Part shown: positions 1 to 64,000 of the stretch, one piece after another
Position numbering within the stretch: the first letter of the stretch is position 1
Layout: every line of letters begins with the position of its first letter
Program-made: the position numbers and the translations under genes
Source of the DNA: Umezawaea endophytica
GTDB taxonomy: Bacteria > Actinomycetota > Actinomycetes > Mycobacteriales > Pseudonocardiaceae
Length of the DNA: 64,000 bases
NCBI RefSeq assembly: GCF_025061645.1
Contig: NZ_JANYMP010000004.1
Span: 365,117 to 429,116 of the forward strand
Reading direction: 5' to 3'
Notes under the pieces: model-generated
Seen by the model: the letters and a program-made list of their open reading frames with translations, nothing else
What the model was told of the DNA's origin: nothing
The model's database searches: none

Positions 1-228
1 CCTGGTCGGCCTGGCGACCCCGGCGGAGCCCGGCTCGACCGGGTCGGTGGACCAGGTCGGGGCGGGCCGGGGGAGCACGGCGGCCGTGGCGACGCCCGCG
101 ATCCGCTGGTCACCGGCGAACCGGAAGACCGCGACGGCGGACGCGGCGAGGACCACCGCGCCCACCACGCCGATCGTGCGGCGCAGGTCGTGGCGCGGTG
201 ATCCGCTCCGTCGGTGCCTGCCGGTCAT
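1..228 (-). CDS. N-terminal fragment of a membrane-anchored protein, probably class F sortase (cut by window edge)
   Basis: The ATG at 226-228 overlaps the stop of the DUF4397 gene (ATGA), and the frame stays open to the window edge. The visible 76 residues begin with a basic stretch (MTGRHRRSGSPRHDLRRT), followed by one membrane segment (about residues 20-35, IGVVGAVVLAASAVAVF) and a Pro/Thr-rich linker. This is the N-terminal layout of an extracytoplasmic membrane-tethered enzyme. In actinomycetes, genes for DUF4397 proteins with a C-terminal anchor are often followed by a class F sortase. The catalytic Cys/His/Arg region would lie outside the window, so the assignment rests on context only. 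Confidence 0.5.
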   Translation of the reverse strand, partial: MTGRHRRSGSPRHDLRRTIGVVGAVVLAASAVAVFRFAGDQRIAGVATAAVLPRPAPTWSTDPVEPGSAGVARPTR

Positions 229-1055
229 CCCGTCCGTCGGCGGCGCACCGCCAGCACGAGTGCCCCGCCCGCCGCGGCGGCGACCGCCAGCAGGGCGAGG
301 TGCGGCGGTGCGAGGCCGTCCTGCGCCCCGCCGAGACCGGCCTCGATGCCGCCGGTGGGCACCACCTCCGCACCCTTGGCGTCCTGCCGGGCGGTCGCGG
401 AGAGCACGCCGTCCTTCTCCAGCACGAGCACGCTGTAGACCGAACCCGCTTGCAGGTCGACCGGCAGCTCGGCGTTGGCCCCCTGCTGCGGGGCCAGCTT
501 GAGCACGGTCCTGCCCGCGGGCACGAGGGCGTAGTCGCCCGCCCGACCGAAGACGGCGTGCTCGACCACGGACTCGTCGCCCCGGCGCACCGCCAGGTCG
601 CCCGCGAGCGGGGCGGCGTTGACCACGCGCATCCGCGCCTGGCCCGCGGGCGGCAGGCCGATGTCGTCGTTGAGCACGGCCAGCGACAGGTCGGCGAACT
701 TCCCGAGGCCCGCGACGGTGTAGGCCTTGCCGTCGGCCCCGTCGATCGTGGCCGAGATGACCGGCTTGCTCGCCGGGTCGGCGCCCGCGGGCCGCATCGC
801 GACGGAGTAGGTGCCGGTCTCGATCCTCTGGTAGTCCGACAGGGCGCCGTAGGCGACGCCCTTGAGCGTCACCGACCAGTCGGGTCTGGAGAACGCGGTG
901 ACCGTGACGTCCACGGCCGGGGTGTCCGGGGACAGGTGCGCGAGCCGCAGGTAGCAGCCCCCGACCGCCTGTGCGGGCAGGGGAACCGCGAGCAGGCCGA
1001 CCACCGCGGCGACCACCGCCACCGACACCCGGCGCGCCGATCGGATCGATCCCAT
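225..1055 (-). CDS. Secreted DUF4397-domain protein with C-terminal cell-wall sorting-like tail
   Basis: This 276-residue protein starts at ATG 1055, 26 bp after the glycosyltransferase stop, with GAAGGGTGG upstream. It has a classical signal peptide (VSVAVVAAVVGLLAVPLPAQA). The DUF4397 body carries the typical opening LRLAHLSPDTPAVDV and the repeat MRVVNAAPLAGDLAV. The C-terminus reads PTGGIEAGLGG, then a linker, one hydrophobic segment (LALLAVAAAAGGALVLAV) and an RRRR tail. That is a sortase-type anchor without a canonical LPXTG. It likely forms an operon with the upstream glycosyltransferase and with the downstream partial gene through an ATGA overlap. The surface role is unknown. Confidence 0.85.
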   Translation of the reverse strand: MGSIRSARRVSVAVVAAVVGLLAVPLPAQAVGGCYLRLAHLSPDTPAVDVTVTAFSRPDWSVTLKGVAYGALSDYQRIETGTYSVAMRPAGADPASKPVISATIDGADGKAYTVAGLGKFADLSLAVLNDDIGLPPAGQARMRVVNAAPLAGDLAVRRGDESVVEHAVFGRAGDYALVPAGRTVLKLAPQQGANAELPVDLQAGSVYSVLVLEKDGVLSATARQDAKGAEVVPTGGIEAGLGGAQDGLAPPHLALLAVAAAAGGALVLAVRRRRTG

Positions 1056-1081
1056 GGCCGTACCACCCTTCGCGAGGCTGA

Positions 1082-3922
1082 TCACTTCGACGTCCTGTCG
1101 TGCAGAGGGGGCAGCCGCCAGGAGGCGGACACCCCGTTCGGGACCTGCCGGACCTCGTCCGGCGCGAACGGCGGCTGCTGCGCCTCGAACCAGTCGAGCA
1201 GCGCCGCGGCGGTCCCCGCGTCCGGTGTGGACAGCACGAGGGTGCGGTCCGGCAGCGTCGAACCCGTTTCGTGCGCGGGTTTCCCGGTCGACGCGACGGT
1301 CACCTCGCGTTCCCGGCACAGCTCGGCGAGCACGACCATGGCCCGCAGGTCGACCCGCCCGGCGCGCAACGCCGCCCGGACCTCGTCGGTGGTGTCCAGC
1401 CGCGCGTTCTCGGCCAACTGCCCGCCCGCGCCCGCGCGCTCGTCCGGCGAGAGGTACGGGGTGTCGCGGCCGGTGAGCAGGACGACGACGCCGTCCCGGT
1501 CCGCCGGGTCGCCGAAGCGCGCCAGGTCCACACCGGACAGCGAGGTGGGACCGACGGCGGCGACCAGGTCGTCCGGTCCGGCGGTGGCCGCCTGGCGGAC
1601 GGCGTCCGCGGGCAGCCCGGCCCTGGCGCGGTCGCGCCGCAGGTCCGACCACAGGCCCGCGGGCGCGGCGAGCCGGGTCTCGCCGTCGAGGTTCTCCGCC
1701 ATCCACGCGGCCAGCCCGGCGTGGTCGACCGCGCGACCCGACTCGGGCGCGAGGACCACCCCCACCGCCGAGCCGGTGAGCGCGGCGGCGGAGGCGAGCG
1801 AGGTCGCCACCCACCTGACCCGCGCGGGCGTCGCCGCCGGGAAGCGGCCGATCGTCTCGTCGACCACCAGCGCCACGAGGGTCGCGGCGGTCAGCACCAG
1901 CGCGGGCAGCACGGCGTCCGCGCCGGGCGCGGCGACGGCCACCAGGACGGCGCCGGTCGCGGCCCCGGCGGCGACCGGCCGCAGCCACGCGACGAGCAGG
2001 CCCGCCAGCACGGCGGCGGCCACCACGGCGAGCAGGAGCGCGCGCTGGTCGGCCCGCGGGAGTGATTCGGTGTCCGGTGCCGTCAGCAGTCCGCCCCGCA
2101 GGCAGAGCACGGCGGCTCCGACGGCGACCCCCAGCGTGAGCGCGGAGGTCCAGACCCTGGTCAACGGTCTGGTGTCGGCCAGGGCGAACCACACCGCGCC
2201 GCCGACGCCGATCGGCACGACCAGCAGCGGGGCCGTCGCCAGCGCGACGAGCAGGGCGAGCAGCCCCGCCGTCACCCAGCGGCTGTCGCCCCGCCTCGCC
2301 GTGGCCAGCGCGGCGGTGGCCGCGAGCGCGGTCCACGCCGCCGCCGTCACGCCGGGGCCGACGGGCGTCAGAACGGTGATCACCGGACCGCTGACCGCGA
2401 GCGCCAGCACGGCCACCGCCATCACCAGCGGCCGGACGCGCAGCAGCGCGGCGACCACGATGAGCCCGATCAACGCCGCGGCCACCGAGACCACGGCCAG
2501 CTCGCGGGCGCTGACCAGCGTGCTCGACTGGCGGGTGAACGCGCCGGTCACCGTGGCGTAGGCGTCGAGCTGGAGCCCGAAGGCCCTCAGCGCGCCCTCC
2601 ACCGGGGGAGGGCCGAGCCCGCTCACCTTCGCGTAGGTGGCGTCGACCAGGCCCGGTTCGATCCGCGTCGCGGGCAGCGTGCCCACCGTCAGCGCGACCC
2701 GCCCCGCGACCACGGCCGCCGAGGCCGCCAGGATGGACCAGGCGAGCACGGCAGCGGGCCGGACCTTCCGGGCGACGGCGGGTTCCTCAGCGGTCCCGCC
2801 GAACCGCTGCCACTCGTCCGCAGCCGGGCGGCCCCACCAGGCGCGCAGCAGGGTCGCGGCGTCGAGCACCCGCAGCACCGGGAACAGCAACCCCGGCAGC
2901 AACGACGACGGTGAGCGCCGCGCGAGGGCGACGATGAGCGTGAGCAGGTAGTCGGGCACCACCACGGCGGCCGCCAGCGCCCACGGCGACACCGGCAGCA
3001 GGCCGGGCACGGCCGCCACGACGATCGCGACCGGGGCCAGCACCAGCGCGAGCGACGTGAGCACGAGGTCGACCACCCGCGGCAGGGCGCCGCGCGGGCC
3101 GTGACGGCGGACGGCCCGCCAGAAACCGTTGCCCCACCGGGAGAATTGCGCGAGGTGGTCACGCAGCCGGGTCGGCTGGGGCGGGGCGGCGCGGGCGGTG
3201 GGGGAGAAGGCCACCGTGCCGATCCCCTCGCGGTGGATCCGCAGGGTGGTGTCGAAGTCGTCGGCCGGGCTCACGTCCGCCAGCGCGCTCGTGCGGAAGA
3301 CCCGGCCGACGCCGGGGCCGACGTCCATCGGCGTGCCGGTCGGCCGGGCCTGCCGCAGCCCGTCGGCCAGCGCGTGGTTCCTGGCCCGGTACGCGGACAG
3401 CAGCGCGCCGACCGACCCGGCCCGCGATGGTCGGAGGTCGAGGTCCAGACGGCCGTCGACGGCCACGACGTCCCGGTCGGCGAACAGCGGCAGCACCGCG
3501 TCGAGGTAGTACGGGTCCAGCACCGTCCCCACGTCCAGCGGCACCACGAACTCGAACCGGTCGACCAGCCGGAACGCCTGGACCGCGCTCTCGACCGCCG
3601 CCGCCCGGCCGAGCCTGCCCACCGTCTCGGCGACCTGGACGCCGCAGCCGCGGGCCACGTCCGCGGTCCGGTCGGTGGAGTCGTCCGACACCACGTGGAC
3701 GTTCTCCAGCGGCACCAGCCGCGCGGCCATCCGGATCGTGTCGGCGATGCGGTCGGCCTCGTCGTGCGCGGCGATCAGCACCGCGACCGAGCCGGGATCG
3801 GGGACGAACGTGCCGCTCACGGCGTCGGCGGTCGACCTCCGGCCGCGTACGAGCGCGATCACGCCGTGGAGGGTGGGCGTGAGGCCGAGCACGAGCAGCG
3901 CCACCAGCAGGACGCCGATCAT
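1082..3922 (-). CDS. Large membrane protein with N-terminal GT2-like glycosyltransferase domain
   Basis: This 946-residue protein has an N-terminal membrane anchor (1-23) and a GT-A/family 2 domain at about 45-270. The domain shows VLIAAHDEADRI and VVSDDSTDRT (nucleotide binding), and QFSRWGNG, which fits the QxxRW motif of processive enzymes. The position usually holding DxD reads D130-V-G, so metal binding may be altered. A block of membrane helices follows (about 290-350 and 390-680), then a soluble C-terminal part (about 690-946). It is the first gene of a minus-strand operon with the DUF4397 protein. It may build or export a surface glycan; the substrate is unknown. Confidence 0.8.
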   Translation of the reverse strand: MIGVLLVALLVLGLTPTLHGVIALVRGRRSTADAVSGTFVPDPGSVAVLIAAHDEADRIADTIRMAARLVPLENVHVVSDDSTDRTADVARGCGVQVAETVGRLGRAAAVESAVQAFRLVDRFEFVVPLDVGTVLDPYYLDAVLPLFADRDVVAVDGRLDLDLRPSRAGSVGALLSAYRARNHALADGLRQARPTGTPMDVGPGVGRVFRTSALADVSPADDFDTTLRIHREGIGTVAFSPTARAAPPQPTRLRDHLAQFSRWGNGFWRAVRRHGPRGALPRVVDLVLTSLALVLAPVAIVVAAVPGLLPVSPWALAAAVVVPDYLLTLIVALARRSPSSLLPGLLFPVLRVLDAATLLRAWWGRPAADEWQRFGGTAEEPAVARKVRPAAVLAWSILAASAAVVAGRVALTVGTLPATRIEPGLVDATYAKVSGLGPPPVEGALRAFGLQLDAYATVTGAFTRQSSTLVSARELAVVSVAAALIGLIVVAALLRVRPLVMAVAVLALAVSGPVITVLTPVGPGVTAAAWTALAATAALATARRGDSRWVTAGLLALLVALATAPLLVVPIGVGGAVWFALADTRPLTRVWTSALTLGVAVGAAVLCLRGGLLTAPDTESLPRADQRALLLAVVAAAVLAGLLVAWLRPVAAGAATGAVLVAVAAPGADAVLPALVLTAATLVALVVDETIGRFPAATPARVRWVATSLASAAALTGSAVGVVLAPESGRAVDHAGLAAWMAENLDGETRLAAPAGLWSDLRRDRARAGLPADAVRQAATAGPDDLVAAVGPTSLSGVDLARFGDPADRDGVVVLLTGRDTPYLSPDERAGAGGQLAENARLDTTDEVRAALRAGRVDLRAMVVLAELCREREVTVASTGKPAHETGSTLPDRTLVLSTPDAGTAAALLDWFEAQQPPFAPDEVRQVPNGVSASWRLPPLHDRTSK

Positions 3923-4118
3923 GGACGACCTGGCGAGCGGTCGTCGACGTGAGGTGGGCGCGGGCGTTCCACCAGGTCACTGTGCAGCAGGAGCGTCCGG
4001 ATGTACTCATGCGCTTGACGGAGAAAGCCGTGCTCGGACGGCTGATCGGCCTACTCCCGGTAGAGCCGTCCGCGCGGTGCCGCCACGGATGGAGCAACCG
4101 GACCGGGTCCGGACACGC
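3923..4118. other. Intergenic region upstream of the glycosyltransferase operon
   Basis: No convincing reading frame with actinomycete codon bias was found here. It holds the promoter side of the minus-strand glycosyltransferase operon and the downstream side of the CsbD terminator. Confidence 0.5.
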
Positions 4119-4153
4119 CGAGGGCCCGCGTTCCCTGCGAACGCGGGCCCTCG
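4119..4153 (-). terminator. Rho-independent-type terminator after the CsbD gene
   Basis: A perfect 15-bp inverted repeat (CGAGGGCCCGCGTTC, loop CCTGC, GAACGCGGGCCCTCG) begins 10 bp after the CsbD stop. There is no U-tract, as is common in actinomycetes. Confidence 0.85.
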
Positions 4154-4162
4154 TGTGCGGCG

Positions 4163-4336
4163 TCAGCTCTTGAAGACGTCCTTGACCTTCTCGGCAGCGC
4201 CCTTGAGGTTGCCCTTGGCCTGGTCGGCGTGACCTTCGGCCTCCAGCTCCTCGTCGTCGGTGGCGCGGCCCACGGTCTCCTTGGCCTTGCCCTTGAATTC
4301 GTCGGCCTTGGCGTCGATCTTGTCGTCAGTACCCAT
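4163..4336 (-). CDS. CsbD family general stress protein
   Basis: This 57-residue hydrophilic protein ([20 protein letters not shown]...) has the CsbD signature of Lys/Glu/Asp-rich amphipathic helices and the motif [15 protein letters not shown]. CsbD proteins are small stress-induced proteins of unclear biochemical role, controlled by SigB in Bacillus. The start is ATG 4336 rather than an upstream in-frame codon, because the shorter form matches family length and follows a promoter-like element. It is divergent from the Rieske oxidoreductase gene. Confidence 0.9.
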
Positions 4337-4345
4337 GTCCGGTGG

Positions 4346-4370
4346 GTGCCCGAGTCCCGGAGGTCCAAAC
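4346..4370 (-). promoter_or_regulatory. Putative SigB-type promoter of the CsbD gene
   Basis: On the minus strand, GTTT (4370-4367), a 15-nt spacer and GGGCAC (4351-4346) are followed 9 nt later by the ATG. Actinobacterial SigB/SigF-class promoters read about GTTT-N15-GGGTAT. The -10 box is imperfect, so this is inference. Confidence 0.45.
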
Positions 4371-4394
4371 CCGAGGAGTCGCGGCGCCGTTCGG

Positions 4395-4400
4395 GGGTAT
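4395..4400 (+). promoter_or_regulatory. GGGTAT -10-like element of the FAD/Rieske gene
   Basis: GGGTAT lies 9 nt before the GTG start, matching the SigB-class -10 consensus. No good -35 is visible at the expected distance, so only the -10 and its geometry support it. Transcription from here would give a nearly leaderless mRNA. Confidence 0.4.
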
Positions 4401-4409
4401 CCGGTCGGG

Positions 4410-5906
4410 GTGGACACCACCTCGGCTCAGCAGTCCCTCTGGCTCAAGTCGCTCCCCGCGCCCGCGCGGCCGACCTTGCGCGGTGAGCACGTCTACGACG
4501 TCGCCGTCGTCGGCGGGGGCGTCGCGGGGTTGACGGCCGCGCTCCTGCTCAAGCGCCAAGGGCTCACGGTCGCCGTCGTCGAGGCGGATCGGATCGGTTC
4601 CGGGGCCTCCGGCAACAACACGGCCAAGGTGACGGCCCTCCAGTCCACCGTGTACTCGACGATCTCCTCCAGGCACGGCGAGCCGACGGCGAAGTCCTAC
4701 GCCGACGCGAGCCAGGCGGGGGTCGCGCTCCTGGCCAGGCTGGTGCGCGAGGAGGGCATCGACTGCGGGCTGCGGCACGCGCCCGCGTTCACCTACGCCT
4801 TCACACCGGAGGAGGTCGGCGCCGTCGAGGACGAGCTGGCCGCCACGCGCGCCGCCGGTCTGCCGGTGTCGGCCGACGCAGACCTGGACGTGCCGTTCCC
4901 CGTGCACGCGGCCGTGCGGCTGGACGACCAGATCGCCCTCCACCCGGTCCGCTACCTGCTCGGACTCGCCGCCGCCGTGGACGGCGACGGTTCGGCGGTG
5001 TTCGAGCACAGCCGCGTCGAACGGCTGCACGACGGAGAGCCCTGCCGCGTCGACACCGGCGAGGGGTCGGTGTCGGCGCGCCGCGTCGTGGTCGCCACGC
5101 ACTACCCGGTCTTCGACCGGGGCCTGTACTTCGCCCGCCTGGAGACGACCCGCTCCTACTGCGTCGCGGCGACGCTGGCGTCCGGCGAGCCGCCCACCGG
5201 GCTCGCGATCAGCGCGGGCTCCCCGTCGTGGTCGCTGAGCGCCTACGACGGTCAGCTCATCGTGTGCGGTCGGGGCCACTCGACGGGCGACCCGGCCGGG
5301 TCGCCGTACGAGGACCTGGAGGCGTTCGCGCGGAAGCACTGGGACGTCGAGGCCATCACCCACCGGTGGTCGGCCCAGGACCCCACGTCCTACGACCACC
5401 TGCCGATGATCGGGCCGTACCTGCCCGGCTCGGACCGGCTGCTCGTGGCGACCGGGTTCATGAAGTGGGGGCTGGCCACGGCCACCTTCGCCGCGACGAT
5501 CCTCGCCGACGCCGTCGCGGGCACCCCCAACCCGTGGGCGTCCGTGTTCAGCCCGCACCGGCTGTCGCTGAAGTCGCTGCCCGACCTGCTGAGGATGAAC
5601 GCCTCCACGGGGCTGGACCTGGTGGGCGCGCGGGTGAAGCCCGCGGACGCGTCGTCCAGCGACGACCTGCCCGCCGGTCAGGCCCACGTCGTGCGCGACG
5701 GGCTCGGCAAGATGGGCGTCTACCGGGACCGGGCCGGGGAGCTGCACGGGGTCTCCCTGCGCTGCACGCACCTCGGGTGCCTGGTGGCGTTCAACGCCGC
5801 CGAGACGACCTGGGACTGCCCGTGCCACGGGTCGCGGTTCGACGTCGACGGCGCGGTGCTCGAAGGCCCGGCCACCCGGCCCCTGCCGCGCCGCGAGCCG
5901 AAGTAG
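4410..5906 (+). CDS. FAD-dependent oxidoreductase fused to a C-terminal Rieske [2Fe-2S] domain
   Basis: This 498-residue protein has an N-terminal DAO-type FAD fold with dinucleotide motif [17 protein letters not shown] (about residues 30-46), the substrate region and a C-terminal Rieske domain. Cluster ligands are C452-x-H454 and C470-x-x-H473 (CTHLGC, CPCHG). The same fusion is widespread in bacteria; the substrate is unknown and may be an amine or amino acid. GTG 4410 was chosen because it gives the family N-terminus directly after a GGGTAT element. It is divergent from CsbD and heads a group of stress-type genes. Confidence 0.88.
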
Positions 5907-5920
5907 TGACCCAGCGCACG

Positions 5921-5945
5921 GTCGGACGCCGGGCCGCGCGGGTAA
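5921..5945 (+). promoter_or_regulatory. Putative SigB-type promoter of the 54-residue gene
   Basis: GTCG (5921-5924), a 15-nt spacer and GGGTAA (5940-5945), then 8 nt to the ATG. The geometry equals that of the promoter before 6128. Confidence 0.4.
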
Positions 5946-5953
5946 CCGGGGAC

Positions 5954-6118
5954 ATGAGCACATCGATTCCGCTCGACGAGCGCCGTGCGCGGGACCTGCT
6001 GCGCGCGTTGCGGCTGATGGGCCCGAACGGGGAGGGCTTCGACGCGCTCCTGAGCGACCGCGGGTCCGCCCGACCGGGTGACGGTTCCCGGTGGTTGGCC
6101 CCGCTGGAACGTGGGTAA
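5954..6118 (+). CDS. Small hypothetical protein (54 residues)
   Basis: The frame reads MSTSIPLDERRARDLLRALRLMGPNG... and ends at the TAA 6116-6118. It is soluble, Arg/Leu-rich and has no recognised domain. Support comes from G/C-rich third codon positions, a promoter-like element placed exactly as in its neighbours, and close packing between the Rieske gene and the next gene, whose promoter overlaps its stop. The lack of a Shine-Dalgarno sequence would fit leaderless translation. Confidence 0.55.
   Translation: MSTSIPLDERRARDLLRALRLMGPNGEGFDALLSDRGSARPGDGSRWLAPLERG
6094..6118 (+). promoter_or_regulatory. Putative SigB-type promoter of the 142-residue gene
   Basis: GTTG (6094-6097), a 15-nt spacer and GGGTAA (6113-6118), with the ATG 9 nt downstream. 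It overlaps the stop of the preceding small gene. It is the best match to GTTT-N15-GGGTAT in this cluster. Confidence 0.5.
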
Positions 6119-6127
6119 CTGGCGGAC

Positions 6128-6556
6128 ATGGTCGACCAGGTGCGGGGCAGGCGGCCCGAAGGGGCGGACGACGCCACCGTCGAGGCCGTCGGCGCGCTGA
6201 CCGAGGCGCTGGAGACGGCCGAGCGGGCGCGGGGGCGGCTGTTCGACTTCCACCAGCTCACCGGCGACGCCGACACCAAGGCGAGCCGGGCGGCGGGCCT
6301 GCTGCGCGACGCGGGGCACACCGCTCTCGCCGACGAGCTGGAACGGGACCTGGTCGGGCGCAACGTCGTGGCGGGCCGGTGGACGTTCCAGCTCGTCGAG
6401 GACTACGACGACGGCTACCACCAGGCGTTCCGCGACTGGGAGCGGCGGGTGCGCGACGAGCTGCTGGACGGCGCCCGGCACGTCTTCGAGGCCGAGATGA
6501 AGGAACGCAACACCACGGCGGGCGCACCGGGCCAGCGGCTCGACCCGTCCGACTGA
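6128..6556 (+). CDS. Conserved hypothetical protein, helical, stress cluster
   Basis: This 142-residue soluble protein is rich in charged helices (VEAVGALTEALETAERARGRLFDFHQLTGDAD) and contains RWTFQLVEDYDDGYHQAFRDWERRVRDEL. It has no catalytic motif that I recognise and no signal peptide. The family seems restricted to actinomycetes and keeps company with stress genes; function is unknown. It is followed after 25 bp by the SRPBCC gene, which has its own Shine-Dalgarno sequence, so the two are probably cotranscribed. Confidence 0.7.
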   Translation: MVDQVRGRRPEGADDATVEAVGALTEALETAERARGRLFDFHQLTGDADTKASRAAGLLRDAGHTALADELERDLVGRNVVAGRWTFQLVEDYDDGYHQAFRDWERRVRDELLDGARHVFEAEMKERNTTAGAPGQRLDPSD

Positions 6557-6581
6557 TCCGCCGAGCACAGAGGAGAACGAA

Positions 6582-7022
6582 GTGGTCAACGTCGAGCGCA
6601 GGTTCACCGTCGACAAGCCCGTCGGGGTGGTCGCCGAGTACCTCAAGGACTTCGCCAACGCCGAGCAGTGGGACCCCGGCACGCGCTCCTGCGTCCGGAC
6701 CGACTCCGGCCCCGTCCAGGTCGGGTCGACGTGGCACAACGTCTCCGAGTTCAAGGGCAAGGAGACCGAGCTGGACTACCGCCTCGACCGGATGGAGCCC
6801 AACCGGCTGGTGTTCGTGGGCGAGAACAAGACCGCGACGTCCACCGACGACCTCACGCTGACGCCCGCGGGCTCCGGCACCGAGGTCACCTACCACGCGC
6901 ACATCGTGTTCCACGGCTTGGCGAAGGTGGCCGACCCGTTCCTGAAATCGGAGTTCGAGAAGCTGGGCGACGAGGTCGTGGAGTCCATGACCAAAGCGGT
7001 CGAAAATCTCCCTGTTTCGTAG
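6582..7022 (+). CDS. SRPBCC family (polyketide cyclase/START-like) protein; target gene of the integrated element
   Basis: This 146-residue protein has the SRPBCC fold (MVNVERRFTVDKPVGVVAEYLKDFANAEQWDPG..., typical for ligand-binding START-like proteins). GTG 6582 is preceded by AGGAGAA at 6571-6577. From residue about 123 the coding sequence lies in the 47-bp att core. After the core the tail reads KAVENLPVS and is supplied by the inserted element, whereas the displaced host tail at 21.4 kb reads KAVAGLPSTAGPA. The gene is therefore intact but has a swapped C-terminus. The bound ligand is unknown. Confidence 0.88.
   Translation: MVNVERRFTVDKPVGVVAEYLKDFANAEQWDPGTRSCVRTDSGPVQVGSTWHNVSEFKGKETELDYRLDRMEPNRLVFVGENKTATSTDDLTLTPAGSGTEVTYHAHIVFHGLAKVADPFLKSEFEKLGDEVVESMTKAVENLPVS
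6926..7002 (+). repeat. Left attachment site (attL) of the integrated element
   Basis: These 77 bp match 21318-21394 at 74 positions, including an exact 47-bp core (6948-6994). The repeat lies in the 3' coding end of the SRPBCC gene and about 70 bp from the integrase stop, as expected for a tyrosine-recombinase att site. Confidence 0.9.
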
Positions 7023-7037
7023 GTTGTAGCTGGTCAG

Positions 7038-7064
7038 AGACCTGCCGCTCTCAACGGCAGGTCT
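7038..7064. terminator. Bidirectional terminator between SRPBCC and integrase genes
   Basis: A perfect 10-bp stem (AGACCTGCCG / CGGCAGGTCT) with a 7-nt loop lies between the converging genes. Its right arm overlaps the integrase stop codon. Confidence 0.65.
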
Positions 7065-8490
7065 ACCTACGTCCATGCAGGTTTGCCGACGTTTGTTCCA
7101 TCGCTGTTCCGTTGTCTCCGAACAGGAACGTCTCTACGGTCTCCGCTGCGGCATCCTGACGGGCGCGCCGCACGTGCGTGTAGAGATCCTGCGTGATGGC
7201 TGTGCCGGAGTGGCCCAACTGGACACTCACGAGCTTGATGTCCAGTCCGGCCTCAAACCCGAGCGTCGCCGCCGTGTGCCGACCGTCGTGGAGTCGGATC
7301 ACCGGCAGGCTGTGCTTGGCAGCCAACCGCATAAAGGTCCGAGTGACCGTAGTCGGGGGAGTGGGGAAGCCGTCCGGCGCAGCGAAGACCCAGTCGAGTT
7401 CGGGATTGCTGGGCCCTCTCCACGCAACCCCGGCAGCCAGGCGCTCCTGTCGCTGCCGGAGCTTGACCTTGCGGAGAGCGTCGAGCGTGCCCCTGTCGAG
7501 GGAGATCGTTCGCTTGCTCGACTCGGTCTTCGGCTTACCTAGAGCGATCCCGCGCTTGGGACCAGCGAAGCGCATGGTGCGCTTGATCTCGACCTGCCCG
7601 CGCTCAAGGTCGATGTCTGCCCACTGAAGACCACACGCCTCACCACGTCGTGGACCACGGAGCAGCACCAACCGGAACAGTGCGCCAAGTCGGTGATCAA
7701 CCGTCGCCGTCACAAACTTCACGACCTGCTCTGGTGCCCACACTCGTGCCGTGTCCGGCTTGGGCTTGTTCGGCATCTCGATCTCATCGCGTGGGTTGAA
7801 CGTCAGCAGCCGTCGACGGACCGCCGCGTTGAGCGCCATCGCGAGCACACCAACGATCTGCCGCTGAGTCTCAGCGCCGACGATCTGCTGCCAGTGCCGC
7901 TTGTCCAGGGGGTCGCGAGGTACCGGTTTGCCAGCCTCGATCGCCTCCTGGATCACCCGGTTGCGCCGCTCGAACCAGTCGAGCACCCCGACGATGTGAG
8001 AGCCGCTGAGGCGGTCTAGAGGCATCTCTCCCAGGTGGGGCTTCCACACGAGTTCGATCCGGTCTCGGTACGACTCCACTGTGGACTCCGAGGCACGTCG
8101 CTTGGTGGTCAACCACTCGTCCAGCCACTGGCCGAGCGTCATCGACGGCGCGATCGGGTCGAGCCCCGCGCCGTACTTCTGGCGGACCTCATCAACGGAC
8201 GGCAGCGTCCCGCCTCGCTTTGAGCGCTCGATGATCGTGGACGCGATGCGTCGTTGGATGCGGTCATCACCGGCCGCGACCGCGATCAGCTCGCGAACGT
8301 GCTCCAGGACGGCCGTGGCGTCGTTCTGCGTGGCGAACCCTCCGCGCTTCACCTGGACGTCGTCCCGGTCGATCGTGTCCAAGCGGATGGCGTAGTACCA
8401 CGTCCGATGGTTACGAGCGCTGGGTCGTGTGCACTCTTCCTTCTTGCCCGGGCAGTCGCACCACCACGACACCGAACCGCGTGATCGCAT
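7063..8490 (-). CDS. Site-specific tyrosine recombinase (phage-type integrase)
   Basis: This 475-residue protein has an N-terminal arm-binding region with a short Cys/His-containing start (CDCPGKKEEC), a SAM-like core-binding domain (about 140-220) and a C-terminal catalytic domain. The catalytic set is visible: Arg in LLRGPRRGEACGLQW, HDGRH (HxxR), LGHSG (second His) and Tyr in ITQDLYTHV. It is transcribed toward attL and catalyses integration and excision at the SRPBCC gene. The ATG at 8490 opens the frame directly downstream of an AT-rich regulatory region. Confidence 0.95.
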   Translation of the reverse strand: MRSRGSVSWWCDCPGKKEECTRPSARNHRTWYYAIRLDTIDRDDVQVKRGGFATQNDATAVLEHVRELIAVAAGDDRIQRRIASTIIERSKRGGTLPSVDEVRQKYGAGLDPIAPSMTLGQWLDEWLTTKRRASESTVESYRDRIELVWKPHLGEMPLDRLSGSHIVGVLDWFERRNRVIQEAIEAGKPVPRDPLDKRHWQQIVGAETQRQIVGVLAMALNAAVRRRLLTFNPRDEIEMPNKPKPDTARVWAPEQVVKFVTATVDHRLGALFRLVLLRGPRRGEACGLQWADIDLERGQVEIKRTMRFAGPKRGIALGKPKTESSKRTISLDRGTLDALRKVKLRQRQERLAAGVAWRGPSNPELDWVFAAPDGFPTPPTTVTRTFMRLAAKHSLPVIRLHDGRHTAATLGFEAGLDIKLVSVQLGHSGTAITQDLYTHVRRARQDAAAETVETFLFGDNGTAMEQTSANLHGRR

Positions 8491-8667
8491 TAATTCATCC
8501 CGTCACTCTGGAGAATCGGAGACATTGAAATGATTCTAACCAGGAATGACGACCTGAATATTTTGTTCACATACGTCCACCTTCATCCATCCTCATTGAC
8601 CTTCATTCATGAACGTTCTTTCGACGTCGCAGGGTAATCGACCGCAAGCGTTGTGTCACCCGCCGTG

Positions 8668-8683
8668 GCTGTCGCGCGACAGC
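8668..8683. promoter_or_regulatory. Palindromic operator candidate
   Basis: The perfect 16-bp palindrome GCTGTCGCGCGACAGC lies just upstream of the TATAGT element. It is a likely repressor site for the rightward promoter; the binding protein is unknown. Confidence 0.45.
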
Positions 8684-8777
8684 AGGGCAACCTGTATAGT
8701 TGATACCAACGGAGCAAGTAGCAGTCCCGCGCACGGTCCAGGTTATCTATCCACCCACTACCGCACGGCAGTACCGC

Positions 8778-8830
8778 AAGAACCCAGGAGAGCAAGGCGC
8801 AAGATTCAAGTGCCGCCCCTGGGTTCTTTT
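8778..8830 (+). terminator. Leader hairpin with U-tract, probable attenuator
   Basis: An 11-bp perfect stem (AAGAACCCAGG / CCTGGGTTCTT) with a 29-nt loop is followed by T residues. It lies between the promoter region and the first gene at 8862, so readthrough must be regulated. Confidence 0.6.
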
Positions 8831-8861
8831 GCGTGTATGGACTTCCTTCATGGAGGTTAGG

Positions 8862-9053
8862 GTGGAGATAAAGATTAAGGGTGGGCCGACCGAGCTCAAC
8901 CAGGCGCGAGCGCGCATTGCCTACTCGGTCTCCTTCAAGAACGACGAAGAGGTTGCAAAAGCGCGTCGCGACTACAAGCGACTGCGCGCAAACGTGATCA
9001 TCGCCGCTGGCCAGCAGATGCTCGCTGAGGTCGACAGTGAGGACGAGTCGTGA
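8862..9053 (+). CDS. Small hypothetical element protein (63 residues)
   Basis: The sequence is MEIKIKGGPTELNQARARIAYSVSFKNDEE..., with basic central helices and an acidic end (DSEDES). GTG 8862 is preceded by a perfect GGAGG (8852-8856) with 5-nt spacing, which decides the start over ATG 8850. It overlaps the next gene by GTGA. No known domain is recognised. It is the first gene of the rightward replication operon and may be an early regulator. Confidence 0.65.
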   Translation: MEIKIKGGPTELNQARARIAYSVSFKNDEEVAKARRDYKRLRANVIIAAGQQMLAEVDSEDES

Positions 9054-9307
9054 GCCCTCGCAGGAAGAACCCCCGTCGCGTATGGACGCCGGACGAAGTA
9101 CGCGAACTAGCTGCGCAAGGGACATGGACGACCGTGGCCGTCGCGGGGGAAATCTTCGGATGGTGCCCGTCAGCAGCAAACCACGCTGTCCACCGTGGTG
9201 ACTTTCCGGTCCACGTCGAAAAGTTGAGCGGGCGACGGTGGGTTGTGTCGACCGCCGACATCGTACGTGTGCTGAAACTGGATACCGCTGAGGCTGAAGC
9301 CTCGTGA
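9050..9307 (+). CDS. Small DNA-binding protein, excisionase/MerR-like helix-turn-helix
   Basis: This 85-residue basic protein reads VWTPDEVRELAAQGTWTTVAVAGEIFGWCPSAANHAVHRGDFPVHVEKLSGRRWVVSTADIVRVL. The order helix-turn-helix, short beta wing with GRRWVVSTADI is that of excisionase-type helix-turn-helix proteins, which read a position and bend att DNA. It starts at GTG 9050, overlapping the previous stop. It sits between integrase and replication genes, the usual xis position in integrative actinomycete elements. It could instead be a replication regulator. Confidence 0.65.
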   Translation: MSPRRKNPRRVWTPDEVRELAAQGTWTTVAVAGEIFGWCPSAANHAVHRGDFPVHVEKLSGRRWVVSTADIVRVLKLDTAEAEAS

Positions 9308-9358
9308 TCGGTTGATTCGCAGTACAGGAAAGCAGTGTCCTTAGCGGGTTAAATGGTT

Positions 9359-9390
9359 GATGGCCCGGAGTCGGTGCACTCCGGGCCATC
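9359..9390 (+). terminator. Hairpin upstream of the Prim-Pol gene
   Basis: A perfect 12-bp stem (GATGGCCCGGAG / CTCCGGGCCATC) with an 8-nt loop lies 19 bp before the primase start. It is either an actinomycete-type terminator or an RNA control element for replication genes. Confidence 0.6.
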
Positions 9391-9409
9391 GGAAAGTGAA
9401 CGATCAGCT

Positions 9410-10420
9410 ATGAACGATTTTACAACGTCAAAGCCGCTCGACAACGACATGAGAGTGCAACTGCTCGCACGCTACTGCGAGCTTGGTTGGCGGATCTTTC
9501 CGTGCGCCTGGCTAGCGGAAGATGGGACTTGCAGTTGCCCAAAGGGAAGTGATTGCGACGACCGAGGTCGACACGCAATCGTAAAATGGCAGCACGGTGC
9601 GGAAGTTCGCGAGGGTGAAAACGACTTCAATGTGAGGGCGACTAGTGATTTTGAGCAGGTCGCCCGATGGCACCAGAAGTGGCCTCGTGCCAACTGGGGT
9701 TGGTCGCTTGATGATCATTTCGTTGTGGACATCGATAAGCGCCACGGCGGCATGGAGACACTTGCGCTCCTGGATGAGAACGATCCCGATTTCTTGATTC
9801 CCACCCTGGTCCAGGAGACGCCTGGTGGTGGACGGCACTTCGTATATCACCAGCCGTTGGAGGACGTGAACGATCCGCTTGCCGGGAAGGTGAAGACCCT
9901 CAGTCAGGGCAGGCTTCAGAACTTGCCTGGGTTCGAGATCAAGGGAAGGCGAAGTGACGGTGAACCTGGGTCCATTGTATACATCCCTCCGTCAGTAGGG
10001 CGACGCTGGCAAGGAGACCTCGAACGTGTTGACTACGCGTCCGGATACCTCCTTCAGCGGATCTACAGGGCGAAGCAGCCAGGTAACTACGGTGCAGGGA
10101 CGGGAGGCTCTGAGGAGGAATTCGACTGGGGTCTGGCTCTCACGCCAGGTGGTGTTCTCAATAACCAAGACGACACGCTGTACCGCGCGAGCCGGTCACT
10201 GCGCGCCCTGGACGTTCCAGACCGTCTAGCGATTCCGCTACTCCGGACCGTCGTCTCGTTCTTCACGAACACGGATGCATCGGACCCGTGGGAGTTGGAT
10301 AAAGCCAACGAGAAGTGGGAACGCGCAAAGAACGAAGTGACGGCAGGCAAGTCATCCGTTGAACTCACTGAGGTCCAACTCACCCTGGTCGAGGGGTTCC
10401 TGAAGAAGAGGTACTCCTAG
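9410..10420 (+). CDS. Bifunctional DNA primase/polymerase (Prim-Pol, archaeo-eukaryotic primase family)
   Basis: This 336-residue protein has the Prim-Pol domain at about 10-200. It shows WPRANWGWSL, the metal-binding D107-I-D109 in VVDIDKRHGG, and GGGRHFVY with H143 as the nucleotide-binding His. A CSCPKGSDCDDRGRH loop near the start may bind zinc, as in related plasmid and phage enzymes. It would prime, and perhaps extend, DNA synthesis of the element. ATG 9410 was chosen because the earlier in-frame start lies in the 9359 hairpin. It is directly followed by the RepA-like ATPase (TAGTG junction). Confidence 0.9.
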   Translation: MNDFTTSKPLDNDMRVQLLARYCELGWRIFPCAWLAEDGTCSCPKGSDCDDRGRHAIVKWQHGAEVREGENDFNVRATSDFEQVARWHQKWPRANWGWSLDDHFVVDIDKRHGGMETLALLDENDPDFLIPTLVQETPGGGRHFVYHQPLEDVNDPLAGKVKTLSQGRLQNLPGFEIKGRRSDGEPGSIVYIPPSVGRRWQGDLERVDYASGYLLQRIYRAKQPGNYGAGTGGSEEEFDWGLALTPGGVLNNQDDTLYRASRSLRALDVPDRLAIPLLRTVVSFFTNTDASDPWELDKANEKWERAKNEVTAGKSSVELTEVQLTLVEGFLKKRYS

Positions 10421-11712
10421 TGGACGAGCAGAAGCCCGGCACCTTCACAGTGTCAACCCCTTTCGGAGACGTGCAGCTTGACGTAAGAGCAGTCACGTCG
10501 GGCACTGCGGCGATGCTTACGCGTGACGCTTCCACGCAGTTGATGAATGAAACCAAGGCTCTGGCCGAAGTTAAGGATTTCAAGAGTAGGCTTGACACCG
10601 GGATTTTCAACTCGGTCGAGGTCGATCAGCTTCGTAGCGATGACTGCTTGATCAAGGGCCTCATGTATATGCCCGGTATCACGCTGAATCACTCCGACCC
10701 AGGCGTTGGCAAATCTTTCACTGCGCTCGACCTGGCATTCCATGTTGCTCTTGGCCGCGCGACTTGGTGTGGCTTCCGCATCAAGCGACGCGTTCGAGTT
10801 CTCTACATCTACTCCGAGGGCGGGTCGCGACTCTGGAAGCGTCGCGACGCCTGGCTTACTCGGAACGCGGCCGATTCCACTGAGGCTGCGGAACTGGCTG
10901 AATGGATGCACTTTTATCCTCGGTCAGTTCCTCTCACTGGGAGCGAGTCGATCGTGGATGCTCTCCTTGAGCGGATTAAGAACGAGAAGTATGGGCTGAT
11001 TATCTTCGACACTTGGGCAACATCGACCACCGGAGCAGACGAGAACTCGGCCGGAGCAATGGGTGTCGCGCTGGAACGTCTCGGACGCATCCGAGACGAG
11101 GCTGAGGCCGCCATCTTGGTCATCCATCACGATAACAAGGGAGGTGGGTATCGAGGCTCGACGTCACTGGATGGTTACGTCGACACGCGTTTGCACACGA
11201 CGCGTGAAGGCAGCGCAGCGGATCGGAAAATCAAGATCACAATCGAGAAGCAGCGAGACGATGCGTCGGGGATAGCTAGGAAGGGGCATCTCGACATCGT
11301 GTCTCTCGGTGTCGACGAGGATGGCGACCCCATTACGTCGGTGGTGTTCGTATACGGGGAGCCTGCGACATCGGAGGAGTCACCCACTCCAGCAGAGAAG
11401 CGCAAAGTCTTCGATATGCAGGCAGTGGCCGAGTCAATCTGGCTGTACATCCAGGCCACAGCTAATGACCCTGACGACGATGCCTGGTCGTCTTCGGACA
11501 TTGCACGTAAGCCTCATACCAGCCTGGTCGGTACGCAGGCCCAGCGGAAGAAGGCCATCGAGCGCATGAAAGCAGACAAGGTGCTCTACCTCAAGAAGTG
11601 CAGGAAGACGCGGGAGAATGGACGTGCGCTGCCGTTTGAACGACTTGTCCCTTGCGTGGACGCTGAGGGTCGGTTTGCCCAGTTGTCGAAGCTGCTCGAA
11701 AGCGTCGACTGA
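10420..11712 (+). CDS. RepA-like AAA ATPase (AAA_25), replicative helicase/initiator of the element
   Basis: This 430-residue protein carries Walker A HSDPGVGKS (K98), Walker B GLIIFDTW (D197) and the RecA-fold segment AAILVIHHDNKGGGYRGSTSLDGYVD. This is the RepA/AAA_25 family found next to Prim-Pol genes in plasmids, phages and satellites. The C-terminal 100 residues look like a winged-helix DNA-binding part (SSDIARKPHTSLVGTQAQRKKAIERMKADKVL). The GTG start at 10420 shares a base with the primase stop, so translation is coupled. It probably acts on the iteron array directly downstream. Confidence 0.88.
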   Translation: MDEQKPGTFTVSTPFGDVQLDVRAVTSGTAAMLTRDASTQLMNETKALAEVKDFKSRLDTGIFNSVEVDQLRSDDCLIKGLMYMPGITLNHSDPGVGKSFTALDLAFHVALGRATWCGFRIKRRVRVLYIYSEGGSRLWKRRDAWLTRNAADSTEAAELAEWMHFYPRSVPLTGSESIVDALLERIKNEKYGLIIFDTWATSTTGADENSAGAMGVALERLGRIRDEAEAAILVIHHDNKGGGYRGSTSLDGYVDTRLHTTREGSAADRKIKITIEKQRDDASGIARKGHLDIVSLGVDEDGDPITSVVFVYGEPATSEESPTPAEKRKVFDMQAVAESIWLYIQATANDPDDDAWSSSDIARKPHTSLVGTQAQRKKAIERMKADKVLYLKKCRKTRENGRALPFERLVPCVDAEGRFAQLSKLLESVD

Positions 11713-11719
11713 CCGTCGA

Positions 11720-11802
11720 CCTAGTTGATCTCCAACAAGGTTCAAACAAGGTTGATTCAACCGTGTTTGGAACCGTGTTAGAGATATTGGAGATCAACTA
11801 GG
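11720..11802. repeat. 16-bp inverted repeat framing the first iterons
   Basis: CCTAGTTGATCTCCAA (11720-11735) recurs exactly inverted at 11787-11802. It encloses four copies of the AACAMGGTT 9-mer and lies just after the RepA-like stop. Confidence 0.75.
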
Positions 11803-11944
11803 TTGGCCCTGGAAAGGTTCTGAAGTCGACAAACAGTCGTGTTAGCCCTAGAAGGGTTGCTAACACGGTTCAATCGGTCGGTCAGCCAGTCGGCGAACCT
11901 TGTTCGACGGCTGGCTGGCTATAGAACAAGGTTCAAACAAGGTT
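11734..11944. repeat. Iteron array, candidate replication origin of the element
   Basis: Eight copies of the 9-mer AACA(A/C)GGTT are present. Plus orientation: 11734, 11745, 11862, 11925 and 11936. Inverted (AACC(T/G)TGTT): 11759, 11771 and 11896. Pairs are spaced 11-12 bp, about one helical turn. Variants AACTAGGTT occur nearby. The position right after the Prim-Pol and RepA genes suggests an origin bound by the initiator. Confidence 0.7.
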
Positions 11945-12265
11945 CTCTAACTAGGTTGAGCAGAGATGGGCAATATTGAAAGCAGCACTCAAATCTCTGG
12001 GCATTTGAACTTTTTCAAGTCGCGTGAGTGAGATGCCAAATGGACGTGCTCCGAGTAGTCAAAACAGGCGCTCACCCTCCCCCAGGTGGCGCTCCGCCTT
12101 TTACCGTATTAAAGGTAGACCGTACAAAATCACACTTCGCTCAATCCTCTGGGTATCGACATCGTCTGCAACGACATTCCCAACTTGTTCCGTTTGCTCG
12201 GAAAACTGCTGGTCAAAGGATTATTCCTAAACAGTTAGTTCAGGACCATTTGAAGGGATGATCCC
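11945..12265. other. Non-coding AT-richer stretch after the iterons
   Basis: Two overlapping frames of about 70 codons (12024-12261) lack codon bias and ribosome sites, so I see no gene here. The stretch could be the unwinding part of the origin, an untranslated RNA, or the promoter region of the next gene. Confidence 0.4.
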
Positions 12266-13159
12266 GTGGCACCACGTCCCAATGCCATCCCGCCCATCAA
12301 GTGCAGCGCACATGGACGAACAACCAAGAAGCCCTGTGGCAAGCACGCCATTCCCGGCACCCTGGTCTGTGAGATCCACGGTGGCGCGGCACCACAAGTG
12401 AAGGACAAGGCAATGATGCGCCTGGGACTCGCCGAGCTGATGAAGTCGGACCCTCGTCCAGTGTGGGAGGTCGTGCTTGATCACGTGCACGCCCTGGACG
12501 CCATCGCTCGTGAGGCCCGCGTTGACCTACGTGAGGGCGAAGACGTTTCAGCAGAACAACTTGACCGCATCGTGGACAGCTCGAAGGCAGCACTCACGGC
12601 AGCGAAACTGGCCATCGACACGCGCTCCTACGAGATGATGGCCGAACAGACCCGGCGGAACGTGGAGCTTGAGGGCAAGGTCGTCGCCGAAGCCATCGGC
12701 CGTGTTCTCGATGTCCTACTGAACGACCTAAGAGGCGGTGTCCACTACTTGCAGGGAACCCGCACCTGGGCGTTCGAGAGCGCGCACGCCGTACTCCTCC
12801 ACCTGGACGCGAACGAATCCGCGGTTGACTTGGAGCTACCGCCCTCGCCACTGGCCGGGTTCACGCTCGTCTCCCCGGAGCGCCTGGAGTTGCTGGCCGC
12901 TCAGACCTCCTCGACGGCCGACGACAGCGCTAGCCGTAGTCGACAACCCGTTTCGGATACCAGCACGCGAGAGGATGACTCGGACCCAGAAGGGGACGGT
13001 CCGGCGCCAACTTCCGGAGCAGAGTCGACACCGGAACCGCTGGAGGCGGAACTGGTGGAGGAGACGCCAACCCCTGGACCACGACGGAGCTGGTCACCAC
13101 GTGGAATGCCCAGTGCTTGGAGGCAGGGCGGCAGCCCATTCAGCCAGGCCATCGGTTGA
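12266..13159 (+). CDS. Phage-type zinc-finger protein, possible small terminase-like DNA-binding protein
   Basis: This 297-residue protein starts at GTG 12266. The N-terminus has a Cys/His cluster (KCSAHGRTTKKPCGKHAIPGTLVCEIHGG) followed by PQVKDKAMMRLGLAEL. That layout is common in actinophage and actinomycete mobile-element proteins and may be related to small terminase subunits. The middle (60-210) is helical. The last 80 residues are Pro/Glu/Ser-rich and probably disordered. If it is a terminase-like packaging specificity protein, it would support a satellite lifestyle. The family link is from memory of sequence style, not proven. Confidence 0.55.
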   Translation: MAPRPNAIPPIKCSAHGRTTKKPCGKHAIPGTLVCEIHGGAAPQVKDKAMMRLGLAELMKSDPRPVWEVVLDHVHALDAIAREARVDLREGEDVSAEQLDRIVDSSKAALTAAKLAIDTRSYEMMAEQTRRNVELEGKVVAEAIGRVLDVLLNDLRGGVHYLQGTRTWAFESAHAVLLHLDANESAVDLELPPSPLAGFTLVSPERLELLAAQTSSTADDSASRSRQPVSDTSTREDDSDPEGDGPAPTSGAESTPEPLEAELVEETPTPGPRRSWSPRGMPSAWRQGGSPFSQAIG

Positions 13160-13180
13160 CGGCCACGCATCAGCCCATGG

Positions 13181-14023
13181 TCAGTCGGCAGGCAGCTCGG
13201 CAGCGACGCGCGTCAGCAGCTCCCGTGCGTCGTTGCCCTCGGCTGCCACCGACCACAAGCGATCGGCCAACTTCCCATACGTAGCAACCTCTTCCGGGTC
13301 GGACACCCGCACCTCAGCCGTCAGGAACTCGATCATCACGAGCTGATCCACGATCCAGAAGCCGTGCACCAGTGGATAGGGCAGCCGTGTCCGAGCCGGA
13401 AGGATGCCGAACCGCACGTTGGGCAGGCCGATCGTGGACAGCAACCTGTGGATCTGGCTGGTCATCACGTCCGGTGGCGCGATCGGATGAAGCAACGCCG
13501 ACTCGGTCATCAGGGTCTCGATCGTCCGGCCCGGTTCGTAGAGCACTTGCTGACGACGCATCCGAGAACGCACCGCGTCCGGTATGTCCTGTCCACCACC
13601 GTGGAGACCGGCCGACGCGAGCAACACATGCCGGGCGTACTCGGGAGTCTGCAACAACCCCGGCACGACACCGACGTCCACGGCACGAATCACCGTGGCT
13701 GCCTGCTCCACCTGGACGGCTTCCTCTTGCCGTGCCCGATGGCCGAGCCGTACCTGCGCCTTCCAGGTCACGTACGCCTCACGGATCGCGGCCAGATCCT
13801 CGCGCAACTCGGCCGCCACGATGTCACCTGGCGTCGTGACCGCGAGCCACGCCTCCAGATCCTCTGGGCTGGCCGTCTGCTTCGCAGTCTCCAGCTTGCT
13901 CAACTTCGGCGCGTTCCAGCCGATCTCGGCCGCAAGCTGCTTCGCGGTCAGGCCCGCTTGCTCACGGATGATCCGCAGACGCTCGCCGAACTCGGCTCGA
14001 CGCTGCTCAAAGCTGGTGGCCAC
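13181..14023 (-). CDS. XRE-family helix-turn-helix regulator with DUF5753 domain (WhiJ-type)
   Basis: This 280-residue protein has an N-terminal XRE helix-turn-helix (RLRIIREQAGLTAKQLAAEIGWNAPKLSKLETAKQTAS) and a C-terminal DUF5753 ligand-sensing-like domain (VVPGLLQTPEYARHVL... and HGFWIVDQLVMIEFLTAEVRVSDPEEVATYGKLADRLWSVA). This architecture is found almost only in actinomycetes, where WhiJ-like members pair with small partner genes and affect development. Here it is the last gene of a minus-strand set of three with the DUF6879 protein. It may act as the element's repressor. Confidence 0.88.
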   Translation of the reverse strand: MATSFEQRRAEFGERLRIIREQAGLTAKQLAAEIGWNAPKLSKLETAKQTASPEDLEAWLAVTTPGDIVAAELREDLAAIREAYVTWKAQVRLGHRARQEEAVQVEQAATVIRAVDVGVVPGLLQTPEYARHVLLASAGLHGGGQDIPDAVRSRMRRQQVLYEPGRTIETLMTESALLHPIAPPDVMTSQIHRLLSTIGLPNVRFGILPARTRLPYPLVHGFWIVDQLVMIEFLTAEVRVSDPEEVATYGKLADRLWSVAAEGNDARELLTRVAAELPAD

Positions 14024-14033
14024 GCGGTCCTCG

Positions 14034-14555
14034 TCATCGGCTGGTCAGGTAGTCACTGAACGGGGTCGCATCCTTCCACGCGCGGTCGCGAATTTCGCGA
14101 AACTTGGCCACGGCCGGAGCGTCGGTGATCACCTCGGCGTGGTGGAACCCATCCTCAGCGAAGTGCATGACCGCTACACGCCGGTCGTCGAAGATCCAGA
14201 AGTCGTGGTCGGGTAGCTCCAGCTCTCGCGCCCTCCCCTGGGCAATCACCCTGATGTCCTCGCCCGCTGCCACGTTGCGTGGTGTCGCCGCCAGCTCGAA
14301 CCGCAGGTAGTCCGTCAACGGCTCGGTCAACACTCGCACTCGGGAGAACGTCCGCCCGGCATCGACCAACGCGCGTACTCCTGTCAACCAGTCGTCCATG
14401 TACGACAGGTCCGGCTCGTCTCCTGCGAGGAACTGCCGCAGCGCCTCCTGCTCCACCGGTTCGCGGTAGACCCCCTGGGCCTCCCAGCGCCAGGCCGATA
14501 CCCGGAAGTCGCGCAGCAGTCGAGACCAGCCGTCGCCGGTGACCTGCTCCGTCAT
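14034..14555 (-). CDS. DUF6879 family protein
   Basis: This 173-residue soluble protein contains WSRLLRDFRVSAWRWEAQGVYREPVEQEALRQFLAG and DFWIFDDRRVAVMHFAEDGFHHAEVI. These segments are typical of the DUF6879 proteins encoded beside DUF5753-type regulators in actinomycetes. Biochemical function is unknown. Its ATG at 14555 overlaps the stop of the upstream small gene by one base, and it lies 10 bp before the XRE gene, so the three are one unit. A TTTCGCGAAA palindrome lies inside its 3' end. Confidence 0.8.
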   Translation of the reverse strand: MTEQVTGDGWSRLLRDFRVSAWRWEAQGVYREPVEQEALRQFLAGDEPDLSYMDDWLTGVRALVDAGRTFSRVRVLTEPLTDYLRFELAATPRNVAAGEDIRVIAQGRARELELPDHDFWIFDDRRVAVMHFAEDGFHHAEVITDAPAVAKFREIRDRAWKDATPFSDYLTSR

Positions 14556-14764
14556 CAGCCAGCCTCGGCAGGTGCGAAACCCAGCAGAGCCTTGGGAATC
14601 TCCACCACGGTCTCGTGATCAGGCAGGCCACGCTCGCGCATGACCGTCAGCGCTTCCTCGTCCGTCACGATCGACCCCTGGACCAGGTACGTTCCCCGGT
14701 CGGTCTCGTACAGGTTCGGGCAACTGCCGGTCGTGGACGTGCTCCCCAAGAACGTGATCTTCAC
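14555..14764 (-). CDS. Small hypothetical partner protein (69 residues)
   Basis: The sequence is MKITFLGSTSTTGSCPNLYETDRGTYLVQGSIVTDEEALTVMRERGLPDHETVVEIPKALLGFAPAEAG. GTG 14764 is preceded by GAGAGGA. Such short acidic proteins recur upstream of DUF6879 and XRE/DUF5753 genes in actinomycetes and may be the third part of a conserved regulatory set. The Cys15 context GSCPNLYET is characteristic. The exact role is unknown. Confidence 0.75.
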   Translation of the reverse strand: MKITFLGSTSTTGSCPNLYETDRGTYLVQGSIVTDEEALTVMRERGLPDHETVVEIPKALLGFAPAEAG

Positions 14765-14857
14765 GTGCGGTCCTCTCGTTGTGGTCGTGGCGTTGCGCCC
14801 AAGTTGCATCCAACACGACGAAGTTCACCACACTGGTACCCCAATCGAGTGGTATGA

Positions 14858-15067
14858 GTGTCGAATTTCGCGAAATTCTTGAGAGTTGGGCGCGATCGAG
14901 GCAAGCTGCCCTCGATCGACCATCCAGCCCAGTCAGCTCGACCCGAGGAGGTCCAGTGGTTGCCGTTCTGGCACTTCGGGTTCAGACGCCCCACCCCAGA
15001 CAGCATCGGCTCACCGGACCTACCTGGGCGGCGAACCGGGTTCAGGCCCAGCGAAGCCGGTGCGTGA
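14858..15067 (+). CDS. Possible small hypothetical protein
   Basis: This 69-residue frame starts at GTG 14858, and the palindrome covers its first codons. The second half (PEEVQWLPFWHFGFRRPTPDS) has good third-position G/C, but no Shine-Dalgarno sequence or family is recognised. It is placed between the regulator set and the membrane protein gene. It may be a real gene with a different start, or chance. Confidence 0.35.
   Translation: MSNFAKFLRVGRDRGKLPSIDHPAQSARPEEVQWLPFWHFGFRRPTPDSIGSPDLPGRRTGFRPSEAGA
14863..14878. promoter_or_regulatory. Palindromic operator candidate GAATTTCGCGAAATTC
   Basis: This perfect 16-bp palindrome lies about 100 bp upstream of the minus-strand regulator set and at the start of a possible plus-strand gene. 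Its core TTTCGCGAAA recurs near 14093 inside the DUF6879 gene. It is a likely binding site for the XRE regulator. Confidence 0.5.
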
Positions 15068-15134
15068 CGGGGTCGTTTTCTTCCCCGACGTGCGGCCCCG
15101 TCACACCTAATCGACGCCCACCCAGGTCGACCTG

Positions 15135-15446
15135 ATGACCGGGTTCTGGGTCACCGCGGCCTTGCTTCTGCTTGCCGTCGCGTTGCTGTGCCCCAACTAC
15201 AACCGCCACCGGGTCCGTCGTCAGACCGTGCGCCAGGTCAGGGCGCGACTGACCACACGGGCTCCGGACCCGGTGGCGGATCCCACCGCGTCGATCACGG
15301 TCGCGGAGCTGCGCCGCCGATGCGACGCCGACAACCTTCCTCGGTACCCGTCTTCGTCTTCGTCCCCAACTCCGGGCAGCGTGGCCAGCGACCCCGACCT
15401 GTCCACGCTGCCCGGTTCCACTCCCGACACCGGATGTGCCGCATGA
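15135..15446 (+). CDS. Small single-span membrane protein of the element
   Basis: This 103-residue protein has an N-terminal membrane segment (FWVTAALLLLAVALLCP) and a basic cytoplasmic stretch (NRHRVRRQTVRQVRARL). A Ser/Pro-rich C-terminal half follows. It overlaps the next gene by ATGA. No family is recognised. It could be a membrane-docked regulator or exclusion-type protein of the element. Confidence 0.6.
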   Translation: MTGFWVTAALLLLAVALLCPNYNRHRVRRQTVRQVRARLTTRAPDPVADPTASITVAELRRRCDADNLPRYPSSSSSPTPGSVASDPDLSTLPGSTPDTGCAA

Positions 15447-15763
15447 GCACCATCGAAGACGCAGCGGCACTCCAGGCCTTCCCGGAGATCCAGTACCTGC
15501 TGATCATCCGTGATGGCGGCTGGCAGTTCCTGCCGCAAGAGCAAGGCCGCGCCCAACTGGACGGATTCCGCGCCTGGCCCGAGGGCTGGCGTGACGGCAT
15601 CCGCATCCGGTCCGCTACTGACGTCCTAGGCATCCGTACGAACCCCAACCACGAGCTGGTGTGGGAACTGACCGGCACCCTGGTCGACGTCATCAGCGAG
15701 CTGCTGGCGCTGCCTCCTCCCGGCGCACCCCGGCTGCTGTGGGGCAGTGGCCTGACTGGCTGA
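15443..15763 (+). CDS. Hypothetical protein (106 residues)
   Basis: This soluble protein reads MSTIEDAAALQAFPEIQYLLIIRDGGWQFLPQEQGRAQLDGFRAWPEGWRDGIRIRSATDVLGIRTNPNHELVWELTGTLVDVISELLALPPP. The ATG overlaps the previous stop and coding bias is good. The pattern of conserved aromatic residues resembles proteins found beside DUF6879/XRE sets, but I cannot name a family. It is followed by a strong terminator. Confidence 0.6.
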   Translation: MSTIEDAAALQAFPEIQYLLIIRDGGWQFLPQEQGRAQLDGFRAWPEGWRDGIRIRSATDVLGIRTNPNHELVWELTGTLVDVISELLALPPPGAPRLLWGSGLTG

Positions 15764-15764
15764 A

Positions 15765-15808
15765 CGTCAAGCGCGCCGCTACCCCACCGGGCAACGACGC
15801 GCTTGACG
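15765..15808. terminator. Bidirectional terminator between convergent element genes
   Basis: An 11-bp perfect stem (CGTCAAGCGCG / CGCGCTTGACG) with a 22-nt loop starts 2 bp after the 15763 stop and ends 3 bp before the stop of the opposing gene. Confidence 0.75.
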
Positions 15809-15810
15809 AT

Positions 15811-16107
15811 CTATCCCATGCCTAGTCGGCCCTCCGGCTGTGACTCCCACATGCGCCAGTTGCGGTAGCGCTCGACTGTGGTCACCCTGGGGGTCTGGTC
15901 CCACTCGTGGCCGAACTTCTCAACCGCGAGCCGCTTCGCCTCGTCCTTCGAGCCAGCAGGTCCGAAGTGGTACGACCGCAGGTGTGGTTCGCCGTCGATC
16001 CTTCCGACGAGGTCCGCCCGCCAGTGCAGTTCGTCATCTGCCTGTGGGTCCAACCGACGTACACCCTCGGTCATGGCGGTTAGGGCTTCTTCAGTAATCC
16101 TCACCAT
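15811..16107 (-). CDS. Hypothetical protein (98 residues)
   Basis: This small charged protein (MVRITEEALTAMTEGVRRLDPQADDELHWRADLVGRIDGEPHLRSYHFGPAGSKDEAKRLAVEKFGHEWDQ...) has no recognised domain. It starts inside the 3' end of the upstream minus-strand gene (17-bp overlap), suggesting translational coupling. It ends at the shared terminator. It is mobile-element cargo of unknown function. Confidence 0.55.
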   Translation of the reverse strand: MVRITEEALTAMTEGVRRLDPQADDELHWRADLVGRIDGEPHLRSYHFGPAGSKDEAKRLAVEKFGHEWDQTPRVTTVERYRNWRMWESQPEGRLGMG

Positions 16108-16408
16108 CGGTCGTCTCCTGATGCATTTTGGAGAGTGAGGACCCGCGAGCTTTACCCCAGTTCACTGAAAACCCCAGCTCGATGTCGTTCTCATTGTGGA
16201 TGACTTCAGTCTCCAGGTGCAGCGCCACAATGTGCTGAGAAAATTCGCCGCCTCCCATGAACTTCGTCGCGGCTTTAATCAAGGCCTTGTTCAAGTGTTC
16301 CATCAGGTCCATAGCGGTTTTACCTTCCGGCAAGGGCTCGAACATTCTCAAGTTCACTGCACCCTTTGCGTGTGTGACGAATTTGAACGGAAGCTCGTAT
16401 TTCTCCAT
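16091..16408 (-). CDS. Hypothetical protein (105 residues)
   Basis: The sequence is MEKYELPFKFVTHAKGAVNLRMFEPLPEGKTAMDLMEHLNKALIKAATKFMGGGEFSQHIVALHLETEVIHNENDIELGFSVNWGKARGSSLSKMHQE. ATG 16408 is preceded by GGGAGAG, deciding the start over an upstream ATG. Composition and the lower-GC codons differ from chromosomal neighbours. No family is recognised. It is cotranscribed with the following 98-residue gene. Confidence 0.6.
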   Translation of the reverse strand: MEKYELPFKFVTHAKGAVNLRMFEPLPEGKTAMDLMEHLNKALIKAATKFMGGGEFSQHIVALHLETEVIHNENDIELGFSVNWGKARGSSLSKMHQETTDGEDY

Positions 16409-16677
16409 CTTCTCTCCCTGCTCAATGTTGACTGGGGCGACACGAAGAGAAGCAGGTCGGCTGACTAGACGCAAGCGCGCTGTTTTCGCATTTCAGATGA
16501 GGGTGAACATGCGCAGACGTGCCTGAACGAAGATGGACGACACGGTGGTCAGGATCACTTCCGGTCGCACTCGGCTAGCTGGCTAATCTCTCGCCATAAC
16601 GGGATATACAATCGCCCCCTCGCCTGTTTCGATTTGTTGCAGTAACGGCAACAAACCAAAACATGGGAGGTGGGTAC
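16409..16677. promoter_or_regulatory. Divergent regulatory region inside the element
   Basis: This region separates a leftward pair from the rightward late-like genes. It holds an AT-rich TATACAAT -10-like sequence (near 16605) and an 8-bp inverted repeat, TTTGTTGC / GCAACAAA (16633-16640 and 16648-16655), just before the RHH gene. Confidence 0.5.
16633..16655. promoter_or_regulatory. Inverted repeat upstream of the RHH gene, autoregulatory operator candidate
   Basis: TTTGTTGC, 7 nt, GCAACAAA. It sits 23 bp before the RHH protein start, where such proteins usually bind to control their own operon. Confidence 0.45.
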
Positions 16678-16869
16678 GTGGCTAGCGTTCCGACTGAATC
16701 GTTTGCCTTTCGGATCGACACTTCCGTCATGGATGAGGTTCGCCGTATCGCAGTTCACTCAGGCGTATCGAACGCAGCCGTCGTGAATATCTGCCTACGC
16801 GCCGGACTTAAGGCGCATGGCCACGCAATGCTGGCTATGACCTCGTTGGATCGGGGTGGTCGAGGATGA
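16678..16869 (+). CDS. Ribbon-helix-helix (Arc/MetJ-type) DNA-binding protein
   Basis: This 63-residue protein reads MASVPTESFAFRIDTSVMDEVRRIAVHSGVSNAAVVNICLRAGLKAHG. It has a short beta strand (SFAFRID), then two helices with VSNAAVVNICLRAGL, the usual ribbon-helix-helix layout. GTG 16678 is preceded by GGAGGTG at 16666. Its stop overlaps the next ATG (ATGA). It probably regulates the rightward gene block from the adjacent inverted repeat. Confidence 0.65.
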   Translation: MASVPTESFAFRIDTSVMDEVRRIAVHSGVSNAAVVNICLRAGLKAHGHAMLAMTSLDRGGRG

Positions 16870-17174
16870 AGCCACGGCAGAACCCCGCTACATCACCTCC
16901 TGACGTCTACCGCGAGAACGACTGTGTCCAGGGGTCGTTTCAACTGGACTACAGCCCTCGTAGCCGTGACAGTTGGACTGACGTGCAGTTCGAGGCCAAG
17001 TCGGTCGAGTGGCGTGGTGACTGGGTTATCTTCCGCCGTCCGACCTTGATGTCCACCCTGCGGGGTTACGGCTTTCCTGTTCAATCGACGGTCACGACCT
17101 TTGATGGCTTTTACCGTGTGCCTGCTCGACGGATCTCGCACATCACGTATAACACTTGCGCCGTGGCTGCATAA
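16866..17174 (+). CDS. Hypothetical element protein (102 residues)
   Basis: This basic, aromatic-rich protein (VQFEAKSVEWRGDWVIFRRPTLMSTLRGYGFPVQSTVTTFDGFYRVPARRISHITY) starts at an ATG overlapping the RHH stop. No catalytic motif is visible. Its beta-rich look and position between RHH and the prohead-protease-like gene suggest a phage-derived accessory protein. Confidence 0.55.
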   Translation: MKPRQNPATSPPDVYRENDCVQGSFQLDYSPRSRDSWTDVQFEAKSVEWRGDWVIFRRPTLMSTLRGYGFPVQSTVTTFDGFYRVPARRISHITYNTCAVAA

Positions 17175-17192
17175 GCCAGCGCAACGCAGACT

Positions 17193-17259
17193 GGGATGGT
17201 CGCTGATTCATCTCGTTCTCCCCACCTCCTCTTGAGCGAGGTGGATTGGCGATCATCCC
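17193..17259. terminator. Nested hairpin structure before the prohead-protease-like gene
   Basis: GGGATGGTCGC (17193-17203) pairs with GCGATCATCCC (17249-17259) with one mismatch. It encloses a smaller 7-bp hairpin, CCACCTC / GAGGTGG. It is a possible terminator or leader structure 25 bp before the next gene. Confidence 0.45.
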
Positions 17260-17284
17260 ACCTAGCTGAAACGAGGTCCGTCCG

Positions 17285-18550
17285 ATGACTCTCCGAAACC
17301 ACGATGACCCTCGGGCTCACCGTCTCTTTGCTCGCGCCGATCGCGCTGTCCGGAGCACTCCGGAGTATCTCGCGCGCAGCATTCGGAACTGGCTTGATGA
17401 CCCACAGCTCGATTCTTACGCGTTGACTGCTTCTATGAACGGCAGGCAAGCTCATGCCGCCGAGATTATGCGCGTGTTTCCGGCTGCGCGTGAGGTTCTC
17501 GGCGAGTCGGTAGTAGTAGCCGCCGTGGGGTCGAGTGCACCTGTGCCCAACTGCTGCCGCTGGGGTGGTGCACAGATGCATGCCCGCGTCCATAAGCTTC
17601 GCATCCCACAGTTCTCCGTAGGCTTGATGCCACTCTTGGGACGTCCGTGCAATCTTTGCAAAGACAAGTGGATGAAAGAATTGCGCACCAAGGTTGACAC
17701 TGGCCGCGCACTAGTAGCGTCGGCCAATTCCTCGGCCAAGCAACTTACTCTGATCGCAGGGGCGTCTCAGGTGATGTTGCCAAGGACTGGGAGCGCCTGG
17801 TGTGAGCGCGTAGCGCGTGCAGCACCCCTAGAGCCGCCCCTAGCATGGTTCTCTGATCCGCAGCTCACGGGTCCGGTGAAGGTTCGCGTTACGGATGAGG
17901 GCCGCGTTTATGGGCACATCGCCGCGTGGAAATCGGTTCACGCCGGAATCCCCGGTGTCACGCCTCCTAGGTCTAGAGATGGAAGATACTCGAAGTTTCA
18001 CCGCCACCCGGTAAGGACGGCTAGCGGCAGTCTCGTAAGAACCGGACCACTAGCCACTGGCGGGCACTTCAGCACTAGGTCCAATCTGTCGATCAGTCAG
18101 GTGTCCGAGCATTACGACGATCCTCGCTACGTGGTCGCCGACGTTGTGGCCGGGGAAGACAAACACGGTATTTGGGTATCGGGCGCACTGCGTTATGGCG
18201 TTGAGCCCTTCCAGGTAATGCTGCTGGATCGCTACTCGATCAGTGGTGATTGGCGTGAGCAAGATCTGGTAGCCGCCTGCACAGTAAGCGTGCCAGGATT
18301 TCATTTGGACGCGGATGAACAGGTGCGCGCACTTGCGGCTTCTGGCAATCGTGTTAAGAGTTTCGCAACCGCCTGCTACCCACGGCGCGTTGAGCGAAAT
18401 GGAAAGCTGATTGCTGTGCTGGCGGCCGGAGTTCTGCCACCTCTTCCGAGTCCTTGTGACTGTGGCCCCTGCCTCAACGACGTATGTAGACTTGACAACG
18501 CGATGCGTGATCTCGAAAAGCAACGCGCACGAGTTGGGCGGAACCGATGA
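17285..18550 (+). CDS. Phage prohead protease/capsid-maturation-like protein
   Basis: In this 421-residue protein, about residues 200-350 match the style of actinophage capsid maturation proteins: DEGRVYGHIAAWKSVHAGIPGVTPPRS, LATGGHFSTRSNLSISQVSEHYDDPRYVVADVVAGEDKHGIWVSGALR, SGDWRE and VSVPGF. The N-terminal 200 residues carry Cys pairs (NCCRW, CNLCKDKW), and the C-terminus has CDCGPCLNDVC, suggesting bound zinc. No major capsid or portal gene is adjacent, so the enzyme may act on a helper phage capsid or be a remnant. Family assignment is from recognised motif order, not a search. Confidence 0.6.
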   Translation: MTLRNHDDPRAHRLFARADRAVRSTPEYLARSIRNWLDDPQLDSYALTASMNGRQAHAAEIMRVFPAAREVLGESVVVAAVGSSAPVPNCCRWGGAQMHARVHKLRIPQFSVGLMPLLGRPCNLCKDKWMKELRTKVDTGRALVASANSSAKQLTLIAGASQVMLPRTGSAWCERVARAAPLEPPLAWFSDPQLTGPVKVRVTDEGRVYGHIAAWKSVHAGIPGVTPPRSRDGRYSKFHRHPVRTASGSLVRTGPLATGGHFSTRSNLSISQVSEHYDDPRYVVADVVAGEDKHGIWVSGALRYGVEPFQVMLLDRYSISGDWREQDLVAACTVSVPGFHLDADEQVRALAASGNRVKSFATACYPRRVERNGKLIAVLAAGVLPPLPSPCDCGPCLNDVCRLDNAMRDLEKQRARVGRNR

Positions 18551-18720
18551 CATTGCGCCGAAATCGTAGGGCCAACTTCAATACTCCATCGCGCTCTGAG
18601 GAGAAGTTGGGCCGTCTCCAGGTTTACCTGAATAAAGCGTGGAAGCGTGGCAGCCAAGTGTCACCGGAGCTCATTCAAGACAAGCGAAAGAGGCAGGCCG
18701 ATGACCGAGATTCGGAATGA
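18547..18720 (+). CDS. Small basic protein (57 residues)
   Basis: The sequence is MTLRRNRRANFNTPSRSEEKLGRLQVYLNKAWKRGSQVSPELIQDKRKRQADDRDSE. Its ATG overlaps the previous stop (ATGA), and its 3' end overlaps the next gene by 20 bp, so it lies within a tightly coupled block. It is strongly basic. No family is known; it is perhaps a DNA-binding or head accessory protein. Confidence 0.55.
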   Translation: MTLRRNRRANFNTPSRSEEKLGRLQVYLNKAWKRGSQVSPELIQDKRKRQADDRDSE

Positions 18721-19123
18721 GGTCGTGCTCGCGCTGGTCTCAGCCAGTGAGGCGGCAAAGCGTGAGCTTGGGACGGTTGTCGACGTCTACGAACCCACGC
18801 TCGACGAGCAACGCGCAGCCGCGAAGATGCTGATGGACGAGAGCGTGGAGGGGCTGGAAGACGCCGGAGTCATCAAGCAGCACTCGGTGCTGAATCTCCG
18901 ACGACCGCAGCTCGCTGCACTCGCTATGGCATATGCCGTGGCTGTTCAGTGGTGGATGCCTCGCGAATCCCAGCGCTCTCTGGGCGACATGCTTAAGATC
19001 ATTCCCGCTGAAGAGGCCCAGAACATCCGAACGATTCTTGAGTGGAGCGGCTTCATTCCCGCTGACACCACGACCGCTGAGTCTCTTTCTGACGAACCCG
19101 ACCAGTCGACGGATAGCGATTGA
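18701..19123 (+). CDS. Hypothetical phage-like protein (140 residues)
   Basis: This acidic helical protein reads MTEIRNEVVLALVSASEAAKRELGTVVDVYEPTLDEQRAAAKMLMDESVEGLEDAGVIKQHSVLNLRRPQLAALAMAYAVAVQWWMPRESQRSLGD.... ATG 18701 follows AAAGAGGCAGG. It resembles small head-tail or accessory proteins in actinophage structural operons in size and composition only. Function is not assigned. Confidence 0.6.
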   Translation: MTEIRNEVVLALVSASEAAKRELGTVVDVYEPTLDEQRAAAKMLMDESVEGLEDAGVIKQHSVLNLRRPQLAALAMAYAVAVQWWMPRESQRSLGDMLKIIPAEEAQNIRTILEWSGFIPADTTTAESLSDEPDQSTDSD

Positions 19124-19217
19124 CCGGTCGTCCGGTTTGATTGCTCGGTCGATGCACCAGCGGCGCTAGTGGATGTTTGAGCGCGGGTCGCCGACACTGA
19201 CAAGGAGAAGTGAAGAC

Positions 19218-19922
19218 ATGGCAGTTCCTCGCTCGGCCGATCTCACGCAGTTCATGTCTGGAGTAGACCCGTCCGAAGTCGGCTTCAGTCAGGGTTTCGT
19301 CGTGTCGTGGAACCCTGACACCGGCGAGAACGTCATCAAAACCCGTGGAGCAACGTTCAACAATGTCTCTGTCATGGACAGCTCGGACATTGTCACCATT
19401 AGGGCAGGCAGTATTGTCGGACTGCTGCGTTGGAAGAACTCGTATTTTGTACTTGGTTCGATCGTCGCCCCTGGTTCGGACACGGTGGAGGCGCGCAGCG
19501 CTATCAGCTTCAGCACCGGCATCACCCCCGGCCCTCTCAACCAGAGTCAGGGCACGGGTACAAGTTCGGGTTACGTCGAGAGCGGCAATGACGTCACGTT
19601 CACGACATACAGCGGTCGATTCCTGATTATGTTGACCGCGCAGGTCGATCTCTCGGGGGCGCGGAGCGCGGCGAGGTTCAGCTACGCGGCATATGCTGAC
19701 TTGGATGGAGCTAACATCGCAGCGTCCGATGCTCGGGCTGCGATGGTGCTCGACCCCGGTGCCGCGATGGGGATCCAACAGACGGTCGCCTACTCCAACA
19801 CTCACAACGTGGGTGGCTACGCGCACATCACGGTCAAACCGGCTTTCAAGCTCACGGCTGGTCCGGCGTTCGCGGCGGCCGCGATCTGGACCAACCGGTC
19901 CGTGATCGTTCACCCGTTCTGA
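19218..19922 (+). CDS. Phage minor tail/baseplate-like protein
   Basis: This 234-residue protein starts at ATG 19218 behind AAGGAGAAG. The N-terminal segment FSQGFVVSWNPDTGENVIKTRGATFNNVSVMDSSDIVTIRAGSIVGLLRWKNSYFVLGSIVAPGSD follows the pattern of actinophage minor tail proteins (WNPDTGEN, a nucleotide-free beta barrel, then LGxI). The C-terminal half is Gly/Ala-rich beta structure. It is the only tail-like gene in the element. It may decorate helper particles, or be left over from a prophage. Its stop overlaps the next ATG. Confidence 0.6.
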   Translation: MAVPRSADLTQFMSGVDPSEVGFSQGFVVSWNPDTGENVIKTRGATFNNVSVMDSSDIVTIRAGSIVGLLRWKNSYFVLGSIVAPGSDTVEARSAISFSTGITPGPLNQSQGTGTSSGYVESGNDVTFTTYSGRFLIMLTAQVDLSGARSAARFSYAAYADLDGANIAASDARAAMVLDPGAAMGIQQTVAYSNTHNVGGYAHITVKPAFKLTAGPAFAAAAIWTNRSVIVHPF

Positions 19923-20275
19923 TGGCGGACCCGATGAAGCGATTCGGGGTGACTTTTCCCGAGGTCATCCCGAGCGCCGTGATCAAGCCCGACCCGGAGC
20001 GTGATCGACGAGTCGTACGGCTTGTCACGCGGAAGGCACTGGACGCTGACGACTGCGCCGAGTTGTTGGCCATGCTCGGTCTCAACTCTCAGCCGGACCC
20101 TGAACCGCTGACGGGCACTGAGATGGACTCGACTGCCGATCGGGTAGCGATCAACCAACCAGCCGTTTCGACGTCCGGAAGGATGTCTGAGCAGCACCAG
20201 GGGGAGTCCGAGCATCAGCCGTCGACTGCTACCCCTGGACAGCCGGCAAACGCAGCACACCCGCACTCGGTGTGA
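19922..20275 (+). CDS. Hypothetical protein (117 residues)
   Basis: This protein (MADPMKRFGVTFPEVIPSAVIKPDPERDRRVVRLVTRKALDADDCAELLAMLGLNSQPDPEPL) has an ordered N-terminal 60 residues and a polar, Gln/Ser/Pro-rich tail. It is coupled to the tail-like gene by ATGA. No family is recognised; small proteins at this position in actinophages are often of unknown function. Confidence 0.55.
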   Translation: MADPMKRFGVTFPEVIPSAVIKPDPERDRRVVRLVTRKALDADDCAELLAMLGLNSQPDPEPLTGTEMDSTADRVAINQPAVSTSGRMSEQHQGESEHQPSTATPGQPANAAHPHSV

Positions 20276-20313
20276 CCGGTGCGGGTTGCTGTGGAACTAG
20301 GTTCGGCCGGTAA

Positions 20314-20499
20314 TCAGTCGTACAGCTCGACCTCGAACGTCACGCCTGCCGTGCTACCTCCCGTGGCGCTGATCAGCGTGCGGACTTCGTTCTCGGCATG
20401 ATTCGCATTCTCGGCCCAGGTGGTGAACTCGAAGGCGTACGGCCCGACGGTGATCGTGACGATGTAGCGGTCAGTGGTGACGTCGTGAGCGTTGGTCAT
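20314..20499 (-). CDS. Small hypothetical protein (61 residues)
   Basis: The sequence is MTNAHDVTTDRYIVTITVGPYAFEFTTWAENANHAENEVRTLISATGGSTAGVTFEVELYD, predicted to be beta-rich. ATG 20499 lies 8 nt after GGGGAG, chosen over an upstream GTG. It is cotranscribed with the larger gene upstream (21-bp gap). Function is unknown. Confidence 0.55.
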   Translation of the reverse strand: MTNAHDVTTDRYIVTITVGPYAFEFTTWAENANHAENEVRTLISATGGSTAGVTFEVELYD

Positions 20500-20520
20500 G
20501 ATCATCACTCCCCGGCGCGC

Positions 20521-21099
20521 TTACTTCGCGGAACCGTTGATCAAGGCGAGCGCGTCGGTGATCAGCTTGCGCGCCCCGGCGAGCGTCTTCTCTTCAAGCG
20601 CGGCAGTCAGTGCCTCGACCACCTTCGCGTTCTTGGCTACACGGCCAGGCTTCACGTGCTTGACCGGCTTGACCTCGCCGCTGTCGATTCGGTCCAGCAT
20701 TGCCGTGAGGGTGTCGACCTCGGTGGGGTGCGACTTGCTGTGCTCGGCGCGCCAGATGGCGGAAGCGGTCATCCCGGTCAGTTCCATCAGCACGGGACGG
20801 GTGAAACCGGCCGTCCGCGCACCCGCCAGGCGCTTTGCGATCTCCGCAGCAACAACCGGGTCGGTGTAGCGGTCCGACTTCTTCGGGGAGGTCTGGGAGA
20901 CCTTCTCGACCTCCTTGGAGACCTCCGCGTCGGCCGTCTGGGTAGTTGGCTTGGCGGCAACCGGCTCGGCCGACTGTGCTTCCACGGGGGCAGTCGCGTC
21001 CGGCTCGACAATCACGGGGTTCGTAGGCTTGGACACTGCCTTGCGGGTGGTCGGTGCCTTGGCCTTCGCGTCAGGCTTGGCGATCGTTGCGGCAGTCAT
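20521..21099 (-). CDS. Putative DNA-binding protein with Ala/Lys/Pro-rich N-terminal tail
   Basis: This 192-residue protein starts at ATG 21099, 7 nt after AGGAG. Residues 1-80 are low-complexity (Ala, Lys, Pro, Thr), like histone-type tails. The C-terminal part has a helix-turn-helix-like stretch (GFTRPVLMELTGMTASAIWRAEHSKSHPTEVDTLTAMLDRI). It is the rightmost leftward gene of the element. It could be a nucleoid-like protein or a regulator that controls the right end near attR. Confidence 0.6.
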   Translation of the reverse strand: MTAATIAKPDAKAKAPTTRKAVSKPTNPVIVEPDATAPVEAQSAEPVAAKPTTQTADAEVSKEVEKVSQTSPKKSDRYTDPVVAAEIAKRLAGARTAGFTRPVLMELTGMTASAIWRAEHSKSHPTEVDTLTAMLDRIDSGEVKPVKHVKPGRVAKNAKVVEALTAALEEKTLAGARKLITDALALINGSAK

Positions 21100-21129
21100 G
21101 ATGCTCTCCTGGGTCTCACTCTTGGTGGT

Positions 21130-21149
21130 CACGGGGATTACTCCCCGTG
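21130..21149. promoter_or_regulatory. Hairpin/operator at the right end of the element
   Basis: CACGGGGA, TTAC, TCCCCGTG forms a perfect 8-bp dyad. It lies in the leader of the leftward gene and 26 bp before a rightward ATG (21175). It may be an operator or terminator. Confidence 0.4.
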
Positions 21150-21174
21150 ACCAATCTATCCCAAGGTGTGAGAC

Positions 21175-21426
21175 ATGAATACTGCCAAGTGGGACGAACT
21201 CCGATCACTCTCGTGGTCGTCGCAGGTGCAGCCCGTTGCTCTGGTGTTCGTTGGATGTTCCGTTGGGCAGATGATCACGCAGCCGTTCAACGGGAAGCTG
21301 CTGACCAGAGCACTTGCGGTGGCCGACCCGTTCCTCAAGTCGGAGTTCGAGAAGCTGGGCGACGAGGTCGTGGAGTCCATGACCAAGGCGGTCGCGGGGC
21401 TGCCTTCGACGGCGGGTCCCGCCTAG
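21175..21426 (+). pseudogene. Chimeric frame: element-encoded start fused to the displaced SRPBCC 3' end
   Basis: The first 49 or so codons (MNTAKWDELRSLSWSSQVQPVALVFVGC...) come from the element. The rest (VADPFLKSEFEKLGDEVVESMTKAVAGLPSTAGPA) is the original C-terminus of the SRPBCC gene at 6582-7022, displaced by insertion. On excision this tail would rejoin the SRPBCC gene. Whether the 83-residue chimera is expressed is unknown. Confidence 0.75.
21318..21394 (+). repeat. Right attachment site (attR) of the integrated element
   Basis: This is the partner of 6926-7002 (74/77 identical; exact 47-bp core at 21340-21386). Sequence to its right continues the native host gene end up to TAG 21424-21426. 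Confidence 0.9.
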
Positions 21427-21565
21427 CCGCCGTCCGGGTAGTGTTCGCGGGTGTGCGCCTCGCGCCCGTCGTCCGCGTCAGCCCTGCCCGTTCGGAGCCC
21501 GGTGACCGCGACCACGGCGCGCGGACGGCGGTGGACGTGGCAGGTGTGGAAGTGGAGGCGCGCGA

Positions 21566-22534
21566 GTGAGATCCGGGGCGGCGCGCGGGTACGAGGGCTA
21601 CTACCACGAGACGGCCTTCTACGACTCCGACGAGGAGTTCCTGGCCCTCGTCGCACCGTTCGTGCTCGACGGCGTCGCCGCGGGGGAGCCGACCCTGGTC
21701 GCGTGCGGGGGCCTCAACGAGAAGCTGCTCCGCGCGGAGCTGGGCGGTTCCGCCACCGGGATCACCTACGTGGCCGCCGACGACCGGTACTCCCGGCCCA
21801 CCAGCGCGATCAAGCGCTACCGCGAGGTGTTCGCCGAGCTCACCGCGGCGGGCGCCCGGCAGATCCGGGTGATCGGTGACGTCCCGCACCCCGGCGTCGG
21901 CGTGCCGTGGGACTGGTGGGCCCGCTACGAGGCGGTCGTGAACCAGGCGTTCGACGACTTCCCGCTGTGGGGCATGTGCCCGTACGACACCCGCACCACG
22001 CCCGCGGCCGTGCTCGCCGACGTCGCGCGCACGCACCCCCGCATCCTGACGGCCGAGGGCGACCACCGGGTGAACCCCCGGTACGAGGAGCCGTCGGGCT
22101 TCCTCACCACGCGGCCGAGACCGCTGCCGGACGCCCTGGAGTCGCGCTCGCCCGCGCTGGTGCTGCTCGACCCCGCGCCGGTCGACGTGCGCCGAGCCGT
22201 CCGCGAGGCCACTGCGGGCACCACCCTCACCGAGGACGAGGCCGACGACCTGGTCTTCGCCGCGAGCGAGGCCGTGACGAACGCCCTGAGCCACGGCCGC
22301 CCACCCGTCCGCTTCCGGCTGTGGGCCGACCGGGACCACGTCGTGCTGACCGTCACCGACCAGGGGCCCGGTCCGTCCGACCCGACGGTGGGCCTGCTGC
22401 CCACGACGAAGACGGTCACGGCGGGCCTCGGGCTGTGGCTCACCTACCAGACGTGCAGCTACGTCACGCTGGGGCGCGACGACGAGGGTTTCACCGTCCG
22501 CGTCGTCGCGGGCCCACCGCGGGTGGACCGCTAG
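21566..22534 (+). CDS. RsbA-type sensor/anti-sigma regulator: MEDS domain plus HATPase_c
   Basis: This 322-residue protein has an N-terminal MEDS (DcmR-like sensory) domain at about 10-170 (YYHETAFYDSDEEFLALVAPFVLDGVAAGEPTLVAC). The C-terminal histidine-kinase-like ATPase is of RsbW type, with N-box EAVTNALSHG and G-box DQGPG and GLGLWL. Such proteins bind anti-sigma antagonists or sigma factors and control general-stress sigma factors. The GTG start at 21566 has GGAGG 7 nt upstream. Before insertion of the element this gene lay next to the stress cluster, so it may govern its SigB-like promoters. Its stop overlaps that of the opposing gene. Confidence 0.88.
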   Translation: MRSGAARGYEGYYHETAFYDSDEEFLALVAPFVLDGVAAGEPTLVACGGLNEKLLRAELGGSATGITYVAADDRYSRPTSAIKRYREVFAELTAAGARQIRVIGDVPHPGVGVPWDWWARYEAVVNQAFDDFPLWGMCPYDTRTTPAAVLADVARTHPRILTAEGDHRVNPRYEEPSGFLTTRPRPLPDALESRSPALVLLDPAPVDVRRAVREATAGTTLTEDEADDLVFAASEAVTNALSHGRPPVRFRLWADRDHVVLTVTDQGPGPSDPTVGLLPTTKTVTAGLGLWLTYQTCSYVTLGRDDEGFTVRVVAGPPRVDR

Positions 22535-22962
22535 GCCTGGCCGCCCGAGCGGTCGTCGTCGGGCTCCGAGGTCGCGAGGTCCGGTAAGTACACGATCCCG
22601 CCGTCGGGGGCGTCCGGGTAGTCCGCCGACATCGCGGTCACCCTGACCAGCACGACGTCGGGGTCCTCCGGCCAGCCGGTCCCCAGGTCACAGGCCTCGG
22701 TGGGGTCGTCCACGACCGCCGCGATGCCGAAGATCGAGACGCTGGCGTCCTCCGAGGTGAGCGTGACGGACACCTCGGGGACCGCCGCGATGTGGGCGAC
22801 CTCGCGCGAGTCGCGCTCGATCACGAACCACAGGTCGCCGTCGGGGCCCACCGCCTGCCGCGCCATCGGCCTGCTGACGAGCCTGCCGACGGCGTCGACG
22901 GTGGTCAGCACACCGGCGCGGGCGTCGGTGGCCTTGCGGGTCTCTGCGGCCGTCCTGATCAT
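22531..22962 (-). CDS. Pyridoxamine 5'-phosphate oxidase family (general stress protein 26-like) flavin-binding protein
   Basis: This 143-residue protein has the split-barrel FMN-binding fold (VGRLVSRPMARQAVGPDGDLWFVIERDSREVAHIAAVPEVSVTLTSEDASVSIFGIAAVVDD). GSP26-type members lack the full PLP oxidase set and are induced in general stress. ATG 22962 is preceded by GAGGAGAAGG. It converges on the RsbA-type gene with a 4-bp overlap, extending the stress theme of this locus. Confidence 0.85.
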   Translation of the reverse strand: MIRTAAETRKATDARAGVLTTVDAVGRLVSRPMARQAVGPDGDLWFVIERDSREVAHIAAVPEVSVTLTSEDASVSIFGIAAVVDDPTEACDLGTGWPEDPDVVLVRVTAMSADYPDAPDGGIVYLPDLATSEPDDDRSGGQA

Positions 22963-23027
22963 GCCTTCTCCTCGTGGGTCGCGGATCGCTCACCCAGGGG
23001 GGTTCCCGTTCCGCGCGCTCCCCACGC

Positions 23028-24365
23028 CTACGCGACGTCCTCCTCCCGCGATGTCAGCCGGTTGGCCGGTCGGGGCAGGCCGTAGTGGTCGCGCAGGGTT
23101 GTGCCGGTGTACTCGGCGCGGAACAGCCCGCGAGCCCGCAGGACCGGGATGACGTGCTCGACGAACACCTCCAGCCCCGAGGGCAGCACGGCGGGCATGA
23201 TGTTGAACCCGTCGGCGGCGCCCGCGGTGAACCAGCGCTCCACGGTGTCCGCGACCTGCTCCGGCGTGCCGGTGAACGTCTGGTGCCCCCGGCCGCCGCC
23301 CAGCCTGCCGATCAGCTCGCGCACGGTCAGCCGCTCGCGGCGGGCCAGTTCCACGATCAGCGTGTACCGGCTCTTGGACCCCTCGATCGCCTCCTCCGGC
23401 GGAAGGTCGGCCGGGAGTTGCCGGTCGAGGTCCAGGTGCTCGGACGGCACCTTCAGCAGGTGGGCGAGTTGCCGCTTGGCGTACTCGGGGACGATCAGCG
23501 CCTCCAGTTCGGCGTCGGCGGCCAGCGCCTCCGCCTCGGTCGAGCCGATCACCGGCACCAGCCCCGGCAGGATCTTCACCCCCTCGGCCGCGCGTCCCGC
23601 CTGCCCGGCCCGCCGCTTCAGGTCGGCGTAGAACGCCCGCGCCTCCTCCAGGGTCTGCTGCGCGGTGAACACGGCCTCCGCGTGCCGGGCGGCGAATTGC
23701 CGCCCGTCGGCCGACGACCCTGCCTGCACCAGCAGCGGGTAGCCCTGCGGGGAGCGCGGCACGTTGAGCGGCCCGCGCACGCGGAAGTGCTTGCCGACGT
23801 GGTCGACCACGTGCACGCGCGACGGTTCGGCGTGCACCCCGCGCTCCCGGTCGGCGACGACCGCGTCGTCCTCCCAGGAGTCCCACAGCTTCTTGGACAC
23901 CTCGACGAACTCGGCGGCCCGCTCGTACCGCTCGATGTGCGGGGGCTGGTGCTCCAGCCCGAAGTTGCGGGCCGCGTCGTCGCCCGCGGTCGTGACGATG
24001 TTCCAGCCCGCCCGTCCGCCGCTGACGTGGTCGAGCGAGGAGAACCGCCTGGCGAGGTTGAACGGCGAGTTGTACGTGGTCGACGCCGTCGCGATCAGGC
24101 CGATCCGCTCGGTCGCCCGCGCCAGCGCGGTCAGCAGGACGGTCGGTTCGAGCCGTCCCGCCGGGCGGCGGCCGGGGTCGTTGAACTGCACCGGGCTGTC
24201 GGCCAGGAACAGCGAGTCGAACGTGCCCGCCTCGGCCAGCCGCGCGAGGCGTTCGTGGTACTCGATGTCGGTGTTGGCGGTCGGCGAGCTGCCCGGCAGC
24301 CGCCAGGACGCCTCGTGGTGGCCGGTGTCGTGCAGGAACAGGTTGAGGTGGAGTTGCCGGGTCAC
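23028..24365 (-). CDS. LLM-class flavin-dependent monooxygenase (NtaA/SnaA/DszA family)
   Basis: This 445-residue luciferase-like enzyme shows the family motifs TGHHEASWR, FDSLFLADSP, ATERIGLIATASTTYNSPFNLARRFSSLDHVSGGRAGWNIVTT and YPLLVQAGSS. Members use FMNH2 and O2 on organosulfur compounds, nitrilotriacetate or similar substrates. It starts at GTG 24365, overlapping the ATPase stop (GTGA), as the last gene of a transporter operon with a TauD-like dioxygenase. Context points to desulfonation or release of sulfite from an organosulfur compound; the exact substrate is unknown. Confidence 0.88.
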   Translation of the reverse strand: MTRQLHLNLFLHDTGHHEASWRLPGSSPTANTDIEYHERLARLAEAGTFDSLFLADSPVQFNDPGRRPAGRLEPTVLLTALARATERIGLIATASTTYNSPFNLARRFSSLDHVSGGRAGWNIVTTAGDDAARNFGLEHQPPHIERYERAAEFVEVSKKLWDSWEDDAVVADRERGVHAEPSRVHVVDHVGKHFRVRGPLNVPRSPQGYPLLVQAGSSADGRQFAARHAEAVFTAQQTLEEARAFYADLKRRAGQAGRAAEGVKILPGLVPVIGSTEAEALAADAELEALIVPEYAKRQLAHLLKVPSEHLDLDRQLPADLPPEEAIEGSKSRYTLIVELARRERLTVRELIGRLGGGRGHQTFTGTPEQVADTVERWFTAGAADGFNIMPAVLPSGLEVFVEHVIPVLRARGLFRAEYTGTTLRDHYGLPRPANRLTSREEDVA

Positions 24366-25084
24366 GGCGTGGCCCCTTCGGTGATGCCGAGCGCGAGGAG
24401 GAGCTGGTCGCGGTAGGACTGGAAACCCGGATCGCGGTGCGAGCGGGGAGCGGGCAGGGTGACGGCGACGTCCAGGCGGATGCGGCCGTCCTCCAGCACG
24501 ACGACGCGGTCGGCCAGTTCCACGGCCTCGTCCACGTCGTGCGTGACGAGCAGGACCGCGGGCCGGTGCCGCGCGCACAGCTCGCGCAGCAGGCCGTGCA
24601 TCCTGATGCGGGTCAACGCGTCGAGCGACCCGAAGGGCTCGTCGGCCAGCAGCACCTCGGGGTCGCGCACCAGGCAGCGGGCCAGCGCGACCCGCTGCTG
24701 CTCGCCGCCGGACAGCTCGCTGGGCCACGCGCGTTCCCGCCCCTCCAGGCCGACCTCGGCGAGCGCCTGCCGCCCGTGCTCACGGGCGTCGGAACCGCCG
24801 ACGCCGAGCACCACGTTGTCCAGCACCCGCAGCCACGGCAGCAGCCGGGAGTCCTGGAACGCCACCGAGACCCGGTCCGGGACGTCCAGTTCGCCGGTGC
24901 CCGTCACGTCGTAGTCCAGCCCGGCGATGGCGCGCAGCAGCGTGCTCTTGCCCGAGCCGCTGCGGCCCAGCAGCGCCACGAACTCGCCGGGCGCGATGTC
25001 CAGGTCGAGCCCGTCCAGCACGGCCCGGTCGCCGAAGCGCCGCACCAGGTTCGCCACCCTCAGCCCGCGAGCGTTCGACGCCAC
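24362..25084 (-). CDS. ABC transporter ATPase, nitrate/sulfonate/taurine type (SsuB/TauB-like)
   Basis: This 240-residue ATPase has Walker A GRSGSGKST, Q-loop VAFQDSRLLPW, signature LSGGEQQR, Walker B VLLADEPFGSLDALT and switch His in VTHDVDEA. DEPFGSLDALTR and QDSRLLPW are typical of SsuB/TauB. The GTG start at 25084 follows GAGGAGGG and lies 25 bp inside the permease gene. It powers import through the adjacent permease. Confidence 0.93.
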   Translation of the reverse strand: MASNARGLRVANLVRRFGDRAVLDGLDLDIAPGEFVALLGRSGSGKSTLLRAIAGLDYDVTGTGELDVPDRVSVAFQDSRLLPWLRVLDNVVLGVGGSDAREHGRQALAEVGLEGRERAWPSELSGGEQQRVALARCLVRDPEVLLADEPFGSLDALTRIRMHGLLRELCARHRPAVLLVTHDVDEAVELADRVVVLEDGRIRLDVAVTLPAPRSHRDPGFQSYRDQLLLALGITEGATP

Positions 25085-25899
25085 GACAGCACCCTCCTCT
25101 CGAGGACGCGCAGCAGCGCGTCGGACACGAAGCCGAACAGGCCGTAGACGACGAGCCCGACGAGGATCACCTCGGTCTGGCCGTAGTTCTGCGCCTGGAA
25201 CATCAGGTAGCCGATGCCGCTGGTCGCGTTGATCTGCTCCAGCACCACCAGCGCCAGCCACGAGCCCGTCACGCCGAGCCGCAGGCCGACGAAGAAACCG
25301 GGGAGCGCGCCGGGGAACACGACCTTGCGGACGAACTGCCGCCGGTTGAGCCCGACCACCTCGGCCAGTTCGACGTACCGGCTGTCGATGCCGGTCAGCG
25401 ACGAGTAGGTCTGGATGTAGAGCGTGACGGCGACGCCGAGCGCGATCACCACGATCTTGAACGCCTCGCCGATGCCCAGCCACAGGATCAGCAGCGGGAT
25501 CAGCCCGAGCGTCGGGATCGCGCGCTTGACCTGGACCGAGCCGTCGATCAGCGCCTCGCCGATCCGGCTCAGCCCGGCGGCGACGGCCAGCGACGTGCCG
25601 ACGGACGCGCCGACCAGGAAACCGATCGCGGCCCTGCTCAACGAGGTCGCGATGCTGTCGGGGAGCGTGCCGTCCTCGGTGAGCCGCACGCCCGCCTCGA
25701 CGACCGTCCACGGCGCGGACAGGATCCTCGGGTCGAGCAGCCCGGTCGCGGAGGCGGCGCTCCACAGGCCGATCAGCAGCAGCGGGCCGAGCACCCGGCC
25801 GAACGGGATCGGCTTTCCGAGGCCCAGCCTGCGCTTGCGGGTCCGGGTGGTGACGGGCGGGGACGTGGCCCGCGGCGGTGGTTCCAGCGTGCGCGTCAT
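25060..25899 (-). CDS. ABC transporter permease, sulfonate/taurine type (SsuC/TauC-like)
   Basis: This 279-residue BPD-type inner-membrane protein has about six helices. The EAA loop is ELAEVVGLNRRQFVRKVVFPGALPGFFVGLRLGVTGSWLALVVLEQ. The basic N-terminal cytoplasmic tail is Pro/Thr/Arg-rich. The ATG at 25899 overlaps the stop of the substrate-binding protein gene (ATGA). It belongs to the ROK-controlled operon. Confidence 0.93.
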   Translation of the reverse strand: MTRTLEPPPRATSPPVTTRTRKRRLGLGKPIPFGRVLGPLLLIGLWSAASATGLLDPRILSAPWTVVEAGVRLTEDGTLPDSIATSLSRAAIGFLVGASVGTSLAVAAGLSRIGEALIDGSVQVKRAIPTLGLIPLLILWLGIGEAFKIVVIALGVAVTLYIQTYSSLTGIDSRYVELAEVVGLNRRQFVRKVVFPGALPGFFVGLRLGVTGSWLALVVLEQINATSGIGYLMFQAQNYGQTEVILVGLVVYGLFGFVSDALLRVLERRVLSWRRTLAG

Positions 25900-26942
25900 G
25901 CGGTGCTCCGGTACTCGGCGGGAACGGCGTCGGCGGCGACGGTCTCGAAGCGCCGGTCGAACAGGTCGGCCGCCTTGATCGGCGGGGTGAACCCGCCCTC
26001 GGCCAGCAGGTCGGCGGTCTCCTGCTCCCAGGCGATGGCCCGGTCCCAGTTCGCCGCGATCAGGGGCTTCTCGTTGGCCCGCACGATCCGCGCCCCGTCG
26101 GCCGTGGACACGGCCTGCTCCTTGACGTAGTAGGAGTCGATCCAGGCGTCGGGGTTCTCCCACGCCCACACCTGGCCCCTGGCCCAGAAGGGGATGAAGG
26201 CCCGGACGGCGGCGAGCTTCGCCTCGTCGGCGAGCACCGGGACCGGCGCCCACAGCACGGTCAGCAGGTCGACGGCGTTCATGTCGACGGCCCGCGCGCC
26301 GTCCTGCTCGTACTGCGACAGGTACTTCGTCAGCACCGGCTCGGCGAGCACGGCGACGTCGACCTGCTTGGCCTGCAACGCGGTCAGGAACTGCGGGCTG
26401 TTCAGCGGGACGAGTTGGACGTCGGTGTTCTTCAGCCCCAGCTCCTTCAGCGTGCGCAGCACGACCACGCCCTGCGCCTGACCCTGGGAGAACGCGATCC
26501 TCTTGCCCGCGAGGTCGGCGAGCGAGGTGATCGGCGACCCGGCGGCGGTGGCGAACTTGTAGATCGGCTTGTCCCGCACCGAGACGGCGACGATCCGCGC
26601 GTCGAACCGGATGGCGGCGGCCTGGATGGGCGGGATGCCCGCGTTGGTGGCGAGGTCGACGGAGTTGGCGCGGAACGCCTGGATGACGTCCGGTCCGGCC
26701 GCGATGTTCGGCCAGTCGGTGACCTGGAAGGGGAGTTTCGCGAGCTCGCCGGACGCCTCGAGTTGCTTGAGCGTGGTGCGGATGGAGATCGTCAGCCTGG
26801 TGCCCGGCGGGACGGTGGTGGGCAGCGGTCCGGTGCCGAGCGCGGCGGTGGGCGCCCCGCCCGCGGCGGCGCACCCCACCACGCCGAGCGCTCCCAGTCC
26901 CGCCAGTCCGGCGAGGAACGAGCGGCGGGCGACCGCGGTCAT
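25896..26942 (-). CDS. Substrate-binding lipoprotein of the sulfonate-type ABC importer (SsuA-like)
   Basis: This 348-residue protein starts MTAVARRSFLAGLAGLGALGVVGCAAAGG, with a Tat-like/lipoprotein signal and lipobox Cys24. The mature part has the NMT1/SsuA-like fold (VDLATNAGIPPIQAAAIR..., LAGKRIAFSQGQAQGVVVLRTL..., VLAEPVLTKYL). It would capture an alkanesulfonate or sulfate ester outside the membrane. Its ATG overlaps the dioxygenase stop. Confidence 0.9.
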   Translation of the reverse strand: MTAVARRSFLAGLAGLGALGVVGCAAAGGAPTAALGTGPLPTTVPPGTRLTISIRTTLKQLEASGELAKLPFQVTDWPNIAAGPDVIQAFRANSVDLATNAGIPPIQAAAIRFDARIVAVSVRDKPIYKFATAAGSPITSLADLAGKRIAFSQGQAQGVVVLRTLKELGLKNTDVQLVPLNSPQFLTALQAKQVDVAVLAEPVLTKYLSQYEQDGARAVDMNAVDLLTVLWAPVPVLADEAKLAAVRAFIPFWARGQVWAWENPDAWIDSYYVKEQAVSTADGARIVRANEKPLIAANWDRAIAWEQETADLLAEGGFTPPIKAADLFDRRFETVAADAVPAEYRSTA

Positions 26943-27913
26943 CAGTCGACCACCACGGCGTGGTCGGCCGTGAACGGCCTGCCCGCCACCAGGTCGGACT
27001 CGCGGCCGTCCGGCCCGACCGGCAGGTCGCCGATCAGGGTGACCCGGTGCAGCCGCCGCTCGACGTCCAGGTGGTCGAGGTCGCGCGGCGCGAGGTGCGC
27101 GGTGGCGCGGTTGTCCCAGAACGCGACGCTGCCCGGCTCCCAGCGGAAGCGCACGGTGTACTCGGGGCGGGTGATCTCGGCGTACAGCAGGTCGAGGACC
27201 GCCTTGCTCTCCTGCGGGGACACGTCGAGCAGGTGGCTGGTGAAGCCGGGGTTCACGAACAGGGCCCGCTCGCCGGTCTCCGGGTGGACGCGGACCACCG
27301 GGTGGTGCGCGACGAGCAGGTTGTCGTTGACGCGCTTGGCGTACGCGCTGCCGTCGTCCGCGGGCTTCTGGTCGCCGCCGTAGCGGTGCTCGGCGCGCAG
27401 ACCGTCCACGAAGGACTTCACCGGCTGCGAAAGCCCTTGGTACGCCGCGACGAGGTTCGTCCAGGTGGTGTCGCCACCCTGTTCGGGCACGACCTCCGAA
27501 CGCAGGATGGAGGCCGCGGGCGGGTTCACCGCCGCGGTGACGTCGGTGTGCCAGCCGGAGAAGTAGCTGTACCGGCGGCGCTTCACCTGGGACTTGAAGT
27601 CCTTGCCGTAGCGCTCCTCGTACCGCTTCGGGTCGATGGTGAAGATCTCCGGGAAGCCGGTCGGCGGCGCGTCGTCGTGCGGGTGGGCGTAGGTCAGCTC
27701 ACCGAACTGGCGGCCGAACGCGATCTGGCTCGCGTGGTCGAGGTCCTGGTCGCGGAAGAAGATCACCTTGTGCGTCCGGAGAGCGGCCTTGAGCTGTTCC
27801 ACGGTGGTGGCGTCCAGCGGGCGGGAAATGTCGACGCCGGAGATCTCGGCGCCGATGTGGCCCGCGACCGGGCGTGCGGAAAAAGCGGTCTTGGATTCCT
27901 GAAGGGACGTCAT
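26942..27913 (-). CDS. TauD/TfdA-family Fe(II)/2-oxoglutarate dioxygenase
   Basis: This 323-residue enzyme opens with GHIGAEISGVDISRPLD and KVIFFRDQDLDHASQIAFGRQFG. The metal-binding HxD is GWHTDVTA, and the distal His and Arg lie in FWDNRATAHLAP and ERRLHRVTLIGD. TauD/AtsK relatives cleave taurine, sulfonates or alkyl sulfates, releasing sulfite or sulfate. ATG 27913 follows AAAGGA. It is the first gene after the ROK regulator and leads the sulfur operon. Confidence 0.9.
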   Translation of the reverse strand: MTSLQESKTAFSARPVAGHIGAEISGVDISRPLDATTVEQLKAALRTHKVIFFRDQDLDHASQIAFGRQFGELTYAHPHDDAPPTGFPEIFTIDPKRYEERYGKDFKSQVKRRRYSYFSGWHTDVTAAVNPPAASILRSEVVPEQGGDTTWTNLVAAYQGLSQPVKSFVDGLRAEHRYGGDQKPADDGSAYAKRVNDNLLVAHHPVVRVHPETGERALFVNPGFTSHLLDVSPQESKAVLDLLYAEITRPEYTVRFRWEPGSVAFWDNRATAHLAPRDLDHLDVERRLHRVTLIGDLPVGPDGRESDLVAGRPFTADHAVVVD

Positions 27914-28054
27914 GATGGTCCTTTTCGGGTGCGTCGAATAGGCGCGACAATGCATCGCGCATCCAGGGCTTTGTGAATAAAAGGCCAGCTCAGTGCCGGT
28001 GTCTTCGACTTCTTTGTCTGGTCCTATCGTCTATCGACGCGTGCGGCCTGTCAA
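27914..28054 (-). promoter_or_regulatory. Promoter region of the sulfur scavenging operon
   Basis: On the minus strand, TTGACA (28054-28049) overlaps the ROK stop codon. It is followed about 15 nt later by TAGACGAT and a GATAG repeat (GATAGACGATAG). This gives a good -35 and a plausible -10. The repeated GATAG may be part of a regulator site. Confidence 0.5.
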
Positions 28055-29271
28055 TTTTGCGATTTCTGAAAATAACTCGTCGCGGGATTTCCGTGCAATT
28101 CGAGCGGTCGTTCGTAGACGTGGTGCAGCACGACGGCTCCCGCCGCCACGCTGAGCACGTCGGCGCCGAAGCTGGTCGTGACGACGGCCTGTTCCGGACC
28201 GTCGCGGCGCGACCGCTCGGCGACCACCTCGTGCAGGTCCGCGAGGCACTCCGGGAGGTGGATCGAGCCGAGTTCGGTCACGACGAGCACGTCCGGGTTG
28301 ATCACGTCCAGCAGCAGTGCGGCGACCCGCCCGACCTGCCTCGCGCGCGTCCGGAACAGCTCGACGGCCCTGCGGTCACCCGCCACCGCGGCGTCCAGGA
28401 GGTCGGTCAGCACCGGCGCGGTGATGATCCCGGCGGCCGCCGCGCGTTCCGCGACGGACCGGTCGGAGACCTCCGCCTCCAGGCATCCCGTTCTGCCGCA
28501 AGGACATCGCCGGTCGCCGCCGTCCACCGGGAGGTGCGCGATGTCGCCAGCGGCCGACCGGGGCCCGTGGTGCACGGCGCCGCCGGTCGCGATGGCCGCG
28601 TCCACCACGTTGCCGACGAACAGGTGGACCAGGCTGGTCCGCGCCCGCGCGTCGCCGAACATCTGCTCGGCCCGCGCGAGCGCCCGCGAGTGGCTCTCCA
28701 CGTGCACCGGCAGGCCGACCCGCGCGTGCAGCAGGTCGCGCGCGGCCACGTCGTGCCAGCCCAGTTGGCTGTGCCGCACGACCACGCCCGACGCCGGGTC
28801 GACCCAGCCGCCGATGGCCACGCCGACGCCGAGCGGCGTGCGCCCGTCCGCGTGCCGGGCCAGGAAGTCCGGGACCCGGTCGGCCGCCCTGGTGAGCACG
28901 GCGGTGGGACCGGTGCCCGCGTGCGGTTCCCGTTCCCGCGCCCGCACCCGGCCGCGCAGGTCGACCAGCGCCACCGTGGTGTGCGCGAAGGCGATGTGGA
29001 CGCCGCACACCACGTGCTGGTCCACGTCGATGTCGACCGGGATGTGCGGTCGGCCGATCGTCGCCCGCGGGACGCGGTTGTCGACCTCGCGCAGCAGGCC
29101 GAGGCCCGCCAGTTCGGCGTACTGCCGCGTCACGGCGGCGGCGCTGAGCCCGGTGAGCCGCGCGATGGTGCTGCGCGCGACCGGGCCGTTGTCCAGCACC
29201 GAGCGCAGCACCGCCGCGGCGTTGGAGGTGCGGCGTCCGTCGCCGACGAGGACGCGGTGGGGGTTGTGCAC
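28051..29271 (-). CDS. ROK-family transcriptional regulator
   Basis: This 406-residue protein has an N-terminal winged helix (NAAAVLRSVLDNGPVARSTIARLTGLSAAAVTRQYAELAGLGLL) and a ROK sugar-kinase-like domain with zinc motif CPCGRTGCLEA. GTG 29271 follows GGGAGGGA. It is encoded on the same strand directly upstream of the TauD operon. ROK regulators beside sulfonate operons are seen in several actinomycetes, so it probably controls that operon. The ligand is unknown. Confidence 0.88.
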   Translation of the reverse strand: MHNPHRVLVGDGRRTSNAAAVLRSVLDNGPVARSTIARLTGLSAAAVTRQYAELAGLGLLREVDNRVPRATIGRPHIPVDIDVDQHVVCGVHIAFAHTTVALVDLRGRVRAREREPHAGTGPTAVLTRAADRVPDFLARHADGRTPLGVGVAIGGWVDPASGVVVRHSQLGWHDVAARDLLHARVGLPVHVESHSRALARAEQMFGDARARTSLVHLFVGNVVDAAIATGGAVHHGPRSAAGDIAHLPVDGGDRRCPCGRTGCLEAEVSDRSVAERAAAAGIITAPVLTDLLDAAVAGDRRAVELFRTRARQVGRVAALLLDVINPDVLVVTELGSIHLPECLADLHEVVAERSRRDGPEQAVVTTSFGADVLSVAAGAVVLHHVYERPLELHGNPATSYFQKSQN

Positions 29272-29548
29272 GATGTCCCTCCCCGGTGGGGTCAGGCGGT
29301 CACTTCCCCAGTGAGCGCAACGAACCCGCGCTCGCGGAGGGCCTGTCCTCAGTGGACTGTCAGGCGGGCCGACCGGGCGCCGCACAGATCGCGCTCGCCT
29401 GTCGACGGAGGTCGACGTGACGGCGCGTGCTCAGCGCGGCTGCCTGGGACATGGCTCCGATGCTGGCACCCCGGCGAGGTCCGGCCAAGGGTCGGTGAGG
29501 TCGGCTCAGGATGTGGGACCGGTGAAAATGATGTGGAAGTCTGATCAT

Positions 29549-29568
29549 ATGTAGTAGGTCTGCTACAT
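29549..29568. promoter_or_regulatory. Operator candidate upstream of the ABC exporter operon
   Basis: ATGTAG, 8 nt, CTACAT. It lies 32 bp before the ATPase start within an AT-richer promoter (CATATGTAG), and is a probable site for the XRE protein encoded at the operon end. The remaining 29272-29548 region shows no gene. Confidence 0.45.
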
Positions 29569-29600
29569 TTCGACGCACAGTGACGATGAAAGGGGACGCG

Positions 29601-30479
29601 ATGGCGTTGGGGGGTGCGGAACCCGTCATCGACGTGCGCGGGTTGCGGATGAGCTACGGGGCGACCGCCGTGCTGCACGGCGTGGACGTCCGCGCGCACC
29701 GCGGCGAGGTGGTGGCGCTGCTGGGGCCGAACGGCGCGGGCAAGACCACGACCGTCGAGATCCTGGAGGGCTTCCGCAAGCCGTCGGCCGGTGAGGTCCG
29801 GGTGCTCGGCGTCGACCCGCTGACCGGTGACGAGGCCTGGCGGGCGCGCGTCGGCGTGGTGCTCCAGTCGTGGCGGGACCACGGCAGGTGGCGGGTCGCC
29901 GAACTGCTGGACCACTTCGCCCGCTTCTACCCGCCGTACCGCACGCCCTTCGCCGTCGACGAGCTGCTGGAGCTGGTCGGGCTGACCGGGCAGGCGCGGA
30001 CGGTCGTCGGCACGCTGTCCGGCGGGCAGCGGCGCAGGCTGGACGTGGCGGTCGGCGTCGTCGGACGGCCGGAGGTGCTGTTCCTGGACGAGCCGACCAC
30101 CGGGTTCGACCCCGAGGCGCGGCAGGCGTTCCACGACCTCGTGCACCGGCTGACCGACCTGGACGACACGGCGATCCTGCTGACCACGCACGACCTGGAC
30201 GAGGCCGAGAAGCTGGCCGACCGCATTGTGCTACTGGTCGGAGGCGAGGTCGTCGCCGAGGGCAGCGCGCCCGAGCTGACCCGGCGGATCGCGAGCCGCG
30301 ACGAGGTCCGGTACAGCCTCGACGGCGAGTTCTTCGTGCACGCCACCGAGGACGCGACCGGCTTCGTGCGGGAGCTGTTCGAGCAGCACGACAAGGCGAT
30401 CGGCGACCTGGAGGTGCGCCGGGCGAGCCTGGAGGACGTGTACATGACCATGGTGCGGAAGCAGGAGGCGCGGCCGTGA
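29601..30479 (+). CDS. ABC exporter ATPase (DrrA/CcmA-like)
   Basis: This 292-residue protein has Walker A GPNGAGKTT, signature LSGGQRRRLD, Walker B VLFLDEPTTGFDPEA and H-loop TTHDLDEAEKL. The C-terminal extension (SLDGEFFVHATEDATGFVRELFEQHDKAIGDLEVRRASLEDVYMTMV) is typical of drug/lipid exporter ATPases. ATG 29601 is chosen because AAAGGGGA lies 5 nt upstream. It is coupled to the permease by GTGA overlap. Confidence 0.92.
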   Translation: MALGGAEPVIDVRGLRMSYGATAVLHGVDVRAHRGEVVALLGPNGAGKTTTVEILEGFRKPSAGEVRVLGVDPLTGDEAWRARVGVVLQSWRDHGRWRVAELLDHFARFYPPYRTPFAVDELLELVGLTGQARTVVGTLSGGQRRRLDVAVGVVGRPEVLFLDEPTTGFDPEARQAFHDLVHRLTDLDDTAILLTTHDLDEAEKLADRIVLLVGGEVVAEGSAPELTRRIASRDEVRYSLDGEFFVHATEDATGFVRELFEQHDKAIGDLEVRRASLEDVYMTMVRKQEARP

Positions 30480-31315
30480 GCGCTCGCGGGGTGGCGGTCC
30501 GGGTCGGGCTGGGCCGCGGTTGGACGGAGTTCCGCCAGCGGGCGCTCGACGTCGGCGGACTGGTGGGGGAGTTGTGGCCGTGGGTCATCGGCGCGTTCGC
30601 GCTGCACGCGCTGAGCGGCCGGACCATGGGCGACACCGCCCTGGACGTCGGCTTGCAGGGGATTCCGGGCCTCCTGGCCGTGAGCGTCGTCTACACCGGG
30701 CTGCTCGGCCTGTCCCTCGCTCTGGTCACCGACCAGTCGGACGGCACGCTGCTGCGGATGAAGGCCGTGCCCAACGGGACGATCGGCTACCTCGTCGGCA
30801 CGGTGCTCGGCCGCGCCGTGCTCTGCGTCGAGACCGCGCTGATCCTGCTGGTGCTGTCGGCGTGGCTGTTCGAGGACGTCCAGGTGGGCCGCGTGGTGAC
30901 GTGGCTCTTCCTGCCGGGGGTGCTCGTGCTCGGGCTGCTCGCGATCCTGCCGCTCGGCGTGGTCGTCGGCGCGGCGTTCCGCAGCCGGGCGAGCCTGGGT
31001 CTGGTCACGTTGCCCGTCATGGGCCTGCTGGCGATCTCCGGGGTGTTCTACCCGCTGGCCTCGCTGCCCCGGTTCCTCCAGTGGGTCGGCGAGCTGTTCC
31101 CGGTGTACTGGCTGGGCCTGGGGCTGCGGTGGGCGCTGCTGCCGAGCCAGGCGGTCCTCGCCGAGGTCGACGGCTCGTGGCGGCACCTGGAGATGGTCGG
31201 AGTGCTCGGGGCGTGGGCGGTCGTCGGCCTCGTCGCGGCGCCCGTCATGCTGCGTCGCATGGCACGGAGGGAACCCGGCTCGACCGTGCGACCGGACGCC
31301 GCGGGACAGGGGTGA
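30476..31315 (+). CDS. ABC-2 type exporter permease
   Basis: This 279-residue protein has six predicted helices and an N-terminal cytoplasmic segment. The ABC-2 pattern is visible in TDQSDGTLLRMKAVPNGTIGYLVGTVLGR and GVFYPLASLPRFLQWVGELFPVYWL. It starts at GTG 30476 over the ATPase stop. Together with the ATPase it would export a drug or lipid; the substrate is unknown. Confidence 0.9.
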   Translation: MSARGVAVRVGLGRGWTEFRQRALDVGGLVGELWPWVIGAFALHALSGRTMGDTALDVGLQGIPGLLAVSVVYTGLLGLSLALVTDQSDGTLLRMKAVPNGTIGYLVGTVLGRAVLCVETALILLVLSAWLFEDVQVGRVVTWLFLPGVLVLGLLAILPLGVVVGAAFRSRASLGLVTLPVMGLLAISGVFYPLASLPRFLQWVGELFPVYWLGLGLRWALLPSQAVLAEVDGSWRHLEMVGVLGAWAVVGLVAAPVMLRRMARREPGSTVRPDAAGQG

Positions 31316-31317
31316 CG

Positions 31318-31560
31318 ATGAGCGAGACGATCCACAACCGGATCGCCATGCTGCGCGCGGAGCGCGGGATCTCCCGCCGCGACCTCGCCGAGGCGCTGGG
31401 CGTGCACTACCAGACCGTCGGCTACCTCGAACGCGGCGAGTACAGCCCCAGCCTGTTCCTCGCGCTGCGCATCGCGGAGCACTTCGAGGTGCCGATGGAG
31501 GTCGTGTTCTCCACGAAACCGTTCCCGCGGCTCGGCAGCCAACCGGGTGAGGTGTCCTGA
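31318..31560 (+). CDS. Small XRE-family regulator (YozG/YdcN-like)
   Basis: This 80-residue protein is nearly all helix-turn-helix (NRIAMLRAERGISRRDLAEALGVHYQTVGYLERGEYSPSLFLALRIAEHFEVPMEVVFSTKPF). This type is common as the last gene of ABC exporter operons and probably regulates it. It starts 2 bp after the permease stop. Confidence 0.9.
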   Translation: MSETIHNRIAMLRAERGISRRDLAEALGVHYQTVGYLERGEYSPSLFLALRIAEHFEVPMEVVFSTKPFPRLGSQPGEVS

Positions 31561-31632
31561 ACACCGCATTTGCCCGACCCGATCACCAGCTTCGCCGGCA
31601 CTCTGGGGTGACCATCCAGACAGGGGGAAGCG

Positions 31633-32988
31633 ATGGTGTTCGACCACGCGCGGTGGCAGGCCAGGCTCGACGAACTGGTCCACGACCACCGGGTTCCGGG
31701 TGCGGTGCTGGCGGTGCTGGCCGAGGGGGAGGTCCACGAGTTCGCGACCGGTGTGCTGCACCGCGGCACGGGGGTGGCGACGACGGTCGACTCGCTGTTC
31801 CAGATCGGCTCGATCAGCAAGGTGTACACGGCGACGCTGGTGGCCCAGCTCGTCGAAGCGGGTGAGCTGGAGCTGGACGCGACCGTGGTGTCCGTGCTGC
31901 CGGAGTTCGCGGTGGCCGACGCGGAGGCGACGAAGTCGGTGACGGTGCGGCAGCTCCTGAACCACACCAGCGGCATCGACGGGGACTTCTTCCACGACAC
32001 CGGCCGGGGTGACGACTGCGTGGCGAAGTACGTGGAGGCGTGCGCCGGGCTGCCGCAGAACCACGCGCCGGGCGCCACGATGTCGTACTGCAACAGCGGG
32101 TTCAAGATCCTCGGCCGGATCGTTGAGGTCGTCACCGGGCGGGTGTGGGACACCGCGCTGCGCGAGCGGATCGTCGAGCCGCTGGGGTTGACGCGCACGG
32201 TGACGCTGCCGGAGGAGGTGCTGCGGTTCCGCGCGGCGATGGGGCACACCGGTGGACCGGGGGTCGACCCGGAACCGGCTCCGGTGTGGAGCCTCCCGCG
32301 CTCGATCGGACCCGCGGGCGGCATCGTCGCGAGCGCCGCGGACGTCGTCCGGTTCGCCCGTGCGCACCTGGACGGCGGTCTCGCGCAGGACGGCACGCGG
32401 GTGCTGCGGGCCGAGACCGTCGCGGCCATGACGCGCCCCGAGGTCGAGGTGCCCAACCGGTGGCGCGGACCGAGCCACTGGGGGCTGGGGTGGGAGCTGT
32501 TCGACTGGCCGGGCGGTCCGGTGTTCGGCCACAGCGGCGCGACGATCGGGCAGTACTCGTACCTGACGGTGGTTCCGGGAGCCGGGGTGGTGATCGTGCT
32601 GCTGACCAACGGCGGCGAGGTCGACGGGCTGCACGGGACGCTCACCCACGAGCTGCTGGCCGAGCTGGCGGGCGTGGGGATGGCGCACTTCGCGCCGCCG
32701 TCCGACCCGCCGGAGGTCGACTTCGCCCGGCACCTCGGCGCCTACCGCAGCGAGGGGATCGACTTCGAGCTGACCGACCGCGACGGCGCGCTGCACATGA
32801 GCTACCGGTGGCGCGGCGAGACGGCGGACCTCGTCCAGCCGCGGGAACTCGACTTCGTGGCGGTGACGGACACCCTGTTCGGCGGTCGTGCCGACGAGCG
32901 CGAGCAGTGGCTGCCGCTGGTGTTCTACCCGGTCGGCGACACCGCTTACCTGCACTTCGCGCTGCGGGCGGTGCCGAAGGTCGGCTGA
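31633..32988 (+). CDS. Serine hydrolase of the beta-lactamase class C/esterase family
   Basis: This 451-residue protein has catalytic SxxK in IGSISKVYTATL, YxN in YCNSGFKILG and the third motif HSG in VFGHSGATIGQYS. There is no clear signal peptide, so it may be cytosolic. A C-terminal extension (about 340-451, PPEVDFARHLGAYRSEGIDFELTDRDG) forms the beta-rich lobe seen in such esterases and peptidases. ATG 31633 is preceded by AGGGGGAAGC. The substrate is unknown. Confidence 0.9.
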   Translation: MVFDHARWQARLDELVHDHRVPGAVLAVLAEGEVHEFATGVLHRGTGVATTVDSLFQIGSISKVYTATLVAQLVEAGELELDATVVSVLPEFAVADAEATKSVTVRQLLNHTSGIDGDFFHDTGRGDDCVAKYVEACAGLPQNHAPGATMSYCNSGFKILGRIVEVVTGRVWDTALRERIVEPLGLTRTVTLPEEVLRFRAAMGHTGGPGVDPEPAPVWSLPRSIGPAGGIVASAADVVRFARAHLDGGLAQDGTRVLRAETVAAMTRPEVEVPNRWRGPSHWGLGWELFDWPGGPVFGHSGATIGQYSYLTVVPGAGVVIVLLTNGGEVDGLHGTLTHELLAELAGVGMAHFAPPSDPPEVDFARHLGAYRSEGIDFELTDRDGALHMSYRWRGETADLVQPRELDFVAVTDTLFGGRADEREQWLPLVFYPVGDTAYLHFALRAVPKVG

Positions 32989-32999
32989 GCGCGCCCGTC

Positions 33000-33021
33000 C
33001 GCCGGGTGGCGCCACCCGGCG
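33000..33021. terminator. Terminator after the serine hydrolase gene
   Basis: A perfect 22-bp palindrome with core GCCGGGTGGCGCCACCCGGC begins 12 bp after the stop. It can fold as a 9-bp stem with a 4-nt loop. Confidence 0.65.
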
Positions 33022-33079
33022 TGGAGGCCGCGTCCGGCGGATGATCCGGATTCCACCCCGCGTCGCGCAGGAGGCCACG

Positions 33080-34144
33080 ATGACCCCGCACCACGAGGCC
33101 ACCGTGGTCGACGCGCACAACGACCTGCTGATGCTGGTCGTGCGCCGCCCCCGCGCGGTGTGGGCGACCTACTTCCGCGACCACTGGTACCCGCAGTTGC
33201 GCGAGGGCGGCGTCGACGTGCAGGTGCTGCCGGTGTTCATCGACGCGGAGTTCCGGCCCGAGGGAGCGCTGCGCGAGACGCTGCGGATGGTCGAGGCGGC
33301 CCACCGGATCGCGGAGGCGAACGCCGACGTCGTCGCCCTCTGCCGCGACGGCGCGGAGATCGACGCGGCGCTGGCGTCCGGGCGGATCGCGCTCGTCCTG
33401 GCGCTGGAGGGCTGCCCGCAGGTCGACGACGACCTGGAACTCCTGCACACCCTGTCCCGGCTGGGCGTGCGGGTCGTGTCGTTCACGCACTTCGGCCGGT
33501 CGATGCTCGCCGACGGCTCCGCCGAGGACGCCACCGGCGGCAGGCTGACCCGCGCGGGCGTCGAGGCGGTCGGCCTCCTCGAAGCGCTGGACGTCCTGGT
33601 GGACGTGTCGCACCTGAGCCGTTCCGGCGTCGACCACGTGCTGGAGCTGGCGACCAGGCCGGTGATCGCGACGCACTCGTCGGCGCACGCCGTGCACCGG
33701 CACCACCGCAACCTCGTCGACGACCACCTGCGCGGTGTCGCGGCCACCGGCGGCGTCGTGTGCGTGACCTTCTTCGCGGGGTTCCTCACCGACGACAAGC
33801 CGACCCTGGACCACCTGGTGGACCACGTCGCCCACGTCGTGGCGGTCGCCGGGGAGGACCACGTCGGGCTGGGCAGCGACTTCATGTCCGAGGTGATCGA
33901 CGAGAAGGTCCCGGCGTGCGACCGGCCGCTGGTCGTCGAGGGCGTCGACGCGGAGATCGCGATCCCCGGCCTCGAAGGGCCCGCCGGCCTGCCGCTCGTC
34001 ACCGACGCCCTGCTCCGCCGCGGCTTCCCGGAGCCGCTGGTGCGCAAGGTGCTGGGCGCCAACGTCCTGCGCGTCCTGGGAGCGGGACCCCGGCGTCCCA
34101 GGGGGCCGGGATCGGGGTCGGGTGGGGGAATTGCCCTGAGCTGA
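33080..34144 (+). CDS. Membrane dipeptidase family M19 zinc hydrolase
   Basis: This 354-residue protein shows M19 metal-ligand regions: VVDAHNDLL, LALEGC, VIATHSSAHAVHRHHRN and GLGSDFMSE. ATG 33080 has AGGAGG at 33068. Family members hydrolyse dipeptides, some with a D-residue. The last 20 residues after VLRVLGAG are Pro/Gly/Arg-rich and vary in the family. Confidence 0.9.
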   Translation: MTPHHEATVVDAHNDLLMLVVRRPRAVWATYFRDHWYPQLREGGVDVQVLPVFIDAEFRPEGALRETLRMVEAAHRIAEANADVVALCRDGAEIDAALASGRIALVLALEGCPQVDDDLELLHTLSRLGVRVVSFTHFGRSMLADGSAEDATGGRLTRAGVEAVGLLEALDVLVDVSHLSRSGVDHVLELATRPVIATHSSAHAVHRHHRNLVDDHLRGVAATGGVVCVTFFAGFLTDDKPTLDHLVDHVAHVVAVAGEDHVGLGSDFMSEVIDEKVPACDRPLVVEGVDAEIAIPGLEGPAGLPLVTDALLRRGFPEPLVRKVLGANVLRVLGAGPRRPRGPGSGSGGGIALS

Positions 34145-34173
34145 GCGGCGCGCGCCGGTGCCAGGGTTCCGGT

Positions 34174-34788
34174 ATGAAGTTCGCCGGAGCCAGCCTCCTC
34201 GCCCTGCCCGTCTGCTTCACCGCCTACGGCGTCATCCGCTTCGTCGGCAGGCTGGACGGCCGCTACGGGCCCGGCCTGGACTGGCAGGCCGCTCACCTGG
34301 TGAACCTGGTCGGCCTGCTGCTGTTCGTGCTGGCGCTGCTCGCCCTGCGCCGGGCGATGCCGCGCACGACCGCCCGTGAGGTGGCGGTCGTCGCGACGCT
34401 CCTCGGCGTGGCCACGACGGTGGTGCAGTTCGTGGTCGACGTCCTCGCGGGCCTGGTCGCCGCCGACCGGGCCGGGATGACCGAGTTCACCAGGGCCTTC
34501 ACCGGGGTCCCCGGCGTCCGGCCGGTCTTCTACGTGGTGGGCCCGCCGCTGCTCTACGTCGGCCTGCTGGCACTGACGGTCCTGCTGGTCCGCGCCGGGA
34601 CGCTCGCCTGGTGGAGCCCGGCGCTGGTGCTGGTCGGCTCCGGGCTCACGATCGTCTCCCTCGACCTGATCCCGGTCGCCGGGCTGTGCCTGCTCGCCGC
34701 GCTGACCCCGCTCGGCAGGCTCCTCGGCCGGACCGAGGTCCCCGTCCGCGGCGCCCACGCCCGCCGGGTCGGCGGCCTGCCCTACTGA
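34174..34788 (+). CDS. Small integral membrane protein (DUF998-like)
   Basis: This 204-residue protein has six hydrophobic segments (for example VNLVGLLLFVLALLALR and LLYVGLLALTVLLV). Short charged loops connect them, and no catalytic motif is visible. It starts 29 bp after the dipeptidase gene, on the same strand. The family link is tentative and the role unknown. Confidence 0.6.
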   Translation: MKFAGASLLALPVCFTAYGVIRFVGRLDGRYGPGLDWQAAHLVNLVGLLLFVLALLALRRAMPRTTAREVAVVATLLGVATTVVQFVVDVLAGLVAADRAGMTEFTRAFTGVPGVRPVFYVVGPPLLYVGLLALTVLLVRAGTLAWWSPALVLVGSGLTIVSLDLIPVAGLCLLAALTPLGRLLGRTEVPVRGAHARRVGGLPY

Positions 34789-35146
34789 CCGCGGGGCTTG
34801 TTCGGAAACCCGCAGGCAGTGGACACGATGGGGACCACCCGACCGGGCCTTTGTCGCTATCGCACAAACCGGGCGATCCGGGGCACACTCCCTCGACGAT
34901 CGCGGTTCCCGCTGTGGCGAGCGGGCGAACCGAGCGCGGCCGAGATCACACCAGCATTCTCCTAGGGGTTGCCGAAGGGGCCCGCTAGGGGTTGTCGGCG
35001 GCTCGCCTTTTGGCAGATCCTTACAACGCAGGGCACCTGACACGCGTTGCGATCGCCATACCTTGTACTAGTAGGCAGTCGAGAGTGTTGACTCCGTTGC
35101 GACGGCGACGGCCGTCCAGTTCGTCGTCTTTCGAAAGGCCCGATCA
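34789..35146. other. Intergenic region upstream of the multidomain carboxylase
   Basis: There are 358 bp without a supported gene. The part nearest the carboxylase (35040-35090) is AT-richer, with TTGCGATCG and TACTAGTAGG words that could be promoter elements. A GAAAGGCCCGATCA ribosome-site-like stretch precedes the GTG start. Confidence 0.4.
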
Positions 35147-40633
<5,487 letters not shown>

Positions 40634-40643
40634 TTCCACTCCA

Positions 40644-40682
40644 CCGAACGGGCCGGGTCCACAGTGGACCCGGCCCGTTCGG
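40644..40682. terminator. Strong bidirectional terminator
   Basis: An 18-bp perfect stem starts CCGAACGGGCCGGGTCC (40644) and its complement ends at 40682, with loop CAG. It is placed between the carboxylase stop and the stop of the opposing membrane-protein gene. Confidence 0.9.
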
Positions 40683-40686
40683 CGTC

Positions 40687-42045
40687 CTAGAAGGACAGGT
40701 GAACCACGGCGACGACCACCAGCAGTCCCGGTCCGCGCAGCAGGCGGGCGATGAGGCCGATCGGCATGGTGCCCATCGGGGTGTCCAGGAGTGGGGAGTC
40801 GTACGCCATCGGGGGTTTGGTGGCGCCGCGGTAGACGGCGGCCACGGCTCCCACCGCGGACAGCGCCAGGTGCCCTGCGGGCACGACCGGGGTCGCGAGG
40901 GTCCACAGCAGGGCGGTGGTGGCGGGCAGGACGAGGTGCAGCAGGCGCAGTTCGGGGTCCGAGCCGCCCAGCGCGCGGCGCAGCGCGGCCGATCCGCTGA
41001 CCAGCCGCAGCCCTCTGGCGAAGCGGTCGGCGACCAGGAACAGGCAGCCGAGTTGGACCACGGCCACGACGGGTGGGGCGGTGAGGTGGCCTGCCAGGTA
41101 GGGCACCGGCAGCAGGCCGAGGAAGACCAGCGCGCCGAGGGGGTGTCGGGTGTGGCGGAGCAGGTCGGCGCGCAGCAGGGCCCGGCGCCTGCCGCCGGAG
41201 AAGCGGATCGACCGGACCGCGCCCGTCGCGCGCGCCTGGCGGAGCACCACCGTGCCGGACAGCAGCGCCGGGTCCAGGAACGTGGTCGCGGTGGCCGTGA
41301 CCGCGGCGACCTCGGCGCCGTCGGACAGCGCGCTCCTGGTCATCCTGGCGAGCATCCGATGGGCGTGCCACGTCGCCGCCGTCGCGAGGACGAACGCCGC
41401 ACCCGCCGGAAGCAGGATCGGCACAGGCGGCGGCCAGGGGAGTGACGGCACCGCCGCCAGCACGGCGGTGAACACGGCCAGACAGCCGATCAGCGCGGTG
41501 ATCCCGGCGCGGGCCCTGGAGGTTCGTCGTCGGCTCGCCTGCGCCTCGACGAGCGCGGCGGTGATGAGCACGCCGATCGGCGCGCCCAGGAGCGCGGAGG
41601 GGAGCGAGACCGTCGCGCCCAGCACCGCGCCCACGACCGCCGCGGCGGCGATCAGGACGGCGAACCTGGGCGCCAGCAACCGCTTCCGGTCCACCGGTGA
41701 GCTGAGGAGCCACGTCCGCGCCGCGGGCGAGACCAGCACCGGCCCCACCGCCATCGCCGCTCGGCACAGGAGCGCGACCGCGAGCAGCGCCGCCGTGAGG
41801 ACCGTCCACCGGAGCAGGTCCGGTGCCTGCGGCGGGCCCGCCGTCGCCACCCGCTCCAGCCCGGAGTTCACCGCCGAGACGAGCAGGCCACCGACGATGA
41901 CGACGTAGAGGGCCTGGCCGTAGAGGTCCGAGAGGCGGGCGGTCAGGGGACGCGGGTCGGCCCGGTAGCGGCGGAGCGCGCGCCTCAGGTCGGCGGCGGT
42001 GGTCGTGGGCTCCGGCCGGTCGTCGACGGGTGTCCGGCCGGTCAT
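40687..42045 (-). CDS. Polytopic membrane protein, partner of the ABC ATPase (DUF6297-like)
   Basis: This 452-residue protein has about ten hydrophobic segments and a hydrophilic N-terminal 40 residues. It is coupled to the upstream ABC ATPase by an ATGA overlap, as for ABC-2-like exporters. It lacks a clear ABC-2 signature, and the resemblance to DUF6297 proteins is from context and layout. It probably forms a transporter with the ATPase; the substrate is unknown. Confidence 0.7.
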   Translation of the reverse strand: MTGRTPVDDRPEPTTTAADLRRALRRYRADPRPLTARLSDLYGQALYVVIVGGLLVSAVNSGLERVATAGPPQAPDLLRWTVLTAALLAVALLCRAAMAVGPVLVSPAARTWLLSSPVDRKRLLAPRFAVLIAAAAVVGAVLGATVSLPSALLGAPIGVLITAALVEAQASRRRTSRARAGITALIGCLAVFTAVLAAVPSLPWPPPVPILLPAGAAFVLATAATWHAHRMLARMTRSALSDGAEVAAVTATATTFLDPALLSGTVVLRQARATGAVRSIRFSGGRRRALLRADLLRHTRHPLGALVFLGLLPVPYLAGHLTAPPVVAVVQLGCLFLVADRFARGLRLVSGSAALRRALGGSDPELRLLHLVLPATTALLWTLATPVVPAGHLALSAVGAVAAVYRGATKPPMAYDSPLLDTPMGTMPIGLIARLLRGPGLLVVVAVVHLSF

Positions 42046-42647
42046 GCGCCGAGGTCGACGTGCTGGTCGGCGACCGCGTCGCGCAGCCCGACGTCGTGGG
42101 TGGCCAGCAGGATCGCCGTGCCGGAGGCCTTCTCGGCGGCGAGCCGGTCGGCCAGCCACTCGCGACCCGCCGCGTCCAGGCGCTGCTCCGGTTCGTCCAG
42201 CACCAGCAGCCTCCGAGGTCGGATCAGGCACGAGGCGAGTGCCAGCCGCCGTCGCTGCCCGCTCGACAGCGTCGCGGGGAGCTGGTCGCTAACGCCCTCC
42301 AGCCCCAGTTCCGCGAGCACCTCGTCCACCCCACCGCCGCCGTGCGCGTGGGCGTGGAGGTCGAGGTGCTCCACGACGGACAGGTCGGGGAAGAAGTCGA
42401 AGTCGTCCAGCACCGACGCCACCGCTGCCCGGACCCCCGGATCGGACTCCCGCAGCACTGCCCCGTCGAGGCTGACGGTGCCCGAATCCGCTTCGGCCGA
42501 ACCCACGACGCAGTGCAGCAACGTCGACTTGCCCGCCCCGTTCGGGCCGATCACCGCCGTGGCCTCACCAGGACGCACGGTGAACGACACGCCGCGCAGC
42601 ACGGTCAGGCCGCCGTAGGCCTTGGTCAGGTCGCGCACTTCCAACAC
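42042..42647 (-). CDS. ABC transporter ATPase
   Basis: This 201-residue protein starts at GTG 42647. It shows Walker A GPNGAGKST, signature LSSGQRRRLALAS, Walker B LLVLDEPEQRLDAAG and H-loop LLATHD. The glutamate after Walker B is present. An in-frame ATG at 42722 would add 25 poorly conserved residues; GTG gives the family start (LEVRDLTKAYGG), so it is preferred without strong Shine-Dalgarno support. It pairs with the membrane protein downstream. Confidence 0.82.
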   Translation of the reverse strand: MLEVRDLTKAYGGLTVLRGVSFTVRPGEATAVIGPNGAGKSTLLHCVVGSAEADSGTVSLDGAVLRESDPGVRAAVASVLDDFDFFPDLSVVEHLDLHAHAHGGGGVDEVLAELGLEGVSDQLPATLSSGQRRRLALASCLIRPRRLLVLDEPEQRLDAAGREWLADRLAAEKASGTAILLATHDVGLRDAVADQHVDLGA

Positions 42648-42830
42648 GGGGCCGACGTTATCGGACGGCGTTCGTTCGGCGTGGCGGAGGTAGGTGGGTC
42701 TTCCGTGCCTCCCGGTCGGCATTTCGCGAATCCGAATTAGCCGTAGAGTTGATCATGTAATTTTCCAGGTTCGCGACACGCTCTACAAGGTGGTTCTGCC
42801 GGAGAGTACGCACGATTGCGGAGATTTACG

Positions 42831-42848
42831 TCAGTACAGTCGTACTGA
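42831..42848. promoter_or_regulatory. Palindromic operator candidate in the gene-poor region
   Basis: TCAGTAC, AGTC, GTACTGA is a perfect 18-bp dyad in the AT-richer part. It is a typical size for a dimeric repressor site; the regulated gene is not clear. Confidence 0.4.
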
Positions 42849-43044
42849 AATGCGGTGTTCCGCGACGGGAGAGCGCTTCCATCTGGAATCGGTCCATTGT
42901 CGCGAATTCACCCGGGATCGCTGGGGATGATGAAAAGCTCATTAGTGGCGCACATCACCGTGCGAGGAGCTGTGGGGTTCGGTGGTCACGACCGGCGGCC
43001 CTCGCGCTCCTGGGGAGCGCCGCGCACCGGCGGGAGTGCTGTGG

Positions 43045-43082
43045 CCGCAGCGGGTCGCTGTTGGCCCAACGACCCGCTGCGG
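43045..43082. terminator. Hairpin in the gene-poor region
   Basis: A perfect 13-bp stem (CCGCAGCGGGTCG / CGACCCGCTGCGG) with a 12-nt loop. It is probably a terminator of an unrecognised transcript. Confidence 0.5.
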
Positions 43083-43674
43083 CGCCCGAGCTGCCCAGGT
43101 CAACGGGACGGTGCCACGGGATCTGCCCCGCCCTCCGTCACGACGAAGAGAGGTTCGCCCGTCACGGTAGACCAGGGGCCACCCGGCGACCACCGGTCCC
43201 GGAGCCGCGTCCGGTCGGCGGGAACTCCGGCCTCTGTGGACGGCGGAGTCGCCTCTTGCCACGTGGCGGGGCGTCCACGCACAATTGCGCCCACGGTCGC
43301 GGTGGCGTTGAGTCGCGGTCCGTGTATAACCGATCGAGTGAATGGGGCCGAGTAGGCTTCAGTTCTTCGCCGTGATGTGCGCAGGTGTTCGGAAAAACGC
43401 GTCGGATCGTGGTGTTCGGTCACCCGCGCGCTACGATTTCGAACAACGCGGTCCGAAGTGGTGAGCGGCAGCGGTGTCGCCGGGTTGGTCCCCGGTGGAC
43501 AGCCGTTCACCGCGTCGGGCCGGTCGAACGTGAAATCCCAAATCCCAGGTCAACAACGAGACGAAGTGGAAAGACCCCCGTGATCGCCCCTGCCCGCCGG
43601 GAGTGCCCGCGCCCGCGGCACCGCCCCTGACCGAACCGCGCCTCCCCAACCACGGCGCCGCACCTCCCCCTTCC

Positions 43675-43705
43675 AGTGCCGTGACCGCCGAGCGGTCACG
43701 GCACT
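43675..43705 (+). terminator. Hairpin upstream of the small membrane protein gene
   Basis: A 14-bp perfect stem (AGTGCCGTGACCGC / GCGGTCACGGCACT) with a 3-nt loop lies 30 bp before ATG 43735. As a leader structure it may act as an attenuator, or end an upstream RNA. Confidence 0.6.
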
Positions 43706-43734
43706 GCACGACACCCGATTCCGGAGAGAACCGC

Positions 43735-43938
43735 ATGACGAACCCCGTGCCGCCCATCACCGAGCGAGCAGCACTGCTGCTGGTGGCGGCCATCCTGTGC
43801 GCGCTGGTCATGGGCGTGCTGGCGTTCCTGGCGTTCGGCAACGTCCCGGTGGCGGTCATCGCCGGCCTGACGGCGTTCGGCGGCGCGTTCGCCTTCCTCC
43901 ACGCGCACGTCCGCCCGAACGACGACGGGCGCGACTAG
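43735..43938 (+). CDS. Small two-span membrane protein (67 residues)
   Basis: The sequence is MTNPVPPITERAALLLVAAILCALVMGVLAFLAFGNVPVAVIAGLTAFGGAFAFLHAHVRPNDDGRD. It has two hydrophobic helices and short charged ends. ATG 43735 follows GGAGAGAA. It lies 68 bp upstream of the Crp/Fnr gene on the same strand. Function is unknown. Confidence 0.65.
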   Translation: MTNPVPPITERAALLLVAAILCALVMGVLAFLAFGNVPVAVIAGLTAFGGAFAFLHAHVRPNDDGRD

Positions 43939-44006
43939 CCCCGACGACCACCACCGACCTGCCCGCCCGCCCGGCGGGTGCCACGAGAGCGGGAACGAAA
44001 AGAGCC

Positions 44007-44735
44007 ATGAGCACGAGCGGAATCCACGCGTACGCCGGTACGCCGTGGCCGAGTGACGTCTTCCTGTCGCTGCTCGACAGGCCGGAGCACGACGAGCTGT
44101 GGACCATCGGCCGACCGCGCAGGCACCGGGCGGGGGACCGGATCGCGGAGCAGTTCGCGCGGCCCGACTCGGTCGCCGTCGTGCTGACGGGGTACGTGAA
44201 GACCGTCCGCGCGGCGCGGGCGGGCAGCAGACCGATGATGGTCGCCCTCTCCGGACCCGGCGACCTGCTGGGCGCGGAGGCGCACTGGACGGGCAAGCCG
44301 AGGCACGCGGGGCACGTCTCCTCGAAGGACGGTGACGTGCTGGTCGTCGGGAGGGAGGCCTTCACAGCGTTCCTGGAGAACCCCGCGGCCCACAGGGCCT
44401 TCACGGACGTGGTCGTGCGGCGGACAGTCCTGCGCGACGCGTCCCTCTCGTTCGCCACCCACAAGGTCAACATCCGGCTCCTCGCCTTCCTGGCGCGGAT
44501 GGAGGCCCTGTACGGCGAGCGGACCGAGCGGGGTGTCCTGCTGGACCTCGGGTTGAACTGCGACGACGTCAGCTCGGCCATCGGCGCGTCCATCCCGGCC
44601 GTCACCAAGGCGTTGAAGGAGCTGAAGGACGACGGGGTGCTGACCGTGCACCCCAGGAAGGTCCTGATCCACGAGAACCTCAAGCGCGTGCTGGACAGGG
44701 CCTGCGAGGCGGAAGCCGACGAGGTCCAGAGGTGA
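44007..44735 (+). CDS. Crp/Fnr-family transcriptional regulator
   Basis: This 242-residue protein has an N-terminal cyclic-nucleotide-binding-like barrel (GDRIAEQFARPDSVAVVLTGYVKTVRA...DLLGAEAHW). The C-terminal winged helix (LGLNCDDVSSAIGASIPAVTKALKELKDDGVLTVHPRKVLIH) follows the long dimer helix. No Cys cluster of FNR type is present. The effector-binding residues differ from classical CRP, so the ligand is uncertain. The start ATG 44007 lies behind GGAACGAAAAGAG. Confidence 0.88.
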   Translation: MSTSGIHAYAGTPWPSDVFLSLLDRPEHDELWTIGRPRRHRAGDRIAEQFARPDSVAVVLTGYVKTVRAARAGSRPMMVALSGPGDLLGAEAHWTGKPRHAGHVSSKDGDVLVVGREAFTAFLENPAAHRAFTDVVVRRTVLRDASLSFATHKVNIRLLAFLARMEALYGERTERGVLLDLGLNCDDVSSAIGASIPAVTKALKELKDDGVLTVHPRKVLIHENLKRVLDRACEAEADEVQR

Positions 44736-44738
44736 CCC

Positions 44739-44768
44739 GGTGGGGCGCGGATCCTCGCGCGCCCCACC
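44739..44768. terminator. Bidirectional terminator between Crp/Fnr gene and htpG
   Basis: An 11-bp perfect stem (GGTGGGGCGCG / CGCGCCCCACC) with an 8-nt loop lies between the two converging stops. Confidence 0.8.
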
Positions 44769-44777
44769 AGGACCCGG

Positions 44778-46673
44778 TCAGAGCGAGTGCTGCAACCGCT
44801 GCGCCATCAGCCTGATGAAGCGTGACGGGTCGGCCAGTTCGCCGCCCTCGGCGATCAGGGCCATGCCGTACAGGAGTTCCGCCGTCTCGGCGACGGCCTC
44901 GTCGTCGGGGCGGGTCTCGTGCGCGGTGCGCAGGCCCGTGACGAGCGGGTGGGTCGGGTTCAGCTCCAGGACGCGCTTCTGCTTCGGCACCTCCTGGCCC
45001 ATGGCCCGGTACATCTTCTCCAGCGTCGGCGTGATGTCGTGGGAGTCGCCGACGATGCACGCGGGGGACGTGGTCAGGCGCGACGAGAGCCGCACCTCCT
45101 TCACGTTCTCCGAGAGCGTGGTCGTCATCCACGTCATCAGGTCGGCGAAGTCCTTCTTCGCCTCGGCGTTCTTCTCCTCGTCCTCGTCCTTGCCGAGGTC
45201 GACCTCACCCTTGGCGATGGACTGGAACTGCTTGCCGTCGAAGCCGTTGACGGCGTCGACCCACATCTCGTCGATCGGGTCCGTGAGGACCAGCACCTCG
45301 AAGCCCTTGGCCTGGAAGGCCTCCATGTGCGGCGAGTTCTCGATGATGGAGCGGGACTCGCCGGTCAGGTAGTAGATGTCGGACTGGCCGTCCTTCATCC
45401 GCGCCACGTAGTCCTTCAGCGTGGTGGGCGCCTCGGCGTCGTGGGTCGACGCGAACGACGCGATCTCCAGGATCGAGTCGCGGTTGTCGACGTCGTCGAG
45501 GAGGCCCTCCTTGACGGCCTTGCCGAACTCGGTCCAGAACTTCGCGTAGTTCTCGGCGTTGTCGGCCATCATCGTCTTGACCGTCTGGAGGACCTTCTTC
45601 ACCAGGCGGCGGCGGATCATCCGGATCTGCCGGTCCTGCTGGAGGATCTCGCGGGAGACGTTGAGCGACAGGTCCTGCGCGTCGACGACACCCTTCACGA
45701 AGCGCAGGTACTCCGGCATCAGCGCTTCGCAGTCGTCCATGATGAAGACGCGCTTGACGTAGAGCTGCACGCCGCGCTTGCGCTCGCGCATGAAGAGGTC
45801 CAGCGGCGCCTGCGACGGGATGAACAGCAGCGCCTGGTACTCGAACGTGCCCTCCGCCTGGATGCGGAAGGTCTCCAGCGGGTCGTTCCAGTCGTGGCTG
45901 ATGTGCTTGTAGAACTCGTTGTACTCGGACTGCTCGACCTCGCTGCTGGAGCGGGCCCAGAGCGCCTTCATCGAGTTCACCGTCTCCAGCGCGGGTTCCG
46001 CGCCCTCCTCGGTGTGCAGCTCGACCATCTTCACCGGCCAGGTGATGAAGTCCGAGTACCGCTTGACGATCTCGCGGACCTTGTGCGTCGACGTGTAGTC
46101 GAACAGGTGGTCCTCGGTGTCCTCCGGCTTGAGGTGCAGCGTCACGGTCGTGCCCTGCGGCGCGTCCTCGACGGGCTCGATCGTGTAGGTGCCCTCGCCC
46201 TCGGACTCCCAGCGCACGCCCTCGGACGTGCCCGCGCGGCGCGAGACGAGGGTGACCTTGTCCGCGACCATGAAGCTGGAGTAGAACCCGACGCCGAACT
46301 GGCCGATCAGGTCCTGCGACCCGGCGGCGTCCTTGGACTCCTTGACCTTCTTCAGGAACTCCGCGGTACCGGACTTCGCGATCGTGCCGATCAGCGCGAT
46401 GACGTCGTCGCGGGACATGCCGATGCCGTTGTCCCGCACGGACAGCGTGCGCTGCTCGGCGTCGACCGCGATCTCGACGTGCAGGTCGTCGGTGTCGGCG
46501 TTCAGGTCCTTGTCGCGGAACGATTCCAGGCGCAACTTGTCCAACGCGTCTGAGGCGTTGGACACGAGTTCCCGCAGGAAGACGTCCTTGTTCGAGTAGA
46601 TCGAGTGGATCATCAGTTGGAGGAGCTGGCGCGCCTCGGACTGGAACTCGAATGTCTGGGTCGGCGTGGTCAC
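44778..46673 (-). CDS. htpG: Molecular chaperone HtpG (Hsp90)
   Basis: This 631-residue protein spans the complete Hsp90 architecture. The N-terminal GHKL ATPase carries [27 protein letters not shown] and [16 protein letters not shown] middle domain ([64 protein letters not shown]) and a C-terminal dimerisation domain follow. GTG 46673 gives the family N-terminus and lies 8 nt after TAACAT, so the mRNA may be nearly leaderless. It assists folding of client proteins in the cytoplasm. Confidence 0.97.
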
Positions 46674-46737
46674 GTTCGGCGATGTTACCGAAGCGCCCCC
46701 GGTGATCGTGTGCGGATCGGGAGTTCGGCGTCGCGCG

Positions 46738-48507
46738 CTACCCCCTGTCCGCAGAACTCGGGTCGCCCGCCCGCGCCTGGCCGAGGTAGACGCGGGCGAA
46801 CGAGCCCGCGACGCGGTCGATCGGGAACCGCTCGCGCACCGTCGCCCGGCCTGCCTCGGCCACCGCACGGGTCGCCCCGCCCAGCGCGACGACCTCCCGC
46901 AGCCGCGCGCCGAGCCGTTCGGCGGTGGACGTGTCGGCGAGGAACCCGTTGCGGCCGTCCTCCACGTAGTGGGGCAGCCCGCCGCGCCGGGGGCCGACCA
47001 CCAGCAGCCCGGCCTCCATCGCCTCCAGCACGGCGATGCCGAACTCCTCCTTGGCACTGGAACACGCGTAGAGGTGCGGCGACGGCGAGGGCAGGGCCTG
47101 GACCAGCGTGTGCTCCAGTTCGCGCACCTTCCCGTTCGGCCAGGCGGGCAGCACGGCCAGCCGTCCGCGCGCCTCCGGCACCGACGCGGCGAGCGCCAGC
47201 ACCTCGTCCAGCACGGCCTGCTCGTCGGGGGTGCGCGCGGTGACCGACCCGCCGATCAGCACCAGCGCCGTCGACCGGTGCAGGCCCGCCCCCAGCCACG
47301 CCCGCACCAGCACGGTCTGCTGCTTCACCGGGTGCAGGCGGCCGACGTTGAGCAGCACGGGCAGGCCCCGCGCCGAGTCGTCGAGCCGCGGGAACACCCT
47401 GGACGGCTCGAACAGCTCGCGCACCAGCGCGGGCCGCGCCGTCCCGGCCACCGGCGCGATGCCCTCCTCGACGGCCACGGCGCGGCGGTGCTCCAGTTGC
47501 GGGAAGTGCTCTACCAGCTCGTCGTCCCGCCCGCCGATGGTGACCAGCGCGTCGGCGCGCTCGACCAGCCGGTCCGCCACCCCCACGCGGTGAAGGTCGA
47601 ACCGCAGCGCGTCGGTGTCCGCCCCCTCCTCGGGGTACCGCTCGGCCAGGTGGCGGTGCGGATCCGGGGTCAGCGTGAACACCACGCGCGCGCCCAGCAG
47701 CCGGGCCGCGTCGGCCACCGCGAGGGAACCGTCGTCGGAGTACCGGACGTGCACGACGTCGGGGCTCAACCCGTGACGGGACAGCAGCGCGCGGACCCAC
47801 CAGGTGATCGCGGCCCGGTGCCCGCCCATCTCCTGCTGGCTCAACGCGACGGGGGAGTCCACCGGCACGTGCACGGTCCAGTGCTCCCGGTCGTCCGCGC
47901 GTTCCACGACGATCGCCGTGGGGTTCGCCGCGAGCACGATCGTCACGACCCGGCCGACGTCGTCGCGGTCGGCCAGCGCGTCGCCCAGCGACCGCAGGAA
48001 CACCCCGAGCCCACCGCTGGCCCCCTCACCGGGCTGCCCGGTGCCGCCGATCAGCATCGCCTGCGCCACCGTCGGCCCGTCCACCGGAGCGGCCGGGGGT
48101 GGCGACCAGTCGGCCAGGAGGTCCAGCAGCAGCTTCTCGTACGGCGATCCGGGGTCGCCCTGCACCGGCAGGCCCAGCGAGTGCAGGTACCGCCACAGCG
48201 GGGCGCGCTCGCCGACGGACCGCGCCTCGTCGGCGGTCAGCGGCGCCAGCCCGTGGAGGGCGGCGAGGTCCAGCAGCCACCCGGTGACGGGTTCGCCGGG
48301 GCGGTCGAGCAGGGTTCTCCGCAGCACGGTCCCGAAGTCGCCTTTTAGCAGCTCCGGAACGAGGTCGCACAACAGGGAGAACGCCGCAGGTGACGGGGCT
48401 CGAACGAGGTCCCCGAGCGCCTGTTCCGGCGAGGGGAGCGGGGGTGGTCCGCCCAGGCGGAGTCGACGGTCTTCCAGCGCTCGCAGCACATCCGGGTGTG
48501 ATCGCAC
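46738..48507 (-). CDS. GT4-type glycosyltransferase with N-terminal extension
   Basis: This 589-residue protein has an N-terminal helical extension of about 150 residues. A two-lobe GT-B retaining enzyme follows, with GGLGVFLRSLG, NVGRLHPVKQQTVLVRAW, and the donor-binding E-x7-E in EEFGIAVLEAMEAGLLVVGPRRGGLPHYVEDGRNGF. It has the style of sucrose/trehalose-phosphate-type GT4 enzymes, but the acceptor is unknown. GTG 48507 is used because the divergent promoter starts just beyond it. It is divergent from the macrolide-type glycosyltransferase gene. Confidence 0.8.
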   Translation of the reverse strand: MRSHPDVLRALEDRRLRLGGPPPLPSPEQALGDLVRAPSPAAFSLLCDLVPELLKGDFGTVLRRTLLDRPGEPVTGWLLDLAALHGLAPLTADEARSVGERAPLWRYLHSLGLPVQGDPGSPYEKLLLDLLADWSPPPAAPVDGPTVAQAMLIGGTGQPGEGASGGLGVFLRSLGDALADRDDVGRVVTIVLAANPTAIVVERADDREHWTVHVPVDSPVALSQQEMGGHRAAITWWVRALLSRHGLSPDVVHVRYSDDGSLAVADAARLLGARVVFTLTPDPHRHLAERYPEEGADTDALRFDLHRVGVADRLVERADALVTIGGRDDELVEHFPQLEHRRAVAVEEGIAPVAGTARPALVRELFEPSRVFPRLDDSARGLPVLLNVGRLHPVKQQTVLVRAWLGAGLHRSTALVLIGGSVTARTPDEQAVLDEVLALAASVPEARGRLAVLPAWPNGKVRELEHTLVQALPSPSPHLYACSSAKEEFGIAVLEAMEAGLLVVGPRRGGLPHYVEDGRNGFLADTSTAERLGARLREVVALGGATRAVAEAGRATVRERFPIDRVAGSFARVYLGQARAGDPSSADRG

Positions 48508-48515
48508 GCACGACG

Positions 48516-48543
48516 TTCGAACCGGACGGACGTCCGGATCGAA
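48516..48543. promoter_or_regulatory. 28-bp dyad in the divergent promoter of two glycosyltransferase genes
   Basis: The outer arms are TTCGA and TCGAA and the inner arms CCGGAC and GTCCGG, giving an imperfect symmetric element in the 72-bp gap. It is a likely shared regulator site. Confidence 0.5.
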
Positions 48544-48579
48544 CAAAACCCTGTTATCCCAAGGAAAGTGAGGTGGGCC

Positions 48580-49890
48580 ATGCCCCGCGCCGTGGTGATC
48601 AGCCCGCCGTTCAGGTCGCACGCGCAGCCGCTGTCCGTTCTGGCCCGCTCGTTGTGCGGAGCCGGTGTGGACGTGGTATTCGCGTCCACACCGGAGTTCG
48701 CGGACTTGGCCGGGGGACTGGACTTCGTGCCGTTGCGCACGACCAGGAACGCCAACACGGGGATCGCGCAGAACACCGTGCAGGACTCCGGGTCCACGCG
48801 CAGGCTCGACGAGTTCCTCGACTCCACCAGGCGTGGCGCCGTGCCCGCGCTGCTGACGCAGACGGCACACCGCCGGGCCGACGTGCTGGCCTCGCCGGAG
48901 GAGGTGCTGGCGGACGTCGCCGCCCTGCACGAGCGCCTGCGGCCGGACTGGTACCTGGTCGACCAGCTCAACTACGCCGCGACGCTGGCGCTGCACGCGC
49001 TGGGGCTGCCGTACGCGTCGTTCTGCCCCGGCCACCCGACCTACCTGGTGGCCCGCGACGACCAGTACTTCGGCCTGCCGCAGCTCTGGCCGTCCGCCGT
49101 CGCTCCGACGGACCTGGCCGAGCTGCGCGAGGCGACCCGGCTCACCGACCTCCGGTTCACCGAGCTGTTCGCCGACTTCCTCCGGCGCCACGCGCCGCGG
49201 CGGCCCGTGCCGCGCCGGGCGTTCGCGCTGACGTCACCGCACGCGGCCGTCCTCAACTACCCCCGGTTCCCCTGGCTGCCGCCGCTGCCCGAGGAGCCCG
49301 ACCTGGTTTTCCTGGGGCACTGCACCGAACCCGCCCGGCTCGACGAGGCCTGGGCGGCCCGGCTCACCGGCCGCCGGGTGGTGCTCATCGCGCTGGGCAC
49401 GTTCCTGTCCGCTCGGGACGACGTCCTGCGGACCGCCGTGACGGGCGCGCTGGGCATCCCGGACGTGACCGTCGTCGTCGCGGCGGGCGCGCGCGTCGAG
49501 GCGCTGGCGGACCTCGCCGCCGACCCCCGCGTGGTGCTGGAAGCGGAGGTGCCGCAACGGGCCCTGCTCCCGCACGTGCACGCGCTCGTGCACCACGGCG
49601 GCAACAACACGTTCACCGAGGCGCTGGAGGCGGGCGTGCCCGCGCTGGTCCTGCCGTTCTCCAGCGACCAGTTCTGCGTCGCCCACGACGCCGAGCGGTC
49701 GGGCGCGGGCGTGTGCCTGGACCCGAACGCCCTCACCGCGTCTCAGGTGGAGACCGCGTTGCGCGGCCTGCTCGGCGGTGGCGGCACGCCGGGGCTGCTC
49801 GCCCTGCGGGACGAGGTGCGCGCCGCGGGACCGGATCGCGGCGCCGCGGCGCTGGTCGACGTGCTGGACCGGAAGGTGGCCGCACGATGA
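48580..49890 (+). CDS. GT1-family glycosyltransferase (macrolide/UGT type)
   Basis: This 436-residue protein has an N-terminal acceptor lobe (VISPPFRSHAQPLSVLARSLCGAGVDVVFAS) and a C-terminal nucleotide-sugar lobe with HVHALVHHGGNNTFTEALEAGVPALVLPFSSDQFCVAHDAE. The latter is the UGT signature used by macrolide glycosyltransferases. ATG 48580 follows AAGGAAAGTGAGGTGG. It could modify an antibiotic (self-resistance or inactivation) or a secondary metabolite; no biosynthetic cluster is adjacent. Confidence 0.88.
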   Translation: MPRAVVISPPFRSHAQPLSVLARSLCGAGVDVVFASTPEFADLAGGLDFVPLRTTRNANTGIAQNTVQDSGSTRRLDEFLDSTRRGAVPALLTQTAHRRADVLASPEEVLADVAALHERLRPDWYLVDQLNYAATLALHALGLPYASFCPGHPTYLVARDDQYFGLPQLWPSAVAPTDLAELREATRLTDLRFTELFADFLRRHAPRRPVPRRAFALTSPHAAVLNYPRFPWLPPLPEEPDLVFLGHCTEPARLDEAWAARLTGRRVVLIALGTFLSARDDVLRTAVTGALGIPDVTVVVAAGARVEALADLAADPRVVLEAEVPQRALLPHVHALVHHGGNNTFTEALEAGVPALVLPFSSDQFCVAHDAERSGAGVCLDPNALTASQVETALRGLLGGGGTPGLLALRDEVRAAGPDRGAAALVDVLDRKVAAR

Positions 49891-50093
49891 CCTCCCCGCG
49901 CCCGTCGGTCCACTTCGGACAGTCGTCGGGGCGCGGCGTCCACCGGCCGGTCGCGGTGCTGCGCGATCGGGCTAAGCAGGCCGGGTGAACGTGGCCTCGC
50001 GGCGTTGTGGGGTGAGCTGGTGCCCGATATGGTCCTCTCCCTCTGACGGGGGTTCAAGTGCGCCCTTCGGCTGGAATGTCCTTGGGGTGCACC

Positions 50094-50468
50094 ATGTCCG
50101 ATCCGGTAGAGGTCGAGCCGCTGGTCGTGGACGGCCAGGCGTTGACCATCCGCGTGTGCCGGGGCAGTCGAAGCGCCATCGTCGCGGTCGAGGGCGAGTC
50201 CGACTCCGCCAGCGCCCACCGCCTCGGCCGCGAGTTGAGAGCGCTGTGCGCCCAGTACACCCTGGTCGTCGTGGACTGCCTCGGGCTGCGGTTCCTCGGG
50301 TCCACCGGCCTCACCGTCGTGCTCGACGCCCACCTCCACGCCAAGGCCCGCGGCAACGTACTGAGACTCGTCGTCAGCACCCCGGCGGTGCTCGCGGTGC
50401 TCCGCGTGTCGCGCATGGACCAGGACCTGGAAGTGTTCGGCACCATGAACGACGCCCTGACGACCTGA
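50094..50468 (+). CDS. STAS-domain anti-sigma factor antagonist
   Basis: This 124-residue protein has the SpoIIAA/RsbV fold. The phosphorylatable Ser sits in LRFLGSTGLTVVLDAHLHA, and YTLVVVDCLGL precedes it. It would bind an RsbW-type anti-sigma kinase and release a sigma factor when dephosphorylated. ATG 50094 is preferred to ATG 50076 for family length; the site is weak. The gene stands alone. Confidence 0.85.
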   Translation: MSDPVEVEPLVVDGQALTIRVCRGSRSAIVAVEGESDSASAHRLGRELRALCAQYTLVVVDCLGLRFLGSTGLTVVLDAHLHAKARGNVLRLVVSTPAVLAVLRVSRMDQDLEVFGTMNDALTT

Positions 50469-50753
50469 CTTCCACGCAGCGGTGAATTTCCTGCCGGGCA
50501 AAGCTTTTCGGGTGGGTTGCACTGTTGGTGGTGTGCTTTGTGGCTTCAGTGTTGAATGAATCTTGGTAACCGGATCGCGAATGGACGGAGACCGCGAGGA
50601 CGTGGCGGCTGGTCCACAACGGACCGGCCACACGGCGGGCGGGGTCCGATGCAACCGCACCCGTGCCGTGACCAGGTGTGACCGGTGGTGTTCCGGCAGG
50701 TGGTCCGTCCCCCGTCTGGTCTAATGATCACCTCGACCTCGGAGGGCTCCCAC

Positions 50754-51767
50754 ATGACCACGGCCAGCGTCTACAGCTACGGCATCGCGCTGCTGTGGTT
50801 CCTGTTCTTCCTGGTCAGCTTCATCCGCGACCGGCGGAGGCTGCGCAACGGCGTCTACCTGTTCCTGTCCCTGGTGTTCCTCGGCTTCGGCCTGCTGATG
50901 ACGTTGGCGTCGGTCTCCTCGACGGCGGCGAGCATCGTGGTCATCGCGGTCGTGGTGCTGATCCCGCTGCTGATCGTGGGCCTCGCGGTGTTCCTGGTCG
51001 CGAACGGTGTGACGATGGTCCGCCGTGAAGGTCTGCGGCCGGTGAACCTGCTGTCGCTGGCGGCCGGGTTGGGGATCTTCGCGTTCGTGGTGTTCCAGGC
51101 GGTGCGGCAGGCCGTCGACTGGCCGCCGCTCGGGGTCGTCGGCGACGTCATGACGGGGCTGCTGGCGTACCTCGGGTTCCTGTTCGCGTGCTTCCTGCTG
51201 TACTCGTTCGTCTACGGCCGGATCCGCCCGAAGCGGGGTGTCGACTTCATCGTGGTGCTGGGCGCGGGCCTGATCGGGGAGAGAGTGCCGCCGCTGCTCG
51301 CGAGCAGGCTGGAGCGGGGGCGGACGGCGTTCGACGCGGCGGTCGCGCGGGGTGTGGAGCCGGCGCTGATCACCTCGGGCGGCCAGGGGCCGGGGGAGGA
51401 CGTGCCGGAGGCGGTCGCCATGGCCGAGTACCTGGTGTCCAGGGGCGTCGACCGGGAGCGGGTGCTGCTGGAGGACCGGTCGACGACGACGTGGGAGAAC
51501 CTGACGTTCAGCAAGGAGATCATGGTCGAGCAGCGGCCGGACTACCGCTGCCTGGTCGTCACCAACAACTTCCACGTCCTGCGGGCCGCGCTGCTGGCGC
51601 GCAAGGCGAAGCTGAACGGCCAGGTCATCGGCTCGCCGACGGCCTGGTACTTCTGGCCGACCGCGACGCTGCGGGAGTTCGTCGCGATCCTCGTGGAGCA
51701 CTGGGTGGTCAACGGGGTGATCGGCCTGCTGATCGTCCTGGCCGCCGTGCTGCCCGCGATCGGCTGA
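50754..51767 (+). CDS. YdcF/ElyC-like membrane protein with DUF218 domain
   Basis: This 337-residue protein has six membrane segments in the first 175 residues, then a DUF218 domain (VDFIVVLGAGLIGERVPPLLASRLERGRTAF..., PALITSGGQGPGEDVPEAVAMAEYLVSRGVDRERVLLEDRSTTTWENLTF..., VTNNFHVLRAALLA). ATG 50754 follows GGAGGG. Relatives affect envelope and peptidoglycan integrity. It converges on the next gene with no spacer. Confidence 0.9.
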   Translation: MTTASVYSYGIALLWFLFFLVSFIRDRRRLRNGVYLFLSLVFLGFGLLMTLASVSSTAASIVVIAVVVLIPLLIVGLAVFLVANGVTMVRREGLRPVNLLSLAAGLGIFAFVVFQAVRQAVDWPPLGVVGDVMTGLLAYLGFLFACFLLYSFVYGRIRPKRGVDFIVVLGAGLIGERVPPLLASRLERGRTAFDAAVARGVEPALITSGGQGPGEDVPEAVAMAEYLVSRGVDRERVLLEDRSTTTWENLTFSKEIMVEQRPDYRCLVVTNNFHVLRAALLARKAKLNGQVIGSPTAWYFWPTATLREFVAILVEHWVVNGVIGLLIVLAAVLPAIG

Positions 51768-53201
51768 TCACGGCGTCGGCTCGACGGCCGGGCACGACGC
51801 GCCCTCGGCTGGCGTGCGCAGGGTGAACAGGTACGTCTCCGCCACGCCGCGCGTGCAGTCGCTGCGGTCGTAGGCGATGTGGCCCCAGCCGTCGTAGGTG
51901 AGCAGGGCGGTGTGCGCGGGGGCCTGCCGGTGGATGCTCTTCGCCCACGCGTAGGGCGTGGCCGGGTCGTGGCGGGAGTTCATGATCAGGATCTTCGGGC
52001 CGGTGCGGATGGTCAGCCGGTGCGGCGGGTTGGCGGGCGGGCCGGTGACGCCCGCGCACGACATCGCCTCGTCGTGGCCGAGGTCGCTGCCGCGCGTGGT
52101 CGGGGCGAGCCGCAGTTCCTCGGCCCGCAGCCGTGCGTAGTCCCGGTGGTCCCGGACGCGCAGCGAGAAGTCCTGGCAGACGGTGGCCAGCCGGACGGCG
52201 AGGTAGTTGTACTCGAACGCCGCCGACAGCGGTGGCTTCTCCGCCGCCAGGTCCGACACGTACTGGGCGATCTCCGCCCACGCGGGCTGGTACAGCATGT
52301 TGTGGACCAACCCGATGAAGCTCGCCCGGCCCCAGCCGACGGCGTCCGCGCCGTCCAGCGCGTCCTCCCAGGTCGCGCGGACGTCCCGGCCGTGCACCGC
52401 GCAGGTCGGCGTGCGGTCGCACCACTTCACGAACTCGGTGAACGCCGCCTCGACGGAGGCCGCCCGGTCGTTGACGAACCGGCGGGTGTCCGCGCTGTGG
52501 TCGACGGTGCTGTCCAGGATCATCGACCGCAGGTGACCGCCGAAGCGCTCCGCGTACGCCTGGCCGAGCACCGTGCCGTAGGAGAGGCCGACGTAGTTGA
52601 CCTTCCGCTCGCCCAGCGCCCGCCGGAGCGCGTCCAGGTCCCGGGCGGACTGCCCGGCGTCGGCGTGGTCGAACACCGGACCGCTGCGCGCCCGGCAGTC
52701 CGCGATCAGCGCCCGGTTGTGCGCCACCAGCGCGTCGAACCCGGCCTGGTCCACCGGGTCGGTCGACGGGCCGTGCCCCAGCAGGTCCTCCGAGCAGCGG
52801 ACGAACGCGCTGTCGCCGGTCCCGCGCTGGTCGAACCCGACGACGTCGAACCGCGCCCGCACCTCGGGGCCGAACAGCGCCAACGCTTGCGCGAACGCCG
52901 CTCCCGAGCCGCCCGGCCCGCCGGGATCGGCGACGATCACGCCGATGCGCCGCGCCGGGTCCGTCGCCGTGCGGCGCGAGACGGCGAGGTCGAACGACTC
53001 CCCGCGCGGTTCGGCCCAGTCGACCGGCACCCGGAGCGTGCCGCACTCGGCCTCCGGGACCTCGGGGCAGGCGTGCCACGCGATGGCGGGTGGGCTCCAC
53101 CCGGTGTCCGCGTGCGCGGCGGTGGCCCCGGCCACGAGCGCCACGCAGGAGAGTGCCGTTCCGAGCACGCGCAGGATCGACCGCACGGGGTCCTCCACCA
53201 T
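51768..53201 (-). CDS. Secreted alpha/beta hydrolase, tripeptidyl aminopeptidase type (TAP-like)
   Basis: This 477-residue protein has a signal peptide (ILRVLGTALSCVALVAGATAAHA). The core carries oxyanion region ADPGGPGGSG, nucleophile elbow VGLSYGTVLG, and C-terminal Asp and His in SRHDPATPYAWA and YDGWGHIAYD. Streptomyces SlpD/TAP relatives remove N-terminal peptides outside the cell. It follows the acyltransferase gene after 40 bp on the same strand. Confidence 0.92.
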   Translation of the reverse strand: MVEDPVRSILRVLGTALSCVALVAGATAAHADTGWSPPAIAWHACPEVPEAECGTLRVPVDWAEPRGESFDLAVSRRTATDPARRIGVIVADPGGPGGSGAAFAQALALFGPEVRARFDVVGFDQRGTGDSAFVRCSEDLLGHGPSTDPVDQAGFDALVAHNRALIADCRARSGPVFDHADAGQSARDLDALRRALGERKVNYVGLSYGTVLGQAYAERFGGHLRSMILDSTVDHSADTRRFVNDRAASVEAAFTEFVKWCDRTPTCAVHGRDVRATWEDALDGADAVGWGRASFIGLVHNMLYQPAWAEIAQYVSDLAAEKPPLSAAFEYNYLAVRLATVCQDFSLRVRDHRDYARLRAEELRLAPTTRGSDLGHDEAMSCAGVTGPPANPPHRLTIRTGPKILIMNSRHDPATPYAWAKSIHRQAPAHTALLTYDGWGHIAYDRSDCTRGVAETYLFTLRTPAEGASCPAVEPTP

Positions 53202-53241
53202 CGTCGCCCACGAGATCCGACGGGGGATTGTCGCGAGTCGA

Positions 53242-54318
53242 TCACGTGACGCGCAAGCGTGGTGAGACGGAGTTCCGCCGGGCCACGACGCGGCGGCCGA
53301 CGGCGATCATCGGCAGCTCGACCGCCCGGTGCAGGACGTGGGCCAGTCCCAGCGCCACGAGCAGCACCACGACCGGGCGCGCGCCGCCGAACGACCCGAC
53401 CAGCGCGACGGCCCCGCCCGCCACGCCCTGCACGAGGTACAGCGAGTAGGAGCGTTCGCCCACGAACCGCAGCGGGCGCGTGGACAGCGCCTGCCGCACC
53501 GGCCACCCCGAGACCACGGCGGGCAGCAGGAAGGCGCACGCGACGGCGTACACCGGTGTCACCGCCATGGATCCCGGCACGCCGAACCACTCGCCCAGCA
53601 CCGGGGCCGCGGTGCGCACGGACAGGTGCGCGGCCACGAACGCGAGGCTGACGCAGGTCGAGGCGACGGGACCGGTCAACGGGCGGACGAGCGCGTAGCC
53701 GCGCGGGTGGTGCAGGACGAGCGCGACCACGCACCCCACCAGGATGGAGAAGTAGCCCAGGGTCCAGTTCGGCGACGCCTGCCCGAGCGTGAACGGCAGC
53801 AGCGCGAGCGCCAGGACCAGGCCCGCCGCCGCGACGCCGAACCGCCGCGCCGACGAGGCCGCCCCGGCGAACGCCAGCAGTGGCCACAGCAGGTAGAACT
53901 TCTGCTCGGTGCCCAGCGTCCACGAGTGCCCGTAGGGGTTGTTCTGGGTGAACTCGTTGAAGAACGTGAGCTGCAACGGGAGCGCGGCCCGCAGACCGCT
54001 GCTGGTGACCGTCCCGGCGATCAGGCAGCCGACGACGATCGCGGCGAGCACGAGGAAGTAGACCGGCAGGATGCGGAACGCCCGGCGCAGGTAGAAGTCC
54101 ACCAGCGACACCCGTCCGGCGCGGTCGTGCTCGCGCAGCAGCAACGTCGTGATCAGGAACCCCGACAGCACGAAGAACAGGTGCACGCCGATCCAGCCCT
54201 GGAGGATCTCGGGGCCGTCGAAGTGGAACAGCACCACGAGGACCGCGGCGATGGCCCGCAGGCCGTCGAGCGCGGGGAACCGCCGCGTGGCGAGGTAGTC
54301 GGAATGGGTCGGTGTCAT
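53242..54318 (-). CDS. Acyltransferase family 3 (OafA/YrhL-like) membrane protein
   Basis: This 358-residue protein has about ten membrane helices and the N-terminal FPALDGLRAIAAVLVVLFHF with the conserved catalytic His. HLFFVLSGFLITTLLLRE and RRAFRILPVYF follow. Family members O-acetylate cell-surface polysaccharides or antibiotics. No SGNH domain is attached. It is divergent from the two-component regulator gene. Confidence 0.93.
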   Translation of the reverse strand: MTPTHSDYLATRRFPALDGLRAIAAVLVVLFHFDGPEILQGWIGVHLFFVLSGFLITTLLLREHDRAGRVSLVDFYLRRAFRILPVYFLVLAAIVVGCLIAGTVTSSGLRAALPLQLTFFNEFTQNNPYGHSWTLGTEQKFYLLWPLLAFAGAASSARRFGVAAAGLVLALALLPFTLGQASPNWTLGYFSILVGCVVALVLHHPRGYALVRPLTGPVASTCVSLAFVAAHLSVRTAAPVLGEWFGVPGSMAVTPVYAVACAFLLPAVVSGWPVRQALSTRPLRFVGERSYSLYLVQGVAGGAVALVGSFGGARPVVVLLVALGLAHVLHRAVELPMIAVGRRVVARRNSVSPRLRVT

Positions 54319-54364
54319 GTGGAGCAGCTTCCGCAGCGAGCTTCCCGATCTCGTCGGGGTCGTG

Positions 54365-54389
54365 TCAGGGTTTCGCTACAGAACCCTGA
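54365..54389. promoter_or_regulatory. Operator candidate before the response regulator
   Basis: TCAGGGTT, 9 nt, AACCCTGA. It lies in the divergent region 42 bp before GTG 54431 and is a possible autoregulatory site of the response regulator. Confidence 0.45.
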
Positions 54390-54430
54390 ACACCGGAAAC
54401 GCCGTGTCGGCCGCGGTCCATACTCCTGCC

Positions 54431-55108
54431 GTGGCTCGTGTGCTGTTGATCGAGGACGACCAGGCGGTCCGGAGCGCCCTGGAGTTCGCCCTGCGCCGTC
54501 ACGGACACCAGGTGTCCGCGGCGGCGAGCGGGGAGGACGGGGTGGCGCTGGTGCGGGAGGAGGTACCGGACATCGTGGTGCTGGACGTGATGCTGCCGGG
54601 GATCGACGGGTTCGAGGTGTGCAGGCGGGTGCGGGCGATGGGGGAGGTGCCCGTGGTCATGCTCACCGCTCGCGGTGACGACTTCGACGTCGTCGGCGGG
54701 CTGGAGGCGGGAGCGGACGACTACGTCGTCAAACCCGTGGAGCCGCGGGTGCTCGACGCGCGGCTGAGGGCGGTGCTGCGGCGGATCGACCGCGAGAACA
54801 CCCGCAGCACCAGCGTTTTCGGTGACCTGGTCATCGACCGGGCGGCGCTGACCGTCCACAAGGGAGGCGTGCAGGTGGGGTTGACGCCGACGGAGCTGCG
54901 GCTACTCCTGGAGCTGTCGCGGTCACCGGGTCAGGTCCTGTCGCGCGAGCAACTGCTGAAGTCGGTGTGGGACCACGACTACCTCGGGGACTCCCGGCTC
55001 GTCGACGCGTGCGTGCAGCGGTTGCGGCTCAAGGTCGAGGACGTGCCGTCCGCGCCGGTGTTCGTGCGGACCGTCCGGGGCTTCGGCTACCGGTTCGGGC
55101 CGCTGTGA
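54431..55108 (+). CDS. OmpR-family two-component response regulator
   Basis: This 225-residue protein has a receiver domain (VLLIEDDQAVRSALEFAL, phospho-acceptor in DIVVLDVMLPG, Lys in DDYVVKPVEP). The C-terminal winged helix (LTPTELRLLLELSRSPGQVLSREQLLKSVWDHDYLGDSRLVDACVQRLRLKVE) follows. GTG 54431 gives the family start. It is coupled to the sensor kinase by GTGA overlap. Confidence 0.93.
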   Translation: MARVLLIEDDQAVRSALEFALRRHGHQVSAAASGEDGVALVREEVPDIVVLDVMLPGIDGFEVCRRVRAMGEVPVVMLTARGDDFDVVGGLEAGADDYVVKPVEPRVLDARLRAVLRRIDRENTRSTSVFGDLVIDRAALTVHKGGVQVGLTPTELRLLLELSRSPGQVLSREQLLKSVWDHDYLGDSRLVDACVQRLRLKVEDVPSAPVFVRTVRGFGYRFGPL

Positions 55109-56472
55109 GGCTCGGTCTGCGTGCGCGGCTGCTGATCGCGTTCACGCTGGTGTCGGTGTTCACCGGAGCCGTCGTCGCCGCAGGCTCCTACCTCCAGGTG
55201 CGCGACGTGGTGCTGTCGTCGGCGCAGGACCGGATGGTGGAGAGGCTCCGCTCGGACGTCGAGCGGTCGGCCGGCATCGACCACTCGCCGTCCGGCGCCG
55301 AACTCGTCGCGCTGGCCAACCGGTTGAAGGCGGTGGTGGTGTTCGGGAACAGCCACGCGGACGGCAACGGGATCACGTTCGGCGACCTCCCGCGCGACCT
55401 GCGGGAGCGGGTGCGGGACACCGGCAGGCTGATGGTGCAGCGGGCGGAGGTCGACGGCTCCCCGCACGCCTTCGTCGGCGCGCCGCTGAACTTCGGCCGC
55501 GCGGGCGAGACCGGCATCGAGGTGTACCGGCGGCAGGACCTCGGTGCGCAGCGCGACGAGATCGCCGCGCTCCCGGAGTCGTCGCTGCTGCTGGTCCTCG
55601 TGTCGCTGGTGCCCGCGTTCGTGCTGGCCCTGCTCGCGGCGCGCGGGGTGCTGAGGCCGGTGCGCGAGCTCCGCACGGGCGCGCGCCGGGTCGCGGACGG
55701 CGGGTTGGACACCCGGTTGGCCGTCCGGGGCTCCGACGAGCTGGCGGACCTGGTGCGCACGTTCAACACGATGACCGCCGAGCTGGAGCGCACGGTCGCC
55801 GAGCTGCGGCGGATGGAGGAGGGGTCGCGGCGGTTCGTGGCGGACGTGTCGCACGAGCTGCGCACGCCGCTGACGGCGATGACGGCCGTCGCGGAAGCGC
55901 TCGACGACGCGTCGCTGACCGGGGACGCGGCGACCGCCGCGGGCATGGTGAGCACCGAGACGAGGAAGTTGGGGACGCTGGTGGAGGAGCTGATCGAGAT
56001 CTCCCGGTTCGACGCCGGGGTGGCCGCGCTGCGGCCGGAGCCGGTGGACCTCGTGGTGCTGGTGACCGGGACACTGGCCGCGCGGGGGTGGACCGACCAG
56101 GTGGACGTGGTGGCACCCGTGACGCTGGTGTCCGAAGTGGACCGCAGGCGGATCGACGTGGTGGTGGCGAACCTGGTCGGCAACGCGCTGCGGCACGGCG
56201 CCCGGCCGGTCTTCGTCGAGCTGACCGGGACGGAGGACGAGGTCGTGCTGGTGGTCACCGACGACGGGCCTGGGCTGGACGACGACGTGACCCCGCTGGT
56301 GTTCGAGCGGTTCTACAAGGCCGATTCCGCGCGGGCCCGGTCGGAGGGCAGCGGGCTCGGACTGGCCATCGCGTGGGAGAACACCCGGCTGCACGGCGGT
56401 TCCCTCGAGGCCGGGAACGCGCCGGGCACGGGGGCGCGGTTCACCGTGCGACTGCCCAGGAGCCGGTCGTGA
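55105..56472 (+). CDS. Two-component sensor histidine kinase
   Basis: This 455-residue protein has two membrane helices (about 8-28 and 155-175) around an extracellular sensor. HAMP is at about 180-230, HisKA carries FVADVSHELRTPLTAM, and HATPase boxes are NLVGNALRHGA, DDGPGLDDD and GSGLGLAIAWE. It phosphorylates the response regulator encoded just upstream. GTG start at 55105. The lipoprotein gene follows with an overlapping stop. Confidence 0.93.
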   Translation: MRLGLRARLLIAFTLVSVFTGAVVAAGSYLQVRDVVLSSAQDRMVERLRSDVERSAGIDHSPSGAELVALANRLKAVVVFGNSHADGNGITFGDLPRDLRERVRDTGRLMVQRAEVDGSPHAFVGAPLNFGRAGETGIEVYRRQDLGAQRDEIAALPESSLLLVLVSLVPAFVLALLAARGVLRPVRELRTGARRVADGGLDTRLAVRGSDELADLVRTFNTMTAELERTVAELRRMEEGSRRFVADVSHELRTPLTAMTAVAEALDDASLTGDAATAAGMVSTETRKLGTLVEELIEISRFDAGVAALRPEPVDLVVLVTGTLAARGWTDQVDVVAPVTLVSEVDRRRIDVVVANLVGNALRHGARPVFVELTGTEDEVVLVVTDDGPGLDDDVTPLVFERFYKADSARARSEGSGLGLAIAWENTRLHGGSLEAGNAPGTGARFTVRLPRSRS

Positions 56473-56945
56473 TCCGTCGCGCGGCCGTCGCGCTCCTGCT
56501 CGTGCCGGTCCTGGCGGGGTGCGGCATCACGCAGACCGAGCCGTTCTACTACGGCGATCCACCCGCCATGACCGAGGTGGACGGGGTGCGGGTGACGTTC
56601 CGGCTGGAGGGCAAGAAGTTCCACGTGCTGCGGGCCGGGTCGCCGGACCGGTCGCCCGCCGAACGCCTCGACCTGCTGTTCGCGGGCCCGACCGCGGCCG
56701 AACGGGCCGCGGGCGTCTTCACCGCGCTGCCGGACGGCTACCGGATCGCCACCCCGCCGACGGAGGTCCGCGACAACCGGATCGTGGTCGAGGTCGCCCA
56801 CGAGGGAGGGGTCGACCTCGACCGGTTCAGCGACGTGGCGGGCGAGCAGATCGCCTGCTCGGCGACCCCTCCCCGCGTCGCCAGGGACGTCACGGCGGTG
56901 GTGCGCGCCCCGGACGGCTCCGAGCGGGGCCCGTTCTACTGCTAG
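56469..56945 (+). CDS. Lipoprotein linked to the two-component system
   Basis: This 158-residue protein has a short lipoprotein signal (MIRRAAVALLLVPVLAGCG, lipobox Cys18). The mature part (VTFRLEGKKFHVLRAGSPDRSPAERLDLLFAGPTAAERAAGVFTALPDG) resembles the GerMN-like/LpqB-type small lipoproteins found after actinomycete sensor kinases. Two further Cys (IACSAT and terminal FYC) may form a disulfide. It starts at GTG 56469 over the kinase stop; it is perhaps a sensor accessory. Confidence 0.8.
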   Translation: MIRRAAVALLLVPVLAGCGITQTEPFYYGDPPAMTEVDGVRVTFRLEGKKFHVLRAGSPDRSPAERLDLLFAGPTAAERAAGVFTALPDGYRIATPPTEVRDNRIVVEVAHEGGVDLDRFSDVAGEQIACSATPPRVARDVTAVVRAPDGSERGPFYC

Positions 56946-56966
56946 CGGGCAACCGCGCGGCCGGGG

Positions 56967-57233
56967 TCAGACGGTCGTCTGGTCGACGAAGCACCAGCGC
57001 CAGGTCTCGCCGGGCTCGAACGACCGGATGACCGGGTGCCCGGATTCGGCCGCGTGCTTGCTCGCGTGCTTCGCGGGTGAGGAGTCGCAGCACCCGACCT
57101 TGCCGCAGGAGAGGCAGAGTCGCAGGTGGACCCAGCGGCCGCCGCCCGCGAGGCAGTCCTCGCACCCGTCGAGCGTGCTCGGTTCCGGCGCCTCGCCGAG
57201 CTCGGCGGCGTGCTCGCAGGTGACGGCGGTCAT
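56967..57233 (-). CDS. UBP-type zinc finger protein
   Basis: This 88-residue protein has the full ZnF-UBP ligand pattern: CEHAAEL, GCEDCLAGGGRWVHLRLCLSCGKVGCCDSSPAKHASKHAAESGHPVIRSFEPGETWRWC. Bacterial members are often next to FAD-oxidoreductase/kinase pairs like the divergent genes here. Their ligand and role are unknown. ATG 57233 follows GAGGAGCACC. Confidence 0.92.
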   Translation of the reverse strand: MTAVTCEHAAELGEAPEPSTLDGCEDCLAGGGRWVHLRLCLSCGKVGCCDSSPAKHASKHAAESGHPVIRSFEPGETWRWCFVDQTTV

Positions 57234-57333
57234 GGGTGCTCCTCGCGTCGGTGGTCGTCCCGAGCAGAACTTACGCCCAGGGCAGACGGGTGTGCAGATG
57301 ACGGCGGCCGGTCGCGCTGCTTGACTGGGCGGC

Positions 57334-59031
57334 ATGACGACACCCCCGCCCGCCGAGACCGCCAGGGTCTCGCGACCCTCGATCCTCACGGTGGACGACG
57401 ACCCCAGCGTGTCCAGGGCCGTCGCACGGGACCTGCGCAGGCACTACGGCGAGACCTACCGGATCGTCCGCGCGGAGTCCGGCGCCCAAGCCCTCGAAGC
57501 GCTGCGGGAGATCAAGCTGCGCGGCGAGGAGGTGGCCGCGCTGCTCGCGGACTACCGGATGCCGCGGATGAGCGGCATCGAGTTCCTCGAAGAGGCCATG
57601 GACCTGTTCCCGCAGGCCAGGCGGGTACTGCTGACCGCGTACGCCGACACCGAGGCCGCGATCCAGGCCATCAACGTGGTCGACCTCGACCACTACCTGT
57701 TCAAGCCGTGGGACCCGCCGGAGGAGAAGCTCTACCCGGTGCTGGACGAGCTGCTGCACGCCTGGTCGGTGACCGACCGGCAGCCCGCGCGGCAGGTCAG
57801 GGTCGTCGGGCACCGCTGGTCGCCGCGCTCCTACGAGGTGCGCGACTTCCTGGCGCGCAACTCCGTGCCGTTCCGCTGGCACTCGCTCGACGACGGCGAC
57901 TGCGAGGCCGCGCGCCTGCTCGCCGCGGCGGGCCTGGACGGCTCGGACCTGCCCGTGGTCGTGACGCCGGAGGGTGAGCCGCTGGTCCGGCCGACGGACG
58001 CCGAGCTGGCCGCGCGCGTCGGGTTGAGCACGCAGCCGTCCGCGGACTTCTACGACCTGATCGTGGTCGGCGGCGGCCCGGCGGGCTTGGGCGCCGCGGT
58101 GTACGGCGGCTCGGAAGGCCTGCGGACCGTGCTGGTCGAGCGCGTGGCCACCGGCGGCCAGGCGGGCACCAGCAGCCGGATCGAGAACTACCTCGGCTTC
58201 CCGGACGGCGTGTCCGGCGAGCAGCTCACCGAACGGGCGCGCAGGCAGGCGTTGAAGTTCGACGTGGAGATGCTGACCACCCGCGACGTGGTGGCGCTGG
58301 AGCAGCGCGGGGCCGCGCGGGTCGTGAGGTTCGACGACGGCACGGAACTGGCCGCGCACACGGTGATCCTGGCGACCGGCGTGTCCTACCGGATGCTCGG
58401 CGCGCCCGGCCTGGACCACCTGGCGGGCCGGGGCGTGTTCTACGGCGCGGCCACCACCGAGGGCCCGAGTTGCGCCGGCCAGGACGTCTACCTCGTCGGT
58501 GGCGCGAACTCCGCGGGCCAGGCGGCCATGTACTTCTCCCGCCACGCCCGCCGCGTCGTGCTGGTGATCCGCGCCGACTCGCTGGACCGCTCGATGTCGC
58601 GCTACCTGATCGACCAGCTCGCGGGCGTGCCGAACATCGAGGTCCGCACCTGCACGGAGGTCGTCGGCGGCACCGGCGACGACCACCTGGAGTCGTTGAC
58701 GCTGCTGCACAACGCGACCGGCGAGAAGACCACCGTCGAGGCGTCCTGGCTGTTCGCCTTCATCGGCGCCGCGCCCCGCACGGACTGGCTGGAGGGGACG
58801 GTGTCGCGCGACGAGCGCGGGTTCCTCCTCGCGGGCCCGGACCTGACCGCGGACGGCGGCGCACCCGACGGCTGGGCCCTCGACCGGCCGCCGTACCACC
58901 TGGAGACCAGCGTGCCCGGCGTGTTCGTCGCGGGCGACGTGCGCGCCGACTCGGTGAAGCGCGTGGCGTCGGCCGTCGGCGAGGGCGCGATGGCCGTGAC
59001 GCTGGTGCACCGCTACCTGGAGAGGTCGTGA
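57334..59031 (+). CDS. Response-regulator/thioredoxin-reductase-like fusion (REC, Grx-like, FAD/NAD(P) domains)
   Basis: This 565-residue protein has REC (about 15-140; phospho-acceptor Asp in ALLADYRMPRMSG), a glutaredoxin-like linker domain (about 150-225; RVVGHRWSPRSYEVRDFL) and a TrxB-like FAD/NAD(P) module (DLIVVGGGPAGLGAAVYGGSEGLRTVLVE, GRGVFYGAATTEGPSCAGQDVYLVGGANSAGQAA). The usual redox CxxC is missing in both the Grx-like and TrxB-like parts. It is coupled to the kinase by GTGA. It probably acts as a flavin-based sensor or effector rather than a disulfide reductase. Confidence 0.88.
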   Translation: MTTPPPAETARVSRPSILTVDDDPSVSRAVARDLRRHYGETYRIVRAESGAQALEALREIKLRGEEVAALLADYRMPRMSGIEFLEEAMDLFPQARRVLLTAYADTEAAIQAINVVDLDHYLFKPWDPPEEKLYPVLDELLHAWSVTDRQPARQVRVVGHRWSPRSYEVRDFLARNSVPFRWHSLDDGDCEAARLLAAAGLDGSDLPVVVTPEGEPLVRPTDAELAARVGLSTQPSADFYDLIVVGGGPAGLGAAVYGGSEGLRTVLVERVATGGQAGTSSRIENYLGFPDGVSGEQLTERARRQALKFDVEMLTTRDVVALEQRGAARVVRFDDGTELAAHTVILATGVSYRMLGAPGLDHLAGRGVFYGAATTEGPSCAGQDVYLVGGANSAGQAAMYFSRHARRVVLVIRADSLDRSMSRYLIDQLAGVPNIEVRTCTEVVGGTGDDHLESLTLLHNATGEKTTVEASWLFAFIGAAPRTDWLEGTVSRDERGFLLAGPDLTADGGAPDGWALDRPPYHLETSVPGVFVAGDVRADSVKRVASAVGEGAMAVTLVHRYLERS

Positions 59032-60491
59032 CGGCCGTGTCGAACCTGACCGCGGACGAGCTGCGGGAGCTGTTCCTGTTCGAACACCTCTCGGAGGACC
59101 AGTTGGCCTGGCTGGTGGAGCACGGCCAGGTGGAGACCCGCGCGGCGGGCGTCCCCGTGCACACCGAGGGTGAACCGGCGACGTGCTTCTTCGTGCTGCT
59201 GGAAGGCACGATCGCGTTGTGCCGCAACGTCGGCGGACAGCGGGTGGAGACGAGCCGCACGGACCACCGCGGCTCGTACTTCGGCGCCACGCAGGCGTAC
59301 CTGCGGGGCGAGGTGCAGCCGTCGCCGACCTACCGGATGACCGTGGAGTCCATCACGGACACCGTGATGTACCAGTTGGACGCCGACGAGTTCGGTCCCG
59401 CCATCCGCGAGTGGTTCCCGATGGCCATGCACCTGCTGGAGGGCCTGTTCCTCGGGATGCAGACCACCCAGCGCATCGTCAACGACCGCGAACGCCTGCT
59501 GGCGCTCGGATCGCTGTCGGCCGGCCTGACGCACGAGCTGAACAACCCGGCCGCGGCGGCGGTCCGGGCGACGGCCGCGCTGCGCGAGCGGGTCGCCGGG
59601 ATGCGGCACAAGCTGGCGATGCTCGCCAGCGGCAAGATCGACCCGGAAACCCTGCCCGCGCTGGTGAAGCTCCAGGAGAACGCCGTCGAGCGCGTCGCCA
59701 AGGCCCCGAAGCTCGGGCCGCTGGAGACCAACGACCGCGAGGACGAGGTCGGCGACTGGCTGGAGGACCACGGCGTCCGGGGCGGCTGGGACCTGGCCCC
59801 GACGCTGGTGGCGGGCGGCCTGGACGTCGAGTGGCTGGACGAGGCCGCGAGCCTGTGCCCGAACTCGGCGACGGAGGCGGCCGTCCGCTGGCTCGCCTAC
59901 ACCGTCGAGACCGAGACGCTGATGAACGAGATCGAGGACGCCACCACCAGGGTGTCCACGCTCGTCGGCGCGGCCAAGCAGTACTCGCAACTCGACCGCG
60001 CGCCGTTCCAGGTCGTCGACGTGCACGAACTGCTCGACTCCACGCTCGTCATGCTCGGCAGCAAGATCCCCGAGGGCGTCCACGTGGTGAAGGACTACGA
60101 CCGCTCGCTCCCCCCGATCCCCGCGTTCGCGGGCGAGCTGAACCAGGTGTGGACGAACCTCGTCGACAACGCGCTGGGCGCCATGCGCGGCACCGGCACC
60201 CTGACCGTCCGCACGTCCCGCCTGGACGACCGGGTGGTCGTGGAGATCGGCGACACCGGCACCGGCATCCCACCGGAGGTGAAGGGCCGCATCTTCGAAC
60301 CGTTCTTCACCACGAAGGCCGTCGGCGAGGGCACCGGCCTCGGGCTGGAGATCTCGTGGCGGATCGTCGTGAAGAAGCACCACGGCGACATCCTGGTCGA
60401 CTCCGAACCGGGCGACACGCGGTTCCGGGTGCTGCTGCCGCTGGAGGTGCCGGTGCGGGTCGGGCTGACGGCGATCGACCTGGACGAGTAG
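59028..60491 (+). CDS. Cyclic-nucleotide-binding-domain histidine kinase
   Basis: This 487-residue protein has an N-terminal CNMP-type barrel (about 15-135, VPVHTEGEPATCFFVLLEGTIALCRN). The dimerisation/phosphoacceptor helix is LGSLSAGLTHELNNPAAAAVRATAALRER (His in HELNNPA), followed by a long helical insert and HATPase boxes NLVDNALGAM, DTGTGIPPEVKGRIFEPFFTTK and GTGLGLEIS. It would phosphorylate the REC domain of its upstream partner. It starts at GTG 59028. Confidence 0.9.
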   Translation: MTAVSNLTADELRELFLFEHLSEDQLAWLVEHGQVETRAAGVPVHTEGEPATCFFVLLEGTIALCRNVGGQRVETSRTDHRGSYFGATQAYLRGEVQPSPTYRMTVESITDTVMYQLDADEFGPAIREWFPMAMHLLEGLFLGMQTTQRIVNDRERLLALGSLSAGLTHELNNPAAAAVRATAALRERVAGMRHKLAMLASGKIDPETLPALVKLQENAVERVAKAPKLGPLETNDREDEVGDWLEDHGVRGGWDLAPTLVAGGLDVEWLDEAASLCPNSATEAAVRWLAYTVETETLMNEIEDATTRVSTLVGAAKQYSQLDRAPFQVVDVHELLDSTLVMLGSKIPEGVHVVKDYDRSLPPIPAFAGELNQVWTNLVDNALGAMRGTGTLTVRTSRLDDRVVVEIGDTGTGIPPEVKGRIFEPFFTTKAVGEGTGLGLEISWRIVVKKHHGDILVDSEPGDTRFRVLLPLEVPVRVGLTAIDLDE

Positions 60492-60492
60492 G

Positions 60493-61647
60493 TCAGCGCG
60501 GCGCGGGTGTCCAGGCCGTGCCGAACGCGGCCCAGATGACGGGGGAGCGGGTCGGGTCGCCGGTTCGTTCCCACTCGTCGGCCTGGTCGCGTTGCCAGGC
60601 GCACTGGGCGGCGACCGGGTCCGGGGCGGACTGGGCGTGGTCGATCGCCCGCACCGCGGGGAGCAGGACCGGGGTGGTCGGGAAGTTCGGGACGAGGTGG
60701 CGCAGGCCCGCGTCGGTGGGCAGGGTCCAGCGGGTCGCGGTGGTGTACTCGGCGCCGCCGTGGACGACGGCCGCCACCAGGCCGGTCGGTTCGGCGAAGC
60801 GGGTGTCGCCGCCGCTGTCGCAGGCGATCAGGGCGACGCGGTTGGGGAGCCGCCACGGGCTCGGCGCTCCGGGGCGGTGGCCCAGCGCGATGTCGGCCGC
60901 CGTGAGGGGGCGGTGGGCGCCGATCGGTGCGGCGCGGCCGGTCGAGGTGGTGTCGCACGAGAGGTGCAGGCGGGAGTCGAGGGCGTGGTCGCCGGTGGTC
61001 ACGTGGCCGACGTAGAGGAAGCGGGAAGCGTCGGCCAGCGCCCGTTCCAGGTCGTCGCGGTCCACAGTGGACCGGTCGAACGGAGAGTCCGGCCCCAGCA
61101 CGGAACCCAGCGCCGAGTCGTCGGCGAAGCCGGGCACCACCGGGTCGACCACCGAGACGACCGTCCCGTGTGGACTGAACGGGGACACGCGGCGGCCGTG
61201 GGCGTTGCGGACCGTCGCCGGGGTGAGCACGGAGACGTCGGAGTGGTGCACGGTCCGCTCGCCCTCGTCGACCCGCAGCGACTCCCACGGCACCAGCGCG
61301 GTCGACGGGGACGACTGGACGCGCAGGTGCGGGCGGATCCCCTGCTCCAGCAAGGAGTTCAGCTCACCGCCGAGCTGACCGGGGAACACGGCGCGCGCCA
61401 ACCGGCCGGACAGCTCGGTCTCCCGCGCGAGGTCGAGCAGCGGGCCGTGGGTGAGGGACCGGACCAGCGCCTGGTCGGCGCGTTCGCCCGGCAGCGGTGA
61501 CGGGACCGCGCGGGCCCAGTCGGCCAGCGCCTCCTCGACCAGCGCGCGGGGGAACCGCCACGCGCGGGGCCGGTCGGGTTCGTGCTCCCAGCGCCACGAC
61601 GCGTACAGGTCGCCCGCGTCCACGAACTTGAGCTGCACGGCTACCAC
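60493..61647 (-). CDS. CHAT-domain caspase-like protease
   Basis: This 384-residue protein has a C-terminal CHAT peptidase domain. The catalytic His215 lies in FLYVGHVTTGDH and Cys276 in VALIACDSGGDTRF. The N-terminal 100 residues are unrelated. GTG 61647 overlaps the TPR gene stop. CHAT proteases with separate TPR partners occur in bacterial signalling and defence operons; the substrate is unknown. It is last in a three-gene operon. Confidence 0.85.
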   Translation of the reverse strand: MVAVQLKFVDAGDLYASWRWEHEPDRPRAWRFPRALVEEALADWARAVPSPLPGERADQALVRSLTHGPLLDLARETELSGRLARAVFPGQLGGELNSLLEQGIRPHLRVQSSPSTALVPWESLRVDEGERTVHHSDVSVLTPATVRNAHGRRVSPFSPHGTVVSVVDPVVPGFADDSALGSVLGPDSPFDRSTVDRDDLERALADASRFLYVGHVTTGDHALDSRLHLSCDTTSTGRAAPIGAHRPLTAADIALGHRPGAPSPWRLPNRVALIACDSGGDTRFAEPTGLVAAVVHGGAEYTTATRWTLPTDAGLRHLVPNFPTTPVLLPAVRAIDHAQSAPDPVAAQCAWQRDQADEWERTGDPTRSPVIWAAFGTAWTPAPR

Positions 61648-63563
61648 GCGGACACCGCCTCGGCGGAGCGCACGGGCAGGCCGTAGCGCCGCTGGGCCTC
61701 GTCGATCCACGGGTCCAGCGGTGACGGGACGGCCGGGTCGACGCGAACTCGGGGCGGCAGCAGGAAGTCCGCGGTGAGGTCCGCGCTCGCGACCCGCGGG
61801 AACGAGGCCGCGTACGGCAGGTGGTCCTCGGCGGGCGGGGCGGGCAGCGTCACCAGCTCCTCGCGGGCGAACGCCTGGCTCGCCTCGGTGTGCAGCGAGA
61901 CCGTCGCGGTCAGGTGGTCGACGTACGCGGCGGCCAACCGCACGTCGCCGAGCGAGCCGATGGCGGTGAACGCGGCACGGGTCGCGGGCGCGGCGGCCAG
62001 CGCGATCCAGCGTTCGCGCAGCGGGCCGTGGGCGAAGCGGTGGCGCACGGCCTCGGCGGCCAGCGCGGCGGGCAGGGCCAGGTCCAGCGCCCGGCGGCAC
62101 AGGTCGACGTCGGCGGCGGTCGCGGTCCGGAGGATCGCGTCGGCGCGCCACCAGGCGATGCCGATCGCCACGTGCCGCAGCCCGGCCCGTTCGCAGACGG
62201 CCGTGGCGACGGCGTACTCCTCGTCGGCCCCGGCGTGGTCGTCGAGCGCCTCCAGCGCGCTGCCCCTGACCTGGTGCAGCGCGATCAGCTCGACGGGGGT
62301 CGCCTGGTCGCCGAGCCGGTCGCGCACCTCGTCGAGCAGCGGCAGGGCGTCGGCAGGGGCGCCGCGGCTGATCGCGATGGCGGCGCGGCCGTGCAGGCAC
62401 ACCGCGAGCCTGCGCGGGTCGTCGTGCAGGAGGTCGGCGGCCCCGGCGAAGAGGGCTTCCGCCCGGTCGTTGTCGGAGCCCAGGTAGGCGAGGCGGGCGA
62501 GGCTGAGCAGCGCGCCCGCCTCGGTGGGCCGGTCCCCCGTGGCGGCGGCCAGGTCGCGGGCGAGCGCGTGGTGCTCGGCGCTGCCCGCGAGGTCACCGGT
62601 CGACCCCGCGATCTCGGCGAGCGTCACGTGCAGGCCCGCGGCGAGTTCCGGTTGGCCCGCGTAGGCGAGGTCGAGCGCGGCCGTCGCCTCGGTGGAGGCC
62701 TCGCCGAACAGCCCGTTCGTGGCCAGCACCCTGGCGCGGACGGCCCGCAGCGCCACGGTGTCGGCGTACCGGGCGGCCTCGGTCAGGTCCGCCAGCGCCT
62801 CGGTGACGCGGGAGGCGTGCCCGAGGTGCTGGGCGCGCACGAGCAGGGCGTTGACCAGCACGTCGGCCTGGACGGGCGCGGAACGGGCCAGGTCGATCGC
62901 CTCGGTGCTCCACCGCACGGCGTCCACCAGGTTCGCGAGGTTGCCCGCGATGGCGGCCCGGCACGCCACGGCCTCGGCGTCGTCGGAGAGCAGGGTGGCC
63001 CGGTACGCGGCCTCGTACGCCTCGACGGCCCCGCTCACGTCACCCGCCTGCGCCAGCGCGGCGCCGCGGACGTTCAGCGCGACGCACGCCTGCCACGGCG
63101 GGGCCGCCGCGATGTGCGCCAGCGTCGCCCGCGCCTGTTCAGCGAACTCCGGGTGCCGTTGCGCGACCAGCGCCTCGCCGCGCGCCTCCTCCAGCCTGCC
63201 CACGACGATCAGCAGCCCGGTCCGCACGGTCCGCAGCAGCGCCTCGTCCCTCGGACCGGCGTCGACCAGCCCGAGTTCGGTGTCCGCCCAGGCGTCGTCC
63301 CACCGGCCCAGGTGGAGCAGGGTCTCCGCGCGGGACGCGAGCACGGTGGCCCGCAGGGCGGCGTCGGCCAGACCGAGGGCCTCGGTCAGCAGGGCGTGCG
63401 CCTGCGCGGCGTCCACGGTGAACACCAGGTTCAGCAGGGTGGTCACGCGCTCGGCCGGGGTGGTCGCGGCGTCGTACGCGGCGCGCAGCACGGTCTCGGC
63501 GCCCGCCAAGTCGCCGGACTGGAGCAGTCGAAGGCCCTCGTCCTTGAGGGCCGCGCAGGTCAC
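61641..63563 (-). CDS. Large TPR-repeat protein
   Basis: This 640-residue helical protein is built of tetratricopeptide-like repeats (LLQSGDLAGAETVLRAAYDAA, LAQAGDVSGAVEAYEAAYRATLL, LARDLAAATGDRPTEAGALLSLARLAYLGSDNDRAEALFAGAADLL). A C-terminal part without repeats follows. It starts at GTG 63563 overlapping the small gene and ends in the CHAT gene start. Together with CHAT it is likely to form a sensor-protease pair, with TPR binding the trigger. Confidence 0.85.
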   Translation of the reverse strand: MTCAALKDEGLRLLQSGDLAGAETVLRAAYDAATTPAERVTTLLNLVFTVDAAQAHALLTEALGLADAALRATVLASRAETLLHLGRWDDAWADTELGLVDAGPRDEALLRTVRTGLLIVVGRLEEARGEALVAQRHPEFAEQARATLAHIAAAPPWQACVALNVRGAALAQAGDVSGAVEAYEAAYRATLLSDDAEAVACRAAIAGNLANLVDAVRWSTEAIDLARSAPVQADVLVNALLVRAQHLGHASRVTEALADLTEAARYADTVALRAVRARVLATNGLFGEASTEATAALDLAYAGQPELAAGLHVTLAEIAGSTGDLAGSAEHHALARDLAAATGDRPTEAGALLSLARLAYLGSDNDRAEALFAGAADLLHDDPRRLAVCLHGRAAIAISRGAPADALPLLDEVRDRLGDQATPVELIALHQVRGSALEALDDHAGADEEYAVATAVCERAGLRHVAIGIAWWRADAILRTATAADVDLCRRALDLALPAALAAEAVRHRFAHGPLRERWIALAAAPATRAAFTAIGSLGDVRLAAAYVDHLTATVSLHTEASQAFAREELVTLPAPPAEDHLPYAASFPRVASADLTADFLLPPRVRVDPAVPSPLDPWIDEAQRRYGLPVRSAEAVSAW

Positions 63564-63985
63564 CTGCGGCCCGCCAGCCGCTCGGTGAGTGTCGCCGTCG
63601 GCGAGCCGACCCTGGACCGCGCGCGGGCGACGATCGCGGCCCGTCGCGTGCGGGCGTCCGGGTCCGGTCCGGCCGCGGGAGAGGCGAAGTCGGGGGCGTA
63701 CACGGTGAGCACGCGCTGCGCAGGCGGCAGCAGGAGCACGGTCGGGGGGACGGGCGCGCGACCGGTGACGCGGCCCAGGCCGTCGGTGTCGTCGAGCGCC
63801 ACCTCGACCTGGCCGAAGCGCGCGGCCAGCGGAGGGCCGGATCGAGGGCCGGGGGAGACCGCGACCTCCAGGAAGGTCGAGCCCTGCCTCCGGACGAGTG
63901 ACCACCGCGCGTCGGCCGCCGCGTCCACGACCCCCTGCGGCACCAACGCCCAGTCCACCGCGTCTGCTCCACTGAGGACGGTCAC
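63560..63985 (-). CDS. Hypothetical first gene of the TPR-CHAT operon
   Basis: This 141-residue protein (MTVLSGADAVDWALVPQGVVDAAADARWSLVRRQGSTFLEVAVSPGPRSGPPLAARFGQVEVALDDTDGLGRVTGRAPVPPTVLLLPPAQRVLTVYAPDF) is beta-rich, with a basic C-terminal stretch. GTG 63985 is preceded by GGCGGAGGG. It overlaps the TPR gene by GTGA. I recognise no family; it may be a regulator or a CHAT substrate. Upstream genes lie outside the window. Confidence 0.7.
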   Translation of the reverse strand: MTVLSGADAVDWALVPQGVVDAAADARWSLVRRQGSTFLEVAVSPGPRSGPPLAARFGQVEVALDDTDGLGRVTGRAPVPPTVLLLPPAQRVLTVYAPDFASPAAGPDPDARTRRAAIVARARSRVGSPTATLTERLAGRR

Positions 63986-64000
63986 GCCCTCCGCCTGCTC

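Follow-up and report, generated by a model that had tools for sequence, protein, structure and literature searches.

A candidate phage satellite with its own replication module and selected phage late genes in Umezawaea endophytica

The window, a 64,000-nucleotide stretch of the Umezawaea endophytica genome, carries an integrated element that we tentatively read from its gene content as a phage-satellite-type integrative element that depends on a helper. Its predicted products serve its own excision (an integrase and an Xis-like protein) and replication (Prim-Pol, RepA, and iterons). Because the element has phage building genes but no gene for a shell, a packaging motor, or transfer, a helper phage is probably needed for its movement.

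Element boundaries, replication module, and regulatory cassette

The island has a GC content of 60.7%, compared with 72-75% in its flanks. A repeat search identified its ends as 77-bp direct repeats (Table 1) that are 96% identical and contain an identical 47-bp core (6948-6994 and 21340-21386). These ends give an element of about 14.4 kb, so that the island delimited in the first-pass annotation (7063-21132) is real but slightly too short. The integrase gene lies within the att-bounded island, and its integration at the SRPBCC gene's 3′ end restores the reading frame of that gene. Two congeneric genomes (G399 and G400) lack an insert at this site, confirming the insertion. Coding sequence makes up 84% of the element; the remaining 16% includes the origin, and neither truncated genes nor pseudogene pieces were seen. 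An Rfam search gave no matches, and PADLOC detected no defence genes apart from a weak match to a mad1 HTH protein.

Table 1. Features of the element and its integration site (positions within the window).
Feature	Position	Strand	Evidence or remark
Target gene, polyketide cyclase 2/SRPBCC	6582..7022	+	PF10604; last codons come from element
attL	6926..7002	+	77-bp direct repeat in target gene 3′ end
Tyrosine integrase	7063..8490	-	PF00589 E 2e-18; phrog_1 E 2e-62
Small ORF	8850..9053	+	ORF only, no family match; overlaps excisionase-like gene
Excisionase/AlpA-like HTH protein	9050..9307	+	HTH_17 E 0.0025, below its cutoff
Prim-Pol primase/polymerase	9353..10420	+	PF09250 E 7e-16
RepA-type AAA_25 helicase/ATPase	10420..11712	+	PF13481 E 4e-28; phrog_906 E 8e-40
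Iteron cluster	11719..11958	.	Likely replication origin; inverted and direct repeats
HGG zinc-finger protein, small-terminase-like	12266..13159	+	phrog_3678 E 3e-8
XRE-DUF5753 regulator	13181..14023	-	PF19054 E 8e-39
DUF6879 partner protein	14034..14555	-	PF21806 E 3e-56
84-aa protein of XRE cassette	14555..14809	-	63% identical to same-cassette gene in G252
106-aa protein of XRE cassette	15443..15763	+	45% identical in G252
Ribbon-helix-helix-like small ORF	16678..16869	+	First gene of rightward block; Arc-like matches weak, E 0.2
ORF	16866..17174	+	No family match; start overlaps preceding stop
Protein with capsid-maturation-protease domain (aa 176-356)	17285..18550	+	phrog_859/18402/29860
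57-aa basic protein	18547..18720	+	No family match; overlaps protease gene stop
140-aa protein (g18701), possible tail assembly chaperone	18701..19123	+	Phage_TAC_7 E 0.028, not significant
Tail-tip/minor tail protein, N-terminal OB-like domain	19218..19922	+	phrog_30991 E 4e-5
ORF	19922..20275	+	No family match; start overlaps tail-tip gene stop
Small ORF	20314..20508	-	ORF only
Ala-rich protein, weak HTH	20521..21132	-	HTH_31 E 0.07, not significant
attR	21318..21394	+	Original 3′ end of target gene, displaced; matches uninterrupted gene ends in G399/G400

The element has a replication module of its own, with a primase, a Rep protein whose gene start overlaps the Prim-Pol stop, and a predicted origin. 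The origin reported previously is borne out by 12 AACNNRGTT-type matches on both strands (11734-11957), against 0.15 expected. The HTH protein next to the module resembles the product of the int-adjacent HTH gene in another actinobacterial element, G909. None of the 296 other genomes of the family contained a relative of Prim-Pol or of the integrase, and RepA relatives elsewhere were just 29-37% identical. Maintenance of the gene set in a lineage is thus not demonstrated, which counts against the satellite reading. By our own reading, two RepA relatives (G199/L115 and G207/L120) adjoin capsid-like genes. Scans of viral contigs with Prim-Pol, RepA, the integrase, and the g18701 protein found no relatives, and a PDB sequence search returned nothing for RepA and one weak, spurious match for Prim-Pol. 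The genome samples searched (300-400 genomes) yielded no relative with this gene set.

Genome G252 shares the XRE-DUF6879 cassette. We rejected this as a sign of a common element because the G252 copy lies between prophage and chromosomal-looking genes, and because XRE-DUF6879 pairs are common in actinobacteria.

Phage-type proteins and missing phage genes

ORF, Pfam, and PHROG analyses found every gene named in the first-pass annotation present and open; the Pfam scans took in 20 window proteins, 19 of them element-encoded. Searches against phage families matched the protease, tail, and HGG proteins (Table 1). The protease domain matched its three families with E values of 1e-33 to 1e-41 and has relatives at 45 viral loci. 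It keeps all invariant residues of a 33-sequence alignment, including H276 and S320. In the AF2 model, the domain spans about aa 176-345 at high pLDDT, and alignment of this part identified T4 gp21 as the best solved match (Z 6.2), followed by herpesvirus proteases (assemblins). A Foldseek search of the PDB with the full model returned only noise, since more than half of the model lies below pLDDT 70, and the protein had no match in the PDB by sequence. The predicted fold, with a conserved His and then Ser, places the domain among Herpesvirus/T4/HK97-type prohead proteases, and its active site looks intact. In relatives from Actinoplanes phage phiAsp2 (Pas7) and prophage L061, the family domain is preceded by a second, N-terminal domain, which we take to be S78-like; the element's protein has no recognisable counterpart of it. 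We know of no satellite that carries such a protease without a capsid.

The HGG protein belongs to a family without an assigned function, some members of which are encoded directly or nearly upstream of TerL (Mae-JY09, L061, and contig L136) or 2.3-2.9 kb upstream of it (Montesquieu and L134). Other HGG relatives sit away from TerL or in elements with FtsK-type genes, and the plasmids searched contained none; the aligned sequences were too diverged for use as a scan query. The HGG protein, whose relatives stand at the TerS position in some phages and elsewhere in others, may be a TerS-like candidate for packaging redirection. The tail-tip protein had phiAsp2 Pas31 as its top BFVD match, and its relatives are encoded downstream of the tape measure in prophages and phages; phage-collection searches with the tail-tip and g18701 proteins gave no matches. 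The right-hand genes are tightly packed, with overlapping starts and stops and no internal stop codons.

The absence of capsid, portal, large terminase, tape-measure, lysis, and FtsK genes, also claimed previously, was upheld by a search in which 25 query proteins were run alongside a positive control. At E<=0.01, no window match was found for portal, MuF, major capsid, TerL, tape-measure, major tail, FtsK, or lysin proteins, while the same queries matched many phage loci. The major capsid gene, a defining gene in PMC10654092, was found neither by PHROGs or Pfam nor by five capsid queries. The window likewise yielded neither the capsid, portal, and terminase characteristic of cf-PICIs nor the TerL, portal, capsid, tail, and lysis genes of a complete temperate phage. 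Pfam and FtsK-type queries detected no FtsK/SpoIIIE or other transfer gene, a finding that the first-pass annotation had named as refuting a satellite. Two Pfam markers of a resident prophage (PF05065 and PF10145) had no match in the element's own genome.

Known elements and alternative origins

Like PICI/SaPI satellites, the element combines int, a small HTH gene, a primase-helicase module, and a candidate TerS-like protein in about 14 kb, with iterons downstream of the module as in the SaPI layout; unlike them, it has protease and tail-tip genes and no recognised capsid-remodelling or interference genes. The closest known kind is the candidate Mycobacterium PICIs and phiRv1/phiRv2, small integrase-bearing elements for which helper mobilisation was proposed and which combine replication with selected virion genes (PMC10654092). 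Contrary to the earlier statement that this gene set is not a described satellite type, the kind of element is not undescribed, though the mycobacterial elements, defined by integrase and major capsid, include a capsid, whereas ours lacks one and has the protease domain and a tail-tip gene. cf-PICIs also carry a head maturation protease among their head-morphogenesis functions (summarised in PMC10690885), but they encode capsid, portal, connectors, and terminase, none of which the element has. The Streptomyces phage satellites Mulch and Flayer resemble it in size (14-17 kb), actinobacterial hosts, and unusually low GC, and one has a tail fibre gene; they possess terminase, portal, and capsid but no primase, the reverse of the element (PMC10690885).

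A different origin, which we consider somewhat unlikely, is an AICE-like element whose FtsK/Tra gene was lost or was never there. It would excise, replicate, and be moved in trans by another conjugative element, with the phage genes as cargo, perhaps acquired by recombination with a prophage or serving interference with incoming phages. Prim-Pol replication is a described AICE module, and the element shares a tyrosine integrase, a xis-like gene, and Prim-Pol plus Rep with SLP1-type AICEs (PMC3218068), so that the AICE combination of an integrase with RepSA, RepAM, or Prim-Pol is present; unlike those AICEs, it has phage late genes and no FtsK/SpoIIIE translocase, even by direct query with a positive control. 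The int-xis-Rep-HGG order recurs in two other actinobacterial elements, G909 and G710, which lie between tRNA repeats and carry FtsK-type or FtsK-like genes, making a conjugative-element origin a live rival. Both also contain a tape-measure gene (PHROG E 1e-100 and 5e-39), so phage tail genes recur in such backbones. However, their proteins are just 27-34% identical to ours over long stretches, and HGG proteins and AAA_25 helicases occur in phages too, so the common order may be convergent. Furthermore, the G909 translocase has no PF01580 match and its island has three att copies; G909 may thus be two tandem elements.

It is also unlikely that the element is a cryptic prophage, left when a temperate actinophage lost its TerL-portal, capsid, and tape-measure blocks but kept a protease-like and a tail-tip gene beside the integration and replication module. 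The order int-replication-TerS-protease-tail fits a collapsed siphophage map, and Actinobacteria commonly carry remnant prophages (PMC10023795). The first-pass annotation had named the same genes in complete prophages as evidence for a deletion remnant, and relatives of both late proteins do occur there and together in phiAsp2. Rosebush-type mycobacteriophages also carry relatives of the protease-domain protein; unlike the element, these phages and phiAsp2 are complete, their head and tail modules being full. Yet identity to complete phages is roughly 30-48%, so recent deletion is not demonstrated. The intact genes and the 16% non-coding share, the retained protease active-site residues, and the start-to-stop overlap of the late genes with neighbouring genes for which the searched loci gave no phage relatives also speak against a prophage remnant.

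A proposed helper-dependent cycle and its implications

The satellite reading is favoured by the att ends and empty sites, the intact replication module, the TerS-like protein, the kept protease residues, the packed late genes, the absent portal, capsid, TerL, tape-measure, FtsK, and lysin genes, and the precedent of the mycobacterial candidate PICIs and phiRv elements. It is weakened by the capsid-less protease and its missing N-terminal domain, the HGG relatives away from TerL, and the lack of a prophage by two markers. The original satellite interpretation is partly supported: its gene inventory, replication module, and absences are confirmed, but the backbone is shared with elements that have FtsK-type or FtsK-like genes, and the genomes searched yielded no relative with the same set.

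Under the satellite reading, the XRE-type switch would hold the element quiet until infection by a helper, upon which it would excise and replicate. The TerS-like HGG protein would guide the large terminase of the helper to the element's DNA, the protease-domain protein would work in a procapsid that is either the helper's own or a hybrid, and the tail-tip protein would join the helper's tail or be swapped into it; for capsid, portal, TerL, tape measure, and lysis the element would rely on the helper. A stronger version, a satellite strategy of a kind not described so far, is quite improbable: that the element makes no capsid but, by supplying the protease, TerS-like, and tail-tip proteins to the helper's assembly, controls maturation and host adsorption of the particles carrying it, and that it belongs with G909 and G710 to a broader actinobacterial group of int-xis-Rep-HGG elements, each retaining a phage head or tail gene or two.

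Phage satellites have been poorly tested in Actinobacteria (PMC10023795, PMC10654092). If the element is a satellite, its combination of replication, TerS-like, prohead protease, and tail-tip genes without a capsid would widen the satellite gene repertoire. Its backbone order, common to elements with tape-measure and FtsK-type genes, raises the question of how parts pass between conjugative elements, satellites, and prophages.

Boundaries and replication module of the element

Across ~6.9-21.4 kb, GC content drops from 72-75% to 60.7% in this 11.0-Mb host genome (65 contigs), and the low-GC island is flanked by a 77-bp direct repeat whose copies are 96% identical with an identical core of 47 bp. 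The left copy is embedded in a polyketide-cyclase/SRPBCC gene (PF10604) at its 3′ end, and the right copy bears the displaced original end of that gene. The target gene is unbroken in two same-genus genomes with an empty site (G399 and G400), with the window's downstream gene close behind in both. The unbroken gene and the repeats thus identify the element as a site-specifically inserted ~14.4-kb unit, which reconstitutes the end of the gene it enters. The new last codons (ENLPVS) come from the element; the former last residues (AGLPSTAGPA) are left behind at attR, within an 83-aa ORF.

The AACNNRGTT-type matches downstream of RepA number 12 (both strands counted) versus 0.15 expected, and these repeats suggest a putative replication origin there. 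Primase, Rep and iterons are arranged likewise in SaPIs. The element is probably able to excise and replicate on its own. Sampled searches found no genome with the same gene set; Prim-Pol and integrase relatives were absent from ~300 family genomes sampled, and RepA relatives occurred in 14 other genomes of the class among those sampled, at only 29-37% identity. An XRE-DUF5753/DUF6879/84-aa/106-aa cassette is shared with genome G252 (L067:13326-15654; 45-63% identity), where it adjoins a prophage.

Features of the element and their window coordinates
Feature	Position	Strand	Assignment
attL	6926-7002		
New target-gene end	7002-7022		
Integrase	left half		PF00589
Excisionase-like protein	left half		HTH_17, below Pfam cutoff
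Prim-Pol	left half		PF09250
RepA	left half		AAA_25, PF13481
AACNNRGTT-type repeats	11734-11957	both	
HGG protein	12266-13159	+	phrog_3678
Four-gene XRE cassette	13181-15763		
Protease-domain protein	17285-18550	+	
57-aa basic protein	18547-18720		
140-aa protein	18701 (start)		
Tail protein	19218-19922	+	
Unknown protein	19922 (start)		
83-aa ORF	21175 (start)		
attR	21318-21394		
Stranded target-gene end	21394-21426		

Phage-related proteins

The HGG protein has a CCCH zinc finger with an HGG motif and, after it, a helical-looking region, and matches a family of unassigned function (E 3e-8). Two phage relatives weakly match phrog_10899, terminase small subunit. In Microcystis phage Mae-JY09 and in contig L136, relatives immediately precede TerL; the relative in prophage L061 is one gene from it, and those in Montesquieu and the related L134 are 2.3 and 2.9 kb from it; within the stretches read, no annotated TerL lies near those of Mimi and MO526. 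We call the protein TerS-like and withhold the label TerS, a role it may play.

Residues 176-356 of the protease-domain protein form a domain known from actinophage capsid-maturation/MuF/portal fusion proteins. A 33-sequence alignment showed every invariant residue kept, including H276 and S320, and AlphaFold2 modeled the domain confidently (pLDDT ~90-98 across much of 170-340). The best solved-structure match is T4 gp21 (Z 6.2), which together with herpesvirus proteases occupies nearly all of the best 25; BFVD matches include named capsid maturation proteases among others. Translations read by eye place a stand-alone version directly upstream of a capsid-like gene in some viral contigs, e.g. 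L016. Given the invariant residues, fold matches and capsid-protease relatives, proteolytic activity is likely, and the protein might act on a helper. In phiAsp2 Pas7 and prophage L061, an N-terminal part, S78-like by eye, precedes the domain; the window protein's N-terminus has no recognisable counterpart of it. In Pas7 (L108:3884-5326) the HYD motif no longer has its His, and the domain may be inactive in some phages.

The tail protein is akin to a tail-tip gene that, in prophages and phages, follows the tape measure. Its model is moderate (mean pLDDT 61), with an OB-like N-terminal domain best matching unrelated OB-type proteins (Z 9.5) and a beta-rich, low-confidence C-terminus. P2 gpV and R2-pyocin spikes are also among the structure matches, and phiAsp2 Pas31 ranks first in BFVD. 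The protein could serve in tail exchange.

Missing genes and related elements

The first-pass annotation had listed no capsid, portal, large terminase, tape measure, lysis or transfer gene, and our search agrees: 25 query proteins (portal, MuF, capsid, tape measure, major tail, head-tail adaptor, TerL, TerS, lysin, FtsK/Tra) gave zero matches at E<=0.01 in the window; the phage/prophage loci yielded up to 40 ORFs for each of them. No route of transfer is apparent in the element itself, which may depend on a helper. The host genome contains no PF05065 capsid and no PF10145 tape measure; thus, no resident helper is evident by those two markers.

Two of the RepA relatives, those in G710 and G909, are instructive. 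In genome G710, a 19.4-kb element (L127:11780-13852, L113:1206-13605) lies between copies of a 61-bp tRNA-like repeat and encodes int, xis-like, DnaB/AAA_25, HGG, tape-measure (PhageMin_Tail, E 2e-28) and FtsK_SpoIIIE proteins; it is of the conjugative type and carries a phage tail gene. G909 has a 23.8-kb region (L126:6160-15620, L110:9311-16311) delimited by 43-bp tRNA-like repeats, with int, xis-like, Toprim/AAA_25, HGG, a 1505-aa tape measure (PHROG E 1e-100) and an FtsK-like translocase not called FtsK by Pfam; three repeat copies and two xis-like copies suggest tandem elements. No capsid was recognised in either. Two more RepA relatives, in L115 (9492-15379) and L120 (5683-10402), adjoin HK97-capsid-like genes, in L120 also a protease-like gene (all by eye), and these loci resemble phiRv/candidate PICI elements of Mycobacterium.

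Nature of the element

The first-pass annotation had read the element as a candidate phage satellite. Its boundaries, inventory, domain identities and listed absences are shown; excision and replication, a TerS function, action of the protease on a helper, exchange of the tail protein and dependence on a helper are inferred, and two alternatives keep some weight. A satellite tentatively explains the gene set best. That the element is an AICE-like backbone is rather unlikely: AICEs are defined by FtsK (PMC3218068), which it lacks. A cryptic prophage is slightly less probable still. None of the late genes is broken and they lie tightly together (the 57-aa gene starts within the protease stop, the 140-aa gene within the 57-aa gene, the gene at 19922 at the tail stop; coding totals 84%), which argues against a decaying remnant, although clean deletions would be compatible.

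Among described kinds, Mycobacterium candidate PICIs and phiRv elements come closest; they are defined by a capsid (PMC10654092) that this element lacks; it likewise lacks the capsid/portal/terminase genes that define cf-PICIs. Mulch/Flayer satellites have capsids and no primase (PMC10690885), and the element is complementary to them. In its workings it would most resemble a PICI-type satellite, yet we do not class it as one.

Follow-up and report, generated by a model that had tools for sequence, protein, structure and literature searches.

Known systems with comparable replication origins

In SaPI and SCC elements, the replication proteins Rep and Cch2 use a C-terminal domain to bind iterons located directly behind their own helicase gene (PMC7581432). 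The locus described here – part of a window from Umezawaea endophytica, by which we mean the whole 64-kb stretch of DNA analysed – resembles SaPI (Rep) and SCCmec (Cch2) in that the gene for a putative initiator helicase is followed by a putative short-repeat origin, all within an integrated mobile element. However, the helicases of SaPI and SCCmec belong to other families (Cch2 is a 3'-to-5' helicase likened to MCM; PMC7581432), whereas the protein found here is a RecA-fold helicase of the RepA/AAA_25 type.

Closer to it in this respect is RSF1010 (IncQ; RepA, RepB' and RepC), whose oriV combines a RepA helicase with iterons and hairpin priming sites (PMC4234260, PMC4434180). The two systems have in common the RepA helicase family, a primase of the archaeo-eukaryotic type and the presence of iterons and hairpins in one origin. 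Yet RSF1010 relies on a separate protein, RepC, for its iterons and on two ssi hairpins, one per strand, whereas here no gene for a RepC-like product was recognised among those of the element, the helicase has a predicted winged helix of its own and its relatives show a single palindrome among the repeats.

In pRN1, a cis-acting stem-loop lies directly downstream of ORF904, a gene for a Prim-Pol, helicase and winged-helix protein (PMC4234260). Both the combination of these three parts (the winged helix as a predicted one) and the stem-loop behind the gene recur here, but the pRN1 helicase belongs to SF3 and its 100-bp stem-loop comes without iterons. AICEs such as SLP1 offer a further likeness, as they are integrated actinobacterial elements that encode a tyrosine integrase and in which a replication gene comes after the Prim-Pol gene (PMC3218068); the present element differs in having no FtsK/SpoIIIE transfer gene and in carrying a phage-like capsid protease gene instead. 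Finally, fusions with helicases of the RepA type are noted in a survey of primases of this kind, a text search of which returned no mention of iterons or inverted repeats (PMC5862659).

The integrated element and its genes

The element measures 14.4 kb, is lower in GC than its surroundings and is flanked by 77-bp att direct repeats. The left repeat (6926–7002, 77 nt) falls within the 3'-terminal part of an SRPBCC/polyketide-cyclase gene, a homologue of which is present in both same-genus genomes, and is a 96% direct repeat of the right one (21318–21394). Integration swaps the last residues of the SRPBCC gene (6582–7022), so that its 3' end is now supplied by the element, while the original ending is retained at the right repeat (21318–21427).

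On the minus strand, the element encodes a tyrosine integrase (7063–8490; Pfam PF00589, 2.4e-18; phrog_1, 1.7e-62). On the plus strand, a Prim-Pol (AEP primase-polymerase) of 355 aa (9353–10420; PF09250, 6.9e-16) precedes a RepA-type hexameric helicase of 430 aa (10420–11712; PF13481 AAA_25, 4.1e-28); the first gene beyond the origin region codes for an HGG-domain protein (12266–13159; phrog_3678, 3e-8; NF041373, weak). Further along the same strand is a 421-aa protein resembling a phage head maturation protease or portal fusion (17285–18550; phrog_859, 1.8e-41; phrog_18402, 5e-34), with tblastn matches to capsid maturation proteases of actinophages. The remaining genes include one for an XRE/DUF5753 regulator, its DUF6879 partner and a weak match to a tail protein; an HTH protein of 85 aa is also encoded near the array. 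Neither a large terminase, nor a major capsid protein, nor a partition protein was recognised among the element's genes, and an Rfam search of the element gave zero matches.

At 14.4 kb, and with an integrase, a Prim-Pol, a RepA and capsid-protease-like and tail-like genes, the element may be a phage satellite of the SaPI/PICI-like kind; such a satellite and a reduced prophage are the two most likely identities for it. It does combine an integrase with a Prim-Pol/Rep module, as AICEs do; classification as an AICE was nevertheless rejected on account of the missing FtsK/SpoIIIE gene, the genome's PF01580 matches all lying off the element's contig. With neither terminase nor major capsid protein recognised beside it, the capsid-protease-like protein could act on the capsids of a helper phage.

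An iteron array with three hairpins

Eight exact copies of the 9-mer AACA(A/C)GGTT (AACAMGGTT) occupy 211 bp between 11734 and 11944, starting at 11734, 11745, 11862, 11925 and 11936 on the plus strand and at 11759, 11771 and 11896 on the minus strand. The expectation from dinucleotide shuffles is 0.21 ± 0.50 copies per 64 kb, with a maximum of 2; across the 11 Mb of the genome there are 32 copies, and 11734–11944 is their sole cluster. Of two plus-strand copies of a variant, AACTAGGTT, one (11796–11804) falls in the first hairpin's right arm and the other (11949–11957) at the right end of the array, which reaches 11957 once they are counted. An orphan AACTAGGTT at 20295–20303 is found outside the array, near the right end of the element, whose att repeat is 1 kb away.

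These findings agree with the earlier note on this DNA, in that all eight copies are where it had reported them, on both strands, and the array does lie behind the Prim-Pol and RepA genes, beginning 6–22 nt past the RepA stop codon. Other details called for adjustment. The spacing of 11–12 bp, roughly one helical turn, holds for the pairs (11, 12 and 11 bp) and not for the copies at 11862 and 11896, which are unpaired. The first four copies are indeed enclosed by a perfect inverted repeat, with arms of 17 rather than 16 bp (11719–11735 and 11787–11803). The stretch is richer in AT, at 52% versus about 40% for the element; there is no strongly AT-rich block beside the iterons that would correspond to a melting region.

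The 17-bp arms form a long hairpin (11719–11803; fold from about 11717 to 11803) that encloses the first four iterons in the order plus, plus, minus, minus. A second hairpin (11837–11870), with CCCTAGAAGGG at its apex (11846–11856), holds an iteron in its outer stem, and a third, GC-rich one (CAGCCAGTCGGCGAACCTTGTTCGACGGCTGGCTG; 11880–11920) carries an iteron at its tip. In single-strand DNA folding, the self-complementarity of the 254-nt region is far above that of shuffled sequence (z = -10). Iteron orientation within the window's array shows no clean flip.

The helicase and its C-terminal region

The family profile of the helicase has one clear relative of solved structure, RSF1010 RepA (1g8y, E 3.2e-10), and the best PDB fold matches of its AlphaFold2 model are 1nlf/1g8y. 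In this model, a RecA-fold core is followed, at approximately residues 324–411, by three helices and two strands. From this helix-helix-helix-strand-strand order we predict, with medium confidence, that the C-terminus is a winged helix; the pLDDT of the region is 50–80, and the domain is modelled poorly when folded alone. The C-terminus of one relative gave a weak winged-helix match (HTH_27, 7e-4) that falls under the curated cut-off.

Judging from the sequence of the locus and of its relatives, we consider it likely that 11719–11957 is the element's replication origin and that the RepA-like helicase encoded upstream is the initiator, binding the iterons through its C-terminus.

Relatives carry their own repeats behind the helicase gene

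Close relatives of RepA or Prim-Pol were found neither in genome contigs, nor in viral contigs, nor in the same genus, and distant relatives were therefore used for comparison. The word AACAMGGTT itself is known only from this element. Nonetheless, eight of the first twelve relatives (L020–L025, L047 and L048) have a short-repeat cluster of their own that starts at the stop codon of the helicase or slightly ahead of it, while L027, L044, L045 and L046 have no array behind the helicase gene. Eighty viral contigs from a family-alignment search gave the same picture of the layout.

The full sample comprised 133 non-redundant loci, mostly viral contigs: 73 for discovery and, from two further scans with the repeat criteria unchanged, 60 new ones for validation. 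With repeats defined as a single 8-mer present four or more times, counted on both strands from -40 to +300 of the helicase stop codon, element-specific clusters lie directly behind the helicase gene in 62 of the 133 loci (36/73 in discovery and 26/60 in validation). The same was true of 0.8% of 4374 discovery control windows from the same sequences and 1.0% of 2031 validation ones, although part of this contrast could be an intergenic effect, as the control windows are mostly coding and the tested regions mostly intergenic. Regions upstream of the same gene provide a fairer control (upstream counts of 1/50 and 2/50, 1/50 being that for the repeats in the validation set) and the difference is still strong, with the proviso that loci of one collection are incompletely independent despite the removal of near-duplicates.

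The repeat words vary by element – ACTTCCCA, CCTGTGCA, CGTGACGC, ACCTTACC and CGGACAAG, among others – while the layout is constant, and arrays reach 11–12 copies; Rhizobium phage RHph_Y3_1, for instance, has 8 copies of CGTTCCCA behind its helicase gene. This layout, in which short repeats, often accompanied by a small hairpin, follow a RepA-type helicase gene, is found in dozens of phages that are unrelated to one another, and every one of them has a repeat word of its own. The comparison with related elements, which the earlier note had named as a check for conserved iterons, accordingly finds differently worded arrays at the same site in relatives of RepA, and this strongly supports that note's reading of the region as an initiator-binding layout and origin.

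Similarity between repeat words weakly tracks similarity between the helicase C-termini beyond that of the cores (partial r 0.08, permutation p 0.006). The arrangement as a whole suggests fast co-evolution of the DNA-binding domain borne by the helicase with its origin, within a layout that is retained.

The repeats could instead be operators, through which RepA, the XRE protein or the HTH protein of 85 aa would regulate transcription that enters the gene at 12266 or leaves the rep operon. Such a role is suggested by the near-palindromic form of the 9-mer (AACnnnGTT), by the regulator genes nearby and by the gene that follows downstream. Yet we regard it as unlikely: the relatives' arrays are behind the helicase gene and not upstream of it (26/60 versus 1/50), as many as 11–12 copies would be unusual for operators, and no sigma-70-like promoter was found in 11500–12400 by a scan that covers actinobacterial promoters poorly.

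Among the loci with the layout, the helicase is fused to a Prim-Pol in L020, L058, L059 and L067 and to a TOPRIM-type primase in L128; since both kinds of fusion have it, the layout is tied to the helicase rather than to one primase type. This bears on another reading, in which the 9-mers are template sites where Prim-Pol starts synthesis, and not sites that the helicase binds in double-stranded form. The PrimPol of phage NrS-1 does start at an 8-nt template word, TTTGGTTA (PMC8718748), and the Prim-Pol gene adjoins the array, but because the layout follows the helicase even where the primase is of the TOPRIM type (L128), we find this reading improbable and favour recognition by the helicase.

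A palindrome among the repeats

Many relatives also share a GC-rich palindrome whose apex is rich in TA, of the CCCTATAGGG type, which is enriched about 40–60-fold: the pattern CCCT(A/T)0-3AGGG occurs in 23/73 discovery and 18/60 validation regions versus 0.4–0.5% of controls. A first, strict hairpin definition had overlooked short palindromes (13/36 iteron-positive loci); the looser pattern was composed after the discovery loci had been seen and was retested on the 60 new loci, then with a stricter pattern. Repeats or palindrome are present in 46/73 and 39/60 loci, versus 1.2–1.4% of controls, and about a third of the relatives have neither under the criteria applied. Of the 36 informative loci that have both, 28 show repeats whose majority orientation reverses from one side of the palindrome to the other.

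In the window, the CCCTAGAAGGG hairpin is a candidate counterpart of this palindrome. It fails the strict pattern of the relatives, and as the looser one was drawn up using CCCTAGAAGGG and hence includes it by design, the correspondence is only suggestive.

T-tracts are rare, with at least 4 T in the 9 nt past the stem in just 5 of 57 hairpins, so that a reading of the palindromes as intrinsic terminators is disfavoured. Short repeats in multiple copies also form partition and copy-control sites, and GC-rich hairpins stand directly past the stop codon here; still, it is improbable that the hairpins terminate transcription of the rep operon, that the repeats serve as a centromere- or crr-like partition or incompatibility site and that the origin lies elsewhere, given the scarcity of T-tracts, the symmetry of the relatives' repeats about the palindrome and the lack of a recognised partition gene in the element.

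A proposed origin class

We therefore return to the origin reading: the repeats are very probably the replication start of the 14-kb integrated element. The RepA-like helicase would act as initiator, with its C-terminal winged helix binding the 9-bp iterons and thereby loading one or more RecA-fold helicase rings onto the origin. Melting may be focused on the palindromic hairpin segments, possibly through their extrusion, which would offer single strands to both sides; Prim-Pol, from the adjoining gene, could then prime synthesis at the opened segments, and the element would replicate after excision. We infer both the role of the palindrome and the exact binding protein.

More broadly, phages and islands with a RepA(AAA_25)-winged-helix protein may well constitute one unrecognised class of origin, in which the helicase gene is followed directly by opposing, element-specific iteron arrays with a conserved CCCTATAGGG palindrome between them. 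This palindrome would serve as the melting or loading point, and priming would fall to Prim-Pol or TOPRIM primases. The earlier note had spoken of an undescribed origin type. Taken singly, the parts are not new, as SaPI and SCC already provide examples of iteron origins behind a helicase gene (PMC7581432) and pRN1 one of a stem-loop origin behind a Prim-Pol/helicase gene (PMC4234260); what we did not find described, in an open-access literature that leaves out many papers, is the combination of a RepA/AAA_25 helicase, a winged helix and a shared palindrome. If the class holds, knowing where one helicase gene lies would be enough to predict the replication start in hundreds of phages and integrated elements. 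Compact origins that can be tested would then be available for phages of many hosts, together with a candidate origin palindrome common to very different primases.

Loci with other arrangements

The repeat pair AACAMGGTTNNAACAMGGTT has 11 matches in viral contigs; the two inspected (L031 and L032) are unrelated phages with no such helicase on the stretch read, and the matches are likely due to chance.

Several named phages, including Baka, GB2A and corynephage BFK20 (gp43), have no array behind the helicase gene. In BFK20 (L135), the intergenic region behind the RepA-like gene gp43 spans 470 nt and contains a hairpin, CTAAGCGCCC...GGGGCGCTTAG, but no iteron cluster. In L027, tandem repeats, mostly spaced 36 nt apart, form an array (9834–10072) about 600 nt beyond the helicase gene. 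Rhodococcus phage Shagrat (L143) has repeats, AGTCCACG, and a hairpin, CCCCGTATCTATAGATACGGGG, approximately 300–480 nt past the helicase gene, one small gene downstream, which suggests that an inserted gene can separate the origin from the helicase gene.
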